This document shows positions 1 through 64,000 of a DNA stretch of 64,000 nt, piece after piece. The DNA comes from Acidiphilium sp. C61 (GTDB taxonomy: Bacteria > Pseudomonadota > Alphaproteobacteria > Acetobacterales > Acetobacteraceae), in assembly GCF_902712915.1 (NCBI RefSeq), contig NZ_CACTIA010000005.1:1302001-1366000 (forward strand). Reading direction: 5' to 3'. The notes beneath the pieces were generated by a model. That model had not been told where the DNA came from and ran no database searches. It was given only the letters and a program-made list of their open reading frames with translations. The position numbers were made by a program, and so were the translations under genes. Position 1 is the stretch's first letter. Each line of letters opens with the position of its first letter.

Positions 1-1
1 C

Positions 2-1330
2 ACGGCCGCCCATGCCGGCCGCGCGGATCTCGACGCCGCGATCGCAGCGGCCGAGACGGGCTATGCGACCTGGCGGGCGACGCCGGCATTCCAGCGCGCG
101 GCGCTGCTGCGCAAGGCCGCCGAGCTGATCCGCGCGCGGATCCCCGAAATCGCCACCATCATGACGATGGAACAGGGCAAGCCGCTCGCCGAGGCGAAGG
201 GCGAAACCACCGTCGCCGCCGACGTGATCGACTGGTTCGCCGAAGAGGCCAAGCGCACCTATGGCCGGGTGATCCCGGCGCGGGCGGCGGGCGTCTACCA
301 GCTCGTGGTCAAGGAGCCGGTCGGCATCGTCGCCGCCTTCACGCCGTGGAACTTCCCGATCAACCAGGCGGTGCGCAAGGTCTCCGCCGCGCTGGCCGCC
401 GGCTGCGCGGTGATCCTGAAGGGGCCTGAGGAAACGCCGGGCGCCTGCGCCGAGCTGGTGCGCGCCTTCGCCGATGCCGGGCTGCCGCCGGGCGTGCTCA
501 ACCTCGTCTACGGCGTGCCGGCCGAGATTTCCGAATATCTCATCCCGCACCGCGCGGTCCGCAAGATCTCCTTCACCGGTTCGACCGCGGTGGGCAAGCA
601 CCTCGCCGCCCTCGCCGGGGCGCACATGAAGCGGGCGACGATGGAACTCGGCGGCCACGCGCCGGCGATCGTCTTCGAGGACGCCGATCTCGACGCGGCG
701 GCAAAGATCCTCGCCGCCAACAAGTTCCGCAATGCCGGCCAGGTCTGCGTCGCGCCGACGCGCTTCCTCGTGCAGGAAAGCGTCTATGACGGGTTCATGG
801 AGCGCTTTCTCGGCGCGGTCCGGAACATCAAGGTTGGCAACGGGCTCGATGCGGGCACCACGATGGGGCCGCTCGCCAACGAGCGCCGCATCCCGGCGAT
901 CGAGGGCTTCATCGCCGACGCGACGAAGCACGGCGCGAAAGTGGCCGAAGGCGGCGAGCGGATCGGCAACAAGGGGTATTTCTTCCAGCCCACCGTGCTG
1001 ACCGACATTCCGACCACGGCGCGGGTGATGAACGAGGAACCGTTCGGCCCGCTCGCGCTGGTCAACCGGTTCTCCACCTTCGAGGACGCGGTGACCGAGG
1101 CCAACCGGCTTGAATACGGCCTCGCCTCCTATGCCTATTCGCGGTCGGCCAGGACGGTGACGGCGCTGGGCGACCGCATCGAGGCCGGGATGATCTCGAT
1201 CAACCATCACGGCATCGCCCTGCCCGAGACGCCGTTCGGCGGCATGAAGGACAGCGGCTATGGCTGGGAGGGCGGCGCCGAGGCGATCGAAGCCTATCTC
1301 GCCACCAAGTTCGTGACCCAGGCGTCGTAA
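2..1330 (+). CDS. NAD(P)-dependent aldehyde dehydrogenase, succinate-semialdehyde type (5' end outside window)
   Basis: This enzyme oxidises an aldehyde, probably succinate semialdehyde or a related short semialdehyde, to the acid with NAD(P)+. The frame is open from base 2, so the start lies outside the window; an internal ATG at 161 is not the true start because the residues before it continue the ALDH fold. Visible family motifs are FTPWNFP, the nucleotide-binding FTGSTAVGK, the catalytic Glu in MELGGHAP and the catalytic Cys in NAGQVCVAPTR. The C-terminus (PFGGMKDSGYG) is intact and ends in TAA. The next gene is convergent, with a full-length hairpin repeat between them. The exact substrate cannot be settled from the sequence. 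Confidence 0.88.
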   Translation, partial: TAAHAGRADLDAAIAAAETGYATWRATPAFQRAALLRKAAELIRARIPEIATIMTMEQGKPLAEAKGETTVAADVIDWFAEEAKRTYGRVIPARAAGVYQLVVKEPVGIVAAFTPWNFPINQAVRKVSAALAAGCAVILKGPEETPGACAELVRAFADAGLPPGVLNLVYGVPAEISEYLIPHRAVRKISFTGSTAVGKHLAALAGAHMKRATMELGGHAPAIVFEDADLDAAAKILAANKFRNAGQVCVAPTRFLVQESVYDGFMERFLGAVRNIKVGNGLDAGTTMGPLANERRIPAIEGFIADATKHGAKVAEGGERIGNKGYFFQPTVLTDIPTTARVMNEEPFGPLALVNRFSTFEDAVTEANRLEYGLASYAYSRSARTVTALGDRIEAGMISINHHGIALPETPFGGMKDSGYGWEGGAEAIEAYLATKFVTQAS

Positions 1331-1355
1331 GACGCCGAAGCGACCGGGGCGCTTA

Positions 1356-1457
1356 GAGCATCATCCGATCAGATGGAATCATCTGATCGGATAAAGATGC
1401 TCTGATTATCAACAAGATAGAGCACGACATCCGATCCGGATGGATCGGAACGTGCTC
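1356..1457. repeat. Full two-hairpin repeat (MITE-like), copy 1
   Basis: The element has two adjacent inverted repeats. The first runs GAGCATCATCCGATC to GATGCTC; the second runs GAGCACGACATCCGATC to GTGCTC; a linker TGATTATCAACAAGATA joins them. The whole is flanked by TA on both sides. It lies between two convergent genes, and its right-hand TA plus the adjacent C form the stop codon (TAG, minus strand) of the peptidase gene. Confidence 0.9.
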
Positions 1458-2254
1458 TAGCCGAGTTTCGGCGTGAGCGCCTCGGCCTCCATCGCATTGG
1501 CGAGTTCGATCAGGCTGGACCGGCCGACCAGCCGCAGCAGCGAGAATTTCCGCTTCGGCCCGAGAAACACCGGCTTCGCCCGCTTTCCGCAGCGCGCGGC
1601 GATCAGGCCGCGCACATCGCCGAACCCGTCGATCAGGCCGCGTTCGCTGGCAGCACTGCCCAGCATGTAGGAGCCGTCGAACACCGTGTCGTCGCCCTTC
1701 AGCGCGCCGCCGCGGCGCTCGCGCACCCACGCCTTGAAGGCGGCGTGAATGTCGTCGAGCAGCGCCTGGTTGAATGCCGCGTCCCCCGGCCGCTCGGGCG
1801 AGAACGGGTCATTGCGCAGCTTGTTAGCGCCGGCGGTGACGACGCGGCGCTCGATGCCGAAGCGGCGGATCAGGTCATGCACGCCGAAACCGCCGCCGAC
1901 CACGCCGATCGAGCCGACGATCGACATCGGATTGGCAAAAATCTCGTCGCCCGCACAGGCGATCCAGTAGCCGCCGGAAGCGCCGACATCGCCGATCACC
2001 GCAAGAACGCGCACGCCGGTCTCCTCGGCCTTGCGGCGGATATGCCTGCCAATCAGGTCGGATTGCACCGGCGAGCCGCCGGGGCTTTCGATCGCGAGGA
2101 TCAGCAGCTTCGTCCCGCCTTTCGCGAGGTCGAAGCCACGGTCGATGGCGGGGGCAAAACGTTCGAGATTGACCGCCCCCTCGCGGGGCGAAATCAGCCC
2201 GGCAAGCCGGATCACCGGCACGCACGGGCGTGACCACGGCAGGCGCAGCGTCAT
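1457..2254 (-). CDS. SppA-type S49 family serine peptidase
   Basis: A 265-residue S49 peptidase related to signal peptide peptidase A, which degrades cleaved signal peptides or other small membrane peptides. The Ser/Lys dyad is visible: Ser93 in GDVGASGGYW and Lys145 in TAGANKLRND. An ESPGG segment near residue 58 matches the family oxyanion region. It is the short single-domain form. No convincing N-terminal signal anchor is seen, so the protein may be cytosolic or only peripherally attached. Its ATG overlaps the stop of the upstream DUF1489 gene (ATGA), so it is the last gene of a three-gene unit. The stop codon is provided by the flanking hairpin repeat. Confidence 0.85.
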   Translation of the reverse strand: MTLRLPWSRPCVPVIRLAGLISPREGAVNLERFAPAIDRGFDLAKGGTKLLILAIESPGGSPVQSDLIGRHIRRKAEETGVRVLAVIGDVGASGGYWIACAGDEIFANPMSIVGSIGVVGGGFGVHDLIRRFGIERRVVTAGANKLRNDPFSPERPGDAAFNQALLDDIHAAFKAWVRERRGGALKGDDTVFDGSYMLGSAASERGLIDGFGDVRGLIAARCGKRAKPVFLGPKRKFSLLRLVGRSSLIELANAMEAEALTPKLG

Positions 2255-2676
2255 GGCAGCAGCGCCAGGGCGCGCAGGTCGCGCCGCAGCGCCGGCGGCA
2301 GGTCCTCGATGCCGGAGGTGCGGCCGCCATCCGGCAGGTCGGCGGGCGCATCGTCCGGCGCGAGGTAGCGCCAGCCCTGGAAGGGCTTCATCGGCCGCGC
2401 CTCGACCCGGACGAGCGTGGGGTCGAGCACGAGGCCGGTGCAGCGCGTCCCGTCATCCCAGACATCCTCGATCACGTCGAGAATCCGCTGGCGAACCAGC
2501 ACGGCGCCGGTGATGACCCAGTAGATCGACCCGCCATCGGCAAGCTCCGCCGCGCGCTTGGGAAAGCTGCGGGTCTGGTGGCGCAGCGGCGGATCGGCCA
2601 CCGCGCGGCGGCGCTGGATCTCGGCCAGATGGCCGGGATCCTTCACGCCGACCGCGAGCTTGACCAGATGGATCAA
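2251..2676 (-). CDS. DUF1489 family protein
   Basis: A 141-residue protein of unknown function. A TTG start at 2676 is chosen because it gives the family N-terminus MIHLVKLAVG and overlaps the upstream stop as TTGA; no nearer ATG gives it. Core motifs are GGSIYWVITG, VRQRILDV, GLVLDPTLVRV and FQGWRYL, the pattern of the alphaproteobacterial DUF1489 family as I know it. It sits between the molybdenum hydroxylase subunit and the S49 peptidase with 4-nt overlaps on both sides, which indicates tight co-translation. Its function is not known, and the neighbours do not settle it. Confidence 0.8.
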   Translation of the reverse strand: MIHLVKLAVGVKDPGHLAEIQRRRAVADPPLRHQTRSFPKRAAELADGGSIYWVITGAVLVRQRILDVIEDVWDDGTRCTGLVLDPTLVRVEARPMKPFQGWRYLAPDDAPADLPDGGRTSGIEDLPPALRRDLRALALLP

Positions 2677-4985
2677 GCGGCCTGCCGCGCCGCGATCGCC
2701 TGCCAGACGCGCTCGGGCGTCGCTGGCATGTCGATCTCGCGGATACCATCCGCGGCAAGCGCGTCGATCACCGCGTTGATCAGCGCCGGCGGCGAGCCGA
2801 CCGCGCCGGCCTCGCCCGCACCCTTCACGCCGAGCGGGTTCGAGGCGCAAGGCACCGAGACGAACTCCACCTCGATATCCGGCAGGTCGTCGGCGCGCGG
2901 CAGCGCATAATCCATCAGGCTGCCGGCGACGAGCTGGCCCGATTCTGGATCATAGGCGGTGTTCTCCAGCAGCGCCTGCCCGAGCCCCTGGGCGACGCCG
3001 CCATGCACCTGGCCGCGCACGATCATCGGGTTCACGATGGTGCCGACATCGTCGCACACGAGATAGCGCAGCACCGAGGTGACGCCGGTTTCCGGATCGA
3101 TCTCGACCTCGGCGATGTGGCAGCCATTCGGGAAGGTGTGCTTCTCGATCTTGGCGATCTCGGCGGTGTCGAGCGCGTTGCCCTGCTCGCCGTGCAGCTC
3201 CGCCGCCAGGGTGATGACGTCGACCATCCGGTCGGTGCCGACGATGCGGAAGGCGCCATCCTGGAACACGATGTCCGCTTCCGCCGCCTCCAGATGATCG
3301 GCCGCGGCCTTGCGGCCCTTCTCGAGAATGGTCGCGGTGGTCAGCGCGATGGCCTGGCCCTCGGAATAGAGGCTGCGCGCGCCGCCGGTGCCGCCGCCCT
3401 GCGGAATTGTGTCGGTATCGCCCTGGCGGACGCGGATCTTGTCCGGGTCGATGCCGAGCCGGTCGTTGACCAGCTGCACATAGGCGGTTTCATGGCCCTG
3501 CCCGGTGGACTGGGTGCCGACATAGACATCGACATACCCCTCCTTGGTGAAGCGGATCTCGGCGCGCTCCTCCGGCGCGCCGCCGGTCGCCTCGAGGTAA
3601 TAGGCCATGCCGATGCCGCGGCGCTTGCCGGCGGCGGCCGACTTCGCGCGGCGGGCGGGGAAGCCCTTCCAGTCGATCATGTCGAGCGCATGGTCGAGCA
3701 CCTTGTGGAAATCGCCCGAATCATAGGTCTGCGCCATCGCGGTGGTGAAGGGCATGGCGCTCGCCGGCACCATGTTGATGCGGCGCAGCTCGGCGCTGTC
3801 GATCCCGAGTTCGCGGGCGGCGGCGTCGATCAGCCGCTCGACGAGATAATTGCTCTCCGGGCGGCCGGCGCCGCGATAGGCGTCGACCGGCACGGTGTTG
3901 GTGAACACGCCGAACACCCGCGCATGGATCGCCTTCATACCATAGACGCTGGCCAGCACCTTGGTGCCCGCGAGGGTCGGGATGAAGGGGCCGAAATTCG
4001 AGAGATAGGCGCCCATGTTCGCCGTGTCCGTCACCCGCATGGCGGTGATCCGGTGATCGGCGTCCAGCGCCAGCTCACCGATGGTGATGTGGTCGCGCCC
4101 ATGCGTGTCGGAGAGGAACGCCTCGCTGCGCTCGGAGGTCCATTTCACCGGCCGGCCCAGCTTGCGGGCGGCGTGGCAGACCATGACATGCTCGGGATAG
4201 ACGAACAGCTTCATGCCGAACCCGCCGCCGACATCCGGGGTGATGACGCGGAACTTCGCCGGCTCCACCTTGAACACGGCGCCGGCGAGGCAGTCCTTCA
4301 GCAGCCAGCCGCCCTGGGTGTTGGTGGTCAGCGTCCACCGGCCGGAAGCCGCGTCGAATTCGGCGCGGGCGGCGCGGGCCTCCAGCGAGTTGACGACGAT
4401 GCGGTTGTTGACGATGCGCAGCTTCGTCACGTGCGCGGCGGCGGCGAACAGCTCGTCCACCTTCGCGGCGTCGCCCACCGCCCAGTCGAACACGCGGTTG
4501 GCCGGCGCATCGTCATGCACGCGCGGCGCGCTGTCGGACATCGCGCTGGCCAGATCGGTGATCGAGGCCTTCATGTCGTAGCGCACATCGACCAGCTCGG
4601 CGGCATCGCGCGCGGCCTGCGCGGTTTCGGCGACGATATAGGCCACCGGCTCGCCGACATGGCGCACCGTGCCCTGGGCGAGGGCCGGGCGATCGGCCTG
4701 GGCGCGCGGCGTGCCGTCCTGGTTCTTGATCGGCACCATGCAGGGAATCGGCGCGATGCCCTCGGCGGCGAGATCAGCACCGGTGACGATGGCAACCACA
4801 CCCGGCACCGCGCGGGCGGCCGCAGTGTCGATTCCCGTGATCGTCGCGGCGGCGTGCGGCGAGCGCAGCACATGAAGGTGCAGCGCCCCCTCGGCCGGAA
4901 CGTCGTCGGTATACTGGCCAGCGCCGCGCAGCAGCCGCGAATCCTCGACGCGCTTGACCGGCTGGGCAAGACCGAATTTCACCAT
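2673..4985 (-). CDS. Xanthine dehydrogenase family molybdopterin-binding large subunit
   Basis: A 770-residue large subunit of a molybdenum hydroxylase (xanthine dehydrogenase/CO dehydrogenase superfamily). The ATG at 4985 follows GAGGAATCGATC, and the longer open frame upstream is untranslated leader. Motifs include GGGFGMK, AYRGAGRPESNY, a Gly-rich PQGGGTGGARS and, near the C-terminus, VKGAGEAGAVGS with the conserved Glu that acts as base at the Mo site. The AYRGAGR loop, rather than AYRCSFR, argues against a form I CO dehydrogenase. The FAD (medium) and 2Fe-2S (small) subunits usually needed are not adjacent: upstream is a divergent cupin gene. They must be encoded elsewhere or the protein has unusual partners. 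The substrate is unknown. Confidence 0.88.
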   Translation of the reverse strand: MVKFGLAQPVKRVEDSRLLRGAGQYTDDVPAEGALHLHVLRSPHAAATITGIDTAAARAVPGVVAIVTGADLAAEGIAPIPCMVPIKNQDGTPRAQADRPALAQGTVRHVGEPVAYIVAETAQAARDAAELVDVRYDMKASITDLASAMSDSAPRVHDDAPANRVFDWAVGDAAKVDELFAAAAHVTKLRIVNNRIVVNSLEARAARAEFDAASGRWTLTTNTQGGWLLKDCLAGAVFKVEPAKFRVITPDVGGGFGMKLFVYPEHVMVCHAARKLGRPVKWTSERSEAFLSDTHGRDHITIGELALDADHRITAMRVTDTANMGAYLSNFGPFIPTLAGTKVLASVYGMKAIHARVFGVFTNTVPVDAYRGAGRPESNYLVERLIDAAARELGIDSAELRRINMVPASAMPFTTAMAQTYDSGDFHKVLDHALDMIDWKGFPARRAKSAAAGKRRGIGMAYYLEATGGAPEERAEIRFTKEGYVDVYVGTQSTGQGHETAYVQLVNDRLGIDPDKIRVRQGDTDTIPQGGGTGGARSLYSEGQAIALTTATILEKGRKAAADHLEAAEADIVFQDGAFRIVGTDRMVDVITLAAELHGEQGNALDTAEIAKIEKHTFPNGCHIAEVEIDPETGVTSVLRYLVCDDVGTIVNPMIVRGQVHGGVAQGLGQALLENTAYDPESGQLVAGSLMDYALPRADDLPDIEVEFVSVPCASNPLGVKGAGEAGAVGSPPALINAVIDALAADGIREIDMPATPERVWQAIAARQAA

Positions 4986-5173
4986 GATCGATTCCTCATC
5001 TTCCAGTTGCTGACGGCGGCCGCAGCGCGCCTTCCCTGCGCTCAGGATATGGGCCGGTCGGGAAAATACAATAGACCGGCGCGGCAACAGCGGTTTGCCC
5101 TCGGCGCGAAACCGACCATATGCAGGCGAGAGAATGTGTTCGAAGACCGGCCACGGGCCGAAAAGGAGCAGAC

Positions 5174-5836
5174 ATGCAGATCAACGCCGATCTTCGCCAG
5201 CCAGCCCTCGTCGATGCCGCGGCGCTCGACTGGATCGCCTCGCCGATGGCCGGCGTCGAGCGCCGGATGCTGGAGCGCGACGGCGGCGAGGTGGCGCGGG
5301 CGACCTCGCTGGTGCGCTACGCGCCGGGCTCCGCCTTCAGCCCGCACCGGCATGACGAGGGCGAGGAATTCCTCGTGCTGGAGGGCGTGTTCTCCGACGA
5401 GACTGGAGATTTTCCGCGCGGCCACTACGTGCGCAACCCGCCCGGCTCGCGGCACACCCCCTCCAGCGCGCCGGGCGCGACAATCCTGGTGAAGCTGCGG
5501 CAGATGCCGCCGGAAGAGGCCGCCCCGGTGCGGATCGACACCACCGATCCCGGGCTGTGGCGCGAGCGTGCGCCGGGCTGGTCGGAAGCGCTGCTGTTCT
5601 CCGCCCCGTGGGAGCAGGTGGACATGATCCGCCTCGCCGCCGGCATCGAAACGGTGGAGCAGGCCTATCCGCGCGGCGTCGAGATCTTTGTGGTGGAGGG
5701 ATCGATCACGCGGGACGGCGCGGTGCACGGCGCCGGCACCTGGCTGCGGCTGCCCGCCGGCAGCCGGCTCGCGCTGGCCAGCACCGACGGGGCGCTGCTC
5801 TACCGCAAGAGCGGCCATCTGCCGACGGTCGCCTGA
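5174..5836 (+). CDS. Cupin domain protein, ChrR-like
   Basis: A 220-residue protein with two cupin-type halves. The start at 5174 follows AAAGGAGCAGAC. The first half carries the metal-site pattern SPHRHDEGEEFLVLEG and a later SRHTP; the second half (from about residue 125) repeats the fold without an obvious His triad. This resembles the cupin part of ChrR anti-sigma factors and related acetylacetone-cleaving cupins, but no N-terminal zinc anti-sigma domain is present. It ends 4 nt before an FAD amine oxidase gene, so the two are probably one transcript. It may be a small-molecule oxygenase or a sensor; I cannot decide between them. Confidence 0.7.
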   Translation: MQINADLRQPALVDAAALDWIASPMAGVERRMLERDGGEVARATSLVRYAPGSAFSPHRHDEGEEFLVLEGVFSDETGDFPRGHYVRNPPGSRHTPSSAPGATILVKLRQMPPEEAAPVRIDTTDPGLWRERAPGWSEALLFSAPWEQVDMIRLAAGIETVEQAYPRGVEIFVVEGSITRDGAVHGAGTWLRLPAGSRLALASTDGALLYRKSGHLPTVA

Positions 5837-5840
5837 CGCC

Positions 5841-6938
5841 ATGCACGACCTGATCGTGGTCGGGGCGGGCCTCGCCGGCCTCGCCCTCGCGGCGCGGGCG
5901 CAGGAGGCGGGCCAGCATGTCGCAATCATCGAGGCGCGTTCGCGAATCGGCGGGCGAAGCCTCGCGCATCGCACCGAATCAGGCTGCTACGATCTCGGCC
6001 CGGCCTGGATCTGGCCTTCCATGCAGCCGCGCGTGGCGCAGGCCGCCGCCGCCTTCGGCCTCCTTCTGCACCGCCAGGCCGATGCAGGCGGCTTCGTGTT
6101 CCAGGACGGCGACGGAACGGTCCAGCGCCTGCCCCACGGCTTCGCGCAGGAGCCGCCGAGCATGCGGATCGAAGGCGGGACCACCGCCCTCGCCGAAGGC
6201 TTCGCCGCCCGCCTCGCCCCCGGCACGATCCGGCTCGGCACCCGGGTCGAGCATCTGGTGCTGGAATCGGACGCAGTCAGCGTCGAGGCCGGGGAGACAC
6301 GGCTACGGGCGCGGCGCGTGGCGCTGGCGCTGCCGCCCCGGCTGGCGGCTGCCATCGGCTTTGCGCCCACCCTGCCCGCCGCTTCACTGCGGCAGCTCGA
6401 GGCGGTGCCGACCTGGATGGCCGGGCATGCCAAGGCGCTGGCAATCTACGACGCGCCGGTCTGGCGCGATTCCGGCCTGTCCGGCGGGGCCTTCAGCCGC
6501 TGCGGACCGCTGGGCGAGATCCACGATGCCAGCCTGCCAGGTGCCTCCGGCGAGGCGGCGCTGTTCGGCTTCTTCGCCTGGCCGGCCGCGATGCGCGCGG
6601 CGCGCCGGGCAAGGCTGGAGGATGCGGTACGCGCCCAGCTCGCCGCCTTGTTCGGCCCGGCGGCCGGATCGCCCCGCGCGCTGCTGATCCAGGACTGGTC
6701 GGCCGACGAGCTGACCGCAACGCCGGCCGACGCCGCGCCGCTGGCCGGGCATCCGGCCTATGCGCCGCTCGCCCTGCCCGCGCCGTGGCGCGACCGTGTC
6801 CTGCTTTCTGGGTCGGAGAGCGCGCCGCAATTCGGCGGTTATCTCGAAGGGGCGCTGGAAGCCGCCGAGGCAGCCGCCGCCATGAATGCGCAACATGGCG
6901 GCGGCCTTCCCGCGGCGGGCGTGGCAGCCGGGTTCTAG
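5841..6938 (+). CDS. FAD-dependent amine oxidase family protein
   Basis: A 365-residue flavin monoamine oxidase-like protein. The ATG at 5841 opens directly into the Rossmann FAD motif (IVVGAGLAGLALAARA, then IIEARSRIGGR). The C-terminal VLLSGSESAPQFGGYLEGA is the second FAD-contacting segment typical of the family. It probably oxidises an amine or a related CH-XH bond with O2; the substrate is unknown. It is co-directional with the cupin gene 4 nt upstream. The stop codon TAG at 6936-6938 is part of the edge of a solo hairpin repeat. Confidence 0.8.
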   Translation: MHDLIVVGAGLAGLALAARAQEAGQHVAIIEARSRIGGRSLAHRTESGCYDLGPAWIWPSMQPRVAQAAAAFGLLLHRQADAGGFVFQDGDGTVQRLPHGFAQEPPSMRIEGGTTALAEGFAARLAPGTIRLGTRVEHLVLESDAVSVEAGETRLRARRVALALPPRLAAAIGFAPTLPAASLRQLEAVPTWMAGHAKALAIYDAPVWRDSGLSGGAFSRCGPLGEIHDASLPGASGEAALFGFFAWPAAMRAARRARLEDAVRAQLAALFGPAAGSPRALLIQDWSADELTATPADAAPLAGHPAYAPLALPAPWRDRVLLSGSESAPQFGGYLEGALEAAEAAAAMNAQHGGGLPAAGVAAGF

Positions 6939-6975
6939 AGCACGACATCCGATCCTGATGGATCGGAACGTCCTC
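6938..6975. repeat. Solo hairpin repeat between convergent genes
   Basis: A 38-bp inverted repeat (GAGCACGACATCCGATC to GGATCGGAACGTCCTC) flanked by TA. It corresponds to the right half of the full element. It contains the stop codons of both convergent neighbours in its two ends and probably serves as a bidirectional terminator. Confidence 0.85.
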
Positions 6976-8198
6976 TAGGCCCGGCCGCTGCGCATCCGCC
7001 GGAGGCGGAGGATGGTGTCGATGGTGATCGCGGCCAGCAGGATCAGCCCCTCGACGATGAAACGCACGGACGAGGCAGCACCGAGCAGGTTCATCCCGTT
7101 GCTGACACTCGCGATCACCAGCGCGCCGAACAGCGCGCCATAGACGCTGCCGCGCCCGCCGAACAGCGACGTGCCGCCGATCACCGCCGCGGCGACCGCG
7201 TTCAGCATGATGTCGCCATTGCCCACCGAGGCGGAGGCGACACCGAGGCGCGCCGCATCGAGATAGCCGGCAAGGCCGACGAGGAAGCCGGCGATGACGA
7301 AGACGGCGAGCTGGATCCCCTTCACCGAGATGCCGGCGCGCCGCGCCGCCTCGGCATTGCCGCCGACCGCGTAGAGATGCCGGCCGAAGCGGGTCGACTT
7401 CGTCACGAAGGCCGAGGCGAACAGCGCGATCAGGAACAGCATCAGCAGGAATGGCACGCCGCGATAGGCATTCAGCATGAACACCGCGCCGAACAGCATG
7501 ATGGCGACACCGACCAGCCGCATCGTCGCGGCGAACCCGCCCTCATGGCCGCTCGCCGTGCGCTTGCGGATGCCGTTCAGCGTCACCGCCGCATAGGCGC
7601 CGAACAGCAGCAGGCTCAGCACCCACGACCATAGCGGATCGAGATTGAGCGTGCCGATCGCGGTGGTGAAATCGTCCGCCAGCGGCACCGAGCCGCCATG
7701 CGGCGTCAGGATCGCGAGCGTCAGACCCTCGGCGATCATGCCGCCGCCGAGGGTGACGACGAAGCTCGGCACGCCGATCCGCGACACCACCATGCCCTGG
7801 AGAAAGCCGATCCCGGTCGCCAGCGCGATTCCAAGCGCGATGCCGACGCCGACCGGCAGGTGAAAGAACACCGTGGCCAGCGAGAACACCGAGGCGGCGA
7901 GCACCGAGTTCCAGCCGATCGACAGGTCGATCATGCCGAGCAGGATGATGTAGATTTCCGCCAGCGCCAGCGTGCCGGTGACGACGATCTGCGCCGCGAG
8001 ATTGGAGAGGTTGCGCGGGGTCAGGAAGTTGGCGTTCAGCGTCTCGAACACGATCCAGATGACGATCAGCGCCGCGATCACCGGCAGCATGCCGAGATCG
8101 GTCGATTGCGCGACCCCGGTCAGCCAGCGCGTGAACGGTGATTTCTGCTCGGATTCCTGCCCGGATTTCCGCTCTGGGGGCTGCACGGTGCTACTCAT
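6975..8198 (-). CDS. xylH: Xylose-type sugar ABC transporter permease
   Basis: A 407-residue polytopic inner-membrane permease of the ribose/xylose ABC importer class (BPD_transp_2). It has a hydrophilic N-terminus of about 35 residues and then roughly ten hydrophobic segments; family signatures include NLSNLAAQIV, GMIDLSIGW and GGTSLFGGRG near the C-terminus. It is translationally coupled to the ATPase gene (4-nt overlap) and follows the periplasmic binding-protein gene, completing a xylF-xylG-xylH-like operon. XylH is the best match I recognise, but other pentoses are possible. The stop codon lies in the downstream repeat. Confidence 0.85.
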   Translation of the reverse strand: MSSTVQPPERKSGQESEQKSPFTRWLTGVAQSTDLGMLPVIAALIVIWIVFETLNANFLTPRNLSNLAAQIVVTGTLALAEIYIILLGMIDLSIGWNSVLAASVFSLATVFFHLPVGVGIALGIALATGIGFLQGMVVSRIGVPSFVVTLGGGMIAEGLTLAILTPHGGSVPLADDFTTAIGTLNLDPLWSWVLSLLLFGAYAAVTLNGIRKRTASGHEGGFAATMRLVGVAIMLFGAVFMLNAYRGVPFLLMLFLIALFASAFVTKSTRFGRHLYAVGGNAEAARRAGISVKGIQLAVFVIAGFLVGLAGYLDAARLGVASASVGNGDIMLNAVAAAVIGGTSLFGGRGSVYGALFGALVIASVSNGMNLLGAASSVRFIVEGLILLAAITIDTILRLRRMRSGRA

Positions 8199-9004
8199 GC
8201 CAAGGCTCCTGCCGCGCCGGTTCCGGGTATCGCGAGCGTGCCGGTGATGGCGCCGACCACCTGCTCCGGCGTAACCTCGCTCTTGCGGGCCTGCATCACC
8301 GTGGCGCCGAGGCGCAGCACGGCGATATTGTCCGCCACCTGAAACACGTTCTGCATGTTGTGGGTGATGAGAATGACGCCATAGCCCTGCTCGGCGAGGT
8401 CGCGCACGAGGCGAAGCACCTCCGCCGTCTGGGCGACGCCGAGGGCCGCGGTCGGCTCATCCATGATGACGAGCTTGGAATCCCACAGCACGGCGCGGGC
8501 GATGGCCACCGCCTGGCGCTGCCCGCCGGAGAGCGAGGCCACCGGCGTATCCAGCGCGGGCAGGTTGATCCGCAGCGTCTTCAGCACCCGCCGCGCTTCA
8601 AGCTCCATGTCGACATCGCGCAACACATGCGGGCCAACCGCGGTGGGCGAGCTGACGAGCTCGCGGCCGAGATAGAGATTGGCGCAGATGCCGAGATTAT
8701 CGCAGAGGGCGAGATCCTGATACACGGTCTGGATGCCCAGCGCCGTCGCCTCGGACGGGTGGCGGATCGAGACCGGCCGCCCCTCCAGCAGGATATCCCC
8801 CTCGTCGATCGGCGCGACACCGGCGATCGCCTTGATGGTGGTGGACTTGCCCGCGCCGTTGTCGCCGAGCAGGGCGGTCACCTCGCCACGGCGGACGGTG
8901 AAATTCACGTCGCGCAGGGCGACCACGGCGCCGTAGCGCTTTTGCAGGCCGCGCACCTCAAGCAGGGGTGCTGCGGCGGGTTCAGCCGCGATTGCCGCAC
9001 TCAT
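8195..9004 (-). CDS. Sugar ABC transporter ATP-binding protein, single-domain XylG-like
   Basis: A 269-residue ATPase with one complete nucleotide-binding domain: Walker A GDNGAGKST, Q-loop VYQDLALCDN, signature SLSGGQRQAVAIARA, Walker B KLVIMDEPTA and the H-loop ILITHNMQNV. The start at 9004 follows GGGAGGACGAG; the longer frame is leader. Classical XylG/RbsA proteins of about 500 residues carry two fused domains; this is the half-size form, which would act as a homodimer. It lies between xylF and xylH on the same strand. Confidence 0.87.
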   Translation of the reverse strand: MSAAIAAEPAAAPLLEVRGLQKRYGAVVALRDVNFTVRRGEVTALLGDNGAGKSTTIKAIAGVAPIDEGDILLEGRPVSIRHPSEATALGIQTVYQDLALCDNLGICANLYLGRELVSSPTAVGPHVLRDVDMELEARRVLKTLRINLPALDTPVASLSGGQRQAVAIARAVLWDSKLVIMDEPTAALGVAQTAEVLRLVRDLAEQGYGVILITHNMQNVFQVADNIAVLRLGATVMQARKSEVTPEQVVGAITGTLAIPGTGAAGALA

Positions 9005-9068
9005 CTCTCGTCCTCCCAAGCAAACGGCGGACGCGCGGGGCGTCCGCCGCGCCGTCAATGGTCCCGGA

Positions 9069-10178
9069 TCAGGCGCCGTGAGCCTTGCAGATCTTGCCCT
9101 TGGCAGCCGGACCGACGCAGATCGCCTTCCAGGTCGTATAGCCCGACTTGATCACCGAACCGGCGATATTCGCCTTGGTCACCACCAGCGGCTTCAGCAG
9201 CACCGACGGAACGTCGATCATCTTGTTGTTCACCTTGCCGTTGACGAGGCCGGCCGGCGGCTTCGTGCCGGTCGCCACCGCAACCGCGAGATCGGCCGCC
9301 GCCGCCGCTTCCTCGGGGACGTATTTGAACACCGTCATCGATTGCAGGCCTTCGAGAATGAAGGTCAGGCCGCCATTGGTCGCATCCTGGCCGGTCACCG
9401 GCACCTTGCCGGCAAGGCCCACCGCCTGCAACGCGCGGATCACGCCCGAAGCGGTGCCGTCATTCGCGGCAAGAACGCCATTGACCTTGTTGTGCAGCCG
9501 GGTCAGCGCCTGCTGGCTTTCCTCGAACGCGTTCTGCGGGCTCCAGTTCGGCGTCATCACCGAATAGGCGAGATGCAGCTTGCCCGACTTGAACAGCGGG
9601 CCGAGCACGTTCATCGCGCCCTTGCGGAAGTCGAACGCGTTCGGATCGGTCGGCGCGCCGTTGATCATCATCACGCTGCCGCCGGGCTTGGTGTGCTTCG
9701 CGATATACTCGCCCTGCAGCTCGCCGACCTTCGTGTTGTCGAACGAGACATAGTAATCCGGCTTCGAATCCTGGATCAGCCGGTCATAGGAAATCACCTT
9801 CACGTGGTTGCGCGTGGCGTAGTTCACCACCGCGGCACCGGCCTTGCCGTCGACCGGATCGACGACGAGAACGTCAGCACCGTTCGAGATCGCGGATTCG
9901 GCCTGGTTGAGCTGGGTGTCCGGGCTCGAATTGGCGTTGCTGACGATCAGCTTGGCGTTCGGATCGGCCGCATGCGCCATCTTGATGAACCAGGGCCGGT
10001 CGACCTGCTCGTAGCGGGGGGAGGAATTCTCCGGCAGCAGGAAGGCGATCGTCGTCTTCTTGCTGCTGATCTGGTGCACCGAGGGCTGGGCGACGGACTG
10101 GGCGTGCGCGGCCGTCAGGCCGAAGGCGGCAACCGCCAGCGCGGACGCGGCAATGATCGTCGGGAACGCGATTTTCAT
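9069..10178 (-). CDS. xylF: Xylose-type ABC transporter periplasmic substrate-binding protein
   Basis: A 369-residue periplasmic sugar-binding protein. The start at 10178 follows GAGGAAACACC. A signal peptide is clear (MKIAFPTIIAASALAVAAFG, then an AHA-Q cleavage site). The mature part is a LacI-type periplasmic fold: IAFLLPENSSPRYEQVD, DVLVVDPVDG, MMINGAPTDPNA and VPVTGQDATNGG are close to XylF. It is the first gene of the importer operon. The upstream region (10179-10340) holds AATTAATT near 10240 within about 60 nt of the start and would contain the promoter; no regulator gene is adjacent. Confidence 0.85.
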   Translation of the reverse strand: MKIAFPTIIAASALAVAAFGLTAAHAQSVAQPSVHQISSKKTTIAFLLPENSSPRYEQVDRPWFIKMAHAADPNAKLIVSNANSSPDTQLNQAESAISNGADVLVVDPVDGKAGAAVVNYATRNHVKVISYDRLIQDSKPDYYVSFDNTKVGELQGEYIAKHTKPGGSVMMINGAPTDPNAFDFRKGAMNVLGPLFKSGKLHLAYSVMTPNWSPQNAFEESQQALTRLHNKVNGVLAANDGTASGVIRALQAVGLAGKVPVTGQDATNGGLTFILEGLQSMTVFKYVPEEAAAAADLAVAVATGTKPPAGLVNGKVNNKMIDVPSVLLKPLVVTKANIAGSVIKSGYTTWKAICVGPAAKGKICKAHGA

Positions 10179-10339
10179 GGTGTTTCCTCTTCCAAGATAT
10201 GGTGGATCGAATTCTGGCCCCGGCGTGCCGCGAGGTTCCAATTAATTTGACCCTTGTAGTAAATCGGTTGCTATCGTGAAGCCCGAACCATTGTCAAGCG
10301 GGAAATGCAGACCTGCCCCGACTGCGGGGCCGGCGCGGT

Positions 10340-10579
10340 CTATTGGCGGGGTTCGTCGAGCTCGCGCAGGGCGCCGGAGCGCACGCTCTGCATGGCGTTG
10401 TCGAGGATTCTCAGGATCGCCTCGTCGGGCAGTTCCGCCCCCAGCAGGTTGAGCGCGCCGCCAAGCAGGGCCGAGGCGATGGCGATGGTCGGGATCTCCT
10501 TCTCGACCATGCGATGAACCAGCTGGTCGATGACCTGGCCGGCTTCGAGAATCTGCGCCTCGGTGGCTTGATGCTGCAT
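10340..10579 (-). CDS. Small hypothetical protein (79 aa)
   Basis: A 79-residue mostly helical acidic protein without signal peptide or cysteines. I choose the ATG at 10579 because GGAAG lies seven bases upstream; an ATG at 10600 lacks a ribosome site. It starts 46 nt after the stop of the ABC exporter on the same strand and may be the second gene of that transcript. Residues such as AIASALLGGALNLLG suggest an amphipathic helix. I do not recognise the family. The large frame continuing upstream into the exporter gene is only a shadow. Confidence 0.55.
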   Translation of the reverse strand: MQHQATEAQILEAGQVIDQLVHRMVEKEIPTIAIASALLGGALNLLGAELPDEAILRILDNAMQSVRSGALRELDEPRQ

Positions 10580-10625
10580 CGGCTTGCTTCCTTGTGTCAT
10601 GAAATCGTGATGTCGTCCGGCCGCA

Positions 10626-12497
10626 TCAGGCCGGGGTTGCCGCGGAGCCGAGCGGCAGCTCGCGGGTGCGCGGGCCGGTCGCCAACCCCTGCTCGGCCGA
10701 GGCCGCCTCGATCTGCTCGGACTGCGCCGCCCACATCGCGGCATAGATGCCGCCCGCGGCGAGCAGCGAGGCATGGGTGCCGCGCTCGACGATGTTGCCA
10801 TCGCGCAGGACAAGGATCTCGTCGGCGTCGATCACCGTGGACAGGCGATGGGCGATCACCAGCGTGGTGCGGTCGCGCGCGACCTGCCGCAGCGCGGCCC
10901 CGATATCCTGCTCCGTCGCGGTATCGAGGGCGCTGGTCGCCTCGTCGAGGATGAGCAGGCGCGGGTCCTTGAGGATGGTGCGGGCGATGGCGACGCGCTG
11001 CTTCTCGCCGCCCGACAGTTTCAGGCCGCGCTCGCCCACCGTGGTCGCATAACCCTGCGGCAGCGACATGATGAAATCGTGGATCTGCGCGAGGCGCGCC
11101 GCCCGCTCGACCTCCGCATCCGACGCCCCGGGGTGGCCATAGGCGATGTTGTAGCGGATGCTGTCGTTGAACAGCACGGTGTCCTGCGGCACGACGCCGA
11201 TCGCCCCGCGCAGGCTCGCCTGGGTCAGGTCGCGGACGTCGATGCCATCGACCAGCACCTCCCCCTCGCTCACGTCATAGAAGCGGAACAGCAGCCGCGA
11301 GATGGTCGACTTGCCCGACCCCGTCGGCCCGACCAGGGCGATCTTGCGGCCCGGCTCGGCGCGGAACGAGATCCCGTGGAGGATTTCGCGGTCCGGGCTG
11401 TAGCCGAAGCGGACATCGACGAACTCGACCGGCACGGGAGCCCCCCGCGCCGGCAGCGTCTTCGCATCCGCCCGGTCGGAAATCTCCTGCGGCGTGCGCA
11501 GCAGCGCAAACATCTGCTCCATGTCGACGAGCCCCTGCTTCAGCTCGCGATAGACGAAGCCGACGAAGTTGAGCGGCTGGTAGAGCTGGATCAGGTAGGT
11601 GTTCACCAGCACGAACTGGCCGACATTCAGCCGCCCGGCGACGACGCCGTTCGCCGCCATCAGCATCAGCACGGCGAGGCCGGTGGCAATGATCGCGGCC
11701 TGGCCGAGATTGAGCGCGTTGAGCGTGACCTGCGAGCGGACCGCCGCCGTCTCGTAGGCGGCGAGGCTCGCATCGAACCGCACGCTCTCATGCGCCTCGT
11801 TGCCGAAATACTTCACCGTCTCGAAATTCAGCAGGCTGTCGATCGCTTTTGTCTGGGCGGCGTTGTCGGTCTCGTTCATCTGCCGGCGGAACTTGATGCG
11901 CCAGGAGGTGAAGCCGAAGGTGAAGGCGAGATAGCCGCCCACCGCGGCGAGCGTGATCGCGGCATAGGCCCAGTTGAACATGTGCCAGAGAATGCCGACC
12001 GTCAGCAGCAATTCGATCAGCGTCGGCACCACGTTGAACACGGCAAGCCGCAGCACCGTCTGGATGCCGGTGGTCCCGCGCAGGATGACGCGCGAAAGCC
12101 CGCCGGTCTGGCGGTCGAGATGGAAGCGCAGCGAGAGGTTGTGCAGATGCTCGAACGTCTCGCGGCTGATCACCCGTGCCGCGCGCTGCTGCACGGCGGC
12201 GAACAGCGCGTCGCGCAGCTCGCCGAAGCCGGACGAGGCGATGCGCACCAGCGCATAGGCGACAATCAGCGCCGCCGGCACGGCGAGCGGGCCGGCCTTC
12301 GACGAGAGCGCGTCCACCGCCCGCGCATACAGGATCGGAATGACGACGGTCGCCACCTTGGCGAGCACGAGGCAGAGCGAGGCGAGCACGACGCGCAGGC
12401 GCAGGCCGGGCTCGCGCCGCGGCCAGAGATAGGGCAGCAGTGAACGCACCGTCGCGAGGCTGCTTTCACTCTTGGCAATGTCTAATGTTCGGGCCAT
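10626..12497 (-). CDS. Atm1/HMT1-type ABC exporter (fused permease-ATPase)
   Basis: A 623-residue half-transporter with an N-terminal six-helix exporter domain (about residues 20-320) and a C-terminal ATPase: Walker A GPTGSGKST, signature LSGGEKQRVAIART, Walker B LLILDEATSALD and H-loop IAHRLSTV. The permease part contains FNVVPTLIELLLTVGIL and FLHLDRQTGGLSR-like segments typical of Atm1/HMT1 proteins that export glutathione-linked sulfur species or metal conjugates. The start at 12497 has GGAG immediately before ATG, so it is not strongly supported. A divergent Nudix gene begins 35 nt away; glutathione-related genes lie further on. Confidence 0.85.
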   Translation of the reverse strand: MARTLDIAKSESSLATVRSLLPYLWPRREPGLRLRVVLASLCLVLAKVATVVIPILYARAVDALSSKAGPLAVPAALIVAYALVRIASSGFGELRDALFAAVQQRAARVISRETFEHLHNLSLRFHLDRQTGGLSRVILRGTTGIQTVLRLAVFNVVPTLIELLLTVGILWHMFNWAYAAITLAAVGGYLAFTFGFTSWRIKFRRQMNETDNAAQTKAIDSLLNFETVKYFGNEAHESVRFDASLAAYETAAVRSQVTLNALNLGQAAIIATGLAVLMLMAANGVVAGRLNVGQFVLVNTYLIQLYQPLNFVGFVYRELKQGLVDMEQMFALLRTPQEISDRADAKTLPARGAPVPVEFVDVRFGYSPDREILHGISFRAEPGRKIALVGPTGSGKSTISRLLFRFYDVSEGEVLVDGIDVRDLTQASLRGAIGVVPQDTVLFNDSIRYNIAYGHPGASDAEVERAARLAQIHDFIMSLPQGYATTVGERGLKLSGGEKQRVAIARTILKDPRLLILDEATSALDTATEQDIGAALRQVARDRTTLVIAHRLSTVIDADEILVLRDGNIVERGTHASLLAAGGIYAAMWAAQSEQIEAASAEQGLATGPRTRELPLGSAATPA

Positions 12498-12531
12498 CTC
12501 CGGCAGATGGCATGTGAGACGCGGATTGCAA

Positions 12532-13389
12532 ATGGCGAGTAGTGCTGAGCAGGTATCGGCGGGGTTGCTGGCGCGCATCGCCGAATGCCGGACGGCGGTG
12601 CTGCCCGGGCAGCGGACACCGCTTCTGATCGGCGAGGCGCCGGTCGGCTATGTCGGCGCCGCACTCGCCGCCGACATGGGCGATTATGCGCGCCCGCATC
12701 CCGGCGGGCTGAGCATTCTGCCGGAGGTCGCCGCGCGGCTGAACGATATCGCGACCCCGCTCGGCCCGGCGCACGGCTTCCGCACCCGCGGCGAACTGTT
12801 CGACGTCCGCGCCCGGATCGACGGTCCGGTGCTGGCGACGCTGGACCGCGGCGCGCTGCCCGCCTTCGGCGTCATCGGCGTCGGCGTGCACCTCAATGGA
12901 TATGTCCAGCGGGCGGACGGGCCGCATCTGTGGATCGGCCGGCGCAGCCCGACCAAGAAGCTCGATCCCGGCAAGCTCGACAATCTGGTGGGCGGCGGCG
13001 TGTCCGCCGGCATGGGCGCGTTCGACACGCTGGCCAAGGAAGCGGCCGAGGAGGCCAGCATCCCCCCCGCCGTGATCGCCCGGGCGCGGCCCGTCGCGCG
13101 GATCGCCTATGACATGGAGCGCCCGGAAGGGCTCCGGCGCGACCTGCTGGTCTGCTACGATCTGGAGCTGGACCCGGATTTCCGCCCCGAGGCGGCGGAT
13201 GGCGAGGTCGAATCCTTCACCCTGATCCCGGCGCGCGAGATGATCGGGATCATCGCCGGGACCGACGAGGTGAAATTCAACGTCAACCTCGTGCTGATCG
13301 ACTTCCTGCTCCGCCACGGCGTGCTCGGCGATCCCCACGGGCGGCTGCGCGCGGCGCTCGCCGCCCATCCGCCTTCCGCCGGAGACTGA
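12532..13389 (+). CDS. Nudix hydrolase with N-terminal DUF4743 domain (Tnr3-like)
   Basis: A 285-residue protein with an N-terminal domain (about 1-115) and a Nudix domain (about 115-265), as in the Nudix part of yeast thiamin pyrophosphokinase Tnr3 and its bacterial relatives. The Nudix box is off-consensus: GGGVSAGMGAFDTLAKEAAEE has Gly where the first Glu of GX5E is expected and Lys in place of the Arg of REUXEE. This deviation is a feature of that family as I know it, whose members hydrolyse damaged thiamin diphosphate forms; the function here is inferred. The gene is divergent from the ABC exporter. A solo hairpin repeat follows its stop. Confidence 0.78.
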   Translation: MASSAEQVSAGLLARIAECRTAVLPGQRTPLLIGEAPVGYVGAALAADMGDYARPHPGGLSILPEVAARLNDIATPLGPAHGFRTRGELFDVRARIDGPVLATLDRGALPAFGVIGVGVHLNGYVQRADGPHLWIGRRSPTKKLDPGKLDNLVGGGVSAGMGAFDTLAKEAAEEASIPPAVIARARPVARIAYDMERPEGLRRDLLVCYDLELDPDFRPEAADGEVESFTLIPAREMIGIIAGTDEVKFNVNLVLIDFLLRHGVLGDPHGRLRAALAAHPPSAGD

Positions 13390-13413
13390 CGCGCGGCCGG
13401 CGGGCGAGAGTCA

Positions 13414-13449
13414 GAGCATCATCCGATCCAATCGGATCGGAAAGTGCTC
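13414..13449. repeat. Solo hairpin repeat, chimeric ends
   Basis: A 36-bp hairpin that begins like the left hairpin (GAGCATCATCCGATC) and ends like the right one (CGGATCGGAAAGTGCTC), as if the middle of a full element had been lost between the shared ATCCGATC motifs. The right end is followed by TA, which with the preceding C gives the TAG stop of the GST gene. The left flank is CA, not TA. It lies between convergent genes. Confidence 0.8.
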
Positions 13450-14117
13450 TAGAAATCCAGATCGGCGTAATGCGGCGGCGGGGTGAAGCCGGAAACCCGG
13501 TCGTTCAGCAGCGGCCGAAACGCCGGGCGGGACTTGATCCGCGCATACCATTCCCGCGCCGCCGGGTTCACCGACCAGTCGACATCGCCGATGAAGTCGA
13601 GAGCCGAGAGCTGTGACGCGGCGGCGAAATCGGCGAGCGAGAGATTGGCGCCGGCCAGATATTTCCGCCGCTCGGCGAGAAAGCCGATATGGCCGAGATG
13701 CGCGCGCAGCGCCGCATACCCCTCGCGGATGCGCGTGGGATCGGGCGCGCCGCGCTTGGCCGCCGGCTTCATCACCTTCTCGTACAGCAGGTTGCGCGAG
13801 ACTTCGGTGGCGAAACGCTCGTCGAACCAGGCGGTGACCGCGCGAATCTCGGCGCGTTCGGCAAGGGTCCGCCCGATCAGCGAAATGTCCGGATAGGCCT
13901 CGTCGAGATATTCGCAGATCGCATTCGAATGCGGCACCACCAGCCCGTTTTCCTCGACCAGGGTGGGCACCGTGCCCGCCGGGTTCATCGCCAGGTATTC
14001 CGGCCGGCGTTCCCAGGTCTTTTCCAGCTTGAGTTCGAAGGGCAGCCGCTTTTCGGCCAGCACGAGCCTGACCTTGCGGGCAAAGGGCGAAAGCGGGAGA
14101 TGATGGAGAATGCGCAT
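13449..14117 (-). CDS. Glutathione S-transferase family protein
   Basis: A 222-residue GST with an N-terminal thioredoxin-like domain (MRILHHLPLSPFARKVRLVL, with S/P-F-A-R-K at the glutathione site), the cis-Pro segment GTVPTLVEE and S-NAICEYLDE in the expected order, and an all-helical C-terminal domain (LSLADFAAASQLSALDF). It probably conjugates or reduces electrophiles with glutathione in the cytosol. The stop codon is supplied by the hairpin repeat. It is transcribed away from the divergent sulfite-dehydrogenase-like gene. Confidence 0.85.
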   Translation of the reverse strand: MRILHHLPLSPFARKVRLVLAEKRLPFELKLEKTWERRPEYLAMNPAGTVPTLVEENGLVVPHSNAICEYLDEAYPDISLIGRTLAERAEIRAVTAWFDERFATEVSRNLLYEKVMKPAAKRGAPDPTRIREGYAALRAHLGHIGFLAERRKYLAGANLSLADFAAASQLSALDFIGDVDWSVNPAAREWYARIKSRPAFRPLLNDRVSGFTPPPHYADLDF

Positions 14118-14258
14118 GCAGGCCGGTTATCGCAGGACCGCAGGGCTGTGCAAGACCGCTGACGCACCGGGATGAAAATTACAATTCCGTCGCGCGGGAG
14201 ATACAAACCGGGCGCAGCCTCGCCGCATCAGGAAGAATCGTGATGAGCGAGGCAGACG

Positions 14259-15515
14259 ATGAGCGAGACAGACAGGGATGCGCCAGCGTCCCACGCCATG
14301 ACACAATCGCGCCGGTCGGCGCTCGCCGGCGGGGCCGCCATCGCTGTGCTTGCCGCCCTGCCCCGCGGGGCGCGCGGCGCGACCGTCACCCTGCCCTTCG
14401 GCAACGGCGAACGACCGCTCGTGCCGGCTGGAACCTTTCCGCAAAAGGGCGAGATGATCCTCCAGCGCACGCGGCCGCCCTTGCTGGAAACGCCCTTCGC
14501 CGTGTTTGGCGACAATCTCTACACGCCGAACGACCTCGCCTTCGTGCGCTGGCATCTCGGCGACATGCCGACCTCGGTCGATCCCGCGACCTACCGGCTG
14601 CGGATCGGCGGCGCGGTGCGGCGGCCCTACGAGCTGACACTGGAAGACCTCGTGCGCGGCTTTCCCCATCGCCGTCTCGCGGCGGTGAACCAGTGCGCCG
14701 GCAACAGCCGCGGGCTCATCGAGCCGCGGGTGGCGGGTGCGCAATGGGGGAACGGCGCGATGTTCAACGCGATCTGGACCGGCGTGCCCCTGCGCGCGCT
14801 GCTCGCCCGCGCCGGGGTCAGCCCGAAGGCCACCCATGTCGCGTTCCGCAGCCTCGAATCGGGCGGCATCTTCCCGCCCGATATCCAGTTCGAAAAGGCG
14901 CTGCCGCTCCGCCGGGCGAATGACGGCGTCACCATGGTCGCCTTCCGCATGAACGGCGCCTACCTGCCGCTGCTCAACGGCTATCCGCTGCGCCTGGTCG
15001 TGCCCGGCTGGTTCTCGACCTACTGGATGAAGATGCTCACCGAGATCGAGGTGCTCGAACATCCCTCGACCGATTTCTGGATGGCCAAGGCCTATCGCAT
15101 CCCCGACCGGCCGGATGGCGGGATGCGTCCGGACGAAACCGGGGTGAAGATGGTCCCGATCGGGCCGATGCGCCCGCGCAGTTTCTTCACCGGCATCGCG
15201 AACGGCGCCCGCGTGCCGACGTCCGGCGCGCTCACGCTGCGCGGCTTCGGCTTCGGCGGCAACGCCGCCCTCCGCGCGATCGACATCTCAGAAGACGCCG
15301 GCGCAAGCTGGCGCCCGGCCACGCTCGGGCCGGATCACGGCCCTTACGGCTTCCGCGAATGGCACGCCGTCGCGCGGTTTCCAAAGGCCGGCGACTACCG
15401 GCTGATGGTGCGGGCGCGCAACGTCGCCGGCCAGATGCAGCCGATGCGCGCGGTCTGGAATCCCGGCGGCTATCTCTACAACCAGGTCGAACATGTCGAT
15501 GTCGTGGCCGGCTGA
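14259..15515 (+). CDS. Sulfite dehydrogenase-like molybdoenzyme (SorA/SoxC type), Tat-exported
   Basis: A 418-residue periplasmic sulfite-oxidase-family enzyme. It starts after GAGGCAGACG. The N-terminus carries a twin-arginine signal (QSRRSALAGGAAIAVLAALP). The molybdenum ligand is probably Cys146 in AVNQCAGNSRG, and the segment YLPLLNGYPLRLVVPGW is typical of the family. The C-terminal third is the dimerisation domain. It should oxidise sulfite to sulfate and pass electrons to a c-type cytochrome. A small cytochrome c is encoded 13 nt downstream, the SorA-SorB arrangement, so the pair is read as one enzyme. Confidence 0.83.
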   Translation: MSETDRDAPASHAMTQSRRSALAGGAAIAVLAALPRGARGATVTLPFGNGERPLVPAGTFPQKGEMILQRTRPPLLETPFAVFGDNLYTPNDLAFVRWHLGDMPTSVDPATYRLRIGGAVRRPYELTLEDLVRGFPHRRLAAVNQCAGNSRGLIEPRVAGAQWGNGAMFNAIWTGVPLRALLARAGVSPKATHVAFRSLESGGIFPPDIQFEKALPLRRANDGVTMVAFRMNGAYLPLLNGYPLRLVVPGWFSTYWMKMLTEIEVLEHPSTDFWMAKAYRIPDRPDGGMRPDETGVKMVPIGPMRPRSFFTGIANGARVPTSGALTLRGFGFGGNAALRAIDISEDAGASWRPATLGPDHGPYGFREWHAVARFPKAGDYRLMVRARNVAGQMQPMRAVWNPGGYLYNQVEHVDVVAG

Positions 15516-15528
15516 AGGAGACCTAGTC

Positions 15529-15879
15529 ATGATCCGCCCCCTCCCGCTCCCCCTCCTGCTCGGCGCCGCGATCGGCCTCCTCGCCTGCGGCACCGCCGCG
15601 CGCGCCGCGCCAGCGGACACCGCCGCCGGCTTCGCGAAACGCACGGTCGACCTGCCCTCGCCCGGCGCGATGTTCTCCGGCACCGGCGCCGCAACCCTGA
15701 ACCGCGACTGCACGATGTGCCACTCCGCCGGCTTCATCGACCGCCAGCCGCCCCTTGCCGCCGCAACCTGGACCGCGGAGGTGAAGAAGATGAAGGCGAT
15801 CTTCGGCGCGCCCTATGCCGAGGCCGACATCCCGGCGATCGTCGATGCCCTGCTGGCGCGGCAGCAGGCCGCGAAATAG
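15529..15879 (+). CDS. Small periplasmic c-type cytochrome, SorB-like
   Basis: A 116-residue cytochrome with a signal peptide (hydrophobic residues 5-20, ARA-AP cleavage) and a single haem site CTMCH at residues 61-65. The distal Met is probably in the KKMKAIFG segment. It lies 13 nt after the sulfite-dehydrogenase-like gene and probably accepts its electrons. The start at 15529 is preferred because it begins the signal peptide; the longer open frame overlaps the previous gene. The TAG stop at 15877-15879 overlaps the edge of a degenerate hairpin repeat. Confidence 0.85.
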   Translation: MIRPLPLPLLLGAAIGLLACGTAARAAPADTAAGFAKRTVDLPSPGAMFSGTGAATLNRDCTMCHSAGFIDRQPPLAAATWTAEVKKMKAIFGAPYAEADIPAIVDALLARQQAAK

Positions 15880-15914
15880 AGCACGTTCCGGTCAGGTGAC
15901 TCCACCTGATCAGC
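15879..15914. repeat. Degenerate solo hairpin repeat
   Basis: It starts TAGAGCACGTTCCG like other copies but then forms a different stem, TCAGGTG-ACTC-CACCTGA. It lies between convergent genes and overlaps or abuts the stop codons of both. Family membership is less certain than for other copies. Confidence 0.5.
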
Positions 15915-17721
15915 CGCCCCGGTCCGCCTCGAAGAGGGATTGCAACTCGGCGACGCTCTGCTCGATGCTGGCGACCACGCGCGACGGATCGCCGGCAAAG
16001 CCCAGCGTTTCGGTGAGCAGCGCCTCGTCCCGCGCCCGGAACGTGGTAATGGTGCGCCCCACCTCCTCGGCCGGAACCCCGAGTTCGCGCAGCGCGCGCT
16101 CGCCGAGTTCGAGGCTCGATGCGAAGGTTTCGCGCACGATATGCTCGACGCCGCGATCCATGAGCAGCTGCGCATGGCGCCGGTTGCGCGCCCGGGCGAG
16201 GATCGTCAGATGCGGCAAATGGCGGCGGGCGAGATCGGCCACCCGCAGCGACGCCTCGGGATCGTCGAGGGCAATGACCAGCAGCTTCGCATTGCCCGCC
16301 CCGGCGGCGCGCAGCACGGTCAGCCGCGCCGGATCGCCGAAATAGGCGCGGGCGCCGAAGCGGCGGACGAAGGCGACATGATCGGCATTCTGGTCGAGGG
16401 CGACGAAGGGAATCCGCCGCACCGAAAGCAGCCGGCCGACGATCTGGCCAACCCGGCCGAAGCCGCAGATCAGCACCGGCACATCCTCTCCCGCCTCGAT
16501 CGGGGTCGAGGGCGGCGCCTGGCGGCGGGCGATGCGCGGCATCACCCAGCGCTCGATGCCGGCGAAGCCGAGCGGAACCACGAGCATCGAGAGCGCGACC
16601 GTGAGCGTCGCGAGGCCCGACTGCGCCGGGCTCAGCACCCCGGCGCCGACAGCGGCGGCAAACACCACGAAGCTGAACTCGCTGCCCTCCGGCAGCGCCA
16701 CCGCGAAGCGCAGCGCCGTGGCCACGTTGCGCCGCTTGATGAACGCGACGGCGAAGCCCACCGCCGTCTTCACCGCCAGCAGCACGACGACCGCGGCGAC
16801 GATCCGCCATGGTTCCACGTGAAACAATGACACATCGACCGACATGCCGACCGAGATGAAGAAGAAGCCGAGCAGCAGGCCCTCGAACGGTTCGATATCG
16901 GCCTGGATGGCGTGCCTGAACTCCGAATCCGACAGCAGCGCGCCGGCCATGAAGGCGCCGAGCGAGGCGGACAGCCCGGCCCAATGGGCCAGCGCGGCGG
17001 TGCCGACGACGATCAGCAGGGTCATCGCGGTGAACACTTCGGGGGTACGACCGCCGCCGATCAGGCGAAAGATCCGGTCGGCCAGAACCATGCCGCCGAA
17101 CAGGATCGCCGCGACCGCCAGCACCGCCCGCCCCACCGCGAGCCAGGGCACGTGATTGGCGAAACGCGCGGCGACATCCGCGGGCGCGGCCCCGGCGGCG
17201 ATGTGGCTCGCCAGCGTGTTGCCGACGAGCAGCGGCACCACAGCCACGAGGGGGATGAACGCCATGTCCTGGAACAGCAGGACGGCGAAGGCATCGCGGC
17301 CGGACGCGGCGCTGAGCAGGTTCCGCTCGTTGAGCATCGGCAGGACGATCGCGGTGGAGGAGAGCGACAGGCCAAGGCCGATCACGGTCGCCGCCGGCCA
17401 GCCGAGCCCGGCGAGATGGGCCAGCACCGCGAGGATCGCCGCACTCGGGATCATGTGGCCGAAGCCGAGGCCGAGAATGGTCTTGCGCAGGATCCACAGC
17501 CGGTGCGGGCGGATCTCCAGCCCGATCAGGAACAGCAGCATGGTCACGCCGAATTCCGACACGCTGCGGATCTGCGACACGCCGGTGACGAGGCGCAGCC
17601 CGGCCGGGCCGATCACCAGCCCGGCGAACAGATACCCCACGATGCTGCCCACCCCGAGGCGGCGCGCCAGCGGAACCGTGACGACCGTGGCCGCGAGCAG
17701 GGCGACGAGGGTGATGATCAT
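15910..17721 (-). CDS. KefB/KefC-type monovalent cation:proton antiporter
   Basis: A 603-residue CPA2 antiporter: about twelve hydrophobic segments (residues 1-380; SEFGVTMLLFLIGLEI, LSLSSTAIVLPML and LLFQDMAFIPLV are the conserved ones), then a cytosolic TrkA-N domain with NAD-binding VLICGFGRVGQIVGRLL. It should exchange K+ or Na+ for H+. Kef-type channels in other bacteria are gated by glutathione adducts, and here a glutathione reductase gene lies divergently 189 nt away and a GST about 2 kb away. The start at 17721 begins the first membrane helix; upstream frame to 17871 is probably leader. Confidence 0.85.
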   Translation of the reverse strand: MIITLVALLAATVVTVPLARRLGVGSIVGYLFAGLVIGPAGLRLVTGVSQIRSVSEFGVTMLLFLIGLEIRPHRLWILRKTILGLGFGHMIPSAAILAVLAHLAGLGWPAATVIGLGLSLSSTAIVLPMLNERNLLSAASGRDAFAVLLFQDMAFIPLVAVVPLLVGNTLASHIAAGAAPADVAARFANHVPWLAVGRAVLAVAAILFGGMVLADRIFRLIGGGRTPEVFTAMTLLIVVGTAALAHWAGLSASLGAFMAGALLSDSEFRHAIQADIEPFEGLLLGFFFISVGMSVDVSLFHVEPWRIVAAVVVLLAVKTAVGFAVAFIKRRNVATALRFAVALPEGSEFSFVVFAAAVGAGVLSPAQSGLATLTVALSMLVVPLGFAGIERWVMPRIARRQAPPSTPIEAGEDVPVLICGFGRVGQIVGRLLSVRRIPFVALDQNADHVAFVRRFGARAYFGDPARLTVLRAAGAGNAKLLVIALDDPEASLRVADLARRHLPHLTILARARNRRHAQLLMDRGVEHIVRETFASSLELGERALRELGVPAEEVGRTITTFRARDEALLTETLGFAGDPSRVVASIEQSVAELQSLFEADRGG

Positions 17722-17909
17722 GCTGCGAAAATCCCCCGAAACAGGCATGGACGCAACGCGCGACGCGGATCGCCGGGAGCACGACCCTGCCACCGGCAGG
17801 CGGGCGCGCCAACTGCCCCGATCGCCGCAGCCACGGCTTTGCGTTTCCTTCCCTGGCCAATCGTGCGACATGTTGGCGAACAGGATGTCGGCAAGACGGG
17901 GTTGTCCGG

Positions 17910-19295
17910 ATGAATCACGATTTCGATCTCTTTGTCATCGGCGGCGGTTCGGCGGGCGTGCGGCTCGCGCGGATCGCGGCGGGGCATGGCGCGCGCGTCG
18001 GCATCGCCGAGGACCGGCACTGGGGCGGCACCTGCGTCAATATCGGCTGCGTGCCCAAGAAGCTGATGGTGATGGCGGCGGAATACGGGCTCGGCGCCGC
18101 CGATGCGCGGGGCTTCGGCTGGGACATGCGCGCCGTCGCGCATGACTGGCCCGGCTTCATCGCCGCCAAGGATCGCGAGATCGGCCGGCTGAACGGCGCC
18201 TATACCGGGCTGCTGGAGCGGGCGGGCGCGAAAATCTTCAACGCGCGGGCGCGGTTTCTCGGCCCGCACACGCTCATGGTCGGTGAGCATCACGTCACCG
18301 CGGACCGGATCGCGATCGCGACCGGCGGCCAGCCGGTCCGGCTCGACATTCCCGGCGCGGAACTCGCGATCGTCTCGGACGATGCCTTCCACCTGCCGGC
18401 GCGGCCGGAGCATGTCGTGATGATCGGCGGCGGCTATATCGCGGTGGAGTTCGCCGGGATCTTCGCCGGCCTCGGCTCGAAGGTGGACATCGTCTACCGC
18501 CAGCCGCTGCCGCTGCGCGGGTTCGACCCCGACCTGCGGGCCGGGCTGGCCGAGGCGCTGGCGGCGAACGGCATCGGCGTGCATCACGGGGTATCCCCGG
18601 TGCGGATCGAGGCTTCGGGCGGGCGCAGGCGGCTGCATCTGTCGAACGGGCATGCGATCGAGACCGATTGCGTGTTTCTCGCCACCGGGCGGGCGCCGAA
18701 CGTGGCCGGGCTCGGGCTCGACCAGGCCGGGGTGATCGCCGGGCCCGGCGGCGCGATCCCGATCGATGAAGACTACCGCACCAATGTCCCGCACATTTTC
18801 GCGCTCGGCGACGTGACCGACCGGCTGAACCTGACCCCGGTCGCCACCGCCGAGGGCCACGCGCTGGCCGACACGCTGTTCGGCAACCGGCCGCGCCGCA
18901 TCTCGCTCGCCAACGTGCCGAGCGCGGTCTTCTCGATCCCGCCGCTGGCCAGCGTCGGCCTCACCGAGGACGAGGCGCCGGAGGGGGCGAAAGTGTTCGT
19001 CGCCCGGTTCACGCCCATGCGCCACACGCTGAGCGGCCGCGCACGCAAGACGATGATGAAGCTGATCGTCGACGCGCAGACCGACCGCGTGCTCGGCGCG
19101 CACATGCTCGGCGAGGATTCGGCCGAGATCATGCAGGGGCTTGCCGTAGCCATCACGGCCGGAGCGACCAAGGCGGATTTCGACAGCACGATCGGCATCC
19201 ATCCGACCGCAGCGGAGGAATTCGTCACCTTGCGGACCGAGACGCGGCGTGTGGATCGCGGCGGCGCGACCGCGGCGACGCGGGCGGCGGAGTAG
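17910..19295 (+). CDS. gor: Glutathione-disulfide reductase
   Basis: A 461-residue flavoprotein that reduces GSSG with NADPH in the cytosol. The FAD motif is IGGGSAGVRLARIA; the redox-active disulfide is Cys42/Cys47 in GGTCVNIGCVPKK; a second dinucleotide motif is MIGGGYIAVEFAG. The partner-subunit catalytic His431 is in GIHPTAAEEFVT. These match GR rather than lipoamide dehydrogenase or mercuric reductase. It is divergent from the KefB-type antiporter. Confidence 0.9.
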   Translation: MNHDFDLFVIGGGSAGVRLARIAAGHGARVGIAEDRHWGGTCVNIGCVPKKLMVMAAEYGLGAADARGFGWDMRAVAHDWPGFIAAKDREIGRLNGAYTGLLERAGAKIFNARARFLGPHTLMVGEHHVTADRIAIATGGQPVRLDIPGAELAIVSDDAFHLPARPEHVVMIGGGYIAVEFAGIFAGLGSKVDIVYRQPLPLRGFDPDLRAGLAEALAANGIGVHHGVSPVRIEASGGRRRLHLSNGHAIETDCVFLATGRAPNVAGLGLDQAGVIAGPGGAIPIDEDYRTNVPHIFALGDVTDRLNLTPVATAEGHALADTLFGNRPRRISLANVPSAVFSIPPLASVGLTEDEAPEGAKVFVARFTPMRHTLSGRARKTMMKLIVDAQTDRVLGAHMLGEDSAEIMQGLAVAITAGATKADFDSTIGIHPTAAEEFVTLRTETRRVDRGGATAATRAAE

Positions 19296-19345
19296 CGCGC
19301 GGCCCCGGTTTTGTCTTATGAGGTCGCTTCTCCAAGGAGATCGCC

Positions 19346-20752
19346 ATGAACGACGCTGATACGACGATGCAAGATCCGGCGGGCTGGAGCCCGGAATCCT
19401 GGCGGGCGAAGCCGATCAGGCAGGTGCCGACCTATCCCGACGCAGCCAAACTCGCCGCGATGGAAGCACGCCTGCATGGCTATCCGCCGCTCGTCTTCGC
19501 CGGCGAGGCGCGCCGCCTGAAAGCCTCGCTCGCGCTGGCGGCCGAGGGCAAGGCGTTCATCCTGCAGGGCGGCGACTGCGCCGAGAGCTTCGGCGACTTC
19601 ACCGCCAACGTGATCCGCGACACGTTCCGCGTGCTGCTGCAAATGGCCGTGGTGCTGACCTTCGGCGGGTCGGTGCCGGTGGTGAAGCTCGGCCGCATGG
19701 CCGGCCAGTTCGCCAAGCCGCGCAGCTCCGACACCGAGACCGTGGACGGCGTTACCCTGCCCTCCTATCGCGGCGACATCATCAACGGGCCGGACTTCAC
19801 CGCCGAAGCCCGCATTCCCGACCCCGCACGGATGGAATTCGGCTATTTCCAGTCAGCCGGCACGCTCAACCTGCTGCGCGCCTTCGCCTCGGGCGGCTAT
19901 GCCGACCTGCACCAGGTGCATCGCTGGAACCTCGATTTCGTCCGCCGCTCGCCGCTCGCCGAGCGCTACCGCGACCTCGCGGCGCGGATCGACGAGACGC
20001 TGCAGTTCATGGCGGCCTGCGGCATGACCAGCCAGTCCACCCCGCAGATCCACGAAACCGAGTTCTACACCAGCCATGAGGCGCTGCTGCTGCCCTACGA
20101 GCAGGCGCTGACCCGCGTCGATTCCACGACCGGCGATCATTATGCCTGCTCGGCGCATTTCCTCTGGATCGGCGACCGCACCCGCCAGCTCGACGGCGCG
20201 CATGTCGAGTTCATGCGCGGCGTGAAGAACCCGATCGGCATGAAGGTCGGCCCCAGCATGGACGAGGACGACATGCTGCGGCTGATCGAGCGGCTCGACC
20301 CGGCGAACGAGGCCGGGCGGCTCACGCTGATCGCGCGGATGGGGGCCGAGCAGGTCGCGGCGAAGCTGCCGCGGCTGGTGCGGGCGACCAAGCGCGAGGG
20401 CCGCAAGGTCGCCTGGCAGTGCGACCCGATGCACGGCAACACGATCACCACCTCGGGCAAGGTGAAAACTCGCCGGTTCGACGCCATCCTGTCCGAAGTC
20501 CGCGGCTTCTTCGACATTCACGAGGCCGAGGGGACAAATCCGGCCGGCGTCCATGTCGAGATGACCGGGCGGGACGTGACCGAATGCGTCGGCGGTGCGC
20601 GGCAGCTTTCCGAGGCCGATCTCGGCGCGCGGTATGAAACGTTCTGCGATCCCCGGCTGAATGCCGAGCAGTCGCTCGAACTCGCCTTCCTCATCGCGGC
20701 GGAACTGAAAACCCGCCGCGCCCCCCGCGGCACCGCGATCGCCGCCGAGTAA
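19346..20752 (+). CDS. 3-deoxy-7-phosphoheptulonate synthase, class II
   Basis: A 468-residue plant/mycobacterial-type (class II) DAHP synthase, which condenses PEP and erythrose 4-phosphate in the first step of aromatic amino acid synthesis. It starts after AAGGAGATCGCC. Recognisable segments are [64 protein letters not shown] and [17 protein letters not shown]. Its TAA stop is followed immediately by the ATG of the nicotinate phosphoribosyltransferase gene with no gap, so the two are translationally linked. Confidence 0.92.
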
Positions 20753-21904
20753 ATGACCCGCGCCGCACGCCGGGCATCGCCGCGCCCCGATCTCGACGCC
20801 GGGATCGCGGCGCAGACCGATGCCTATTTCAACCGGACGAGGGCGATCGTCGCCCGATTCGGCGATGCGCGGGTCACGTATGCCGTGTTCATGCGCCGCC
20901 CCGTCGTCTCCGCGCCGATGCTGATGCTGCGCTGGCTCGACGAGGTGATCGAGGCACGGGGCGAGCGGATCGAGGTTGAACTCGCCCGGCCCGAGGGATC
21001 ATGGGTCGGCGCCGGCGAGCCCATCGCCTATGTCACCGGCAGCTTCGTGGCGCTGGTCGATCTCGAGACGATCCTGTTGCAGAAGCTCGGCCCGGCCTGT
21101 GTCGCCGCGCACAACGCCTATCAGATGTGCGCCGCCCTGCCGAAGGCGGCGTTCCTTGCCATGGAAGCACGCCATTGCGCCGGTGCCGAGATGGAAGAGA
21201 TGATGGCCTATGCGGCCGCCGTCGGCTCCCGCGCGGCGCGGGCCGAAGGGGCGCGCGGCTTCATCGGCAACGCGACCGACGCCACCGCGCATTATTTCGG
21301 CGCGCCCCATGGCTACGGCACCATGCCCCATGCCCTGATCGGCTATGCCGGCAGCACGGTGCGGGCGGCCGAGATGTTTCACGAAACCTTCCCGGAGTCC
21401 GACCTCACGGTGCTGACCGATTATTTCGGCCGCGAGGTGACCGACGGGCTCGCCGTCTGCCGGCGGTTTCCCGAGCTGGCCGATGCCGGCCGGCTGTCGA
21501 TCCGGCTCGACACCCATGGCGGCCGCTTCCTCGAAGGGCTCGACCCGCAGGAAAGCTATGCGGTGATGGAGCGGCACGCGCCGGGGGCAATCCGCCGGTA
21601 TCGCAGCCACAACGAGCTGCGCTACCTGATCGGGACCGGTGTTTCCGCCGCCGCGATCTGGCGGCTGCGCGAGGTTCTGGACGATGCCGGCTTCATCCGC
21701 GTGAAGATCGTCGCCTCGTCCGGCTTCGGCGTCGAGAAATGCAGCGTGATGGCGGATGCGCACGTGCCCGTGGACGTCGTTGGCACCGGCAGCTTCATTC
21801 CCGAAACCTGGAGCGAGACCTACGCCACGGCCGACATCGTCGCCTATGACGGCGAACCGCGGGTCAAGATCGGCCGCGAATTCCTGCTGCGCGAGCGGAG
21901 CTGA
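20753..21904 (+). CDS. pncB: Nicotinate phosphoribosyltransferase
   Basis: A 383-residue NAPRTase that makes nicotinate mononucleotide from nicotinate and PRPP in NAD salvage. Recognisable segments are NRTRAIVARFGDARVTYAVF, the active-site ARHCAGAEM region, GTMPHALIGYAGST with the catalytic His, DTHGGRFLEG and VASSGFGVEK. It begins directly after the DAHP synthase stop. The pathway's last enzyme, NAD synthetase, is encoded about 1 kb downstream, separated by two small minus-strand genes. Confidence 0.87.
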   Translation: MTRAARRASPRPDLDAGIAAQTDAYFNRTRAIVARFGDARVTYAVFMRRPVVSAPMLMLRWLDEVIEARGERIEVELARPEGSWVGAGEPIAYVTGSFVALVDLETILLQKLGPACVAAHNAYQMCAALPKAAFLAMEARHCAGAEMEEMMAYAAAVGSRAARAEGARGFIGNATDATAHYFGAPHGYGTMPHALIGYAGSTVRAAEMFHETFPESDLTVLTDYFGREVTDGLAVCRRFPELADAGRLSIRLDTHGGRFLEGLDPQESYAVMERHAPGAIRRYRSHNELRYLIGTGVSAAAIWRLREVLDDAGFIRVKIVASSGFGVEKCSVMADAHVPVDVVGTGSFIPETWSETYATADIVAYDGEPRVKIGREFLLRERS

Positions 21905-21913
21905 ACGGAAGGC

Positions 21914-22270
21914 TCAGCTTGCGGCGCTGTCATCCGTCGTGTCGGACCCGGCTGCGGTCTGGCTGACGGCGGCTGGCAGATGATCGGCGATGAGCTGGGA
22001 AGCGGCCGAGGTATCGATCCCGAAATGGGCGGCAATCTTTTCCACCAGCGGATTGCCGAGCGCCTGCTGCACATCGGCGGCGCTGACCGGCATGTTGTCG
22101 CCCGTCCCGAGCCACGAGGCGAGATGCACGCCAAGTCCGCCCTGCTGGAGGTTTTTGGTAATATCGGACAGGTCGATGCCGCTGCCCTCGAGCGCGCTCG
22201 CCAGCCCGCCGCCCGCGGTGCCGCCGGCAAGACTGCCGACAAGGCCGGAAATACCGTCGAAAAGACCCAT
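21914..22270 (-). CDS. YidB-like DUF937 family protein
   Basis: A 118-residue protein starting MGLFDGISGLVGSLAGG after GGAGGACAGAAA. The Gly-rich N-terminus, a GLASALEGSGIDLSD stretch and LGTGDNMPVSAADVQQALG match the YidB/DUF937 family, whose function is not established. The C-terminus is Ser/Thr/Asp rich. It is preceded on the same strand by another small gene, with a strong hairpin between them. Confidence 0.75.
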   Translation of the reverse strand: MGLFDGISGLVGSLAGGTAGGGLASALEGSGIDLSDITKNLQQGGLGVHLASWLGTGDNMPVSAADVQQALGNPLVEKIAAHFGIDTSAASQLIADHLPAAVSQTAAGSDTTDDSAAS

Positions 22271-22291
22271 TTTCTGTCCTCCAGATGACGT

Positions 22292-22322
22292 GCAGCCGGA
22301 GCGTGCCATACGTTCCGGCTGC
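22292..22322. terminator. Strong hairpin between two small minus-strand genes
   Basis: A 13-bp stem (GCAGCCGGAGCGT / ACGTTCCGGCTGC, one G-T pair) with a 5-nt loop. It lies downstream of the 22363-22680 gene and upstream of the DUF937 gene. No T tract follows on the minus strand, so it could equally stabilise an mRNA end or attenuate read-through. Confidence 0.5.
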
Positions 22323-22362
22323 GAATCAAGCAGCCCCGGTCAGGGGCAGCCGGATCAGGTCA

Positions 22363-22680
22363 TCACTTCTTCGCGGCGTGCAGATGATGCTCGACGGCAA
22401 CCGTCTCGCAAACATAGGAGCCGTGCTTGGTCTTGCCGAAATACTTCGACTTGTCGGTGTGGAAGACCTTGCTGCCGCGTGCGTGCCAGACCACCGCGCC
22501 ATGGCAGGCTGCCTTGGCTTCGCTGAGCGTCTTGTAGCCCGGCATTGCGACAGCGTGATGCTTCATCGCCATGGCTTCATGGGGCTTCTTGGTGGACGCC
22601 TGGGCGGTACCCGCAGCGGTCATGGTGAAGGCGAGCGCGAGCGCGGGGACGGTTGCGCGCAGGATCGTGCCGATGGTCAT
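22363..22680 (-). CDS. Small secreted His/Lys-rich protein
   Basis: A 105-residue protein with a signal peptide (hydrophobic residues 5-25, AQA-S cleavage). The mature part is rich in His and Lys, has two cysteines (KAACHGAVVWHARGSKVFH and GSYVCETVAVEHH) that could pair in the periplasm, and carries the segment KVFHTDKSKYFGKTKHG. I have no named family for it; function unknown. The start at 22680 follows GGAGAGTTCTCCC. The upstream region holds two overlapping inverted repeats. Confidence 0.65.
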   Translation of the reverse strand: MTIGTILRATVPALALAFTMTAAGTAQASTKKPHEAMAMKHHAVAMPGYKTLSEAKAACHGAVVWHARGSKVFHTDKSKYFGKTKHGSYVCETVAVEHHLHAAKK

Positions 22681-22710
22681 GGGAGAACTCTCCGATACAA
22701 GGTTGTCTGT

Positions 22711-22764
22711 TGACAAAGGGTTACCTTTTGTCACGCCGGAACGATTCACACAATCCGGCGTGAC
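22711..22764. promoter_or_regulatory. Two abutting inverted repeats in a divergent intergenic region
   Basis: TGACAAAGGGTTACCTTTTGTCA (22711-22733, one mismatch/bulge) shares its last bases with a perfect 11-bp repeat, GTCACGCCGGA (22730-22740) / TCCGGCGTGAC (22754-22764). They sit between the small secreted protein (minus) and NAD synthetase (plus). They are candidate operator or leader structures; no regulator is identified. Confidence 0.5.
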
Positions 22765-22869
22765 AGGTGAATTAACTACGAGTTGGGGCCAAATCATGGC
22801 AATTTGGAAACACTTCGTCACAAACGGTCATGCGATGACGGCGCGGGAAAAAAAGCCTATTTTGCCTTC

Positions 22870-24534
22870 ATGACCGACACACTCTCTCTCGCCATCGCCC
22901 AGCTCGACCTGCATGTCGGCGCGATCGACCGCAATCTCGCCGCCATCCGCGCCGCGCGGGCAGAGGCAGCGGCGCGCGGCGCCGATCTGCTGGTGACGCC
23001 TGAACTCGGCCTCGCCGGCTATCCGCCGGAAGACCTCGTGCTCAAACCGGCCTTCGTCGCCGCCTGCGAGGCGGCGGTGGGCGAGCTTGCCCGCGACACC
23101 GAGGATGGCGGGCCGGGCATCATCGTCGGGCTGCCGTGGCAGACGGCGGAGGGGTTGCACAACGCCGCCTTCGTGCTGGATGGCGGGCGCATCATCGCCC
23201 GGCGCGCCAAGCACGAACTGCCGAATTACGGCGTGTTCGACGAAAAGCGCGTGTTCACTCCCGGCCCCGCACCGGGCCCGGTGGCGTTTCGCGGGTTTCG
23301 CCTCGGCGTCATGATCTGCGAGGATTGGTGGCTGCCGGCGGTGCCGGAAACACTGGCGGAAACCGGCGCCGAACTGCTTGTCTCGATCAATGGCTCCCCG
23401 TTCGAGGACGGCAAGCTCGGGGTGCGGCTGCAACTCGGGTTGCGGCGGGTGGTGGAGACCGGCCTGCCCTTCGTCTTCGCCGCGATGACCGGCGGACAGG
23501 ATGAAATCGTCTTCGATGGCGCCTCCTTCGCCCTCAACGCCGATCGCTCGCTGGCGCTGCGGATGCCGCATTTTCAGGAAGCCGTCGAAACCCTGGTCTG
23601 GCGGCGCACCGCGCAGGGCCTCGTCGCCGAGGCGCGGCCGCTGCCGCCGGAGCCCGACCGGCTCGACCTCGTCTATCGGGCGATGGTGCGGGGCCTCGCC
23701 GATTACGTGAACAAGAACGGATTTCCCGGCGTGATCCTTGGCCTGTCGGGGGGTATCGATAGCGCGCTTTCGGCGGCCGTCGCGGTTGACGCGCTCGGGG
23801 CGGAGCGGGTGCGCGCGGTGATGATGCCGAGCCAGTATACCAGCGCGCACAGCCTCGAGGATGCGGAGCAGTGCGCGAAGCTGCTCGGCATACGCTGCGA
23901 CACGGTGCCCATCAGCGCCGCGACGGCGGCGTTCGCCACCGTCCTGGAGCCACTCTACGAGGGTAGGGCGCCGGACATCACGGAAGAGAACATCCAGTCC
24001 CGCACCCGTGGGCTCATTCTCATGGCGCTGTCCAACAAGCTGGGACACATGGTGCTGACAACAGGGAACAAGTCGGAAATGTCGGTGGGCTATGCCACGC
24101 TCTACGGCGATATGTGCGGCGGGTATTCGGTGCTCAAGGATGTCTACAAGACGGCCGTCTTCGCCCTGTCGCACTGGCGCAACGCCCATCGCCCGGCGGA
24201 CGGGCTCGGCCCGGCCGGGCCGGTGATGCCCGAGCGCGTGATCACCAAGCCGCCCTCGGCCGAGTTGCGGGAAAACCAGACCGATCAGGACAGTTTGCCG
24301 CCTTACGACGTGCTGGACGCGGTGCTGGAAGGGCTGGTTGAGGGCGAAAAATCGATCGACCAGCTGGTGGAAGCCGGCCATGACCGTGCGACGGTCGCCC
24401 GGGTCTGGAAACTGCTGGACAGGGCGGAATACAAGCGCCGGCAAGCCCCACCCGGCGTGAAGATCACCGCACGCGCCTTTGGCCGCGACCGCCGCTATCC
24501 GATTACCAACGGCTTCACGCGGCTGGTCGTCTGA
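22870..24534 (+). CDS. nadE: Glutamine-dependent NAD+ synthetase
   Basis: A 554-residue two-domain enzyme that amidates nicotinate adenine dinucleotide to NAD+. The N-terminal nitrilase-like glutaminase domain has the triad Glu45 (TPELGLAGYPPED), Lys114 (KHELPNYGVF) and Cys150 (MICEDWW). The C-terminal synthetase has the ATP pyrophosphatase loop GLSGGIDSALSAAV, TGNKSEMSVGY and KPPSAELRENQTDQDSLP. The ATG at 22870 is used because it begins the glutaminase strand (TLSLAIAQLDLHVG); the longer frame is leader. It acts in the cytosol, downstream of PncB. Confidence 0.92.
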   Translation: MTDTLSLAIAQLDLHVGAIDRNLAAIRAARAEAAARGADLLVTPELGLAGYPPEDLVLKPAFVAACEAAVGELARDTEDGGPGIIVGLPWQTAEGLHNAAFVLDGGRIIARRAKHELPNYGVFDEKRVFTPGPAPGPVAFRGFRLGVMICEDWWLPAVPETLAETGAELLVSINGSPFEDGKLGVRLQLGLRRVVETGLPFVFAAMTGGQDEIVFDGASFALNADRSLALRMPHFQEAVETLVWRRTAQGLVAEARPLPPEPDRLDLVYRAMVRGLADYVNKNGFPGVILGLSGGIDSALSAAVAVDALGAERVRAVMMPSQYTSAHSLEDAEQCAKLLGIRCDTVPISAATAAFATVLEPLYEGRAPDITEENIQSRTRGLILMALSNKLGHMVLTTGNKSEMSVGYATLYGDMCGGYSVLKDVYKTAVFALSHWRNAHRPADGLGPAGPVMPERVITKPPSAELRENQTDQDSLPPYDVLDAVLEGLVEGEKSIDQLVEAGHDRATVARVWKLLDRAEYKRRQAPPGVKITARAFGRDRRYPITNGFTRLVV

Positions 24535-24557
24535 TCAGCAGCCCGGCACGGCGGGAG

Positions 24558-24584
24558 CCGCTTACTCCAGGGGGTAAGCGGTTT
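24558..24584 (+). terminator. Probable terminator of nadE
   Basis: Stem CCGCTTAC / GTAAGCGG with a short loop, followed by TTTCT. It is 24 nt past the nadE stop and overlaps the last codons of the convergent Hint-protein gene. Confidence 0.5.
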
Positions 24585-25986
24585 CTCCAGCCAGGCGCAC
24601 CAGAAGCGTCGTCGCGCCCGCGGTGAGCGCTGCCGGAACCAGGGCGTTGCCGTTCGTCCACCGGCACGCGGTTTCGAGGCCGTACCAGCCCGCCGTCAGG
24701 AGCGGGCTGTCGAGTGCTACGGCTTCCGCCTTGCCCTCGCTGACCGTGAAGAGCTGCGCCACAGCGAGGCCGAGGACGCGACGATCTTCGGCATCGGGAA
24801 AGAGTTCAGCAGGCACCACGACCTTGGAGACAAGCTGGATATCGGCCGGTTCCGCGGGGAGTTCGACCGCGTAGGTCAGACTGTCGAGCAGTGAGACGGG
24901 GAGCGCCGCGCCCTTGGCCAGGGCGCGCAGCCCCGGATCTCTGGTGATGTCACGGGCGGGGAGACGGGAGTCGATTTTCGCGCGGATGGCCGCGAGAATC
25001 GGCCCCGTCTGGAGAACGGGCGCGCAACTGCGGGCCGCGTGCACCGGCGAGCCGGCATCAGCCCCACGCTCGGCCTCACCATCGGCGCTCTCGAACAGAA
25101 GGCGATTACCCGTATCCAGATAGGATTCGGCCGCCAGGCCCTCGGCGAGCAGGATATCATGCGTTTCAAGCTCGATATGGTAATAGGTCAGGTACCGGCG
25201 GGGGTCCTGCGTGATCGACCGCCCGTTGACCAGCGCTTTTGCCGGAACCAGGCACCCGTCGAGATAGATTGCGTGATCGGGCGAGAGCCACAAAGTCCGC
25301 TCGGGCAGGCCATCGGCAAATGCGCCACGATCGATCCGCACCGGCCAGACGGATTGCGGATGCGTGTGATCCCCGGCATCAAGACTGCGGCGCCCGACCC
25401 AGCGCACCGCCCGCATCGCCCCGGATCGGGTAATCAGCCGGTCGCCGCGATTCATGGTTTCAACCGGAATATCGCCATGCAGGCCGAGAATCCGTGTGCC
25501 CTCGAGAAAGCCGAGGGTTCCATCGACGCCAGCTTCCGGTTCGCAAGGAGAATCGGCGAGATCGTCGGGGCGCGAGAGCGTGAGGCTGGTCGCGAGGTCG
25601 GCCAGCCTGGCCTGGCCGGAGGCCTGCCCGGCGGCCTCCTCGCCACGCGATTCGGCCGATGGCGGGCACGGTTCGGACGTGATGGGGGCAGGCGTGATGG
25701 GGGCAGGCTCTGCCGGAACGCATGCGTCGCCTGCATCCGCCACGAACGACCCGGCCGCGACCGGGCCATGGGGTTCGAGCACCGACATCAGAAGTTCGTC
25801 GGCATATTGAACGGCGGCCGACACGCCGAGTTCGGAGTCGATCGTCCCAACAATGGTGATTGGGTCCACCTCCGCAGAGCGCAGGTCGAGAATCCCGACA
25901 TTGCAACTATCCGGGCCGTGGAATGAATAGCGTGTTCCCGCCGGGGACTCCGCCGCATTCGCACCCAATCTCTTCGTTCCAGCCAT
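24562..25986 (-). CDS. Hint-domain-like protein lacking the catalytic Cys
   Basis: A 474-residue protein. Residues 1-155 are low-complexity Pro/Ala/Asp-rich sequence with a PITPAPITSEP repeat. Residues 155-300 match the bacterial Hint_2 fold: GTRILGLHGDIPVETMNRGD, AVRWVGRR, LSPDHAIYLDGCLVPAKALV and YYHIELETHDILLAEGL. Hint domains normally open with Cys (CFxxGT); here the position before Phe160 is Gly159, so the self-cleavage nucleophile is missing while the SPDH histidine is kept. The C-terminal 170 residues are of unknown fold. The start follows GGGAGAAGAGC. Upstream is a very AT-rich stretch. Function unknown; a surface or secreted protein is possible, but no signal peptide is seen. Confidence 0.75.
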   Translation of the reverse strand: MAGTKRLGANAAESPAGTRYSFHGPDSCNVGILDLRSAEVDPITIVGTIDSELGVSAAVQYADELLMSVLEPHGPVAAGSFVADAGDACVPAEPAPITPAPITSEPCPPSAESRGEEAAGQASGQARLADLATSLTLSRPDDLADSPCEPEAGVDGTLGFLEGTRILGLHGDIPVETMNRGDRLITRSGAMRAVRWVGRRSLDAGDHTHPQSVWPVRIDRGAFADGLPERTLWLSPDHAIYLDGCLVPAKALVNGRSITQDPRRYLTYYHIELETHDILLAEGLAAESYLDTGNRLLFESADGEAERGADAGSPVHAARSCAPVLQTGPILAAIRAKIDSRLPARDITRDPGLRALAKGAALPVSLLDSLTYAVELPAEPADIQLVSKVVVPAELFPDAEDRRVLGLAVAQLFTVSEGKAEAVALDSPLLTAGWYGLETACRWTNGNALVPAALTAGATTLLVRLAGETAYPLE

Positions 25987-26039
25987 GCTCTTCTCCCGCC
26001 GGAATTCAGTCTCGTAGCAGCACGAGATGAAGACCCGGT

Positions 26040-26240
26040 TAATCTCAAAACCTGATACAAATTTTTTAATTTTTTCATTTTTATAATTGTTAATTATTAT
26101 ATTATTTTTTTAGTAGATTTGCAAATTTCATTTTGTTGTTCATAGTTTTTTTATTATTTGCAGTTTATCAGAACAAATAGGAACAAAAAGGTATATTTTT
26201 AAATATTTACAAAATGAAGAATCAAATAAATTGACGGGAG
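26040..26240. other. Extremely AT-rich island
   Basis: About 200 bp made almost wholly of A and T runs in a GC-rich chromosome. It lies just upstream of the Hint-protein gene. No reading frame is supported within it. It may hold the promoter of that gene and a nucleoid-protein binding region, or be recently acquired DNA. Confidence 0.7.
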
Positions 26241-26243
26241 ATA

Positions 26244-26281
26244 GAGCAGTCTGCGATCCTTCCGGATCGGATATTAAGCTC
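26244..26281. repeat. Solo hairpin repeat
   Basis: GAGCAGTCTGCGATCC to GGATCGGATATTAAGCTC, preceded by TA. It resembles the right hairpin in inverse orientation and is followed by a linker-like AATGATATTGACGAT and then by a full copy, making a three-hairpin composite. Confidence 0.65.
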
Positions 26282-26298
26282 AATGATATTGACGATTA

Positions 26299-26400
26299 GA
26301 GCATCATTCGATCAGATCGAATCATCTGATCGGACAAGAATTCCCTTATAATCAACAAGATAGGGGACGACATCCGATCCGGATGGGTCGGAACATGCTC
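26299..26400. repeat. Full two-hairpin repeat, diverged
   Basis: Both hairpins and the TATAATCAACAAGATAG linker are present, with substitutions (GAGCATCATTCGATC at the left, GGAACATGCTC at the right). The left flank is TA, the right CA. It lies in the 665-bp gene-free stretch between the Hint gene and HU. Confidence 0.8.
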
Positions 26401-26453
26401 CAGCCCCCCCTCCGACCAGATCACTCGATCCGAACAGATGATGTTCCAAAAAG

Positions 26454-26482
26454 AAAAGCGGCCCGTTTTAGGGGCCGCTTTA
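26454..26482 (-). terminator. Rho-independent terminator, probably of the HU gene
   Basis: Perfect 9-bp stem AAGCGGCCC / GGGCCGCTT. On the minus strand it is followed by TTTTCTTTTT. It is about 170 nt downstream of the HU stop, with a solo repeat in between. Confidence 0.7.
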
Positions 26483-26517
26483 TGTCTATCCAATAATTTT
26501 TATTTTTATTGATACTT

Positions 26518-26548
26518 GAGCATCATCTGATGTCACGGATCGGGACTC
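26518..26548. repeat. Degenerate solo hairpin repeat
   Basis: GAGCATCATCTGATG to CGGATCGGGACTC. It is shorter than the other copies and has mismatches; included as a probable relic. Confidence 0.4.
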
Positions 26549-26568
26549 AAACCCCCTTACGAGGACCA

Positions 26569-26612
26569 GAGCATCATCCGATCAGATGGAGCCATCTGAT
26601 CGGAACGTGCTC
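26569..26612. repeat. Solo/short hairpin repeat downstream of HU
   Basis: GAGCATCATCCGATCAGATG (left hairpin) runs straight into CGGAACGTGCTC (right end), with TA on the right side. It is a deleted version of the full element, 40 nt after the HU stop. Confidence 0.75.
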
Positions 26613-26651
26613 TAGCAGAGCCGTCTTGTGAACAGAGATACGACGGAAAGG

Positions 26652-26921
26652 TCAGACCAGCTTCTTGAGGGTCGGCGAAGCCTTGAAACGGACGGTCTTC
26701 CCGGCCTTCACCTTGATCTCCTCGCCGGTGCGCGGGTTCACGCCCTTGCGAGCCTTGGTCTTGCGGACCGTAAACGTCCCGAAGCTCGGCAGGGTGAATT
26801 TACCGTTTTTCTTGAGTTCCTTGACGATGGCTTCAATCAGGTCGGTGGCAGCGCGGTTGGCTGCAACGCCGGTGATCTCGGCAGAACCCTGAATAACCTC
26901 GGCGATAAACGCTTTCGACAT
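26652..26921 (-). CDS. DNA-binding protein HU
   Basis: An 89-residue HU/IHF-family nucleoid protein. The start at 26921 gives the family N-terminus (MSKAFIAEVIQGSAEITG). Conserved segments are LPSFGTFTVRKTKARKGVNP, containing the beta-arm entry, then GEEIKVKAGKTVRFKASPTL. It bends and compacts DNA as a dimer. The leader between 26922 and 26990 can form two small hairpins. A good terminator lies downstream at 26454-26482. Confidence 0.93.
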   Translation of the reverse strand: MSKAFIAEVIQGSAEITGVAANRAATDLIEAIVKELKKNGKFTLPSFGTFTVRKTKARKGVNPRTGEEIKVKAGKTVRFKASPTLKKLV

Positions 26922-27233
26922 GGTCGAAGCCTCTTTCCTGTCTAAGATCGGCTTTCGAGCCGATGCCGGCGTTTCCGGCGGGTTGGACAATCTGTCGTAA
27001 CGGCCAACAACGAATCGGCCTGGCGCGATTCTTGTAGCGGTTCGGTGCATTTTTCAACACTCGAAAACGCATTTGCGCCATTTTTGGCTTCTGGAGCGGC
27101 TTTTAAACAAGGCCGCGCAATCGGAAATCAATAGATCATATTATTTATGAATATAATCTCCGCGATATACCGAAAATCTTAAACAAAGTCGCGCGCAGAG
27201 CGCCCGCCCCATCAGGCTCGACTACGGGCAGGC
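26922..27233. promoter_or_regulatory. HU upstream region with two leader hairpins and an AT-rich promoter area
   Basis: A 312-bp gene-free stretch. Close to the HU start are hairpins ATCGGCT-TTCG-AGCCGAT (26947-26964) and GCCGG-CCGGC (26965-26979). Further out (27130-27190) it turns AT-rich, e.g. AATAGATCATATTATTTATG, and probably contains the promoter. No gene is seen. Confidence 0.5.
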
Positions 27234-27812
27234 CTATATGAAAGCCATCACGACGACACCGCCGAGAAAGGATAAGCCGCCGAGAAGGACGGCGACGAGG
27301 CCGAACGCGGCCACCTCCGTCACCACCGAGACCGAGGCCAGCACGATCGCGATCTGCAACAGGCCGACGACGACTTCCAGCTGATGATAGCGTTCGAGTT
27401 GATGGTCGCGCGCTTCGGTCTGGTGTTCCGCCTGCGCCTTGAGCTGCGCCTTGCCCTCGCCGCCATCGGGATCGGAGGTTTCATGCTGGGCGCGCGCCTC
27501 CGCCGCGCGGGCAGCGGTGGCGAGGGCGGGATCGGCGGAGTTCGACGAAAGCGCCTTCAGAACCTGGGCCTGGGCGGTCGCGATATCCGCCTTGATCGCC
27601 TTGGCCTGGTAGAAGGACCAGGTGTCGTTCACCGCGATCTGCTTGGCGATGTAGTCGTTCTGCGCCGATTTTTCCCCCATCTCGCAAATCGCGAGCCCCG
27701 CCGCGAGAATGCCGATCAGCAGCGCCATCCGCCGTGCATGCCGGTTTTCGGGATGCTCGCGCAAATGCTTGTGCCGCTCCAGGCTGTCGGTTGCCGTTTC
27801 AATACCGTCCAT
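27234..27812 (-). CDS. DUF4337 family membrane protein
   Basis: A 192-residue protein with one hydrophobic helix near residues 28-45 (ALLIGILAAGLAICEMG), a long hydrophilic middle containing NDYIAKQIAVNDTWSFYQAKAIKA, and two hydrophobic helices at the C-terminus (about 145-192). This layout and the NDTWSFYQAK motif match DUF4337, whose function is unknown. It stands alone, with a full hairpin repeat immediately upstream of its start. Confidence 0.78.
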   Translation of the reverse strand: MDGIETATDSLERHKHLREHPENRHARRMALLIGILAAGLAICEMGEKSAQNDYIAKQIAVNDTWSFYQAKAIKADIATAQAQVLKALSSNSADPALATAARAAEARAQHETSDPDGGEGKAQLKAQAEHQTEARDHQLERYHQLEVVVGLLQIAIVLASVSVVTEVAAFGLVAVLLGGLSFLGGVVVMAFI

Positions 27813-27831
27813 GCGTCCACCCTTGTCCCTA

Positions 27832-27933
27832 GAGCAGCATCCGATCAGATCGAGTCATCCAATCGGATAAAGATGCTCTGTTTATCAATGTGATAGAGCA
27901 CTACATCCGATCCGAAAGGATCGGAGAGTGCTC
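27832..27933. repeat. Full two-hairpin repeat
   Basis: Left hairpin GAGCAGCATCCGATC to GATGCTC, linker TGTTTATCAATGTGATA, right hairpin GAGCACTACATCCGATC to GAGAGTGCTC. The left flank is TA, the right CA. It lies between two minus-strand genes. Confidence 0.85.
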
Positions 27934-28075
27934 CAGGCCGGGTACCAGAAACCGCGGCCGCCTCATCCTAAAGCATCACTCACGAAAACGGGATCGGCAA
28001 TTTTCGGGGATGTGCCGTTCGCCGGCACCTTCACGCCGGTTGCCACGAACGGGCGGGAGTCTCTCGCCGCCGGGA

Positions 28076-28558
28076 TTACCCCTTGGCGGGAATGATCAGC
28101 CCCGAGCCAGACGCGGAATCGGTCACGGGCATGCCATAGACGTCGCGCGCGCGCTTGAGAAACGCCGCGACCATCCGGCGCACCGCCTCGGCGAACACCG
28201 CGCCGATGGCCTTTTGCAGGATCAGGCTGCGAAACTCGAAATCGACGTAGAAATCGATCATCGTGCCGCGCTCGTCCGGCAGGAATCGCCACTCGTTGCG
28301 CAAATAGCGGAAGGGCCCGTTCTCGTAGCGGACATGGATATGCTCGGGCGCGTTGAGCATCACGCGGGAGGTGAAACTCTCGCGGAACGGACCGAAGCCG
28401 ATGGTGAGATCCGCCAGCATTTCCTCGCCGCGCTGCGAGCGGACGCGCGCGCCGATGCACCAGGGCAGGAATTGGGGATATTTCCCGACATCGGCCACGA
28501 GGTCGAACATCTGGCCGGGCTGGTAGAGGACCAGTTTCCGCTCGGTGTAGCGCGGCAT
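28076..28558 (-). CDS. RatA/Coq10-like START-domain protein
   Basis: A 160-residue polyketide-cyclase/START-fold protein: YQPGQMFDLVADVGKYPQFLPWC is the usual N-terminal helix region, with SLILQKAIGAVFAEAVRRMV at the C-terminus. Homologues are annotated as RatA toxin or Coq10-like ubiquinone chaperone. In alphaproteobacteria this gene commonly follows lipA, as here (2-nt gap), so a role with ubiquinone is the better guess. The toxin label from E. coli should not be transferred. Confidence 0.83.
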   Translation of the reverse strand: MPRYTERKLVLYQPGQMFDLVADVGKYPQFLPWCIGARVRSQRGEEMLADLTIGFGPFRESFTSRVMLNAPEHIHVRYENGPFRYLRNEWRFLPDERGTMIDFYVDFEFRSLILQKAIGAVFAEAVRRMVAAFLKRARDVYGMPVTDSASGSGLIIPAKG

Positions 28559-28559
28559 G

Positions 28560-29522
28560 TCAGGCCGCGTGCCGGGCGGCCCGGGCTTCGCGCAGGGCGG
28601 CGAAATCGGCATCCGCGTGATAGGAGGAGCGGGTCAGCGGCGTCGCCGAAACCATCAGGAACCCCTTGGCGCGCGCCATGCCGGCAAGATCGGCGAACTC
28701 GTCGGGGGTGACGAACCGCTCGACGGCGGCGTGCTTCACCGTCGGCTGGAGATACTGGCCGATGGTGAGGAAATCGACATCGGCGATGCGCAGATCGTCC
28801 ATCACCTGGCCGACCTCGCCGCGGTCCTCGCCGAGCCCGGCCATCAGGCCGGATTTGGTGAAGATGCCCGGGTCGAGCTGCTTCACCCGGTCGAGCAGGC
28901 GGAGCGACTGATAATACCGCGCGCCGGGGCGAATCGAGGGGTAGAGCCGCGGCACGGTTTCGAGATTGTGGTTGAACACGTCCGGCCTGGCAGCGACCAC
29001 CACCTCCAGCGCGCCGGGCTTGCGCAGGAAATCCGGGGTGAGGATCTCGATCGTGGTTGCAGGTGCGGCAGCGCGGATCGCGCCGATCACTGCCGCGAAA
29101 TGCGCCGCCCCGCCATCATCGAGATCGTCGCGGTCGACCGAGGTGATCACCACGTGCTGCAAGCCAAGCCGGGCCACGGCATCGGCCACGCGCGCCGGCT
29201 CGTCGGCGGCGAGCGGCGCCGGCTGGCCGGTGGTGACATTGCAGAAGGCGCAGGCGCGGGTGCAGATCTCGCCCATGATCATCATGGTCGCGTGGCGCTG
29301 CGACCAGCACTCGCCGATATTGGGGCAGGCCGCCTCCTCGCACACCGTCACCAGGTTTGCCTCGCGCATCAGCGCTCGGGTTTCATGGTAGACAGGATGA
29401 CTGGGCGCCTTCACCCGGATCCATGCGGGTTTCCGCTGGATCGGGTTATCCGGCCTGTGCTGCTTTTCCGGGTGGCGAACCTTGCCGCCCCCCGAATTCC
29501 GGTGATCGATCTCGACGCGCAT
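28560..29522 (-). CDS. lipA: Lipoyl synthase
   Basis: A 320-residue radical SAM enzyme that inserts two sulfurs into protein-bound octanoyl groups. It has both clusters: the auxiliary-cluster cysteines in [13 protein letters not shown], and the radical [13 protein letters not shown]. Other family segments are [18 protein letters not shown] and [10 protein letters not shown]. It is encoded directly downstream of the lipoamide dehydrogenase gene, next to the lipoylated E1-beta and E2 proteins that need its product. Confidence 0.93.
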
Positions 29523-29528
29523 GACGGA

Positions 29529-30926
29529 TCAGAAGTGGATGACCTGCCCATACGCGTCAAGCACCGATTCGTGCATCGCTTCACTGATCGTGGGGTGGGG
29601 GAAGACGGTGTGCATCAATTCGGCCTCGGTGGTTTCGAGCTGCCGGGCCACGACATAGCCCTGGATCATCTCGGTCACCTCGGCGCCGGCCATGTGCGCG
29701 CCGAGCAATTCGCCGGTCTCGGCGTCGAACACGGTCTTGATGATGCCTTCCGGCTCGCCCATGGCGATCGCCTTGCCGTTGCCGATGAAGGGGAAGCGGC
29801 CGATTTTCACTTTCCGGCCGGCTTCCTTCGCCTTCGCCTCGGTCATGCCGACGGAAGCGACCTGCGGGCGGCAATAGGTGCAGCCGGGGATGTTCCAGGT
29901 CTCGAACGGATGCGGCTTCAGCCCCGCGATATGCTCGATGCAGACCACGCCCTCGTGGCTGGCCTTGTGGGCGAGCCAGGGCGGGCCGGTGAGATCGCCG
30001 ATCGCGTAGATGCCCTCGACGCCGGTGCGCCCGAACCCATCGACCACCACATGCGTGCGCTCGACCTTCACGCCCGCCTGCTCAAGGCCGAGATTTTCGA
30101 CATTGCCGACGATGCCGACCGCCGAGATCACCCGCTCGGCGGTGATCTTCTGCGCCTGTCCGCCGGCCTCGATGGTGACGGTCACGCTGTCCCTGCCCTT
30201 CTCGACGCCCTTCACGCTCGCCCCGGCGAGCAGCTTCATGCCCTGCTTCTCGAACTGCTTGTGCATGAAGGCGGAGATTTCCTCGTCCTCCACCGGCAGG
30301 ATGCGGGGCAGCGCCTCGACCACCGTCACCTCGGCGCCCATGTTGCGGTAGAAGCTCGCGAACTCTATGCCGATCGCGCCGGAGCCGATCACCACGAGGG
30401 ATTTCGGCATGATGTCCGGCACCATCGCCTCGCGATACGACCATATGAACCGGCCATCCGGCTCGATGCCGGGCAGGACGCGGGCGCGGGCACCGGTGGC
30501 GAGGATGATGTGCTTCGCCTTCAGCGTGGCGACCGGCTTGCCGTCCTTCTCGACCGCGAGCGTGCCCTTGCCGGCGAGCCGGCCGGTGCCGTCGAACACC
30601 GTCACCTTGTTCTTCCTGAGGAGATGGGTGACGCCGGAGGAAAGCTGCTTCGCCACGCCGCGCGAGCGCTTCACCACCTTGTCGAGATCGAATTTCACGT
30701 TCTCGGCGGAGAAGCCGTATTCGGGCAGGGTATGGAGCAGGTGGTTGATCTCGGAGGAGCGGAGCAGCGCCTTGGTCGGGATGCAACCCCAGTTGAGGCA
30801 GATGCCGCCGAGATTTTCACGCTCGATCAGGGCAACCTTCAGCTTGAGCTGCGCGCCGCGGATCGCGGTCACATAGCCGCCGGGGCCGCCGCCCACCACC
30901 ACCACGTCGAAACTCTGATCGGTCAT
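29529..30926 (-). CDS. lpd: Dihydrolipoyl dehydrogenase (E3)
   Basis: A 465-residue flavoprotein that reoxidises dihydrolipoamide in the 2-oxoacid dehydrogenase complex. It starts after AGGAGCAGAACA. Motifs are VVVVGGGPGGYVTAIRGAQL, the redox disulfide in GGICLNWGCIPTK, the NAD site VVIGSGAIGIEFASFY and, at the C-terminus, HPHPTISEAMHE? (read as FPHPTISEAMHE) with the catalytic His-Glu pair. It lies in the pdh operon after a GNAT gene. Confidence 0.92.
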   Translation of the reverse strand: MTDQSFDVVVVGGGPGGYVTAIRGAQLKLKVALIERENLGGICLNWGCIPTKALLRSSEINHLLHTLPEYGFSAENVKFDLDKVVKRSRGVAKQLSSGVTHLLRKNKVTVFDGTGRLAGKGTLAVEKDGKPVATLKAKHIILATGARARVLPGIEPDGRFIWSYREAMVPDIMPKSLVVIGSGAIGIEFASFYRNMGAEVTVVEALPRILPVEDEEISAFMHKQFEKQGMKLLAGASVKGVEKGRDSVTVTIEAGGQAQKITAERVISAVGIVGNVENLGLEQAGVKVERTHVVVDGFGRTGVEGIYAIGDLTGPPWLAHKASHEGVVCIEHIAGLKPHPFETWNIPGCTYCRPQVASVGMTEAKAKEAGRKVKIGRFPFIGNGKAIAMGEPEGIIKTVFDAETGELLGAHMAGAEVTEMIQGYVVARQLETTEAELMHTVFPHPTISEAMHESVLDAYGQVIHF

Positions 30927-30936
30927 TGTTCTGCTC

Positions 30937-31446
30937 CTATTCGGCAAGGGCGGCGAGGGCCTCGCCCTTCAGACGGTAGCGCGTCCATTCATCGAGCGGG
31001 ACGGCGCCGAGGGATTGATAGAAATCGATGGCGGGGCGGTTCCAGTCCAGCACCGACCATTCGAGCCGGGCGCAGCCGAGCCGGACCGCCTCGCGCGCGA
31101 GATGGCGCAGCAGGGCGCGGCCGATGCCCCGCCCCCGCGCCGCGGGCAGGACGAACAGGTCTTCGAGATAGAGCCCGGCCCGGCCGGTCCAGGTCGAGAA
31201 GCTGGTGAAGAACAGCGCGAAACCGGCCACCGCGCCATCGGCCTCGGCCAGCACGGCGCGGGCGAGAGGCTGCGCGCCGAACAGCGCCTCGTGCAGCATC
31301 GGCGCGGTCATCTCCACCTCGTGCGGCGCCTTTTCATAATGGGCGAGCGCGTGAACGAGATCGAGCAGCACGGCGATGTCGGCCGGTGCCGCAGGGCGAA
31401 GCGTTGCCGCCGCCCCTGACGCGACACCGGCCGAATGGTCGTTCAA
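30937..31446 (-). CDS. GNAT family N-acetyltransferase
   Basis: A 169-residue GNAT protein of the diamine/spermidine acetyltransferase-like type: [14 protein letters not shown] near the N-terminus, the acetyl-CoA loop [19 protein letters not shown] and [14 protein letters not shown]. It overlaps the stop of the E2 gene by 4 nt and is followed 10 nt later by lpd, so it is embedded in the pyruvate dehydrogenase operon. The substrate is unknown. Confidence 0.83.
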
Positions 31447-32756
31447 AGCATCAGCCCCAGCGGCTGTTCGACGATGGACTTGAACGCCGCGAGGAATTCG
31501 GCGCCGATCGCGCCATCCACCACGCGATGATCGCAGGACAGGGTGACTGTCATCATCGTGGCGATGGCGATCTGCTCACCCTTCACCACCGGCCGCTTCT
31601 CGCCGGCGCCGATGGCGAGAATGCCACCCTGCGGCGGGTTGATGATCGCCGAGAACGAGCTGATGCCAAACATGCCGAGATTGGAGATCGAGAACGATCC
31701 GCCCTGGAACTCGTCCGGCTTCAGCTTGCCGGCCTTCGCCCGGGCGGCGAGGTCCTTCATCTCGTTGCTGATCGCGGCCAGCCCCTTCTGGTCCGCCTTG
31801 CGGATGATCGGCGTGATCAGCCCGTCCGGAATCGCGACGGCCACCGAGATGTCCACGTCGTGATAGCGGATCATCGCCTCCTCGGTGAAGGATGCATTGG
31901 CCGCCGGAACGCGGCGCAGGGCGACGGCGACCGCCTTGATGATCAGGTCGTTGACCGAGAGCTTGAACGCGCCAGGCCCCTCCTTGGGGGATTGCGCGTT
32001 CAGCTCGGCGCGCAGCTTGAGCAGGGCGTCGAGTTCCACATCCATCGACAGGTAGAAATGCGGAATGGTCTGCTTCGCGGCCTGCAAACGCTTCGCGATC
32101 ACCTTGCGCATCGAGGAGTGCGGGATTGCGTCGTGCGGCGCGGTGATCGGCGCAGCCGGCGTCGCGGCGGCTTGTGCCGGGGCGGCGGCGGGCGACGCTT
32201 TCGGCGCCGGTGCCACGGCTTCGGGGGCCCTGCCACGGGCGGCGTCGATATCCGCCTTGACGATCCGCCCGTTCGGGCCGGAGCCCTTGAGCGTGGCGAG
32301 GTCGATCCCCGCCTGCTGCGCCATGCGGCGGGCGAGCGGCGAGGCGAAGACGCGCGCGCCATGAGCGGCCGTCTCCGCCGCCGGCGCGGCCGCAGCCGCA
32401 GCCGCAGCCGGGGCAGGTGCCGCAAGCGGTTCCGGCGCGGCGGCTGCCTTCGGCGCCGGGGCGGTGGCTGCCTTCGGCACCGGGGTGGCGGGCGCGCTGT
32501 CCGGCACGGCCTCGCCGGGCTCGACGAGGATGGCGATCGGCGCGTTCACCGCGACATTCTCCGATCCGGCGGCGACCAGGATCTTGCCGAGAACGCCCTC
32601 GTCGACCGCCTCGACCTCCATCGTCGCCTTGTCGGTCTCGATCTCGGCGATGACGTCGCCAGCCTTGATCGTCTCGCCTTCCTTCTTGAGCCAGCGCGCC
32701 AGCGTGCCTTCCGTCATGGTGGGCGAGAGTGCCGGCATCAGGATGTTCGTGGCCAT
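31443..32756 (-). CDS. pdhC: Pyruvate dehydrogenase E2, dihydrolipoamide acetyltransferase
   Basis: A 437-residue E2. The start at 32756 follows GGGAGGCGCGAAC. An N-terminal lipoyl domain (1-80) carries the lipoyl-Lys in [12 protein letters not shown]; then a long Ala/Pro linker, a peripheral-subunit-binding domain ([16 protein letters not shown], about 155-190) and the acetyltransferase core with the catalytic [13 protein letters not shown] near the C-terminus. It takes the acetyl group from E1 and passes it to CoA. Confidence 0.93.
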
Positions 32757-32769
32757 GTTCGCGCCTCCC

Positions 32770-34122
<1,353 letters not shown>

Positions 34123-34124
34123 GC

Positions 34125-35168
34125 TCAGCCCTCCACCAGCACATCGGTCCAGAGTTCGGATTCATCGGGTTCAGGGCTCTGCTGCGCGAAATCGGCCGCG
34201 TCCTGCACCCGCTTCTTGATGTCGTCGTCGATCGCCTTGAACATCTCGTCGCTCACCCCCAATGCCTCCAGCGCCTTGCGGGCGAGATCGATGCAATCGT
34301 GCTCGGTCCGCATCTTCTGCACCTCCTCGCGGGTGCGGTATTTCGCGGGGTCGGACATCGAGTGGCCGCGATAGCGGTAGGTCTTCATCTCCAGCAGGAA
34401 CGGCCCGTTGCCCGCCCGGCAATGCGCGACCGCCTGCTCGCCCGCTTCCTTGACGGCCTGAACGTCCATCCCGTCCACCTGCAGGCCCGGAATGCTCCAG
34501 GGCGCGCCGTTCTGGCTGAGATCGCGCGAGGCCGACGCGCGCTCGACGCTGGTGCCCATGCCGTAGCGGTTGTTCTCGATGATGAAGATCACCGGCAGTT
34601 TCATCAGCGCCGCGAGGTTGAAGCTCTCGAACACCTGGCCCTGGTTCGAGGCGCCCTCGCCGAAATAGGTCAGGCAGACGCGGTCATTGCCGCGATAGTG
34701 ATTGGCGAAGGCAAGGCCCGCGCCGAGCGAGACCTGCGCGCCGACGATGCCGTGCCCGCCGAAGAAGCCCTTCTCCTTCGAGAACATGTGCATCGAGCCG
34801 CCCTTGCCCTTGGAATAGCCGCCGGCACGGCCGGTCAGCTCGGCCATCACACCTTTCGGGTCCATGTCGCAGGCAATCATGTGGCCGTGATCGCGATAGG
34901 AGGTGATCACCTGGTCGCCCGGCTCGATCGCCAGCTGCATGCCGGTCACCACCGCTTCCTGCCCGATATACAGATGGCAGAACCCGCCGATCAGCCCCAT
35001 GCCGTAGAGCTGCCCGGCCTTTTCCTCGAACCGTCGGATCAGCAGCATCTTCCCGTAGGCGGCGAGCAATTCGTCCCGGTCCATCGCCGGCTGTCTCTGG
35101 CTGGTCCGCCTGCGGGCGGCTGGCTGGGCTTTTGCGCCTGTCGGTCTGGTGCGGCTGGCCACGATCAT
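34125..35168 (-). CDS. pdhA: Pyruvate dehydrogenase E1 alpha subunit
   Basis: A 347-residue E1-alpha: [38 protein letters not shown] and the thiamin-diphosphate site [16 protein letters not shown] ... ENNRYGMGT. The phosphorylation-loop equivalent [16 protein letters not shown] is kept. I place the start at 35168 (MIVASRTRP) with GGAGGGGA just upstream, although spacing is short; in-frame starts further up exist. It is the first gene of the pdh-lpd-lipA run after a 230-bp gap containing palindromes. Confidence 0.92.
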
Positions 35169-35229
35169 TCCCCTCCGTCGGTTGATGGTCTTCTCCATGC
35201 GTCGGATCGACCGATCAAAGCAAGCGGGA

Positions 35230-35286
35230 ATTGAAAATTCAATGATGTTGCAATGCAATATTCAAGTTAACCGAAAAATGGTTAAC
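35230..35286. promoter_or_regulatory. Cluster of palindromes upstream of pdhA
   Basis: Three inverted repeats lie 60-120 nt upstream of the pdhA start: ATTGAAAATTCAAT (35230-35243), TTGC-AAT-GCAA (about 35247-35258) and GTTAACC-GAAAAAT-GGTTAAC (35266-35286). The stretch is AT-rich compared with its surroundings. They are plausible promoter/operator elements for the pdh operon; the binding protein is unknown. Confidence 0.5.
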
Positions 35287-35376
35287 TCACTGGGGCCACA
35301 AGGTGTGCCGGGGCGGCTGGCGCCACGCACGCCTTTCATGCAGGGCAGCATGACCCGCCGCAGGAAGCAGGGAGGA

Positions 35377-35396
35377 CATCATCCGATCGGATGATG
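35377..35396. repeat. Minimal hairpin related to the repeat family
   Basis: The perfect 20-bp palindrome CATCATCCGATCGGATGATG equals the outer part of the left hairpin joined to its own complement. It is immediately downstream of ftsB, whose TAG stop lies just beyond its right edge. It probably acts as a terminator. Confidence 0.55.
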
Positions 35397-35398
35397 CC

Positions 35399-35791
35399 CT
35401 ACGGATGCGCTCCTGGCCGGGCTTCGGGCTGCCCGGCTTCGGGCTGCGCCGGCGCGGCCTGCCCGCCGGCGCCGGCCGTCGTGCCATCTGCCGCCGGCTT
35501 GCCGAGCGGCACTGCCAGATCGTCGGGAGCGGCGAGGTTGAGAATCGCCCTCGCCTGCTCGTTGAGCATGTCCGGCGCAATGGCATGGTGGCCCAGCGCG
35601 TTCACCCGCGCCTGCCAGCGGTCGCGCCGGGTCGAGACAGCGTGAAGGGCCTGCTGGTCCTGCGCCAGAACCGCCTGATCGCGGCGCTGGGCGACGATGC
35701 CACGCGAGCCGTTGATGGCGTTGAAGACGAAATATCCCGTCACGGCGAGAAACAGGAACGGCAGGACAAGCCCGCGCAGGCGCCGCTTCAT
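35399..35791 (-). CDS. FtsB/DivIC-type septum formation initiator
   Basis: A 130-residue bitopic membrane protein: a short basic cytosolic N-terminus, one membrane helix (residues 8-25, LVLPFLFLAVTGYFVFNA), a coiled coil (about 35-75) and the conserved MLNEQARAILNLAAPDDLAV. The C-terminus is a Pro/Ala/Gly-rich tail with an EAGQPEARPG repeat. It takes part in divisome assembly with FtsL and FtsQ. Its place just upstream of pdhA is usual in alphaproteobacteria. Confidence 0.85.
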   Translation of the reverse strand: MKRRLRGLVLPFLFLAVTGYFVFNAINGSRGIVAQRRDQAVLAQDQQALHAVSTRRDRWQARVNALGHHAIAPDMLNEQARAILNLAAPDDLAVPLGKPAADGTTAGAGGQAAPAQPEAGQPEARPGAHP

Positions 35792-35993
35792 CGCGGTCTC
35801 CGGACAGGGCGGAACATCGGCTGCAACGTGATCACCTTCCCTGCATGCCCGCCCGCCGGGGGGTTTCGCAAGAGGCTATCCCGGCATGGGCCGGGGGTGA
35901 AAGTTTTGTAAGCCACAATTCGCCCTGAAATCAGCCGTTTCGGCGCCATCATATCATGGTGTGTGGCGGATCGAGACGACAGGAGATTTCGAC

Positions 35994-36317
35994 ATGAACG
36001 CACGAAGCACAGGTTCGGCCCGATGGCTCGGCAGGATCATCGCGGCGGCACTGGTGGCCGGGATCGGCCTCGCGGCGACCGGTGCAACGGCCTATGCCGA
36101 CCCGCCCTGGGGCCATGACGGCGGCGACCGCGGCGAGTGGCATCACCGCGACTGGCACCATCATGACTGGCACCATGACTGGCATCACGAGGACGACGAT
36201 GGCTGGCATGGCGGATATGCCTATGCGCCGCCCCCCGCCTATTACGCGCCGCCGCCGCCGGTCTATGTCGGCCCGCCGAGCGTTTCCTTCGGCGTGAACA
36301 TTCCCCTCGCTCACTGA
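35994..36317 (+). CDS. Secreted His/Asp/Trp-rich protein
   Basis: A 107-residue exported protein. The start at 35994 follows CAGGAGATTTCGAC. The signal peptide covers about residues 1-36 (membrane stretch IIAAALVAGIGLAATGATAYA). The mature part opens with tandem W-H-H-D/R repeats (residues 50-75, WHHRDWHHHDWHHDWHHE) followed by a Pro/Tyr-rich stretch (YAYAPPPAYYAPPPPVYVGPP). The composition suggests periplasmic metal or haem binding; the function is unknown. The 3' end overlaps the convergent L,D-transpeptidase gene by 7 nt. Confidence 0.7.
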   Translation: MNARSTGSARWLGRIIAAALVAGIGLAATGATAYADPPWGHDGGDRGEWHHRDWHHHDWHHDWHHEDDDGWHGGYAYAPPPAYYAPPPPVYVGPPSVSFGVNIPLAH

Positions 36318-36823
36318 ACCATGATCGCCCGCAGCCCGGCCTTCAGCATCGCCTGAAGGTCGGCCAGGGCAAGGGCGATGCACCCCTCGGTCGGCGACCA
36401 GTCCGCCCGGGCGACATGCAGGAAAATCGCCGATCCCGCGCCCCGCACCACCGGATCGTCGTTCCAGCCGAGCACTCCGACCACATCATACACCCCGTCC
36501 TCCCGCCAGAGCGCCTCGTGACGCGCCTCGTGCGGCAAGCGGATCATGCGGTTGTAGTCGGGATGGGCGGGATCATCGCACCAGCCATCATCCGGCGCCA
36601 TCGGCTCGCGCGGCACCGCGCATGAAGGCGATGCCAGCCGGTCGGCCCGGTAGATCACCCGGCGCAACGGCAGCAGGCCGCGCGGGGTGGCGCCATCGCC
36701 CTCGCGCTTGTGCGCGGCGATGCCACCGCGACCCAGTGCGGCGCGGCAGCGCAGCCCGGCGCCCGGCAGGACGATGGTGGAATCCGGCAGGAGAATCGCG
36801 GTCGTCTCGTCAGATCCGGACAT
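36311..36823 (-). CDS. L,D-transpeptidase (YkuD) family protein, no signal peptide
   Basis: A 170-residue YkuD-domain protein. The catalytic site is HVARADWSPTEGCIAL, with the His and Cys of the family (usual form HGT...SxGC.R/A). A conserved KREGDGATPRG segment lies near residue 40. No signal sequence or anchor is visible at the chosen start, unusual for an enzyme that cross-links peptidoglycan; this fits the short single-domain form (related to YafK/ErfK-like DUF subfamilies) seen in alphaproteobacteria. It is followed 6 nt later by ribA on the same strand. Confidence 0.78.
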   Translation of the reverse strand: MSGSDETTAILLPDSTIVLPGAGLRCRAALGRGGIAAHKREGDGATPRGLLPLRRVIYRADRLASPSCAVPREPMAPDDGWCDDPAHPDYNRMIRLPHEARHEALWREDGVYDVVGVLGWNDDPVVRGAGSAIFLHVARADWSPTEGCIALALADLQAMLKAGLRAIMVQ

Positions 36824-36829
36824 CGTTGC

Positions 36830-37984
36830 CTAGTCCAGCAGGTGGCCGAAGCGACGCGCCTTCGTCCGCAGATAGGCATCATTCACCCCGTTCGGCGCGA
36901 TGACGTGCGGCACCCGCTCGGCGACATCGACGCCGCAGGCGGCAAGCCCGGCCACCTTGTCCGGGTTGTTGGTCAGCAGCCGGATATGATCGAGGCCGAG
37001 CGCCGCGAGCATCGCGGCGGCGATGTGGAAATCCCGCTCATCCGCCTGCCAGCCCAGCGCGCGGTTGGCATCGAGCGTGTCGAGGCCACGATCCTGCAAC
37101 GTATAGGCCCGCAGCTTGTTGATCAGCCCGATCCCCCGCCCCTCTTGCGCAAGATACAGCACGACGCCGCCGCCCGCCTCCGCCATCAGCCGGATCGCCC
37201 CCTTGAGCTGCGGCCCGCAATCGCACCGCAGCGAGCCCAGCAGGTCGCCGGTGAAGCACTCGGAATGGATGCGCACGAGCGGCGCGGCCTGGGAGCGCGG
37301 ATCGCCGACCAGGATCGCCATGTGCTCGATCCCCTGGTCGAGCGCGCGGAAGGCGACGAGCCGTGCATCGGGCGCATCGTCGAGCGGCACCGCGACCTCG
37401 GCGACCCGGTGAAGTGTGGCGGCGACGTTGGCGTTGTAACCGAGCAGGTCCGCCGCCGGCACGGCGAGCAGCCCGCTGCCGAGCGGGAGCGACGCCCAGC
37501 CAGGCCGCACCGGTGCGGCGATCATCGCCGGCAGCAGGCGGGCGAGCTTGCCGAGGGCGAGGGCGGCATCGGCAAGCGGGGGCGGCTCCATCCGCCGGAA
37601 CCCCGGCATGATCTGGTCGAGCGTCGGGTCCGCGAGGCGACGCAGCGTCGCGGGGTCGATCAGCGGCCGTGCGAGTTCGAGCGCGACGGCCGGCGCCGCA
37701 TCGTCGAGGCTTTGCCGCAGGATCGCCGCCGCCCGCGCCGGGGCGAGCAGCAGTGTGGCACCAGCCCGCCCGAGGCGGTCGATCAGATGCAGCCCCTCGG
37801 CCCCCACCGTCTCGGCTGGTGCAGCGATCAGCGGCTGCGGCCCGGCAAGAATGACCGGCACGCCGCGCCGCGCCTCGCCAATGGCGCGGTGAACAGCCCG
37901 CGTGCGCGCCGGATCGAGCTGCGCCGGCGCTTCAGCGGCGGAGGAGGCCGGGCCCGGCCTCCCGGGAACATGGGAGTGCGTCAT
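36830..37984 (-). CDS. ribA: GTP cyclohydrolase II with N-terminal extension
   Basis: A 384-residue protein. Residues about 190-370 are a complete GTP cyclohydrolase II: the zinc ligands in CFTGDLLGSLRCDCG, the catalytic YLAQEGRGIGLINKL and LLTNNPDKVAGL. The first 180 residues are an alphaproteobacterial extension of unknown role, without the RibB (DHBP synthase) active-site residues I would expect. It opens GTP for riboflavin synthesis. The start at 37984 is chosen over the one at 38023 because the upstream residues look non-coding. No FMN riboswitch is visible upstream. Confidence 0.85.
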   Translation of the reverse strand: MTHSHVPGRPGPASSAAEAPAQLDPARTRAVHRAIGEARRGVPVILAGPQPLIAAPAETVGAEGLHLIDRLGRAGATLLLAPARAAAILRQSLDDAAPAVALELARPLIDPATLRRLADPTLDQIMPGFRRMEPPPLADAALALGKLARLLPAMIAAPVRPGWASLPLGSGLLAVPAADLLGYNANVAATLHRVAEVAVPLDDAPDARLVAFRALDQGIEHMAILVGDPRSQAAPLVRIHSECFTGDLLGSLRCDCGPQLKGAIRLMAEAGGGVVLYLAQEGRGIGLINKLRAYTLQDRGLDTLDANRALGWQADERDFHIAAAMLAALGLDHIRLLTNNPDKVAGLAACGVDVAERVPHVIAPNGVNDAYLRTKARRFGHLLD

Positions 37985-38199
37985 GATGCCATGATATAGG
38001 ACGCGCCGGCATGGTTTCGCCATACGCCACCGCTTCGGTGCAACGCGGCGGTTTCATGCCGCGATCACACGCATGTGAGCGCGATCATGGAGTTTTTATA
38101 ATGAAACACCCGCGAATCGGGGCTGTTGAACTATGTGAATGTGAAGCAAACTCTCTAAAGACAGGGTGAGCGCCCGGTTCGCGACGGAGATTTGAGGAA

Positions 38200-38922
38200 A
38201 TGGGACATATGAACAACATTCACCCCATCCTGGTCGTCGATGATGACCTCGCCCTGCGGTCGACCTTGTGCGATCAGTTGCGGGCGGAACATGAATTCGC
38301 GCCGGGCGAGGCCGGCTCGATCGCCGAGGCCGAGCGCATGATCGCCGCGGCCGAGCGGAATTACGACGCGATCATCCTCGATGTCGGCCTGCCGGATGGC
38401 GATGGCCGGAATTTCTGCGCCCGCCTGCGCGAGGAGGGGGTGAAGGTGCCGATCATCATGCTCACCGGATCAGGGGCGGAGCAGGATGTCGTCCGGGGGC
38501 TGAATTCCGGCGCGAACGATTACGTGGCCAAGCCGTTCCGCCTCGCCGAGCTGATGGCGCGGCTGCGCGCGCATCTGCGCAATTTCGAGAGCAGCGAGGA
38601 CGCGGTGCTGCAGATCGGCCCGTACACGTTCAGGCCGGCGATGAAGCTCCTGCACGAGCCGTCGCAGAACCGGCGCATCCGCCTGACCGACAAGGAAGCC
38701 GCGATCCTGAAATTCCTCTATCGCGCCGGCGGAAAGTCGGTGGCCCGGCAGGTCCTGCTGAACGAGGTATGGGGCTACAACGCCGCGGTGACGACCCATA
38801 CGCTCGAAACCCATGTCTACCGTCTGCGCCAGAAAATCGAGCCGGAACCGAACCACGCGCGGCTTCTGATCACCGAAGGGGGCGGCTACCGCCTGAGCCA
38901 GCCAGCCACCAACGCGGCGTGA
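38200..38922 (+). CDS. OmpR-type response regulator (orphan)
   Basis: A 240-residue two-domain regulator: a receiver domain (residues 8-125) with acidic pocket DDD, phospho-acceptor Asp61 in IILDVGLPDGDG, Thr in MLTGSG and Lys in YVAKPFRL; then a winged-helix DNA-binding domain (140-235) with TDKEAAILKFLYRAGG, NEVWGYNAAVTTHTLETHVYRLRQKIE. No sensor kinase gene is adjacent. Two ATGs (38200, 38209) are possible; GGAG ten bases before the first supports it. Confidence 0.85.
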   Translation: MGHMNNIHPILVVDDDLALRSTLCDQLRAEHEFAPGEAGSIAEAERMIAAAERNYDAIILDVGLPDGDGRNFCARLREEGVKVPIIMLTGSGAEQDVVRGLNSGANDYVAKPFRLAELMARLRAHLRNFESSEDAVLQIGPYTFRPAMKLLHEPSQNRRIRLTDKEAAILKFLYRAGGKSVARQVLLNEVWGYNAAVTTHTLETHVYRLRQKIEPEPNHARLLITEGGGYRLSQPATNAA

Positions 38923-38955
38923 CGCCTGCGCGCCGTTACGCTATATTACCCTCAC

Positions 38956-39032
38956 GTCTCCGTAGCTCAGCCGGATAGAGCACAGGATTCCTAATCCTGG
39001 GGCCGTGGGTTCGAATCCCGCCGGGGACGCCA
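38956..39032 (+). tRNA. tRNA-Arg (anticodon CCT)
   Basis: A full cloverleaf of 77 nt with encoded CCA: acceptor GTCTCCG / CGGGGAC, D arm GCTC...GAGC, anticodon stem CAGGA / TCCTG with loop TTCCTAA (anticodon CCT), T arm with GGTTCGAATCC. It forms the left border of an accessory region with recombinase and IS remnants. Confidence 0.95.
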
Positions 39033-39035
39033 CTC

Positions 39036-39276
39036 TCGAACAAGAGTAATGGCGTCGTTCGGCAGGTCGGTAGGTCGGCAAGAACAGCGCGTAGGCCCCT
39101 TCTGGGCGCGTGCGGCGCAGGTGTGATGGCATAGTCCTTGCCGTTCCGCAGCGTCATGCCCGCACCGCAATGAGTACAGATGGCAATGCCCGCCAGCAAG
39201 GTGGGCGAGCGGATCACCCGCGCGGACTTTGTGTTCGGTGTCGCGCGGCGATCAACGTGAGGATCCGGCGTCAATC
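39036..39276 (-). pseudogene. Serine recombinase remnant (zinc-ribbon part)
   Basis: On the minus strand one frame reads SPTLLAGIAICTHCGAGMTL-RNGK, the start of the recombinase zinc beta-ribbon of large serine recombinases. After a frameshift near 39135 a second frame reads HTCAARAQKGPTRCSC, matching the rest of that domain (usual form YYTC...C). The catalytic resolvase domain is absent, and the fragment ends against the 3' side of tRNA-Arg. It is probably what is left of an integrative element's recombinase. Confidence 0.6.
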
Positions 39277-39364
39277 AGGATGAGCAGACGGCGTTGCGCT
39301 GGCAGCCGCAAGGGCCGGTTTCAGCACGTTCGCGGGTTGCGCGCGTCTCAGCCAGATCCTCGCG

Positions 39365-39729
39365 CTACACCGCGCAGGCGACAAGGGCCGCGAAGATCTC
39401 CTGCCAGAGGCCACGCTGGCTCCAGCGGTTGAACCGGTTGAACACCGTGGTTCGTGGCCCATAGGCCTCAGGAAGCGCTCGCCATCGCAAGCCCTCGCGA
39501 AAGCGATGCAGGATGCCGCTCAGCACCCGGCGGTCATCAACCCGAGGCTTGCCGCCAAGCTTCGGCAGCAATGGTTCGATCGCAGCCCATTTAGAGCATC
39601 TTTATCCGATCAGATGGAATCTTCTGATCGGATAAAGATGCTCTAATTATCAACAAGATAGAGCACAACATCCGATCCGGATGGATCGGAACGTGCTCTA
39701 GTGTCGTTCAGCCAGAATAGTTCCGCCAT
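39365..39729 (-). pseudogene. IS5-type transposase fragment, interrupted by a hairpin repeat
   Basis: The gene starts at 39729 after GGAGGACTTGGAAC and reads MAELFWLNDT, is broken by a 105-bp hairpin repeat (39594-39698), then continues WAAIEPLLPKLGGKPRVDDR and on to GLWQEIFAALVACAV and a stop. These are the first ~85 residues of an IS5-family (IS427/IS1031-like) transposase, including the DUF4096-type N-terminal domain. The catalytic part is missing. Joining the two parts across the repeat (minus one TA) restores an open frame, NDTKWAAI. Confidence 0.85.
39594..39698. mobile_element. Full two-hairpin repeat inserted in the IS5-type transposase
   Basis: A 105-bp element, GAGCATCTTTATCCGATC ... 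GGAACGTGCTC, flanked by TA on each side (39592-39593 and 39699-39700). Both hairpins and the linker are intact, and the left hairpin is an almost perfect 50-bp palindrome. Because excision with one TA copy restores the transposase frame, this copy shows the element inserted at a TA dinucleotide and duplicated it. Confidence 0.88.
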
Positions 39730-39999
39730 GTTCCAAGTCCTCCGAACAGACTTGAATCAGACGTCTCGTAGTCATGGTAATATATAAAAATATATTTTTT
39801 GATCAAGACCAGCAAAAGAACTCGCATGGAAAATTTATTTATTTCTGCACGACTGAATATTTATGCCTCCATAGGGCATATAACGGTCCCGATTGATCAT
39901 TTTTTGAGTTATCCTGAACCATTCAGATCATAAAATCAGCATCTTACTTTTCCTTGGAGACCGCTTTGGTCGCTTACACACTTTCCCATCCGGCTCCGC
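39730..39999. other. AT-rich gene-free stretch
   Basis: The first 45 nt are probably the terminal region of the IS5-type element (ACGTCTCGTAGTCATGG). From about 39775 to 39955 it is rich in A/T, with no supported frame. It separates the IS remnant from the GntR gene. Confidence 0.5.
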
Positions 40000-40707
40000 C
40001 TATCCCGCGAGTGACAAGGCGGCGTTACGCAGATCCGCTTCGATCACCGTCGCGGTGCGCATGTAATGCGCCTGCAGCAACGAAACCGCCTGCTCCTGGT
40101 CATGGCTCAGCACCGCCTGCAAAATGGCGTCATGCTCGGCGCTGACCTTGCGCACCCGGAACACCTTGCGAATGGAAATCATCCGGTAGCGGTAGAGCCG
40201 GTCGGCCAGCTGCATGCAGAAGCCGATCAAGGGCCGTGAGGCGCAGTTTTCGATCAGCCGGTCGTGAAACGCCCGGTGCAGCACCTCCCAAGCGGGGTTA
40301 TCCTCGAATTGCTCGGGATTCAGCGAGCGCGGTGTGCGGGCGAGGCGGTGATGCGCCACCAGCAGCGCCTCCTCCCAGGCCGGCGTGGCGTTCTGCATCG
40401 ATTCGCGCAGCCCCAGCCCTTCCACCCAGCAGCGCGTGCGGGTCAGCTCGTTCAACTCCTCCAGGCTGATCGGCGTCACCGAAAAGCCGCGCTGTTCGCG
40501 GCCGATCACCAGCTCCTCGATGACCAGCCGGTTCAGCGCCTCGCGCAGCGGGGTTTGCCCGGTTCCGTACTGGTCCATCAGGAAACGCAAGGAGAGTTTC
40601 TGTCCCGGCTCAAGCCGCGCGGCCAGAATATCATTCTTCAGCCGCTCATAGATGCTGGTTGCCAGGGTCGTGGCGTTGTCGGGGGGCTCTTTGGCTGGGT
40701 CGATCAT
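40000..40707 (-). CDS. GntR family regulator with FCD domain
   Basis: A 235-residue regulator. The N-terminal winged helix (residues 15-80) has SIYERLKNDILAARLEPGQ and LRFLMDQYGTGQTPLREALNRL; the C-terminal FCD ligand-binding domain has the metal-site histidines in HRAFHDRLIENC and SAEHDAILQAVLSHD. The ATG at 40707 begins MIDPAKEPP; a TTG 27 nt upstream is also open. It is divergent from the catabolic cluster, with about 100 bp between the starts, and probably represses it until a pathway metabolite binds. Confidence 0.85.
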   Translation of the reverse strand: MIDPAKEPPDNATTLATSIYERLKNDILAARLEPGQKLSLRFLMDQYGTGQTPLREALNRLVIEELVIGREQRGFSVTPISLEELNELTRTRCWVEGLGLRESMQNATPAWEEALLVAHHRLARTPRSLNPEQFEDNPAWEVLHRAFHDRLIENCASRPLIGFCMQLADRLYRYRMISIRKVFRVRKVSAEHDAILQAVLSHDQEQAVSLLQAHYMRTATVIEADLRNAALSLAG

Positions 40708-40740
40708 GTTGTTGCTTATACAAAAAACTCTCAAACAAAA

Positions 40741-40754
40741 AAATTTATAAATTT
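40741..40754. promoter_or_regulatory. Perfect 14-bp AT palindrome between GntR gene and catabolic cluster
   Basis: AAATTTATAAATTT lies in the divergent intergenic region, 34 nt from the regulator start and 55 nt from the first catabolic gene. Its symmetry and place suggest an operator for the GntR protein. Confidence 0.45.
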
Positions 40755-40808
40755 ATTGCTTCGATGGTAGTTTTGTGCATTTTATCGAGGGTAGCGAACG
40801 AGGGGGAA

Positions 40809-41852
40809 ATGGCGAAAGCTTGGTCAATCAAAGCCTGTGGCTGTGCGGGGGTAGATGTGCATTGCCATATCGTGCCCTCCAGCTTTCCGGCCGCACCGGC
40901 GGGGATGCAGGCCGGCTGGCCCAGCCTGCGCCAGGATGGCTGCGGCCACGGCACGTTGATCATCGACGCCAAGCCGTATCGCACCGTCTCCGCCGCGTGC
41001 TGGGAGGCACGTCGACGGCTTGAGGACATGGACCGCATGGGCATTGCCGTGCAGGCGCTCTCGCCGATGCCGGAGCTGTTCAGCTATTGGCTCCCGGCCC
41101 AGGCGGGGGCAGCGCTGATCCGCCATGTCAACGATATGATCGCGGCATTGCTCGGCGAAGGGCAGGGACGCTTCGTCGGTCTGGCGGGGGTGCCTTTGCA
41201 GGATCTCGATCTGGCGGTCGAGGAACTGCGCCGGGTCATGGCCATTCCCGGGTTTCGCGGTGTCGAGATCGGCAGCAATATCAACGAAATGCCGATCGGC
41301 GATCCACGGCTGCGGCCGTTCTTCACCGAGGCCGCGCGGCTGGGGGCGGCGGTGTTCGTGCATGCCGTGCGCCCGGCGGGCATGGCACGGCTGGTCGGCC
41401 CCGCGCCCCTGCAGCAGGTGCTCGGCTATCCCACGGATGTCGGGCTGGCCCTCGCCTCCGCGATCACCGGCGGCCTGGTCCGGGATTGTCCCGGTCTGCG
41501 GCTGGGCTTCAGCCATGGCGGCGGCAGCTTCGCCGCGCTGCTGCCCCGGTTGCGGCGCGGCTATGAGGTGTTTCCGGCCCTGCGCGAGGCGCTGGATGAG
41601 TGCCCGACCATCACCGCGCGCCGGCTCTACGTGGACTCCCTGGTGTTCGAGCCGGACTGGCTTTCCCGGCTGGTCACGCTGTTCGGGGCCGAGCGGGTCA
41701 TGCTCGGCACCGATTATCCATTCAATTTCAGCGAGGCGGCGCCGTGCGATCAGGTCAACGCCGCATGTCCCGACGCGGCGTTGCGCCAGCGTCTGATCCA
41801 GCGCAACGCGCTCGCCTTCCTGGCCATGGGTGAGGTGCAAGATGCCGCCTGA
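40809..41852 (+). CDS. ACMSD-like amidohydrolase (decarboxylase family)
   Basis: A 347-residue amidohydrolase-2 (TIM-barrel) protein of the aminocarboxymuconate-semialdehyde decarboxylase group, which includes non-oxidative aromatic decarboxylases. Metal-site residues are visible in DVHCHIVPSSF (HxH), GFSHGGGSFAALLP and LGTDYPFNFS; the substrate-proximal region is FVGLAGVPLQDLDLAVEEL. The start at 40809 follows GAGGGGGAA. It is the first gene of the cluster and overlaps the next by 11 nt. It may decarboxylate a ring-cleavage product or the aromatic acid itself; hydrolysis cannot be excluded. Confidence 0.8.
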   Translation: MAKAWSIKACGCAGVDVHCHIVPSSFPAAPAGMQAGWPSLRQDGCGHGTLIIDAKPYRTVSAACWEARRRLEDMDRMGIAVQALSPMPELFSYWLPAQAGAALIRHVNDMIAALLGEGQGRFVGLAGVPLQDLDLAVEELRRVMAIPGFRGVEIGSNINEMPIGDPRLRPFFTEAARLGAAVFVHAVRPAGMARLVGPAPLQQVLGYPTDVGLALASAITGGLVRDCPGLRLGFSHGGGSFAALLPRLRRGYEVFPALREALDECPTITARRLYVDSLVFEPDWLSRLVTLFGAERVMLGTDYPFNFSEAAPCDQVNAACPDAALRQRLIQRNALAFLAMGEVQDAA

Positions 41853-42765
41853 TTACCCCGTTGCCGCGCTCCGCAGCGTGGCGCTTTCCACACCGGGCCT
41901 GGAGGCGGCCTGCGCCTTCTATACCGAAACCTGGCAGCTGGAGCTGGTGGCGCAAGCGCCCGGCCGCGCCTATCTGGCCGCCAGCGGCGACGATGCCTAT
42001 GTGCTGGAATTGCGCGCCGGCGCGCGCGCCGCCTTGGACGCCGTCAGCTTCCGGGTGCGCGCCGCGGCGGATCTGCCCCGGCTCTACGAAGCCTGTGTGC
42101 AAGCGGGCTGCACCATCCTGCAACCGCCCGGACCGGACCATGGGCCAGCCGGCGGCACCCATTTCATCGTCCGCGAACCGCAAGGCTGCACGCTGGAATT
42201 TGTGCATGGCGATGCGCGCCGCGAGGGCAGCATACGGCCCAACCGGCCGCTGCGGCTGGCGCATGTGAACATCAACAGCGCCGCAATCGAGGATCTGTCC
42301 CGCTTCTGGCAGGAGGTTCTGGGCTTCCGCCTGACCGACCGCTCCCAGGCCATGACCTTCCTGAGCTGCAACAGCGACCACCACGCCATTGTGCTCGCGC
42401 AGGCGCCGGTGAACGGGCTCAACCATGTCGCATTCCTGCTGCCGGATCTTGAATCGGTGATGCGCGGTGCCGGGCATGTGGTGGATCATGGCTGTGGCAT
42501 CGGCTGGGGGCCGGGACGGCACGGGCCGGGCGATAATGTGTTCGCCTATTTCGTCGGGCCGGACGATGTCGTGGTCGAATACACCGCCGAGGTGCTGCAG
42601 GTGGATGAGAGCTACCGCGTCCGGGGCCCGCAAGACTGGGTCTGGCCGCCCGGCCGTACCGATCATTGGGGCGTCGCACCGCCGAAGACCCCCGCCTGTA
42701 AGGCCGCGCAGCTCGCCATCGGCTTCGCCTGTGCGTCTGATCTAGAGCATCATCCGATGAGATAG
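41842..42765 (+). CDS. Two-domain VOC extradiol dioxygenase (C-terminus altered by a repeat)
   Basis: A 307-residue type I extradiol dioxygenase-like protein with two VOC modules (residues 8-125 and 135-255). Likely iron ligands are His in LAHVNINS, His in GLNHVAFLLP and Glu in VVEYTAEVLQV. It should open a catechol ring next to the hydroxyls. The ATG at 41842 follows GAGGTGCAAG. The last residues (LEHHPMR) are encoded by an inserted hairpin repeat; without it the frame would end LTRQG-stop seven bases before the next gene's GTG. The altered tail lies outside the fold and is probably tolerated. Confidence 0.82.
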   Translation: MPPDYPVAALRSVALSTPGLEAACAFYTETWQLELVAQAPGRAYLAASGDDAYVLELRAGARAALDAVSFRVRAAADLPRLYEACVQAGCTILQPPGPDHGPAGGTHFIVREPQGCTLEFVHGDARREGSIRPNRPLRLAHVNINSAAIEDLSRFWQEVLGFRLTDRSQAMTFLSCNSDHHAIVLAQAPVNGLNHVAFLLPDLESVMRGAGHVVDHGCGIGWGPGRHGPGDNVFAYFVGPDDVVVEYTAEVLQVDESYRVRGPQDWVWPPGRTDHWGVAPPKTPACKAAQLAIGFACASDLEHHPMR

Positions 42766-42846
42766 AATCATCTCATCGAATAAAAATGCTCTTATTATCA
42801 ACAAGATAGAGCACGACATCCGATCCTGATGGATCGGAACGTGCTC
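42745..42846. mobile_element. Full two-hairpin repeat inside the aromatic-catabolic cluster
   Basis: GAGCATCATCCGATGAGATA ... GGAACGTGCTC, flanked by TA at 42743-42744 and 42847-42848. The left hairpin is diverged (GATGAG/CTCATC), but the stem is kept by paired changes. It sits between the dioxygenase and hydroxylase genes, so it may attenuate or process the cluster's mRNA. Confidence 0.88.
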
Positions 42847-42867
42847 TAACGAGACAAGGGTGACGTC

Positions 42868-44490
42868 GTGACATACGCAGATGAGCTCTTCGATGTCGTG
42901 GTTGCCGGCTTCGGTCCTTCCGGGGCGACGGCGGCCGGGCTGCTGGGGGCGTATGGCTTGCGCGTGCTTGTGGTCGAACGACAGACCGAGGTCTATGACA
43001 AGCCCCGCGCGATCGCGCTCGATCATGAAATTTTCAGGCATTTCGACAATATGGGTGTGGCGGACGCGGTGCGGCCTCATGTCGCGCCCTTCACCGCCTC
43101 GCAGCATTTCGGCGCGCAAGGCCAGTTGATCCGCACCATCGACATGGTGCAGCCGCCTTATCCGCTGGGCTACACGCCCAGCATGGTCTTCAGCCAGCCG
43201 CCGGTGGAGGCGGCGCTGCGCGTGCATGCGGCGCGTTTCGCCACTGTCAGCATCGTCACCGGCGCGGAACTGATCGGCTTCGAGGAACGCGGCCAAGAGA
43301 GCGGCCAAGAGATCCGCGCCACGCTGCGCGCCGAAGATGGCACGCAGCGCCAGATCCGCGGCAAATTCCTGCTCGGCTGCGATGGCGCCTCCAGCACCGT
43401 GCGACAGCTGGCCGATATGGCGCTGCGCGACCTGATTTTCGATGAGCCCTGGCTGGTGGTGGATATACGCTGCGGCGACGCGGCGCTGGCCAGGCTGCCG
43501 CAATGCTCGGCGCAATTCTGCGACCCGGCGCGGCCGACCACCTACATCATCGGGCCGGGCAATCACCGGCGCTGGGAGATCATGCTGCTGCCTGGCGAAA
43601 ACCCGCGGGAGATGGCGGCGCCGGAGCAGGTCTGGCGCCTGCTGGCCGGTTTCATGGCGCCCAGCGAAGGCGAGCTGTGGCGCGCCGCCGCCTACCGGTT
43701 CCATGCTCTGGTGGCGCAAAGCTGGCGGCGCGGGCGCGTTCTCATCGCCGGCGATGCCGCGCACCAGCAACCGCCTTTCATCGGCCAGGGCATGTGCCAG
43801 GGGCTGCGCGATGTCACCAATCTGGTCTGGAAGCTGGAGCGCGTGCTGCGCGGGCGATCGCCGCTGGCGCTGCTCGACAGCTACGAGGCGGAGCGGCGCC
43901 GGCATGTCGAGACATTGACCGGCAAGATCAAGGCGATCGGCCAGATGATCTGCGAGCGGGACCCGGCGCTGGCGGCGGCGCGCGATGCCGATTTGCTGGC
44001 CCAGGGCGGCGGCACCCCGCCGCATGTGACGCGCCAGGACATTGTGCCGCCGCTGGAAACCGGCCTGCTCGCGGCGCCGGGCAACCCCGGGCGCGGGCTG
44101 TTGTTTGCGCAGCCGTTAATCCGCCGGGAGGGCGGCACCGCGCTGCTCGACACGCTGACCGGCACCGGCTGGCGGCTGATTCTGGATGGTCGCGTCCTGC
44201 GGGCACCGGATCTTGCCGCCTTGCTGACGCCAGCGGACGATATCGGCCTGTACGCCATCGCCCCGGCTGGGGCGGCGCTGCCGGGCGCGCTTGAGGAACA
44301 GGACGGCGTCGTGGCCGCCTGGTTCGACCGTCATCAGGCCCAGGCCGTGCTGGTACGTCCCGATCATTACGTCTTTGGCACGGCGGCGAACGCCAAGGCG
44401 CTGCCGGCGCTGCTCGCCTCCTGCCGGGCGCAGCTCGCCTGCGCCGAACCCATCCATCAGGAAGTCAAACATGAAGCTTGCCACGGTTAA
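42868..44490 (+). CDS. MhpA-like FAD-dependent aromatic hydroxylase
   Basis: A 540-residue class A flavin monooxygenase. Motifs are the FAD site VVAGFGPSGATAAGLLGAYG, the DG motif LLGCDGASSTVRQLA and the second FAD motif VLIAGDAAHQQPPFIGQGMC. The C-terminal thioredoxin-like domain (about 430-540) is as in MhpA and phenol hydroxylases. It probably adds a hydroxyl next to an existing one, making the catechol for the extradiol dioxygenase. A GTG start at 42868 is used (AAGGGTGACGTC upstream). It overlaps the next gene by 20 nt. Confidence 0.83.
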   Translation: MTYADELFDVVVAGFGPSGATAAGLLGAYGLRVLVVERQTEVYDKPRAIALDHEIFRHFDNMGVADAVRPHVAPFTASQHFGAQGQLIRTIDMVQPPYPLGYTPSMVFSQPPVEAALRVHAARFATVSIVTGAELIGFEERGQESGQEIRATLRAEDGTQRQIRGKFLLGCDGASSTVRQLADMALRDLIFDEPWLVVDIRCGDAALARLPQCSAQFCDPARPTTYIIGPGNHRRWEIMLLPGENPREMAAPEQVWRLLAGFMAPSEGELWRAAAYRFHALVAQSWRRGRVLIAGDAAHQQPPFIGQGMCQGLRDVTNLVWKLERVLRGRSPLALLDSYEAERRRHVETLTGKIKAIGQMICERDPALAAARDADLLAQGGGTPPHVTRQDIVPPLETGLLAAPGNPGRGLLFAQPLIRREGGTALLDTLTGTGWRLILDGRVLRAPDLAALLTPADDIGLYAIAPAGAALPGALEEQDGVVAAWFDRHQAQAVLVRPDHYVFGTAANAKALPALLASCRAQLACAEPIHQEVKHEACHG

Positions 44491-45316
44491 AATCGCCGAT
44501 GCCCCGCATTGGGGCGTGATCGAGGGAGAGATGTTCTTCGATGTCGGGAGCGTCCTGCAGGCGCATTATCCCGACCTCAAATCCGCCATCGCCGCCGGGA
44601 TGGCCGGGGTGGCGGAGGCCCGCGCACAGGCGCGAGCCACGCCGCTGCAGGCGCTGAGCTTCCTGCCGGTGATCCCCAACCCGGACAAAATTCTTTGCGT
44701 CGGTCTGAACTATGAGATGCACCGCCAGGAGACCGGGCGGCCGGAGGTTGCGCACCCCACCATCTTCGCCCGCTTCGCCAACAGCCAGATTGGCCACATG
44801 GCGCCGATCCTGCGGCCCAAACTCTCCAACGATCTCGATTACGAGGGCGAACTGGCCGTCATCATCGGCACGCCCGGCCGTTATATTCCCCGCGCCGCGG
44901 CGATGGCGCATATCGCCGGCTACGCCTGCTACAACGATGCCAGTGTGCGCGATTTCCAGCGCCACACGATGCAGTTCACGCCGGGCAAGAATTTTCCCGA
45001 TACCGGCGCCTTCGGCCCGTGGATGATGACACCCGATGAGCTGGGACCGCTGGCGGAGCTGCGCCTGCAGACGCGCCTCAACGGCGAGGTGGTGCAGGAG
45101 GCACTGTTCAAGCAGATGATCTTCGATATCGGCACCCAGATCGATTATTGCTCGCAATTCACCCGGCTTGAGGCCGGCGATGTAATCGTCAGCGGCACGC
45201 CGGGCGGCGTCGGCGCCAAGCGCAACCCGCCGCTCTGGATGAAGCCGGGCGATGTCGTCGAGGTCGAGATCGACCGGCTGGGCATTCTCCGTAATCCGGT
45301 CGCGCAGGAGGCGTGA
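44471..45316 (+). CDS. Fumarylacetoacetate hydrolase family protein
   Basis: A 281-residue FAH-fold enzyme with a small N-terminal domain and the catalytic core from about residue 70: CVGLNYEMHRQETGR, the metal-site acidic residues in DLDYEGELAVIIG, YACYNDASVRDFQR and VIVSGTPGGVGAKRNPP. Members hydrolyse acyl-pyruvates or act as hydratases/decarboxylases on ring-cleavage products. Its place after the hydroxylase and dioxygenase fits a late step of meta-cleavage catabolism. Confidence 0.83.
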   Translation: MKLATVKIADAPHWGVIEGEMFFDVGSVLQAHYPDLKSAIAAGMAGVAEARAQARATPLQALSFLPVIPNPDKILCVGLNYEMHRQETGRPEVAHPTIFARFANSQIGHMAPILRPKLSNDLDYEGELAVIIGTPGRYIPRAAAMAHIAGYACYNDASVRDFQRHTMQFTPGKNFPDTGAFGPWMMTPDELGPLAELRLQTRLNGEVVQEALFKQMIFDIGTQIDYCSQFTRLEAGDVIVSGTPGGVGAKRNPPLWMKPGDVVEVEIDRLGILRNPVAQEA

Positions 45317-45383
45317 TGCTCTAACAGCCGCGCCGGCAAACCGCCCGCGCGCGGCACGTCCAAAAATAATGGGGAGACTAAAA

Positions 45384-46724
45384 ATGAATGGTCCAGGCGA
45401 GGCCGGGCAAATGCCGGCAATTCCGACGCGCGCCTACATGATCGTGGCGCTGCTGTTCGTGTTTCAGACGCTGAACTTCTTCGACAAGCTGGCCTTCGGC
45501 GTCTCGGGCGTGCCGATGATGCATGAATTCAGCCTCACCCCCAAGCAGTTCGGCTTGATCGGCGCGGCGTTCTTTCTGTTTTTCGCGGTCGGCGGCACGG
45601 TGATCGGCACGCTCTTCGTCGGGCGCTACCGGTCCAAACATATCCTGCTGACCCTCGCTGGCATCTGGACGGCGAGCCAGCTGCCCGTCGCCTTCACCCA
45701 TTCCTTGCCAATCATCATCGCCTGCCGGTTGCTGCTGGGCATCGGCGAGGGCGCGGCACTGGCCACGGCGATGACCGCCGCCTACGAATGGTTTCCCGAC
45801 CATCGCCGCAACCTTCCCTCCGCCTTCATTCTGCAAGGCATCAGCGCCGGCTTTCTCATCGGCGGGCCGCTGCTCAGCTGGTTTGTGGTGCATGCCGGCT
45901 GGCGCTCCTGCTTCCTGGTGTGCGGGGTTCTGAGCCTGGTCTGGATGGTGCTGTTCGCGCTGATCGGGCGCGAGGGACCGCTTGCCGGCCAGCACGCCGC
46001 CCCCGTGGCACATGAAACCCCGTTGCCGTTCCGCCTGCTCTGGCTGGACCGCACGGTCATCGGCGTCATGCTCATCGCCTTTTTCGGCTATTGGGTCATC
46101 GGCATGGCCGCGGTCTGGCTGCCGCCCTTTCTGCGGCTGGGGCTGGGCTATGCGCCGCTGAAGGCCGACTGGATCATCTCCGCCATCTACGTGATCCAGT
46201 CTCCGGCGCTCATCCTCGGCTCCTGGCTGACGCATACGATGCGCCAGCGCGGCTGGAGTGCCCGCATCTGCCTGGGCTGGAGTTCTGGCCTCGCGATGCT
46301 GGTGAGTGGCGCCGCCTTGCTCGCCGCGGTGCGAAGCCCTGCCGGCGTGGTGCAGACCTGCTTCCTGGCCATCGCCTTTTCGGTGCCGAGCCTGACAACG
46401 ATCTTCGGGCCGGTGATCCTCGCCGCGATCGCGCCGTCCCGCCAGCGCGCCCGGCTGGTGGTGGTGATCATCTCCGCCACCTCGATCTCCGCGTTCTTTT
46501 CCACCTTCATCAACGGCTGGATCATCGGCGCCTACCCGGGCAATGCGCCGCTGGGCTTTGCCATCGCCTTCGGGCTGGGCGGGGTGATCCTGCTCGCCGG
46601 CGGGCTGGCCAGCTTCCTGCTGCTGTTTCCTGAAGCAAGCGCCGCGCGCTTCGCCGCCTATCGGCAGGCCCGCGATACCGGCGCCGGGTTTGAGCCTGCC
46701 TCATTCGCCCGCGCCAAGCCCTGA
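45384..46724 (+). CDS. MFS transporter, anion:cation symporter-like
   Basis: A 446-residue inner-membrane protein with about twelve hydrophobic segments: MIVALLFVFQTLNFFDKLAFG is helix 1, GTLFVGRYRSKHILL the loop 2-3 motif, and GIGEGAALATAMTAAYEWFP the helix 4-5 region typical of the ACS family that imports aromatic and organic acids. The start at 45384 follows GGGGAGACTAAAA. It probably imports the cluster's substrate with protons. Confidence 0.83.
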   Translation: MNGPGEAGQMPAIPTRAYMIVALLFVFQTLNFFDKLAFGVSGVPMMHEFSLTPKQFGLIGAAFFLFFAVGGTVIGTLFVGRYRSKHILLTLAGIWTASQLPVAFTHSLPIIIACRLLLGIGEGAALATAMTAAYEWFPDHRRNLPSAFILQGISAGFLIGGPLLSWFVVHAGWRSCFLVCGVLSLVWMVLFALIGREGPLAGQHAAPVAHETPLPFRLLWLDRTVIGVMLIAFFGYWVIGMAAVWLPPFLRLGLGYAPLKADWIISAIYVIQSPALILGSWLTHTMRQRGWSARICLGWSSGLAMLVSGAALLAAVRSPAGVVQTCFLAIAFSVPSLTTIFGPVILAAIAPSRQRARLVVVIISATSISAFFSTFINGWIIGAYPGNAPLGFAIAFGLGGVILLAGGLASFLLLFPEASAARFAAYRQARDTGAGFEPASFARAKP

Positions 46725-46767
46725 TCCGACGAGCATCTCAAATCCAACGTAACAAGGGAGGTTTCCA

Positions 46768-47664
46768 ATGAAGACAGGATTTCGTTTCATGCTGGCCGGC
46801 ATTGGCCTGGCCGCGATGTCGTTGCCCGCCAAGGCGGCGATGGTCGGCAGCAATCCGGAATATCCGGTTGGCAATACGCTCGGCCAGCCGACGGGCCTGC
46901 TGCCGCCGCCTGGCGTGTATCTCACCTTCAAGCCGAGCTACACCCAGTCCCGCCCGGTGAGCGGGGACGGCCATTTCACCGGCGCCCATGCCAATATCTG
47001 GGGCGCCACCGGCTCGATCGCCTACATTCCCGACATCCGGATCCTCGGCGCCCGCTATGGCATGTTCATCCGCTCTCTCGGCTGGCTGAATGTCAGCCTC
47101 ACCACGCCCAGGGCGGCCGGTAGCAAGACCTTCAGCCGCACCGGCCTCGTTGATACCGAGTTCACGCCGCTTTCATTGAGCTGGGATCTCGGCCATCATG
47201 TGTTCCTCGATGCCGATTTCGGCTTCTATCCGCCTAACGGCCAGTACAGCAACACGGCCAAGGTGAATACCGGGCAAAATCATTGGACGATCGAGCCGGA
47301 CATGTCCGTCAGCTGGCTCCCCGGCCCCTACCAATTCACGGTGCACGTGACGCTGGACAAGAATTTCGAGAACAGCACCACGCATTATACCAATGGCACG
47401 ACGATGGATTGGGACTTCACCGCGATGCGCAGTTTCGGTCACTGGTCGATCGGGCCGGTCTCGTATTTCTACAAGCAGATCACGGCGGATTCAGGCCCGG
47501 CGGCGCTCAATGGCGGGTCGCCCGAATCCTTCGCGCTGGGGGCGGATGTCGCCTATCAGGGCAAAGGCTACAAGATGAACATGTTCTTCACCCATGACGT
47601 CTACGCCCGCAATGTCGGCGAGGCCGGCAAGGTCGTGCTGACACTCAGTGTGCCGTTGAGGTAA
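46768..47664 (+). CDS. Outer-membrane channel of the MetA-pathway phenol-degradation transporter family
   Basis: A 298-residue predicted beta-barrel with a signal peptide ([20 protein letters not shown], then AKA-A). The rest alternates short strands rich in aromatic residues ([43 protein letters not shown]) and ends in a strand with terminal residues SVPLR. It matches the family of outer-membrane proteins in phenol and aromatic catabolic clusters. As the last gene of the cluster it likely brings the substrate across the outer membrane. Confidence 0.78.
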
Positions 47665-47671
47665 CCCGCTC

Positions 47672-47750
47672 GCAGCATCATCCGATCAGATGGTAGCATC
47701 TGATCGGATCGAGCTGCTCGGTTTGTCGATGTGATCGATCGTCGTTCGGA
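47672..47750. repeat. Truncated hairpin repeat
   Basis: The left hairpin is present (GCAGCATCATCCGATCAGATG ... GATCGGATCGAGCTGCTC, 47672-47719), followed by linker-like sequence and only a short piece of the right half. It lies directly downstream of the outer-membrane channel and borders the panE fragment. Confidence 0.7.
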
Positions 47751-47855
47751 TGTGCGGCCAGGTCGGACCAGGAAGGTGATGTCTCGCCCGGCCTGAACCT
47801 GCCTTGCACCGAAATAACCGCCCGTCGCGCCATCCCCGACAACACGCACGCGCAT
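47750..47855 (-). pseudogene. 2-dehydropantoate 2-reductase (PanE/ApbA) N-terminal fragment
   Basis: The minus-strand frame from 47855 reads [19 protein letters not shown] and then [14 protein letters not shown], the NADP-binding start of ketopantoate reductases (usual G-A-G-A-I/M-G). About 35 codons remain; then the sequence runs into the truncated hairpin repeat and stops. The rest of the gene is absent, so this is a relic at the right border of the accessory region. Confidence 0.7.
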
Positions 47856-47900
47856 TGCGGTGTCCGGTCATGACAGGGGTCTTCGTGGTGAAGCGGGGCG

Positions 47901-49445
47901 TCAATGTGAACCGGTTGCGGGGGCCGCCGGAGCCGCGACCTTCCGCATCAGCAACACGAGTGGGGCGGCGATGACGAAGGCGAGCATCACGGCCCGAAAG
48001 GCATCGGCATAGGCCATGGTCGACGCCTCGCGGTAGGCAAGGGCCCGCAATTGCGCAAGCGCGGCGACGTGACCCGCGGGAGCGGAGCCGAGCAGCGTTG
48101 CAAGGTGTGTGCTTGTTGCCGCGACGAGGCGGTCCATCGCGTCATTCGCGGGCGTCAGGTTGGTCGCGATCGCGAGGAAATGCATGTTGGTCCGGTCATT
48201 CAGGACGGCGCCGCATACCGCGATGCCAACCGCTCCGCCGAGATTGCGCATCATGTTGAAGAGACCGCTTGCATATTTCAGTCGCGCGGCAGGAAGGCTG
48301 CCGAGCCCGAGGGTAACGCTCGGCGCGACAGCGAAAACCTGCGGGAAGCCGCGCAGGATCTGCGGCACCAGCAGCTGGTCGCCGCCCCAGTCGTGGGTAA
48401 TCAGGCTGAAGCTCCACATGGCGAGACCGAAGCAGCCAAGCCCGAACATCATCAGCCATCTCCCGTCGAATTTCCGGGCGAGCGCGATATAGATGGGAAC
48501 CCCGATCAGCGAGGCCACGCCGGTCGAGAAGATGGCAACGCCGGTCTGCCAGGCGGAAAATCCGCGCACGTAGCCGAGAAACAGCGGCTCGAGGTAGATG
48601 GTCGAGAAGATACCGATGCCGGTGACGAAGGAGAGGATGCAGCCGATCAGGAAATTGCGGTTGCGCAGGGCGCGCAGATCGACAACCGGATGCTCGTAGG
48701 TGAGACTCCTGACGACGAACAGGATGCCGGTTATCGCAGAGACGATGGCGCAGAGACGGATCGTCTCGTCGCTGAACCAGTTCCAGCGCGCACCTTCTTC
48801 GAGCACGTATTCGAGCGTGCCGAGCGCTGCGGCCATCAGAGCGATGCCGGGATAGTCGGCATCGCCGAGGAGCGAGAGGTCGGCCTCATCGATGTCGACG
48901 CGCAGCGCCACGACGAAGGCGACGAGCAACCCGGGCACGAGATTGACGTAGAAAAGCCAGTGCCAGTCCAGCGTGTCGGTGATCCACCCGCCGATGACCG
49001 GGCCGAGGGTTGGCGCGACGGAGGCGATGGTGCCGATCACCGCGGCGGCGTAGACCCGCTTCGGGCCGGGAAAATAGTGGAACGAGGAGGTGAAGACGGT
49101 GGGGATCATCGACGCACCGAGCATTCCCTGCAGGGCGCGGAAGACGATCATGCTGTCGATGTTCCAGGCGAGGCCGCAGAGCATCGAGGCGCATGTGAAC
49201 CCGAGCGCCGATCCGGCGAACAGCCACCGTGTGGAAAAGAGGCGTGTCAGCCATCCCGAAAGCGGAATCATGATGATTTCGGCGATGAGGTAGGCGGTCT
49301 GCAGCCAGCTGATCTGGTCCTGTGCGGCGGACAGGCCGCCACCGATTTCCTGCAGGGACGACGCCACGATCTGGATATCGAGCAGCGCGATGAACATGCC
49401 CACGCACATGATCGCGAACGGAACGATGGCGCTGAGATTGTTCAC
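47901..49445 (-). CDS. DHA2-type MFS drug efflux permease (EmrB/QacA family)
   Basis: A 514-residue, 14-helix inner-membrane antiporter: MFIALLDIQIVASSLQEIGGGL is the conserved first helix, WLQTAYLIAEIIMIPLSGWL the second, and RALQGMLGASMIPTVFTSSF the motif C region. With the upstream membrane-fusion protein it should form an EmrAB-type tripartite exporter. It starts 11 nt after the fusion-protein stop. Substrates are unknown. Confidence 0.88.
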   Translation of the reverse strand: MNNLSAIVPFAIMCVGMFIALLDIQIVASSLQEIGGGLSAAQDQISWLQTAYLIAEIIMIPLSGWLTRLFSTRWLFAGSALGFTCASMLCGLAWNIDSMIVFRALQGMLGASMIPTVFTSSFHYFPGPKRVYAAAVIGTIASVAPTLGPVIGGWITDTLDWHWLFYVNLVPGLLVAFVVALRVDIDEADLSLLGDADYPGIALMAAALGTLEYVLEEGARWNWFSDETIRLCAIVSAITGILFVVRSLTYEHPVVDLRALRNRNFLIGCILSFVTGIGIFSTIYLEPLFLGYVRGFSAWQTGVAIFSTGVASLIGVPIYIALARKFDGRWLMMFGLGCFGLAMWSFSLITHDWGGDQLLVPQILRGFPQVFAVAPSVTLGLGSLPAARLKYASGLFNMMRNLGGAVGIAVCGAVLNDRTNMHFLAIATNLTPANDAMDRLVAATSTHLATLLGSAPAGHVAALAQLRALAYREASTMAYADAFRAVMLAFVIAAPLVLLMRKVAAPAAPATGSH

Positions 49446-49456
49446 CGGCGCGCGCC

Positions 49457-50599
49457 TCAGGAATGCCGGTTGGCGGGCAGGCGTTTCGTGTTCACCGAAA
49501 CCGACGCCGAGAGGCCCGGACGCAGCAGGCCGAGGGTCGATGTGTCGCCGTCGAGAACGATGCGAACGGGCACGCGCTGGACGATCTTGGTGAAGTTGCC
49601 GGTCGCGTTCTGCGGCGGAATGACGCTGAACACGGCACCGGTCGCGGGGGCGAGGCTCGCCACATGGCCATGCAGGACCCGCCCGGGCGACACGTCGGCG
49701 ACGATCGTGGCCGGATCGCCAGGCCGCATCCGATGCAGGTCACTCTCCTTGAAGTTGGCGTCGACCCAGAGCCCGCGTGCCGGGACGACGGAAAGCAGGT
49801 TCGTTCCCGCCGGCACATAGGCGCCTGCCTGCGCCGACCGATCGCCGACATATCCGTCGACCGGTGAATCGATCGTCGTGTATCCGAGGCGCAGCCGGGC
49901 AATCCTGAAATCGGCCTCAGCAGCCCTTATTGCCGCTTTGGCGCCTGTTATCCGCGTCTGGAGTACCGAAAGAAGCTGTTTCGAGACGACGACCGCCGCC
50001 GTTGCCGCATTGACGGAAGCGGCCGCCTTGTGCACTCCGGCGAGGGCTCGCTGGGCATCCTGCCGTGAACCGGCGTCGTTGTTGGCGAGGCTCCGGTAAC
50101 GTGTCGCTTCCTGCGCGGCGAAGGTGGCTTCCGCCTGCCTCGCGGCAAGGTTCGCCTCCGCCTGACGGATCGCGGTGTGCTGGAGTTCGTATCTGGCCTG
50201 CAACGCGGCGACGGCGGCCTTGCGTTCGGCGACGGCGGCGCGTGCGTGGTCGAGTGCGGCCAGATAGTCGGCCGGATCGAGGCGAACCAGGGGCTGGCCG
50301 GCCCGGACATACTGGTTGTCGTGCACCAGGATCGACTGGATGTATCCGGATATGTGCGGGGCGATCGGCGTCACGTCGCCACCGACATAGGCGTCATCCG
50401 TGGTTTCGACGAAGCGCCCGGCCACCCACCAGTTCGCCGCATACCAGGCACTGGCCGCAAGCAGCGCGATGCCAGCCGCCAACAGCAGCATCCTCTTGCC
50501 GAAACGCCGGGGCACATCGGCGGAGCGCCTGCCGGTGATCGGTCGGGGCTGCGGATGATCCGGCACGTCGATGGTCCGATCGTCTGTCGGATAGCTCAT
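49457..50599 (-). CDS. EmrA/HlyD-type membrane fusion protein
   Basis: A 380-residue periplasmic adaptor. The start at 50599 follows GAGGAAAG. One membrane anchor (residues 35-57, MLLLAAGIALLAASAWYAA), then TTDDAYVGGDVTPIAPHISGY opening the lipoyl half-motif, an alpha-helical hairpin (about 110-220) and the beta-barrel region (YTTIDSPVDGYVGDRSAQAG). It links the EmrB-like pump to an outer-membrane channel, which is not encoded here. Confidence 0.88.
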   Translation of the reverse strand: MSYPTDDRTIDVPDHPQPRPITGRRSADVPRRFGKRMLLLAAGIALLAASAWYAANWWVAGRFVETTDDAYVGGDVTPIAPHISGYIQSILVHDNQYVRAGQPLVRLDPADYLAALDHARAAVAERKAAVAALQARYELQHTAIRQAEANLAARQAEATFAAQEATRYRSLANNDAGSRQDAQRALAGVHKAAASVNAATAAVVVSKQLLSVLQTRITGAKAAIRAAEADFRIARLRLGYTTIDSPVDGYVGDRSAQAGAYVPAGTNLLSVVPARGLWVDANFKESDLHRMRPGDPATIVADVSPGRVLHGHVASLAPATGAVFSVIPPQNATGNFTKIVQRVPVRIVLDGDTSTLGLLRPGLSASVSVNTKRLPANRHS

Positions 50600-50645
50600 T
50601 TCGTACTTTCCTCGGGATGGGACGGCCGGCAGCGCGCGGAATGCA

Positions 50646-51110
50646 TCAGGCCGGCGCGGTGGGCATGTCGAAGACGAGCAGCGTTGACGTTGCGGAGGCA
50701 CAGAGCTTTCCAGCCGAATCGGTCAGCCGGGCTTCGGCAAAGGCGGTGCGGCGGCCGATCGACAGGATCTTGCCTTCGGCGCGCACGGTCCCGCTATCCG
50801 GGCTCAGCGGGCGGTGATAGGACACCTTGAGTTCAAGGGTCGTGTAGCCTTGGATTGGACTGAGCATCGAATGGGCCGCGCAGCCGCAGGCGCTGTCGAG
50901 GAGTGTCGCAGCGTAGCCGCCATGGACCGACCCGATCGGGTTCAGCACTTCCGGGCCGGGCTCTCCCTCGAAAACGGCCCGGCCTTTCTCGATTTCGATC
51001 AGCCTGAAATCCATCGTCCTGCCGATGGGTGGATTGTTGCCGGCTTTGAGGAGGGCCTGAAGCTGGGCCAGCCCATCATGGCCATCGGGATTGTTGCGTA
51101 TGACGTCCAT
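50646..51110 (-). CDS. PaaI family hotdog thioesterase
   Basis: A 154-residue hotdog-fold thioesterase: LNPIGSVHGGYAATLLDSACG is the active-site helix with the conserved His-Gly-Gly, and YTTLELKVSYHRPL the central strand. It hydrolyses acyl- or aryl-CoA thioesters in the cytosol. It is 46 nt upstream of the emrA-like gene on the same strand and is probably the first gene of that operon under the divergent TetR regulator. Confidence 0.85.
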   Translation of the reverse strand: MDVIRNNPDGHDGLAQLQALLKAGNNPPIGRTMDFRLIEIEKGRAVFEGEPGPEVLNPIGSVHGGYAATLLDSACGCAAHSMLSPIQGYTTLELKVSYHRPLSPDSGTVRAEGKILSIGRRTAFAEARLTDSAGKLCASATSTLLVFDMPTAPA

Positions 51111-51145
51111 TGCGGTTTCCTTTCCTGCGCGATTCGAGAAAACTG

Positions 51146-51211
51146 GAGCACGTTCCGATCCATCCGGATCGGATGTCGGGCTCTATCTTGTTAATAATTT
51201 GAGCATCATCG
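51146..51211. repeat. Truncated hairpin repeat, reverse orientation
   Basis: The right hairpin in inverse orientation (GAGCACGTTCCGATCC ... GGATCGGATGTCGGGCTC), the linker TATCTTGTTAATAATTT, and the first bases of the left hairpin (GAGCATCATC), where it ends. Its TA supplies the stop of the small frame at 51183-51347. Confidence 0.8.
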
Positions 51212-51347
51212 CCCGGCGCGCGTCAGCGCGACGCCCTGCCTCGGCCCGCGCCAGGTCATCATCATCTTCAGTCAGATCCGCGGACAGCATTTCGATCGTC
51301 ATGCCGTTCGAGGCGCCGGCAATCGGGATGGCCGGTCCGAGACCCAT
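51183..51347 (-). CDS. Possible small protein (54 aa)
   Basis: An open frame of 54 codons starting MGLGPAIPIAGASNGMTIEM, preceded by GAAGGAACGGGTTCG. The centre is acidic (LTEDDDDLARAEAGRRADARR). The last residues (MLKLLTR) come from the hairpin repeat that also provides the stop, so the original gene was probably longer or different. Codon use is GC-rich like the neighbours. It may be a real small gene or the front of a truncated one; I do not recognise it. Confidence 0.35.
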   Translation of the reverse strand: MGLGPAIPIAGASNGMTIEMLSADLTEDDDDLARAEAGRRADARRAMMLKLLTR

Positions 51348-51370
51348 CGAACCCGTTCCTTCGGATTATT

Positions 51371-51386
51371 CATGATAATCATCATG
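51371..51386. promoter_or_regulatory. Candidate TetR operator
   Basis: Perfect inverted repeat CATGAT-AATC-ATCATG, 38 nt before the TetR start, in an AT-rich window. A partly similar GCATCATGTAT follows at about 51403. Its position fits autoregulation and control of the divergent efflux operon. Confidence 0.5.
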
Positions 51387-51423
51387 TATTGATTTATGAC
51401 GAGCATCATGTATCTTGTCAAAT

Positions 51424-51981
51424 ATGCGGGTGAGCAAGGAACAGGTCGCGGAAAACAGAAAGACGATTCTGGAGGCTGCTGGCAGGCTGTTTCGCGAGCG
51501 CGGCTTCGAGGCGGTAACCGTCACGGACGTGATGAAGGCCGCGGGCCTCACGCATGGCGGCTTCTACGGCTATTTCAGCAGCAAGGACGAACTAATCGGG
51601 GAAGCCTTGGCTGTCGCCCTTTGCAGCACGCGGGCGCTACCCGACGATTTGCCGACCTTCGTGAAGCGGTATCTCTCGCCCGCTCATCGGGCCGAGTTTG
51701 CGCGCGGCTGCCCGGTTGTGGCTCTGGCTTCCGAGACGATCCGCCAGCCCGGCGCCGCCCGGGGTGAAATGACGGCGGGGCTGAAGCGCCAGATCGGCGC
51801 GATCAGCCATCTCGTCGCCGGCGCGACCGAGGAGGACCGCCGCCGCGCTGCGATCGGAACCTGGGCGGCGATGGTGGGCGCCATGACCCTGGCGCGGCTG
51901 ACCGACGACCGGACACTGTCGGACGAGATTCTCCACGAGGTTCGCGAATGGCTGACGAGGCGGCCAAGCTGCGGCGAGTAG
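51424..51981 (+). CDS. TetR/AcrR family transcriptional regulator
   Basis: A 185-residue repressor with an N-terminal helix-turn-helix (residues 8-55: RKTILEAAGRLFRERGFEAV, VTDVMKAAGLTHGGFYGYFSSKDEL) and a helical ligand domain of the TetR_C type found near efflux genes (ARGCPVVALASETIRQPGAAR). The ATG at 51424 is used; a TTG nine bases upstream is also open. It probably represses the divergent thioesterase-emrAB operon. Confidence 0.87.
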   Translation: MRVSKEQVAENRKTILEAAGRLFRERGFEAVTVTDVMKAAGLTHGGFYGYFSSKDELIGEALAVALCSTRALPDDLPTFVKRYLSPAHRAEFARGCPVVALASETIRQPGAARGEMTAGLKRQIGAISHLVAGATEEDRRRAAIGTWAAMVGAMTLARLTDDRTLSDEILHEVREWLTRRPSCGE

Positions 51982-52286
51982 GTGGTGATGTTGCGGGCTG
52001 TCTCGCCGGCGGGCCGGCGGGGCCCGCGATTTCCTCTCTGCCCCGGGATGTGAACCGAGGTCATGGTTTGGCAACAGAGCCCGGGTCCGAATGCCAGAGT
52101 GGCTATCGTTAGAGCACGTTCCGATCCTGATGGATCGGAGAGTGCTCTGGCGGCGATTTTCCGTGTGAGCAGGCGGATATGAGCGAGGACGAGCCATGCG
52201 GCGGCACGGGCGTGAACATGCCCAATCGAGATGTGTTCGATCCGATTAGCCGGCGCTCTGGGGTGGATTTAAAATTGGGGAGAGGA
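51982..52286. other. Gene-free stretch between TetR gene and tRNA-Phe
   Basis: About 305 bp. It contains the solo hairpin repeat at 52112-52147, and otherwise I see no supported gene or signal. Confidence 0.5.
52112..52147. repeat. Solo hairpin repeat
   Basis: GAGCACGTTCCGATCCTGATGGATCGGAGAGTGCTC, read as a near-perfect 36-bp inverted repeat with TA on the left side. It lies between the TetR gene and the convergent tRNA-Phe. Confidence 0.8.
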
Positions 52287-52362
52287 TGGTGCCCAGGGGC
52301 GGAATCGAACCACCGACACTGCGATTTTCAGTCGCATGCTCTACCAACTGAGCTACCTGGGC
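52287..52362 (-). tRNA. tRNA-Phe (anticodon GAA)
   Basis: A 76-nt cloverleaf with encoded CCA: acceptor GCCCAGG / CCTGGGC, D arm GCTC...GAGC, anticodon stem TGCGA / TCGCA with loop CTGAAAA (anticodon GAA), T arm GGTTCGATTCC. Confidence 0.95.
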
Positions 52363-52455
52363 GCGCTGTCGCTCGCGCAACGAGGGTGTAGCCGAAGCTC
52401 AGGCCGACATCAAGTCATCGTCCGGTCATTTGCCGCTTATGGCTGCCCGGCAATA

Positions 52456-52719
52456 TCAGTTCTTTACGAGCGCCGTCTGCGGTATCTCGATGTCGATCTC
52501 GAGGGTGGACATCGTCCCGTCCCGGCCGAGCTTCACATTGACCTTTTCGCGGTCGATGGAGACGTGCTTGGCGATCACCGCGAGGATTTCCTCCTGCAGC
52601 ACCACCGCGAGGTCCGACTTGCCGGACAGGGCGCGCTCATGCGCGAGCAGCAATTGCAGCCGCTCGCGGGCGACCGGCGCGGTGTTGCGCGACCGGGTGA
52701 AAAAATTGAACAGGCTCAT
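52456..52719 (-). CDS. minE: Cell division topological specificity factor MinE
   Basis: An 87-residue MinE: N-terminal membrane/MinD-contact helix [20 protein letters not shown], the conserved LLLAHERA, and the dimerisation domain with [17 protein letters not shown]. It drives MinD off the membrane and so sets the division site. It overlaps the minD stop by 4 nt. Confidence 0.93.
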
Positions 52720-53531
52720 GCGACCTTCCTGCCAAACAGGCGGCTCATGAGGGTCTTCTTCTCGGCGGGGGCGACGATCTCGATCTTCTCGCCCAGCAGG
52801 CGGCGGGCCGACTCGCTATAGGCCCTGGCAGGGGCGCAGGACGGGTCGTGCAGCGTGACCGGGCAGCCGACATTCGAGGCGCGCAGCACGTCTTCACTGT
52901 CGGGGATGATGCCGATGAGCGGGATGGCAAGGATTTCGAGGATATCGTCCACCTTCAGCATCTCGCCGCGGGCGGCGCGGCCCGCATCGTAGCGGGTCAG
53001 CAGCAGGTGCTTTTCGACGATCTCGCCGGCCTCGGCCCGCACCGTCTTCGAATCGAGCAGGCCGATGATCCGGTCGGAGTCGCGCACCGAGGAGACTTCC
53101 GGATTGGTGACGACGATCGCGACATCGGCATGGCGCATCGCGAGCGTCGCGCCGCGCTCGATGCCGGCCGGGCTGTCGCAGATGATCCAGTCGAACTTCT
53201 CGCGCAATTCGTCGATCACCCGCTCGACGCCTTCGGGTGTGAGCGCGTCCTTGTCGCGGGTCTGCGAGGCGGGAAGCAGCGACAGCGTATCGACCCGCTT
53301 GTCGCGGATCAGCGCCTGCGCCAGCTTGGCATCCCCCTGCACGACATTGACCAGATCGAAGACGACCCGCCGCTCCGCGCCCATGATGAGGTCGAGATTG
53401 CGCAGGCCGACATCGAAATCGACGACGGCGACATTCTGCCCCGTCTGGGCGAGCGCCGCGCCAAGAGCGGCAGAGGAGGTCGTCTTGCCGACGCCGCCCT
53501 TGCCCGATGTGACCACGAGAACCTTCGCCAT
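52716..53531 (-). CDS. minD: Septum site-determining ATPase MinD
   Basis: A 271-residue deviant Walker ATPase: [19 protein letters not shown], then [16 protein letters not shown] and the [11 protein letters not shown] switch. The C-terminal amphipathic membrane-targeting helix is [12 protein letters not shown]. The start at 53531 gives the standard [13 protein letters not shown]. It recruits MinC to the membrane and oscillates with MinE. Confidence 0.94.
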
Positions 53532-53541
53532 GAGTTGATTC

Positions 53542-54270
53542 CTATCCCAATGCTGCGAGGCGCAGCTCCTTGTCATGCAGCCAGACCTGAACGGCCCGCC
53601 CTTGCAGCCCGGTCCCCCAATGATCCGCCGTGCGGTATAGACCATCGATCGCCAGCAACTCGGCGGCAAGGCGGGAGCAGAAAATACGGGCCTTGTGGCC
53701 GCTCGCGATACCCGCGACGGCGCGGCCGCGCAGCGTGCCGTATACGTGGATCGAACCGCCGGCGATCAGCTCCGCACCGGAGGCGACCGGCCCGATCACG
53801 GTGATGTCGCCGTCCTCGAACACGATCGACTGGCCGGACCGCACCGGGCGGTCGATCAGCAGCGATGGGCGGGACGGCGCGGCAGGCGGCGGCTCGGGCG
53901 GCGGCGGTTCGCTGTGCTCCGGAATCTCGATCTCGCGGTCACCACGCCCCTCGCGGCCCGGCGGCGCGAGGTTGACGCCGTACCACGGGGTCTCCCGCAG
54001 CCGTTCCATGTCGATCCCCTCGACGCCGATGATCCGCAGGTCGCGCGCTTCGAGCGCCCCGAGAACCGCCGGCACGTCATCCTCGCCAGCGGCGAGGAGA
54101 GACAGGTTGACCACGACCGGACGCCCCTCGAAAAACCCGACCGACCGCCCGATCTGGCGGTCGAGCGCATCGAGCCATGCGGGGAAAGGGGGTTCCGGCA
54201 TGACCACCATGGCCATGAAGGTGCGGCCACGTATGCGAATCGCCGGAAGCGGAAGCGCTGTTTCAGACAC
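53542..54270 (-). CDS. minC: Septum site-determining protein MinC
   Basis: A 242-residue division inhibitor. The N-terminal FtsZ-inhibiting domain covers about 1-105 (MVVMPEPPFPAWLDALDRQI), followed by a Pro/Glu-rich linker (about 110-135) and the C-terminal beta-helical MinD-binding domain (RSGQSIVFEDGDITVIGPV, GSIHVYGTLRGRAVAG). The start is uncertain: a GTG at 54270 (reading MSETALPLPAIRIRG) is preferred over upstream TTG codons, with no strong ribosome site for either. It is the first gene of minCDE. Confidence 0.88.
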   Translation of the reverse strand: MSETALPLPAIRIRGRTFMAMVVMPEPPFPAWLDALDRQIGRSVGFFEGRPVVVNLSLLAAGEDDVPAVLGALEARDLRIIGVEGIDMERLRETPWYGVNLAPPGREGRGDREIEIPEHSEPPPPEPPPAAPSRPSLLIDRPVRSGQSIVFEDGDITVIGPVASGAELIAGGSIHVYGTLRGRAVAGIASGHKARIFCSRLAAELLAIDGLYRTADHWGTGLQGRAVQVWLHDKELRLAALG

Positions 54271-54418
54271 GTGAAGGACGTAGCGGCAGGCGGCTTCGCG
54301 CGTCAACAACGGATTTCTAAAAGTCCAGTCGCCAGCGCAACGATCAAGGATCGGGCGGGGGATACCGGTTCATCCGGAAGGCTGAGGCCCGGGACCGGCG
54401 GAACCGACTCGGCCGGCC

Positions 54419-55399
54419 TCAGCGCGGGGAGATCAAACCCGACGCCTCGGCCCGCGCCCGGCTTTCCGTGATCGAACGGCTGACGCCGATCGCAGCTTCG
54501 AGAGCGAGCCGCCCCGCCTCGGCATCAACGAGGACCGGCGCCCCGTCGAGACAGGCGGCATGGAAGGCCTCGTGCTCGGCGGCGAGGGCGTCGTGATCCT
54601 CCCAGCTCGCCTCCTCGATGCCGAACGCCTCGAATCCAGGCATCCGCAGCCCGCCTTCCTGACCCCGCCCGACAAGGCTGAGCCGACGCGCGGCGAAATC
54701 GACCGCCAGATACCCGGCCTCGGAAAAGATCCGCATCCGCCGCTCGGTCTTCATCGAGATGCGGCTCGCGGTCACGGTGGCGACGCAGCCATTGGCGAAG
54801 CGCACGCGGGCATTGGCGATGTCCTCATGCGCGCTGGCGACAGCGGCGCCGACGGCATCGATGCTCTCGACCGGCTGGGCCACGAGGGCGAGGATCAGGT
54901 CGAGATCGTGGATCATCAGGTCGAGAATCACGGACACATCGGTGCCGCGCGGCTTGAAGGGGGCGATCCGCACCGCCTCGATATAGAGCGGCTTGCCCAT
55001 CCGCGCCGCGACGGCGCCGTGGGCAGCGGAAAACCGCTCGAGATGGCCGACCTGCAGGACAAGGCCGCGCGCGCGGGCGAGACGGCCGAGGATTTCGGCC
55101 TCGTCCACCGTCGCGGCGATCGGCTTTTCGACGAGAACGTGGCGCCCGGCCTCCAGCGCGCGGGAGGCAAGGGCGAAATGGGTATCGGCGGGCGAGGCGA
55201 TGATCAGCGCCTCCGACGCCGCGATCAGCGCCTCGAGCGGGAGCGCGGCGCAGCCGGCCTCCGCCGCCACCGCGGCGGCGCGGGTCATGTCGGGGTCGGA
55301 AACGCCGACGAGATCCGCCCGCGCGGCGGCCGCCGTCTTCAACGCATGGTAGCGGCCGAAATGGCCGACCCCGATCACCCCAACCCGAAGTTTCTGCAT
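54419..55399 (-). CDS. Gfo/Idh/MocA family oxidoreductase
   Basis: A 326-residue NAD(P)-dependent sugar-type dehydrogenase: Rossmann VGVIGVGHFGRYHALK, the catalytic-Lys motif HVLVEKPIA, and GHLERFSAAHGAVAARMG with DLMIHDLDLILAL. The HLERF motif resembles that of oxidoreductases acting on UDP-GlcNAc in lipid A synthesis (GnnA type), but no partner aminotransferase is nearby, so the substrate is open. It is divergent from secD, with starts about 90 nt apart. Confidence 0.82.
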   Translation of the reverse strand: MQKLRVGVIGVGHFGRYHALKTAAAARADLVGVSDPDMTRAAAVAAEAGCAALPLEALIAASEALIIASPADTHFALASRALEAGRHVLVEKPIAATVDEAEILGRLARARGLVLQVGHLERFSAAHGAVAARMGKPLYIEAVRIAPFKPRGTDVSVILDLMIHDLDLILALVAQPVESIDAVGAAVASAHEDIANARVRFANGCVATVTASRISMKTERRMRIFSEAGYLAVDFAARRLSLVGRGQEGGLRMPGFEAFGIEEASWEDHDALAAEHEAFHAACLDGAPVLVDAEAGRLALEAAIGVSRSITESRARAEASGLISPR

Positions 55400-55490
55400 C
55401 GCGTTTCGTTCCTGACAGAAGCGGGCTTGCACCGGCAAGCCGAGGCCGCCATACCACCCCTGCGTCGCCGTTGGGAGCCCTTCGCCTGTC

Positions 55491-57071
55491 ATGCTTTACT
55501 TCACGCGCCTGAAAACCACCCTGATCGTGCTGTTCTGCGCGATCGGCGTGCTGCTCACGCTGCCGAACCTGGTCAAGCGCCCGGTTCCGGGCATTCCCTG
55601 GCCGCAGATCCATCTCGGGCTCGACCTGCGCGGCGGTTCCTACCTGCTGATGCAGATCGACATGAACGCGGTGGTGAAGGAACAGCTCGCCAACCTCACC
55701 GACGAGGTGCGCCACACCCTGTTGCAGGCCGATATCGGCTATACCGACCTCGGTGGCGATGTCGCGGCGCAGCGGGTGCAGTTCAACCTGGTCAAGCCGG
55801 CGGATGCCGCAAAGGTGCGCCAGCTGCTTGCGAAACTCGTCTCGCCGGTGGCCGCCGCCGGCGGCGTGCCCGACCTCGACGTGAAGGTGACGGATGCGGG
55901 TGCGACGACGCTCACCCTCTCCCGCCCGGCGCTGATCGCCAAGCAGACCCAGGCCATCGCCCAGTCGATCACGATCATCGGCCGCCGCATCGACGGCAGC
56001 GGCGTGGTCGACCCGCAGATCGCCCGGCAGGGGGCGGACCAGATCGTCATCCAGCTGCCCGGCGTGTCCGACCCGAACCAGATCAAGGCGCTGCTCGGCA
56101 AGACCGCGCACATGACCTTCCACATGGTCGCCGAGGATGTGAACCCGGAGACCAAGGTGCCGCCCCCCGGCGTCGAGATCCTGCCGATGAGCGATGGCAG
56201 CGGCCGGAAGCTCGCGATCCGCTCGCGCGTCGCGGTCGACGGCGCGGACCTGACCAACGCCCAGGCCGGGCAGGATCCGCAGAGCGGGCAATGGGTGGTC
56301 AACTTCACCTTCAACAGTGTCGGCGCCCGCAAGTTTGCCAACATCACCACTCACAATGTCGGCAAGCTGTTCGCGATCGAGCTCGATCACAAGATCATCG
56401 AGGCGCCGGTCATCCGCACGCCGATCGTCGGCGGGCGGGGGCAGATTTCGGGCAGTTTCACCGCCAAGAGCGCATCCGACCTTGCGCTCCTGCTGCGCGC
56501 GGGCGCCCTGCCCGCCCCGCTCAAGGTGGTCGAGCAGCAGAGCGTCGGGCCGGAACTCGGGGCCGACGCGATCCGCGCCGGCGTCATCTCGCTGGCGGTG
56601 GGCTTCCTGCTGGTCATCACCTTCATGGCGAGTTTCTACGGCCTGTTCGGCTGGTTCGCGAACCTCGCCCTCGTGGTCAACCTGCTGCTGCTGATCGCTG
56701 TTCTGTCGCTGATGGGGGCGACGCTGACGCTGCCGGGCATGGCGGGCATCCTGCTGACGCTCGGCATGGCGGTGGACTCCAACGTGCTGATCAACGAGCG
56801 CGTGCGCGAGGAGGTCAAGCTCGGCCGCAAGCCGCTCGCAGCCCTCGAGGCCGGCTACAAGCGCGCCTACAGCACCATCATCGACAGTAACGTGACCACG
56901 CTGCTCGCCCACATCATGCTGTTCATCTTCGGATCGCCGCCGGTGCGCGGCTTCGCGGTGACCATCTGTGTCGGCATCATCACAACCCTGTTCACGTCGA
57001 CCGTGCTGGTCCGGCTGATCACGGCGCGCTGGTATGTCGCGCGCCGTCCCGCCGCGCTGCCGGTTCTCTGA
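55491..57071 (+). CDS. secD: Protein translocase subunit SecD
   Basis: A 526-residue inner-membrane protein that with SecF uses the proton gradient to help export through SecYEG. An N-terminal helix (TLIVLFCAIGVLLTLPNL) is followed by GLDLRGGSYLLMQID, the large periplasmic domain (about 50-350), and five C-terminal helices including TLPGMAGILLTLGMAVDSNV and RGFAVTICVGIITTLFTS. It has the usual length and order. Confidence 0.93.
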   Translation: MLYFTRLKTTLIVLFCAIGVLLTLPNLVKRPVPGIPWPQIHLGLDLRGGSYLLMQIDMNAVVKEQLANLTDEVRHTLLQADIGYTDLGGDVAAQRVQFNLVKPADAAKVRQLLAKLVSPVAAAGGVPDLDVKVTDAGATTLTLSRPALIAKQTQAIAQSITIIGRRIDGSGVVDPQIARQGADQIVIQLPGVSDPNQIKALLGKTAHMTFHMVAEDVNPETKVPPPGVEILPMSDGSGRKLAIRSRVAVDGADLTNAQAGQDPQSGQWVVNFTFNSVGARKFANITTHNVGKLFAIELDHKIIEAPVIRTPIVGGRGQISGSFTAKSASDLALLLRAGALPAPLKVVEQQSVGPELGADAIRAGVISLAVGFLLVITFMASFYGLFGWFANLALVVNLLLLIAVLSLMGATLTLPGMAGILLTLGMAVDSNVLINERVREEVKLGRKPLAALEAGYKRAYSTIIDSNVTTLLAHIMLFIFGSPPVRGFAVTICVGIITTLFTSTVLVRLITARWYVARRPAALPVL

Positions 57072-57081
57072 GGCCCGCGCC

Positions 57082-58062
57082 ATGAAGTTCCTCACCCGCC
57101 CCGCCTTCCGCCTGGTGCCGGACGGCACGCGCATCCAGTTCATGAAGGGACGGTTCATCGGCCTCGCGGTCTCGGCCATCCTCTCGACCGCGTCGCTGAT
57201 CCTGTTCTTCCATCCCGGCCTCAATCTCGGCCTCGATTTCCGCGGCGGCGTCGTCATCCAGGTGGCGACCCCGCAGACGCCGGACTTCACGAAGCTGCGC
57301 GCGGAACTCGCGGCCGCCCATCTCCCCGGCGCCTCGCTGCAGAGCTTCGGCGGCAACAAGGGCGTGCTGATCAGCCTCGAATCGCAGGACAACGCGAAGG
57401 ATACGCAGAAATCCCTCGCCGCCGCCGAAGGGGTGGTGAAGCAGAACCTGCCCGGTGCGAAGATCCTCTCGACCCAGGCGATCGGCGCCTCGGTCTCGGC
57501 GACGCTGTTCCAGCAGGGGCTGATCGCGCTCGGGATCAGCTTCCTGATGATCCTCGTCTATATCTGGTTCCGCTTCGAGTGGCAGTTCGCCGTCGGCGCG
57601 GTGGCGACGCTGATCCTCGACGTGACCAAGACGATCGGCTTCATGGTCATCACCCGCCTGCCCTTCGACCTCGTGACCATCGCCGCGATCCTGACCGTGA
57701 TCGGCTATTCGACCAACGACAAGGTCGTGGTCTATGACCGGATGCGGGAAAACCTGCGCAAATACAAGACGATGCCGCTGCGCGAGCTGATCGACCTGTC
57801 GATCAACGAAACCCTCAACCGCACGCTCGGCACCTCCAGCACGGTGTTCCTCGCCGCCCTGCCGCTCGCCCTGTTCGGCGGCGCCTCGCTCTCCGGCTTC
57901 GCCTGGGTGATGCTGTTCGGCATCGTCGTCGGCACCTCGTCGTCGATCTATATCGCGGCGCCGATCCTGCTGCTGCTCGGCGAGCACCGGCTGCGCCGGG
58001 GCAATCCGAAACTGGCCGACGACCCGACCGTGACCAAGGACACCGCGCGGGCCTCGCGCTGA
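57082..58062 (+). CDS. secF: Protein translocase subunit SecF
   Basis: A 326-residue partner of SecD: LNLGLDFRGGVVIQV near the N-terminus, a smaller periplasmic domain, and helices with TVIGYSTNDKVVVYDRMREN, the conserved SecF motif, and NRTLGTSSTVFLAALPL. The start at 57082 is 10 nt after the secD stop. A hairpin-forming region and a solo repeat follow. Confidence 0.93.
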   Translation: MKFLTRPAFRLVPDGTRIQFMKGRFIGLAVSAILSTASLILFFHPGLNLGLDFRGGVVIQVATPQTPDFTKLRAELAAAHLPGASLQSFGGNKGVLISLESQDNAKDTQKSLAAAEGVVKQNLPGAKILSTQAIGASVSATLFQQGLIALGISFLMILVYIWFRFEWQFAVGAVATLILDVTKTIGFMVITRLPFDLVTIAAILTVIGYSTNDKVVVYDRMRENLRKYKTMPLRELIDLSINETLNRTLGTSSTVFLAALPLALFGGASLSGFAWVMLFGIVVGTSSSIYIAAPILLLLGEHRLRRGNPKLADDPTVTKDTARASR

Positions 58063-58064
58063 CG

Positions 58065-58152
58065 CACACCCCTTCCGGAGGGGTTCAAACCAGAGACCGC
58101 CATGCACGGATCGAGGGTCGGCCCGATGAGGCGGGCCCGCCATGGCCGACCC
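58065..58152 (+). terminator. Structured region downstream of secF
   Basis: CCCCTTCCGGAGGGG near 58068 forms a short stem. Further on, a perfect 9-bp stem GGGTCGGCC (58115-58123) / GGCCGACCC (58144-58152) encloses the palindrome GCGGGCCCGC. There is no T tract. It may end or protect the secDF mRNA. Confidence 0.45.
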
Positions 58153-58185
58153 GGATCATGACCGCAAGCGCTTGATCGACACCTG

Positions 58186-58223
58186 GAGCATCATCCGATC
58201 CTTTCGGATCGGATGTAGTGCTC
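58186..58223. repeat. Solo hairpin repeat between convergent genes
   Basis: GAGCATCATCCGATCC ... GGATCGGATGTAGTGCTC, 38 bp, with TA on the right side that forms part of the stop (TAG) of the SGNH hydrolase gene. The left end is of the first-hairpin type and the right end of the second. Confidence 0.8.
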
Positions 58224-58945
58224 TATCGCACAGCAGCGACGATCGAATCGGCCAGTGCCGCGGCGGTACAGGCATAGCCGCGGTCGTTCATGTGCATGCC
58301 ATCCGCGGCGAGGAAGCTGGCGGGGGCAGCACCGGCGCGGGTCCAGGCGCGCATCAGCCCATCACGCGAGAACAGCCCGACCCGGTAACGCCGGGCGAGA
58401 TGGGCAAGGGCCGCGTTGATCCGCGCATTGTCAGGCGCGCCCAGCAGACGGCGCGAGCGCTGGTTGTCCATCAGCACCACGTCGAGATCGGCGGCGCGCA
58501 GCCGGCGCAATCCCTGCTCGACCAGCGCGGCGAAACGGTCCGGCGACTCGCCGCGCATCGCCGCGTTGGCGCCGACCTGCCAGATCACGAGCGCGGGCCG
58601 CAAGGCGAGCACGTCGCGCTCCATCCGGCGGTCCTCGCGCAGCGCGTCCTCGCCGCTGATGCCACGGTTGATCACGCTGATCTCCGCATCCGGCAGGCGG
58701 TCGCCCAGCTCGTCCTGGAGCATCGCGGGATAGGAGTCGCCGATATCGTGCGCCATCGCCCCCCAGGTGGACGACGACCCGATCGCCGCGATCACCACCG
58801 GCTGGCCGCGATGGATCGCCGCGCGCAGATGCGGCAGGCGCAGATATTGCGCCGGCACGGCCGGGCAGGCGGGGGCGGCGGCGGCAACGCCGGCCCAGGC
58901 GAGCGCGAGAATGAGGATGAGACTACGCAACGGACGGTTTGGCAT
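58223..58945 (-). CDS. Secreted SGNH/GDSL hydrolase
   Basis: A 240-residue exported esterase-type hydrolase: signal peptide (RSLILILALAWAGVAAA), block I with catalytic Ser in IAAIGSSSTWG, block II Gly in NRGISGEDA, block III Asn in WQVGANAAM, and block V DGMHMNDRGY with the catalytic Asp/His. It starts inside the end of the OpgC-like gene (23-nt overlap), so both are coupled. It may deacylate or modify a periplasmic glycan. The stop codon is provided by the downstream repeat. Confidence 0.82.
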   Translation of the reverse strand: MPNRPLRSLILILALAWAGVAAAAPACPAVPAQYLRLPHLRAAIHRGQPVVIAAIGSSSTWGAMAHDIGDSYPAMLQDELGDRLPDAEISVINRGISGEDALREDRRMERDVLALRPALVIWQVGANAAMRGESPDRFAALVEQGLRRLRAADLDVVLMDNQRSRRLLGAPDNARINAALAHLARRYRVGLFSRDGLMRAWTRAGAAPASFLAADGMHMNDRGYACTAAALADSIVAAVR

Positions 58946-60029
58946 CCTTGACCCTGTACCAGGCAGAAAGCGCGGCGACGCCGAAAAGGGCGGCAAGGCC
59001 GGCGAGGTTGACGATGATCTGCATCGCCCAGCCGTGATCGGTATCCATCACGATCCGCCCGGCATAGGACAGCAGGATGCTGGCGCAGTAGGTCGGCAGG
59101 CCATACTGGCCGATCAGGATGAACACGCGCGACAGCCGGGCATCCAGCAGCCGCGCATCGGCGCGCAGGTGGCGGGCGGCGAGCCAGGCCAGCGACAGGA
59201 TCGAGATCAGCCGGTAGGGATGAAGCCCGGTCTTGTCGATGTTGCGGACCAAGGGCCGCAGCGCCGCGGGAATGTGGCGGGCGAGCGAGGGTTCGAGCCA
59301 GGTGGTGAGCAGTATCCCGAAGCCGAGCAGCAGCAGCAGCACCGCGGCGATGTCGGTCGGGACACCGGGCAGCGCCGGCCTGCCGTGGCGGGAGAACAGC
59401 ATGCCGAGCACGAACAGCAGTTGCCAGGTGAACGGGTTGAAGAACCAGCCATGGCCGCCATGCGTCGGCAGGTTCCAGCCATAGATCCGCGCGCCAACAT
59501 AGAGTGCCACGCTGAGCGCGAGCAGCGTGCGCGGGAAGCGGAGCATGAAGAGCAGCGGCGCCAGCCCGCCCATGATCGCGACATAGAGCGGCAGCACGTT
59601 GAGATAGGCCGGCTGGTAGAGCAGCGGTACCGCCTCGACGATCGCGGCAAGCGGCCGTGTCGCCAGATGGTCGATGCCAACGCCGGAGAGGTATTGCGGC
59701 CGGCCAAGCCAGGTTGCGGCGAAGGCCACCTGGGCGGCGAACAGCACGAAGAGGAAGATATGCGCGATATAGAGCGTCCAGGCGCGCTTGAGCATGTCCG
59801 CCGAGGCGGAGAGCGGCCCGGCGCGGTCCAGCTTGCGACCGTAGACGAGGGCGGCGGCGAAGCCGGCGAGCAGGATGAAGATTTCCGTCGCGTCGTTCAG
59901 TGCGAGGTTGCGCACGGTGAAGCGGGCCAGCGTGTCGTGCGGGATGTGATCGAGAAAGATGCAGAACAGGGCGATGCCGCGGAAGAAATCGACCCTGAGG
60001 TCGCGGCCGTTGCGGATCAGCTGCATCAT
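58923..60029 (-). CDS. OpgC-like integral membrane acyltransferase
   Basis: A 368-residue polytopic membrane protein: RDLRVDFFRGIALFCIFLDH is the conserved first helix of OpgC-domain proteins, then LALNDATEIFILLAGFAAAL and about nine further helices. OpgC in other bacteria succinylates periplasmic glucans; here a role in acyl transfer to an envelope glycan is inferred. The ATG at 60029 overlaps the recR stop (ATGA). A coupled SGNH hydrolase follows. Confidence 0.83.
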   Translation of the reverse strand: MMQLIRNGRDLRVDFFRGIALFCIFLDHIPHDTLARFTVRNLALNDATEIFILLAGFAAALVYGRKLDRAGPLSASADMLKRAWTLYIAHIFLFVLFAAQVAFAATWLGRPQYLSGVGIDHLATRPLAAIVEAVPLLYQPAYLNVLPLYVAIMGGLAPLLFMLRFPRTLLALSVALYVGARIYGWNLPTHGGHGWFFNPFTWQLLFVLGMLFSRHGRPALPGVPTDIAAVLLLLLGFGILLTTWLEPSLARHIPAALRPLVRNIDKTGLHPYRLISILSLAWLAARHLRADARLLDARLSRVFILIGQYGLPTYCASILLSYAGRIVMDTDHGWAMQIIVNLAGLAALFGVAALSAWYRVKDAKPSVA

Positions 60030-60616
60030 CCGGCGGCGCGACGGGCTGACAGGGCGAGGGCGAGCGTGCCCTCGTCGAGGATTTCGATGCTGCCGCCGAC
60101 GGGCACGCCCTGGGCGAGGCGGGTGACGATGGCGCCGCAGGTCGCGAGGCGTTCGGTAAGGTAATGCGCGGTCGCCTGGCCATCGACGGTGGCCGGCAGG
60201 GCGAGGATCACCTCGCGCACCGACCCGTCGAGCCGGGCGAGCAGCCGGTCGATCCCCAGTTCCTCGGGGCCGCGGCCGGCGATGGCCGAGAGCAATCCGC
60301 CGAGGACGTGATAGCGGCCGCGATAGACGGCGGCGCGCTCCAGCGCCCATTGGTCCGCCACCGATTCGACCACGCAGATCAGCGGCTCGCGGGCGATGTC
60401 GGCACAGATCACGCAGGGCTGTTGCGAGTCGAGCCCGCCGCAGGTGGGGCAGACCGCGACGCGCTGGCAGGCGGCATCGAGGGCGGCGATCAGCGGCAGC
60501 AGGCGCTGCTCGCGCTCGGACATCAGCTTCAGCACGATGCGCCGCGCCGAACGTGGGCCAAGCCCAGGCAACCGCGCCATCAGCCCGACCAGCCGTTCGA
60601 TCTCCGGGCCCATCAT
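60026..60616 (-). CDS. recR: Recombination protein RecR
   Basis: A 196-residue RecFOR-pathway protein: helix-hairpin-helix RLPGLGPRSARRIVLKLM, the zinc finger CPTCGGLDSQQPCVIC, and a Toprim domain beginning ICVVESVADQWALE with YHVLGGLLSAI. It helps load RecA at gaps. It is 25 nt downstream of the ybaB gene, in the standard dnaX-ybaB-recR order. Confidence 0.94.
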   Translation of the reverse strand: MMGPEIERLVGLMARLPGLGPRSARRIVLKLMSEREQRLLPLIAALDAACQRVAVCPTCGGLDSQQPCVICADIAREPLICVVESVADQWALERAAVYRGRYHVLGGLLSAIAGRGPEELGIDRLLARLDGSVREVILALPATVDGQATAHYLTERLATCGAIVTRLAQGVPVGGSIEILDEGTLALALSARRAAG

Positions 60617-60641
60617 CGCGGGAAGACCTGAGCGCGCGGCC

Positions 60642-60965
60642 TCAGAACGGCAGTTTCATGCCGGGGGGAAGCGAAATTCCGCCGGTCACCTTCTGCATCT
60701 CCTCGGCGGCCACCGCCTCCAGCCGCGACTTGGCGTCGCGATGGGCAGCGAGGATCAGGTCCTGGAGCATTTCGGCGTCGCTCGGGTCGATCAGCTTGGG
60801 GTCGATCTCGATCCCCTTCATCTCGCCCTTGCCGGAGAGCGTGACCCTGACCAGGCCGGCGCCGGCCTCGCCCCGGATGTCCATGGCTTCGAGACGCGAC
60901 TGCATCTCCTGCATGTTCTGCTGCATCTGCTGGGCCTGCTTCATCAGGCCGGCGAGGTTCTTCAT
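60642..60965 (-). CDS. YbaB/EbfC nucleoid-associated protein
   Basis: A 107-residue YbaB-family DNA-binding protein: [20 protein letters not shown] at the N-terminus and [20 protein letters not shown] in the centre. It forms tweezer-like dimers that bind DNA. It overlaps the dnaX stop by one base. Confidence 0.92.
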
Positions 60966-62893
60966 CAGTCGATCTCCATGGCATCGGCAATGTCGTCGTC
61001 GGAAATCGGCGGGACATCGTCGAAACGGTCATCATCCATCGCGGGCGGCTCGGCAAGGGCGGCCGGCGCGTCGACCTCCACACTGGCGATCTTCGCCCCC
61101 GGAAACGTCTCGAAGATGGCCCTGACCAGCGGATGGTCCAGCGCCTCGTCGCGCGCGGTCTCACGCGCCGTGGTTTCGGCCTCGACCATGCTCGGCGCGC
61201 CGGCGGCGCGGGAGAGCGCGATGGTCCAGCGCCGTCCGGTTTCGGCCTCGAGAAATTTCGCGAGGCGGGACGAAAGATCGCGCGGGGCCTCGGGCGCGAG
61301 GTTGAGCTCGATCACCGGCGGGGCGAAGCGCACCAGCCGGGCATCGTGGCGGAGATGGGCATACAGCAGGGCATCGCGCTTCTCGCCGGCGAGGGCGATG
61401 ACATCCTCGAACCGGGCCAGGCGCGGGGCAGCGGCCGGGGTAGGTTCAGCAGGGGCCGCAGCTTCAGCCTGGGCGAGCGGGGCGCCATTCACCACCGCAA
61501 GCGGCGCCGGGCCCGGTGAAGCGGACGTCGATGCCGATGCGGCGGGCCCTTGAGCCGGCGTGGGGGCGGGCGCGGTGGCGGGCGCGAGGGCGGGTGCCGC
61601 GCCCGCGCGCAGCGAAGCCCCCTCGCCGGCGAGGCGGCGGACCAGTTCGCCGGGTGGCGGCAGGTCGGAGACGTAGCAGAGGCGGATCAGGATCATGTCG
61701 GCGGCGGCGCGGCGATCGGTCGCCTGTTCCACCTCGGCGATGCCCTTGAGCAGCATCTGCCAGAGCCGGCCGAGAAACGGCACCGAAAGCCGCGCGGCCA
61801 AAGGCGCGCCGCGGGCCCGGTCAAGCTCGGGCAAGTCGCTGCCCTCGGTCAGGGCCGGGATCGCCTTGAGGCGCGAGAGCGTATGGGCGAGGCCGAGCAG
61901 GTCCTGCATCACCAGCATAGGGTCGGCGCCAGCTTCATGGGCGCGGTCCATCACCCCGAGGGCGCCGGCCGGATTGCCGGCGGCGACGGCATCGAGCAGG
62001 TCGAAGACGAGGCCGCGATCGGCAAGGCCGAGCATGTCGGCCACGAGGTCGGCGGTCACGGGTGCGCCCTCGTCGGCGCGGGCGATCGCTTGGTCGAGCA
62101 GGGAAAGCCCGTCGCGCACCGATCCGTCGGCAGCGCGGGCGATGGCCTCGAGCGCGCCGGCTTCGACAGCGACGGTTTCCTTCTCCGCGATGCGGGCGAA
62201 ATGCGCGGCCAGCACCTCCACCGGCACGCGCTTGAGATCGAAACGCTGGCAGCGGGAGAGCACGGTGATCGGCACCTTGCGGATTTCCGTGGTGGCGAAC
62301 ACGAATTTCACGTGCGGCGGCGGTTCCTCCAGCGTCTTGAGCAGCGCGTTGAACGCGTTGCGCGAGAGCATGTGGACCTCATCGACGATGAAGACCTTGG
62401 TGCGGGCGATCATCGGGCGGAAGCGCGTCGCCTCGATGATCTCGCGCACGTCGTCCACGCCGGTGTTCGAGGCCGCGTCCATCTCGACGACATCGGGATG
62501 GCGGTCGGCGAGGATCGCCACGCAATTGTCGCAGACGCCGCAGGGATCGGGGGTGGGGCCGCCCTGCCCGTCCGCCCCGGTGCAGTTGAGCGCGCGGGCG
62601 AGGATCCGCGCCGTCGTCGTCTTGCCGACACCGCGCACGCCGGTGAGCATGAAGGCATGGGCGATGCGGTTCATCGCGAAGGCGTTGCGCAGCGTGCGGA
62701 CCAGCCCGTCCTGGCCGATCAGGTCATCGAACGTGGTCGGGCGGTATTTGCGGGCGAGGACGCGGTAGGATTCGGCATGGACCGGCGCGGCGGCCTCGGG
62801 CAATTCGTCGTCGCCGAACAGCGACGGCCCCGGCGGCGGCGTCTCGGACTGTGGCTGATCGTCCGTCTCGTCGTCGTCGAACAGACCGGCCAT
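60965..62893 (-). CDS. dnaX: DNA polymerase III subunit gamma/tau
   Basis: A 642-residue clamp-loader ATPase. The start at 62893 gives [13 protein letters not shown]; the upstream frame overlaps the SRP RNA. The AAA+ domain has [16 protein letters not shown], Walker [15 protein letters not shown], the zinc module DPCGVCDNC and Walker [19 protein letters not shown]. Domain III follows, then an Ala/Pro-rich linker (about 440-510) and the tau C-terminal domain that binds the polymerase. Whether a short gamma form is made by frameshifting was not assessed. Confidence 0.94.
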
Positions 62894-62924
62894 GCGCCTC
62901 CGATGAGCTGGGCTGGAGTGAGAG

Positions 62925-63025
62925 GTGGGAGACCGGAGCCGCGACCCGTGCGGAAACTCGTTGCGGCTGCTGCCTTCCGGCCCTGACCGGGTTGGCGAGG
63001 CGCCCGTCCGCGACCGGCCTCCCAC
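62925..63025 (-). ncRNA. ffs: Signal recognition particle RNA, small bacterial type (4.5S)
   Basis: The minus strand contains the invariant Ffh-binding apical segment GGTCAGGGCCGGAAGGCAGC followed by AGCC. The terminal sequences GTGGGAGGCCGG and CCGGTCTCCCAC pair to close the helix, giving about 100 nt. It lies just upstream of dnaX, its usual place in many bacteria. Confidence 0.93.
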
Positions 63026-63100
63026 CTTCCATATCTATCCTTTGGGGCCTCTTTGCAAGGCCGGCTTGCCGGCATGCGGGAGCGGTGCCACCTTCCGGCC

Positions 63101-64000
63101 ATGAACGATACCCCGCCCCCTTCCGCCCTGCTCTACAGCTCCGCCCGGCTCGACCGCGCCAGCCATCGCCGCACCGATGCCGACTGGCTGGCGGCGGCGC
63201 GCGCCGATGCGGGCGCCTGCTTCGTCGCCTACTGGCGCGGCAAGCTACTGATCACGCCCGAACCCGAACCCCGCGCCGTGCTCGACGCCCCACCGCGCGA
63301 GGGCGCCGGGGAGAGCGTCTTTCTCGGGCTGACGAACGGTCGCCCGGTGTTTGCCGTCGATCTTTCGGCGCATGACGCGCCGCTCGACGCCCTGCACCAG
63401 CCGCGCGGCGCGTTTCTCGAACTGCGCGGGCTGACCGCGATGCTGCCGGCCGAGGATGCCGGGCTGCTCGCCACCGCGCGCGGCCTGCTCTACTGGCAGT
63501 CCCGCCACAAATTCTGCGGCGTGTGCGGCGGCGCCTGCACGCCCGAGCGCGGCGGCCACACCATGCGCTGCACGCAATGCGGCACCGAGCATTTCCCGCG
63601 CACCGATCCCGCGGTGATCATGCTGGTCGCGAAGGGCGACCGCGTGCTGCTCGGCCAGTCGCAGAAATTTCCGCCCGAGCGGAACATGTTCTCGACCCTC
63701 GCCGGCTTCGTCGAACCCGGCGAAAGCCTCGAGGATGCCGTGCGGCGGGAAACCCTTGAGGAAGTCGGCGTCCACGTGGGAACGGTTTCATATACCGGCA
63801 GCCAGCCCTGGCCGTTCCCGGCCTCGCTGATGCTGGGCTTCCGGGCCGAGGCGGTGAGCGAGACGATCACGCTCGATGCCGAGGAGATGCGCGCCGCCGC
63901 CTGGTTCACCCGGGAGGATCTCGCGAACCGCCATGCGGCCGGGTTCAACCTGCCGCCGCAAGACTCGATCGCGCGCAAGCTGATCGACGACTGGATCGCC
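63101..64000 (+). CDS. nudC: NAD+ diphosphatase NudC (3' end at or beyond window edge)
   Basis: At least 300 residues, open to the window end without a stop. Domains are an N-terminal region (1-130), a zinc ribbon CGVCGG...CTQCG, and a Nudix domain with the perfect box GFVEPGESLEDAVRRETLEE-VG. The SQPWPFPASLMLGF motif marks NADH pyrophosphatases. It cleaves NAD(H) to NMN(H) and AMP and may remove NAD caps from RNA. The ATG at 63101 begins MNDTPPPSALLYSS; no strong ribosome site is seen. Confidence 0.9.
   Translation, partial: MNDTPPPSALLYSSARLDRASHRRTDADWLAAARADAGACFVAYWRGKLLITPEPEPRAVLDAPPREGAGESVFLGLTNGRPVFAVDLSAHDAPLDALHQPRGAFLELRGLTAMLPAEDAGLLATARGLLYWQSRHKFCGVCGGACTPERGGHTMRCTQCGTEHFPRTDPAVIMLVAKGDRVLLGQSQKFPPERNMFSTLAGFVEPGESLEDAVRRETLEEVGVHVGTVSYTGSQPWPFPASLMLGFRAEAVSETITLDAEEMRAAAWFTREDLANRHAAGFNLPPQDSIARKLIDDWIA

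Follow-up and report, generated by a model that had tools for sequence, protein, structure and literature searches.

A dispersed two-hairpin repeat of Acidiphilium: a probable MITE with IS630-like ends

Introduction

The 64-kb stretch of Acidiphilium DNA analysed here (the window) carries a short palindromic repeat, found both as two hairpins joined by a linker and as single hairpins, which raises the question of what kind of element it is and by which enzyme it could be moved. A preliminary description counted about 16 copies, proposed a MITE, perhaps mobilised by an IS630/Tc1-type transposase, and regarded the two-unit design, with each half also occurring alone, as unusual.

Anatomy of the repeat in the window

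All 16 positions of the preliminary description were read out, with full, truncated and solo copies lying as it had placed them (Table 1). The five full copies belong to a single family with a length of 106 nt; four of them are 86–93% identical to the fifth, that at 1354. Their layout is TA-GAGCATCATCCGATCAGATGGAATCATCTGATCGGATAAAGATGCTC-linker-TAGAGCACGACATCCGATCCGGATGGATCGGAACGTGCTC-TA, and the element ends, TA-GAGC...GCTC-TA, are set in a YTAR context. The length of the repeat is 106–110 nt, and the consensus of 69 copies folds into two hairpins (11 of the 80 full-length hits, of low score or cut off, were excluded from the fold). The 106 nt comprise no genes and leave no room for a transposase gene. 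An Rfam scan of the window placed no family over the repeats, its matches being two tRNAs and the SRP RNA only.

The word GAGCANNNTCCGATC, with at most one mismatch, occurs 23 times in the window against 0.89 expected, a number reached in 0 of 100 shuffles, and 22 of these words lie within 15 of the 16 places, that at 26518 having none. The remaining word, at 17314–17328, stands alone outside all listed copies and is probably due to chance. The gapped two-hairpin pattern TAGAGCA-N30-45-TGCTC-N8-25-TAGAGCA is found 4 times in the window and 0 times in 100 shuffles. A profile built from the five full copies gave, among the matches listed, 12 places covering 13 of the 16 positions; 15879, 26244 and 35377 were not among the matches listed for the window. 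By reading, position 26244 comprises a reversed right hairpin with linker and shares a palindromic left hairpin with the copy at 26297, the hairpin at 26569 is a hybrid with both ends of the outer type, and the palindrome at 35377 is probably the remnant of a copy.

Table 1. Copies of the repeat in the window and the eight sites with occupied and empty alleles (G001 and G008 are the compared relatives)
Feature	Position	Strand	Remark	Presence/absence
Full two-hairpin copy	1354–1459	+	GANTC (GAATC) in left loop, 1376–1380	Empty in G001
Solo right hairpin	6936–6977	+	At TTAG common to two convergent stop codons	Empty in G001
Solo hybrid hairpin, both ends outer-type	13413–13451	+	Left flank CA	Empty in G001
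Empty site in window	15511–15515	.	G001 has full copy (C56:30081–30186) at stop codon	Empty in window
Degenerate hybrid hairpin, far end decayed	15877–15913	-	At TAG stop of ORF 15493–15879 (+)	Empty in G001
Three-hairpin array	26242–26402	+	Reversed right hairpin and linker (26242–26296), then full copy (26297–26402)	
Decayed reverse copy	26516–26614	-	26518 and 26569 matched together as one copy	
Full copy	27830–27935	+	G001: solo hairpin nearby, opposite orientation	
Degenerate palindrome	35377–35399	.	By reading	
Full copy, both arms of left hairpin long	39592–39700	+	Inside a host repeat	Host repeat empty elsewhere
Full copy	42743–42848	+	Two-sided C-G swap in left stem	
Truncated copy: left hairpin and linker	47672–47738	+		
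Truncated copy: right hairpin, linker, start of left hairpin	51144–51213	-		
Solo right hairpin	52110–52149	+		
Solo right hairpin	58184–58229	-	G001: full two-hairpin copy at same site	
Site in G001	C11:2189			Empty in G008
Site in G001	C30:76686			Empty in G008

Internal deletion of full copies accounts for the separate occurrence of each half more simply than a pair of independent units would. The solo right hairpin at 58184 is most simply a deletion product because G001 has a full copy at the same site; for the other solo halves we infer the same origin. The hybrid at 13413 would be the product of a deletion between CCGATC-type repeats. More generally, TAGAGCA repeats and CCGATC/GATCGGA repeats within the element could recombine with loss or duplication of the intervening DNA and so give rise to solo and multi-hairpin forms.

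Presence and absence in related genomes

The closest comparison is offered by G001, the unclassified MAG SKS3.bin60, whose contig C56 is collinear with the window and over the greater part of it ca. 92% identical, its segments showing 86–97% nucleotide identity (mostly 90–94%) except at 39034–52285. The protein of the DUF4337 gene of the window has a match of 92% in G001 and of 73–76% in Acidiphilium species. The second comparison genome, G008, belongs to the same genus. Occupied and empty alleles with readable junctions were found at eight sites in the window and its relatives; the G001 site L038, with an imperfect gap of 8, is not included in this number. The copies are not confined to conserved sites, yet at two sites G001 and G008 both carry a copy, so that not every copy is young. 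Matches with E <= 1e-3 number at least 74 in G001, at least 58 in G008, 16, 11 and 1 in further genomes and 0 in 8 of the 13 genomes of the genus, counts which include reverse self-matches of the hairpins and which come from the scoring of 40 of 114 candidates in G001 and 40 of 48 in G008. The differences between close relatives at the readable junctions, and the range from at least 74 matches to none per genome, support the proposal of a MITE. In G009 and G011 a diverged version is present, with the same left hairpin and a different right one.

In the copy at 1354 the right-hand TA and the following G form the TAG stop codon of ORF 1457–2254 (-), coding for an S49-peptidase-like protein; G001 has no copy there, the stop reads TGA, and the left flank differs by short repeats. 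In place of the copy, the short unit CGTCGTAAGACGCC is present there as three direct repeats (L066 of G001, 16051–16145). The copy at 6936 supplies the stops of both ORF 5688–6938 (+) and ORF 6975–8198 (-), and the empty site in G001 reads GGGCGTTAGGCCC. The right end of the 13413 copy is the TAG stop of ORF 13449–14117 (-), with TGA at the stop in the empty G001 allele. The 15877 site is empty in G001 (AAATAGCCC), only one end of the window copy being readable. The host repeat of the 39592 copy is in G008 a remnant of an IS5-type (PF13340) transposase and is found uninterrupted at G008 C6:2165532 and in G001 C2 and C19, all with GC where the window has TA.

The window region 39034–52286, 13 kb lying between tRNA genes at 38956–39029 and 52290–52362, carries aromatic-degradation genes and two full copies; it is replaced by ca. 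1.2 kb in G001 and is probably a genomic island. Two further stretches of the window, 32596–32777 and 33962–34143, are 82% alike and probably represent a duplicated gene segment. A search of phage records gave no match, and among plasmid records one of Acidiphilium matched. Plasmid NZ_CP041717.1 of A. multivorum has a full copy at 234160–234265 (L109), with an IS200/IS605 tnpA gene at a distance of 65 bp. In two further Acidiphilium plasmids the match to this stretch begins only at the right end of the repeat, the repeat itself being absent there.

Target site and stop codons

The TA flanks, previously noted on at least one side of most copies, were found on the left of 61, on the right of 54 and on both sides of 44 of the 79 full-length profile hits in the window and its relatives, other flanks being mostly CA or TG. 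A pyrimidine precedes TA in 68/79 and a purine follows it in 68/79, giving a YTAR-like context. Of the eight empty alleles three read TA, two TG, two CA and one GC (the latter in all three paralogues), which leaves TA in the target unproven; on these data a 2-bp TA duplication is also indistinguishable from a TA carried by the element. By reading, four of the five non-TA empty alleles are stop codons, TGA when empty and TAG when filled, for which one transition from TAA would suffice. The GC of the 39592 host repeat requires two changes and is unexplained.

Insertion would take place at YTAR-like sites and leave TA on both sides. TA followed by the G of the element makes TAG, so that a TAA or TAG stop codon hit by an insertion would be restored as a stop, on either strand, and the protein would stay unchanged. 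Placement at stop codons is frequent and appears to be a new observation. Among the 72 full copies with enough flank, 28 have one or both ends in frame with a preceding coding-like stretch of 80 stop-free codons. Out of 152 ends, 32 are in register, against 5 and 6 after shifts of 1 and 2 bases; shifts of 3, 6 and 9, which preserve the frame, necessarily give similar numbers (33–35). For comparison, YTAR sites elsewhere, taken from three long stretches, gave 12/96 (10/85 with stricter exclusion), and with coding-internal sites excluded 26 of 64 copies stand behind a coding stretch vs 8 of 67 YTAR sites, figures obtained with a crude coding test (open frame and GC3) and with control sites from only three stretches. 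Such a habit would allow a parasite to become numerous in compact, GC-rich genomes while leaving genes intact, and would put hairpins at the 3' ends of mRNAs.

The in-frame position of those 28 copies, together with the conservation of the hairpins and of a GANTC site, would also suit an element that is not mainly a parasite but is selected at gene 3' ends or for chromosome structure (as RNA hairpins behind stop codons or as a landmark for CcrM), its spread being incidental. We consider this quite unlikely: gain in particular lineages, uneven copy number and the occurrence of decayed or truncated copies fit a parasite, and the position at stop codons is expected from a TA-type target combined with selection against insertions in genes.

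Outer ends and IS630 elements

IS630-family elements with TA-GAGC ends, which the preliminary description suggested searching for, are present in the same genus and family. In G008 such an element, 1,056 bp long, flanked by TA and with GAGC ends, occurs at one place, with pieces at two more; elements of the wider family have ca. 1,055 bp. Its transposase is identified by PF13358 and by NF033545 (NCBIfam name IS630; E 1.3e-38, above the cut-off of the model), and, with it as query, 104 of 200 genomes of the bacterial family were found to contain relatives. The alignment of ends comprised 18 elements, that of G008 and 17 loci with both ends recognisable, kept by hand (of 30 IS loci 26 were examined and 9 dropped). 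All 17 have YTA on both sides, TA being a search condition and Y not.

The left consensus of the IS, GAGCgt.tTCcgacCTgAcTGAaTCG, is to be compared with that of the repeat, GAGCAa.aTCCGatC.gAtGGAATC (29 loci; L186 excluded). With the first five bases omitted, repeat left ends score a mean of +7.4 bits against the IS left ends, while shuffles score -21.2 (sd 1.4). The left and right ends of the IS differ from each other, and the repeat retains the difference: in Acidiphilium its left end scores 14.4 bits against IS-left and 4.5 against IS-right, and its right end 13.4 against IS-right and 9.8 against IS-left, the latter difference being modest. The similarity extends over ca. 28 nt of the outer ends with this left/right polarity. 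The closest single IS end, the right end of L174, has 16 of its first 17 bases as in the repeat (GAGCATAATCCGATCAG vs GAGCATCATCCGATCAG) and lies in G180, a genome itself without a two-hairpin match. This agreement in register, far above shuffles, supports the IS630 assignment by sequence rather than by transposition assay, and the repeat would represent the ends of an IS630-type element stripped down to a MITE. The link between IS630 and a CIR-like design appears to be new.

The MAG G001 gave 0 PF13358 matches and 0 matches to the IS630 transposase, multi-copy IS being easily lost from MAGs. Over 200 genomes (handles up to G208, counted by hand) the presence of IS630 and of the repeat is only weakly linked (29/47 vs 75/153, Fisher p 0.14).

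REPINs also consist of two hairpins with a linker and have solo forms; they depend on RAYT, an HuH transposase, and carry GTAG/CGTC tags. A mobilisation of this kind, with single-stranded hairpins moved by a Y1 (HuH) RAYT/IS200-type transposase, would make the left TA part of the target and the right TA part of the element, and TA on both sides is, taken alone, as compatible with it as with a 2-bp duplication. The layout and the two-sided changes that keep the stems paired (below) would be accommodated, as would the plasmid copy adjoining tnpA, at whose right end the matches of two other plasmids begin. It is nevertheless quite improbable, given the polar match of the outer ends to IS630, the lack of a GTAG consensus at the ends, where C or T precedes TA in 68/79, and the fact that the plasmid neighbour is one case, at a place where two other plasmids have no repeat. 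That the repeat is moved by a YTAR-targeting transposase of the IS5 family, as in the case of Brucella IS711, is very improbable, as a TAGAGC...GCTCTA pair 500–2500 bp apart exists at 0 of 23 PF13340 loci vs 2 of 10 PF13358 loci (one a whole IS630 element, the other probably chance), the ends resemble those of IS630 and the available parts of the IS711 reports present palindromes as target and not as substrate, even though the YTAR motif and the putative TA duplication are alike and G008 has 15 IS5-type PF13340 matches, with one copy inside such a remnant.

Conservation of the hairpins and distribution

In the aligned hairpins 92.6% of cells are paired, against 27–37% in slid controls, and two-sided changes affect 118 cells vs 34 in shuffles, the arm sequence varying by lineage with complementarity kept. 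One of the five covariation measures, the number of pairs with a two-sided change, is 14 vs 12.1, a value attained in 60 of 500 shuffles. The Acidiphilium copies alone show 26 two-sided changes vs 9 expected, 11 of the 26 at one pair. Repair templated by the palindrome might also account for the likeness of the arms in the absence of selection.

In 46 of 52 rows the left hairpin has an inner arm in which 2–5 additional bases separate GAGC from the core, and 6 rows lack these bases (of 62 rows, 3 that had under 14 pairs and a further 7 of chance coding origin were excluded; two of the remaining 52 are the same element). The copy at 39592, with long spacing at the outer left end too, is an exception. 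The extra bases suggest that the spacing suited to the transposase would be present at the outer ends only and that the pair would move as one unit.

The two-hairpin pattern was found in 69 of 299 genomes of the family and the reversed control pattern in 2 of 299, the places for some genomes being the first ones listed only. In Rhizobiales it matched 52 of 397 genomes, most of these matches being one coding sequence and ca. 12 being true palindromes by eye; the control pattern matched 18 genomes there, so that this survey is much weaker than that of the family. Some Rhizobiales copies (e.g., in G337 and G369) have the two-hairpin layout and a similar linker, such as AAAATCAAAGAGC. The linker is often CCAAAACAAAGAGC-like, with ca. 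15 nt and a range of 10–25 over lineages. The left part of one Rhizobiales copy matches 310 Rhizobium plasmid records, none over more than 80% of the query.

Several composite arrangements were encountered. Tandem units of a left hairpin plus linker with a common TAGAGCA, i.e., forms with three or more hairpins, lie at G062 C105:9060–9189 and C115:64773–64905 and at G001 C23:217456–217592. Two copies head to tail with one common TA (TG in C25) are present at G001 C25:93076–93285, C7:1–207 and C64:1–186, two of these arrays being located where a contig ends. Apparently the ends of the repeat serve as targets for further copies, which may cause breaks in the assembly. In G008 (L071 931–1045, L072 1077–1192, L073 811–925) a second TA-flanked element of ca. 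115 bp, with palindromic parts and the ends GTGTCCTGCCCCTG / GTGTCCCGAATCTG, lies between two full copies 221–222 bp apart. Elsewhere it abuts single copies, and both repeat families seem to target each other's TA ends.

The GANTC site

GANTC lies at position 21 from TA in 16 of 18 IS left ends and in 0 of 18 right ends, where it is found at position 6 in 2 of 18. Repeat loci have it at position 21 in 21 of 30 cases and anywhere in the left loop in 22 of 30; for full-length hits in Acidiphilium and relatives the numbers are 51/80 and 58/80. The background is 1.1 sites per kb in internal IS sequence and 1.6 in the window. The loop variants GGAATC, GGAGTC, GGACTC and GATTC contain the CcrM site with a variable N; the Rhizobiales copies fetched often lack GANTC on reading. 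This register, common to IS630 left ends and repeats, appears to be a new observation.

CcrM is encoded by the hosts, as judged by the RAMA domain (PF18755), detected in 9 of 9 genomes and, among 14 controls, only in Caulobacter vibrioides; the G008 protein matches CcrMI 6pbd with E 4e-136. PF18284, tried as a CcrM marker, was found in 0 of 8 genomes and PF18755 was used in its place. GANTC may be kept either for methylation or merely as a putative transposase-binding sequence. Dam sites gate IS10 and IS50, and by analogy CcrM methylation of GANTC could gate transposase binding or expression and so tie movement to the cell cycle and replication-fork passage, a possibility that is less likely than not. 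If true, it would explain the loop GANTC of CIR as the methylation switch of a transposon end and extend a cell-cycle link to IS630 elements and the CIR/RIME-like repeats of alphaproteobacteria.

Proposed origin and mobilisation

We consider the repeat, with a probability of about 0.82, to be a gene-less MITE of the published CIR design, mobilised in trans by an IS630/Tc1-mariner-type transposase. This reading builds on the observed anatomy, presence and absence, end similarity, covariation and GANTC register. The outer arm would correspond to an IS630-like terminal repeat, with TA-GAGC, the spacing and a TCCGATC-type box; the left one would in addition have an inner box, TGAATC in the IS and GGAATC in the repeat. 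Each IS end, left and right, would have been turned into the respective hairpin and the two joined by the linker. The transposase, the role of the inner bases and the methylation control are putative parts of this scheme.

Comparison with known repeats

CIR were reportedly described by Chen and Shapiro in 2003, and Bru-RS and RIME are said to have been described by Halling and Bricker in 1994 and Osteras in 1995. REPIN/RAYT systems have a similar plan, with two hairpins, a linker and solo forms, but their GTAG/CGTC tags are not seen in the repeat. RUP of Streptococcus pneumoniae, a MITE of IS630-Spn1, is alike in its 107 bp, TA target, IS630-like ends and insertions into other IS, and differs in that the available part of PMC2229807 reports for it neither two arms joined by a linker nor a functional motif. 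Bru-RS1 and Bru-RS2 of Brucella and RIME of rhizobia are likewise intergenic repeats, compared by partial description and probably akin; Bru-RS are listed at 103–105 bp and called palindromic (PMC2267715, in part), and IS711 is reported to prefer Bru-RS palindromes (PMC2266754, in part).

The closest counterpart is CIR, the Caulobacter CcrM-associated intergenic repeats, abundant in Caulobacter and related alphaproteobacteria, whose mobility mechanism is left open in the part of PMC2229807 available. According to parts of PMC2229807 and PMC10969869, CIR are intergenic repeats of alphaproteobacteria of ca. 110 bp, with two inverted-repeat arms and a linker, TA at the termini and GANTC at the terminal loop of one arm. 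The two-unit design is thus not unusual, as first thought, being that published for CIR (PMC2229807, in part) and common in the family. No CIR-IS630 link was found in passages of the papers that combine at least three of the terms CIR, CcrM, IS630 and intergenic repeat, most subscription papers being outside this scope, so that priority is uncertain for what appears new here: the link to IS630 ends, the GANTC register, the extra bases marking the inner arms and the stop-codon insertion leaving TAG. The repeat, likened to CIR by published description seen in part, differs from it in its IS630 ends, presence/absence alleles and stop-codon insertion. A concrete candidate transposase family, together with defined outer ends, a proposed rule for their spacing and the methylation site, makes the mobility of CIR-class repeats testable.
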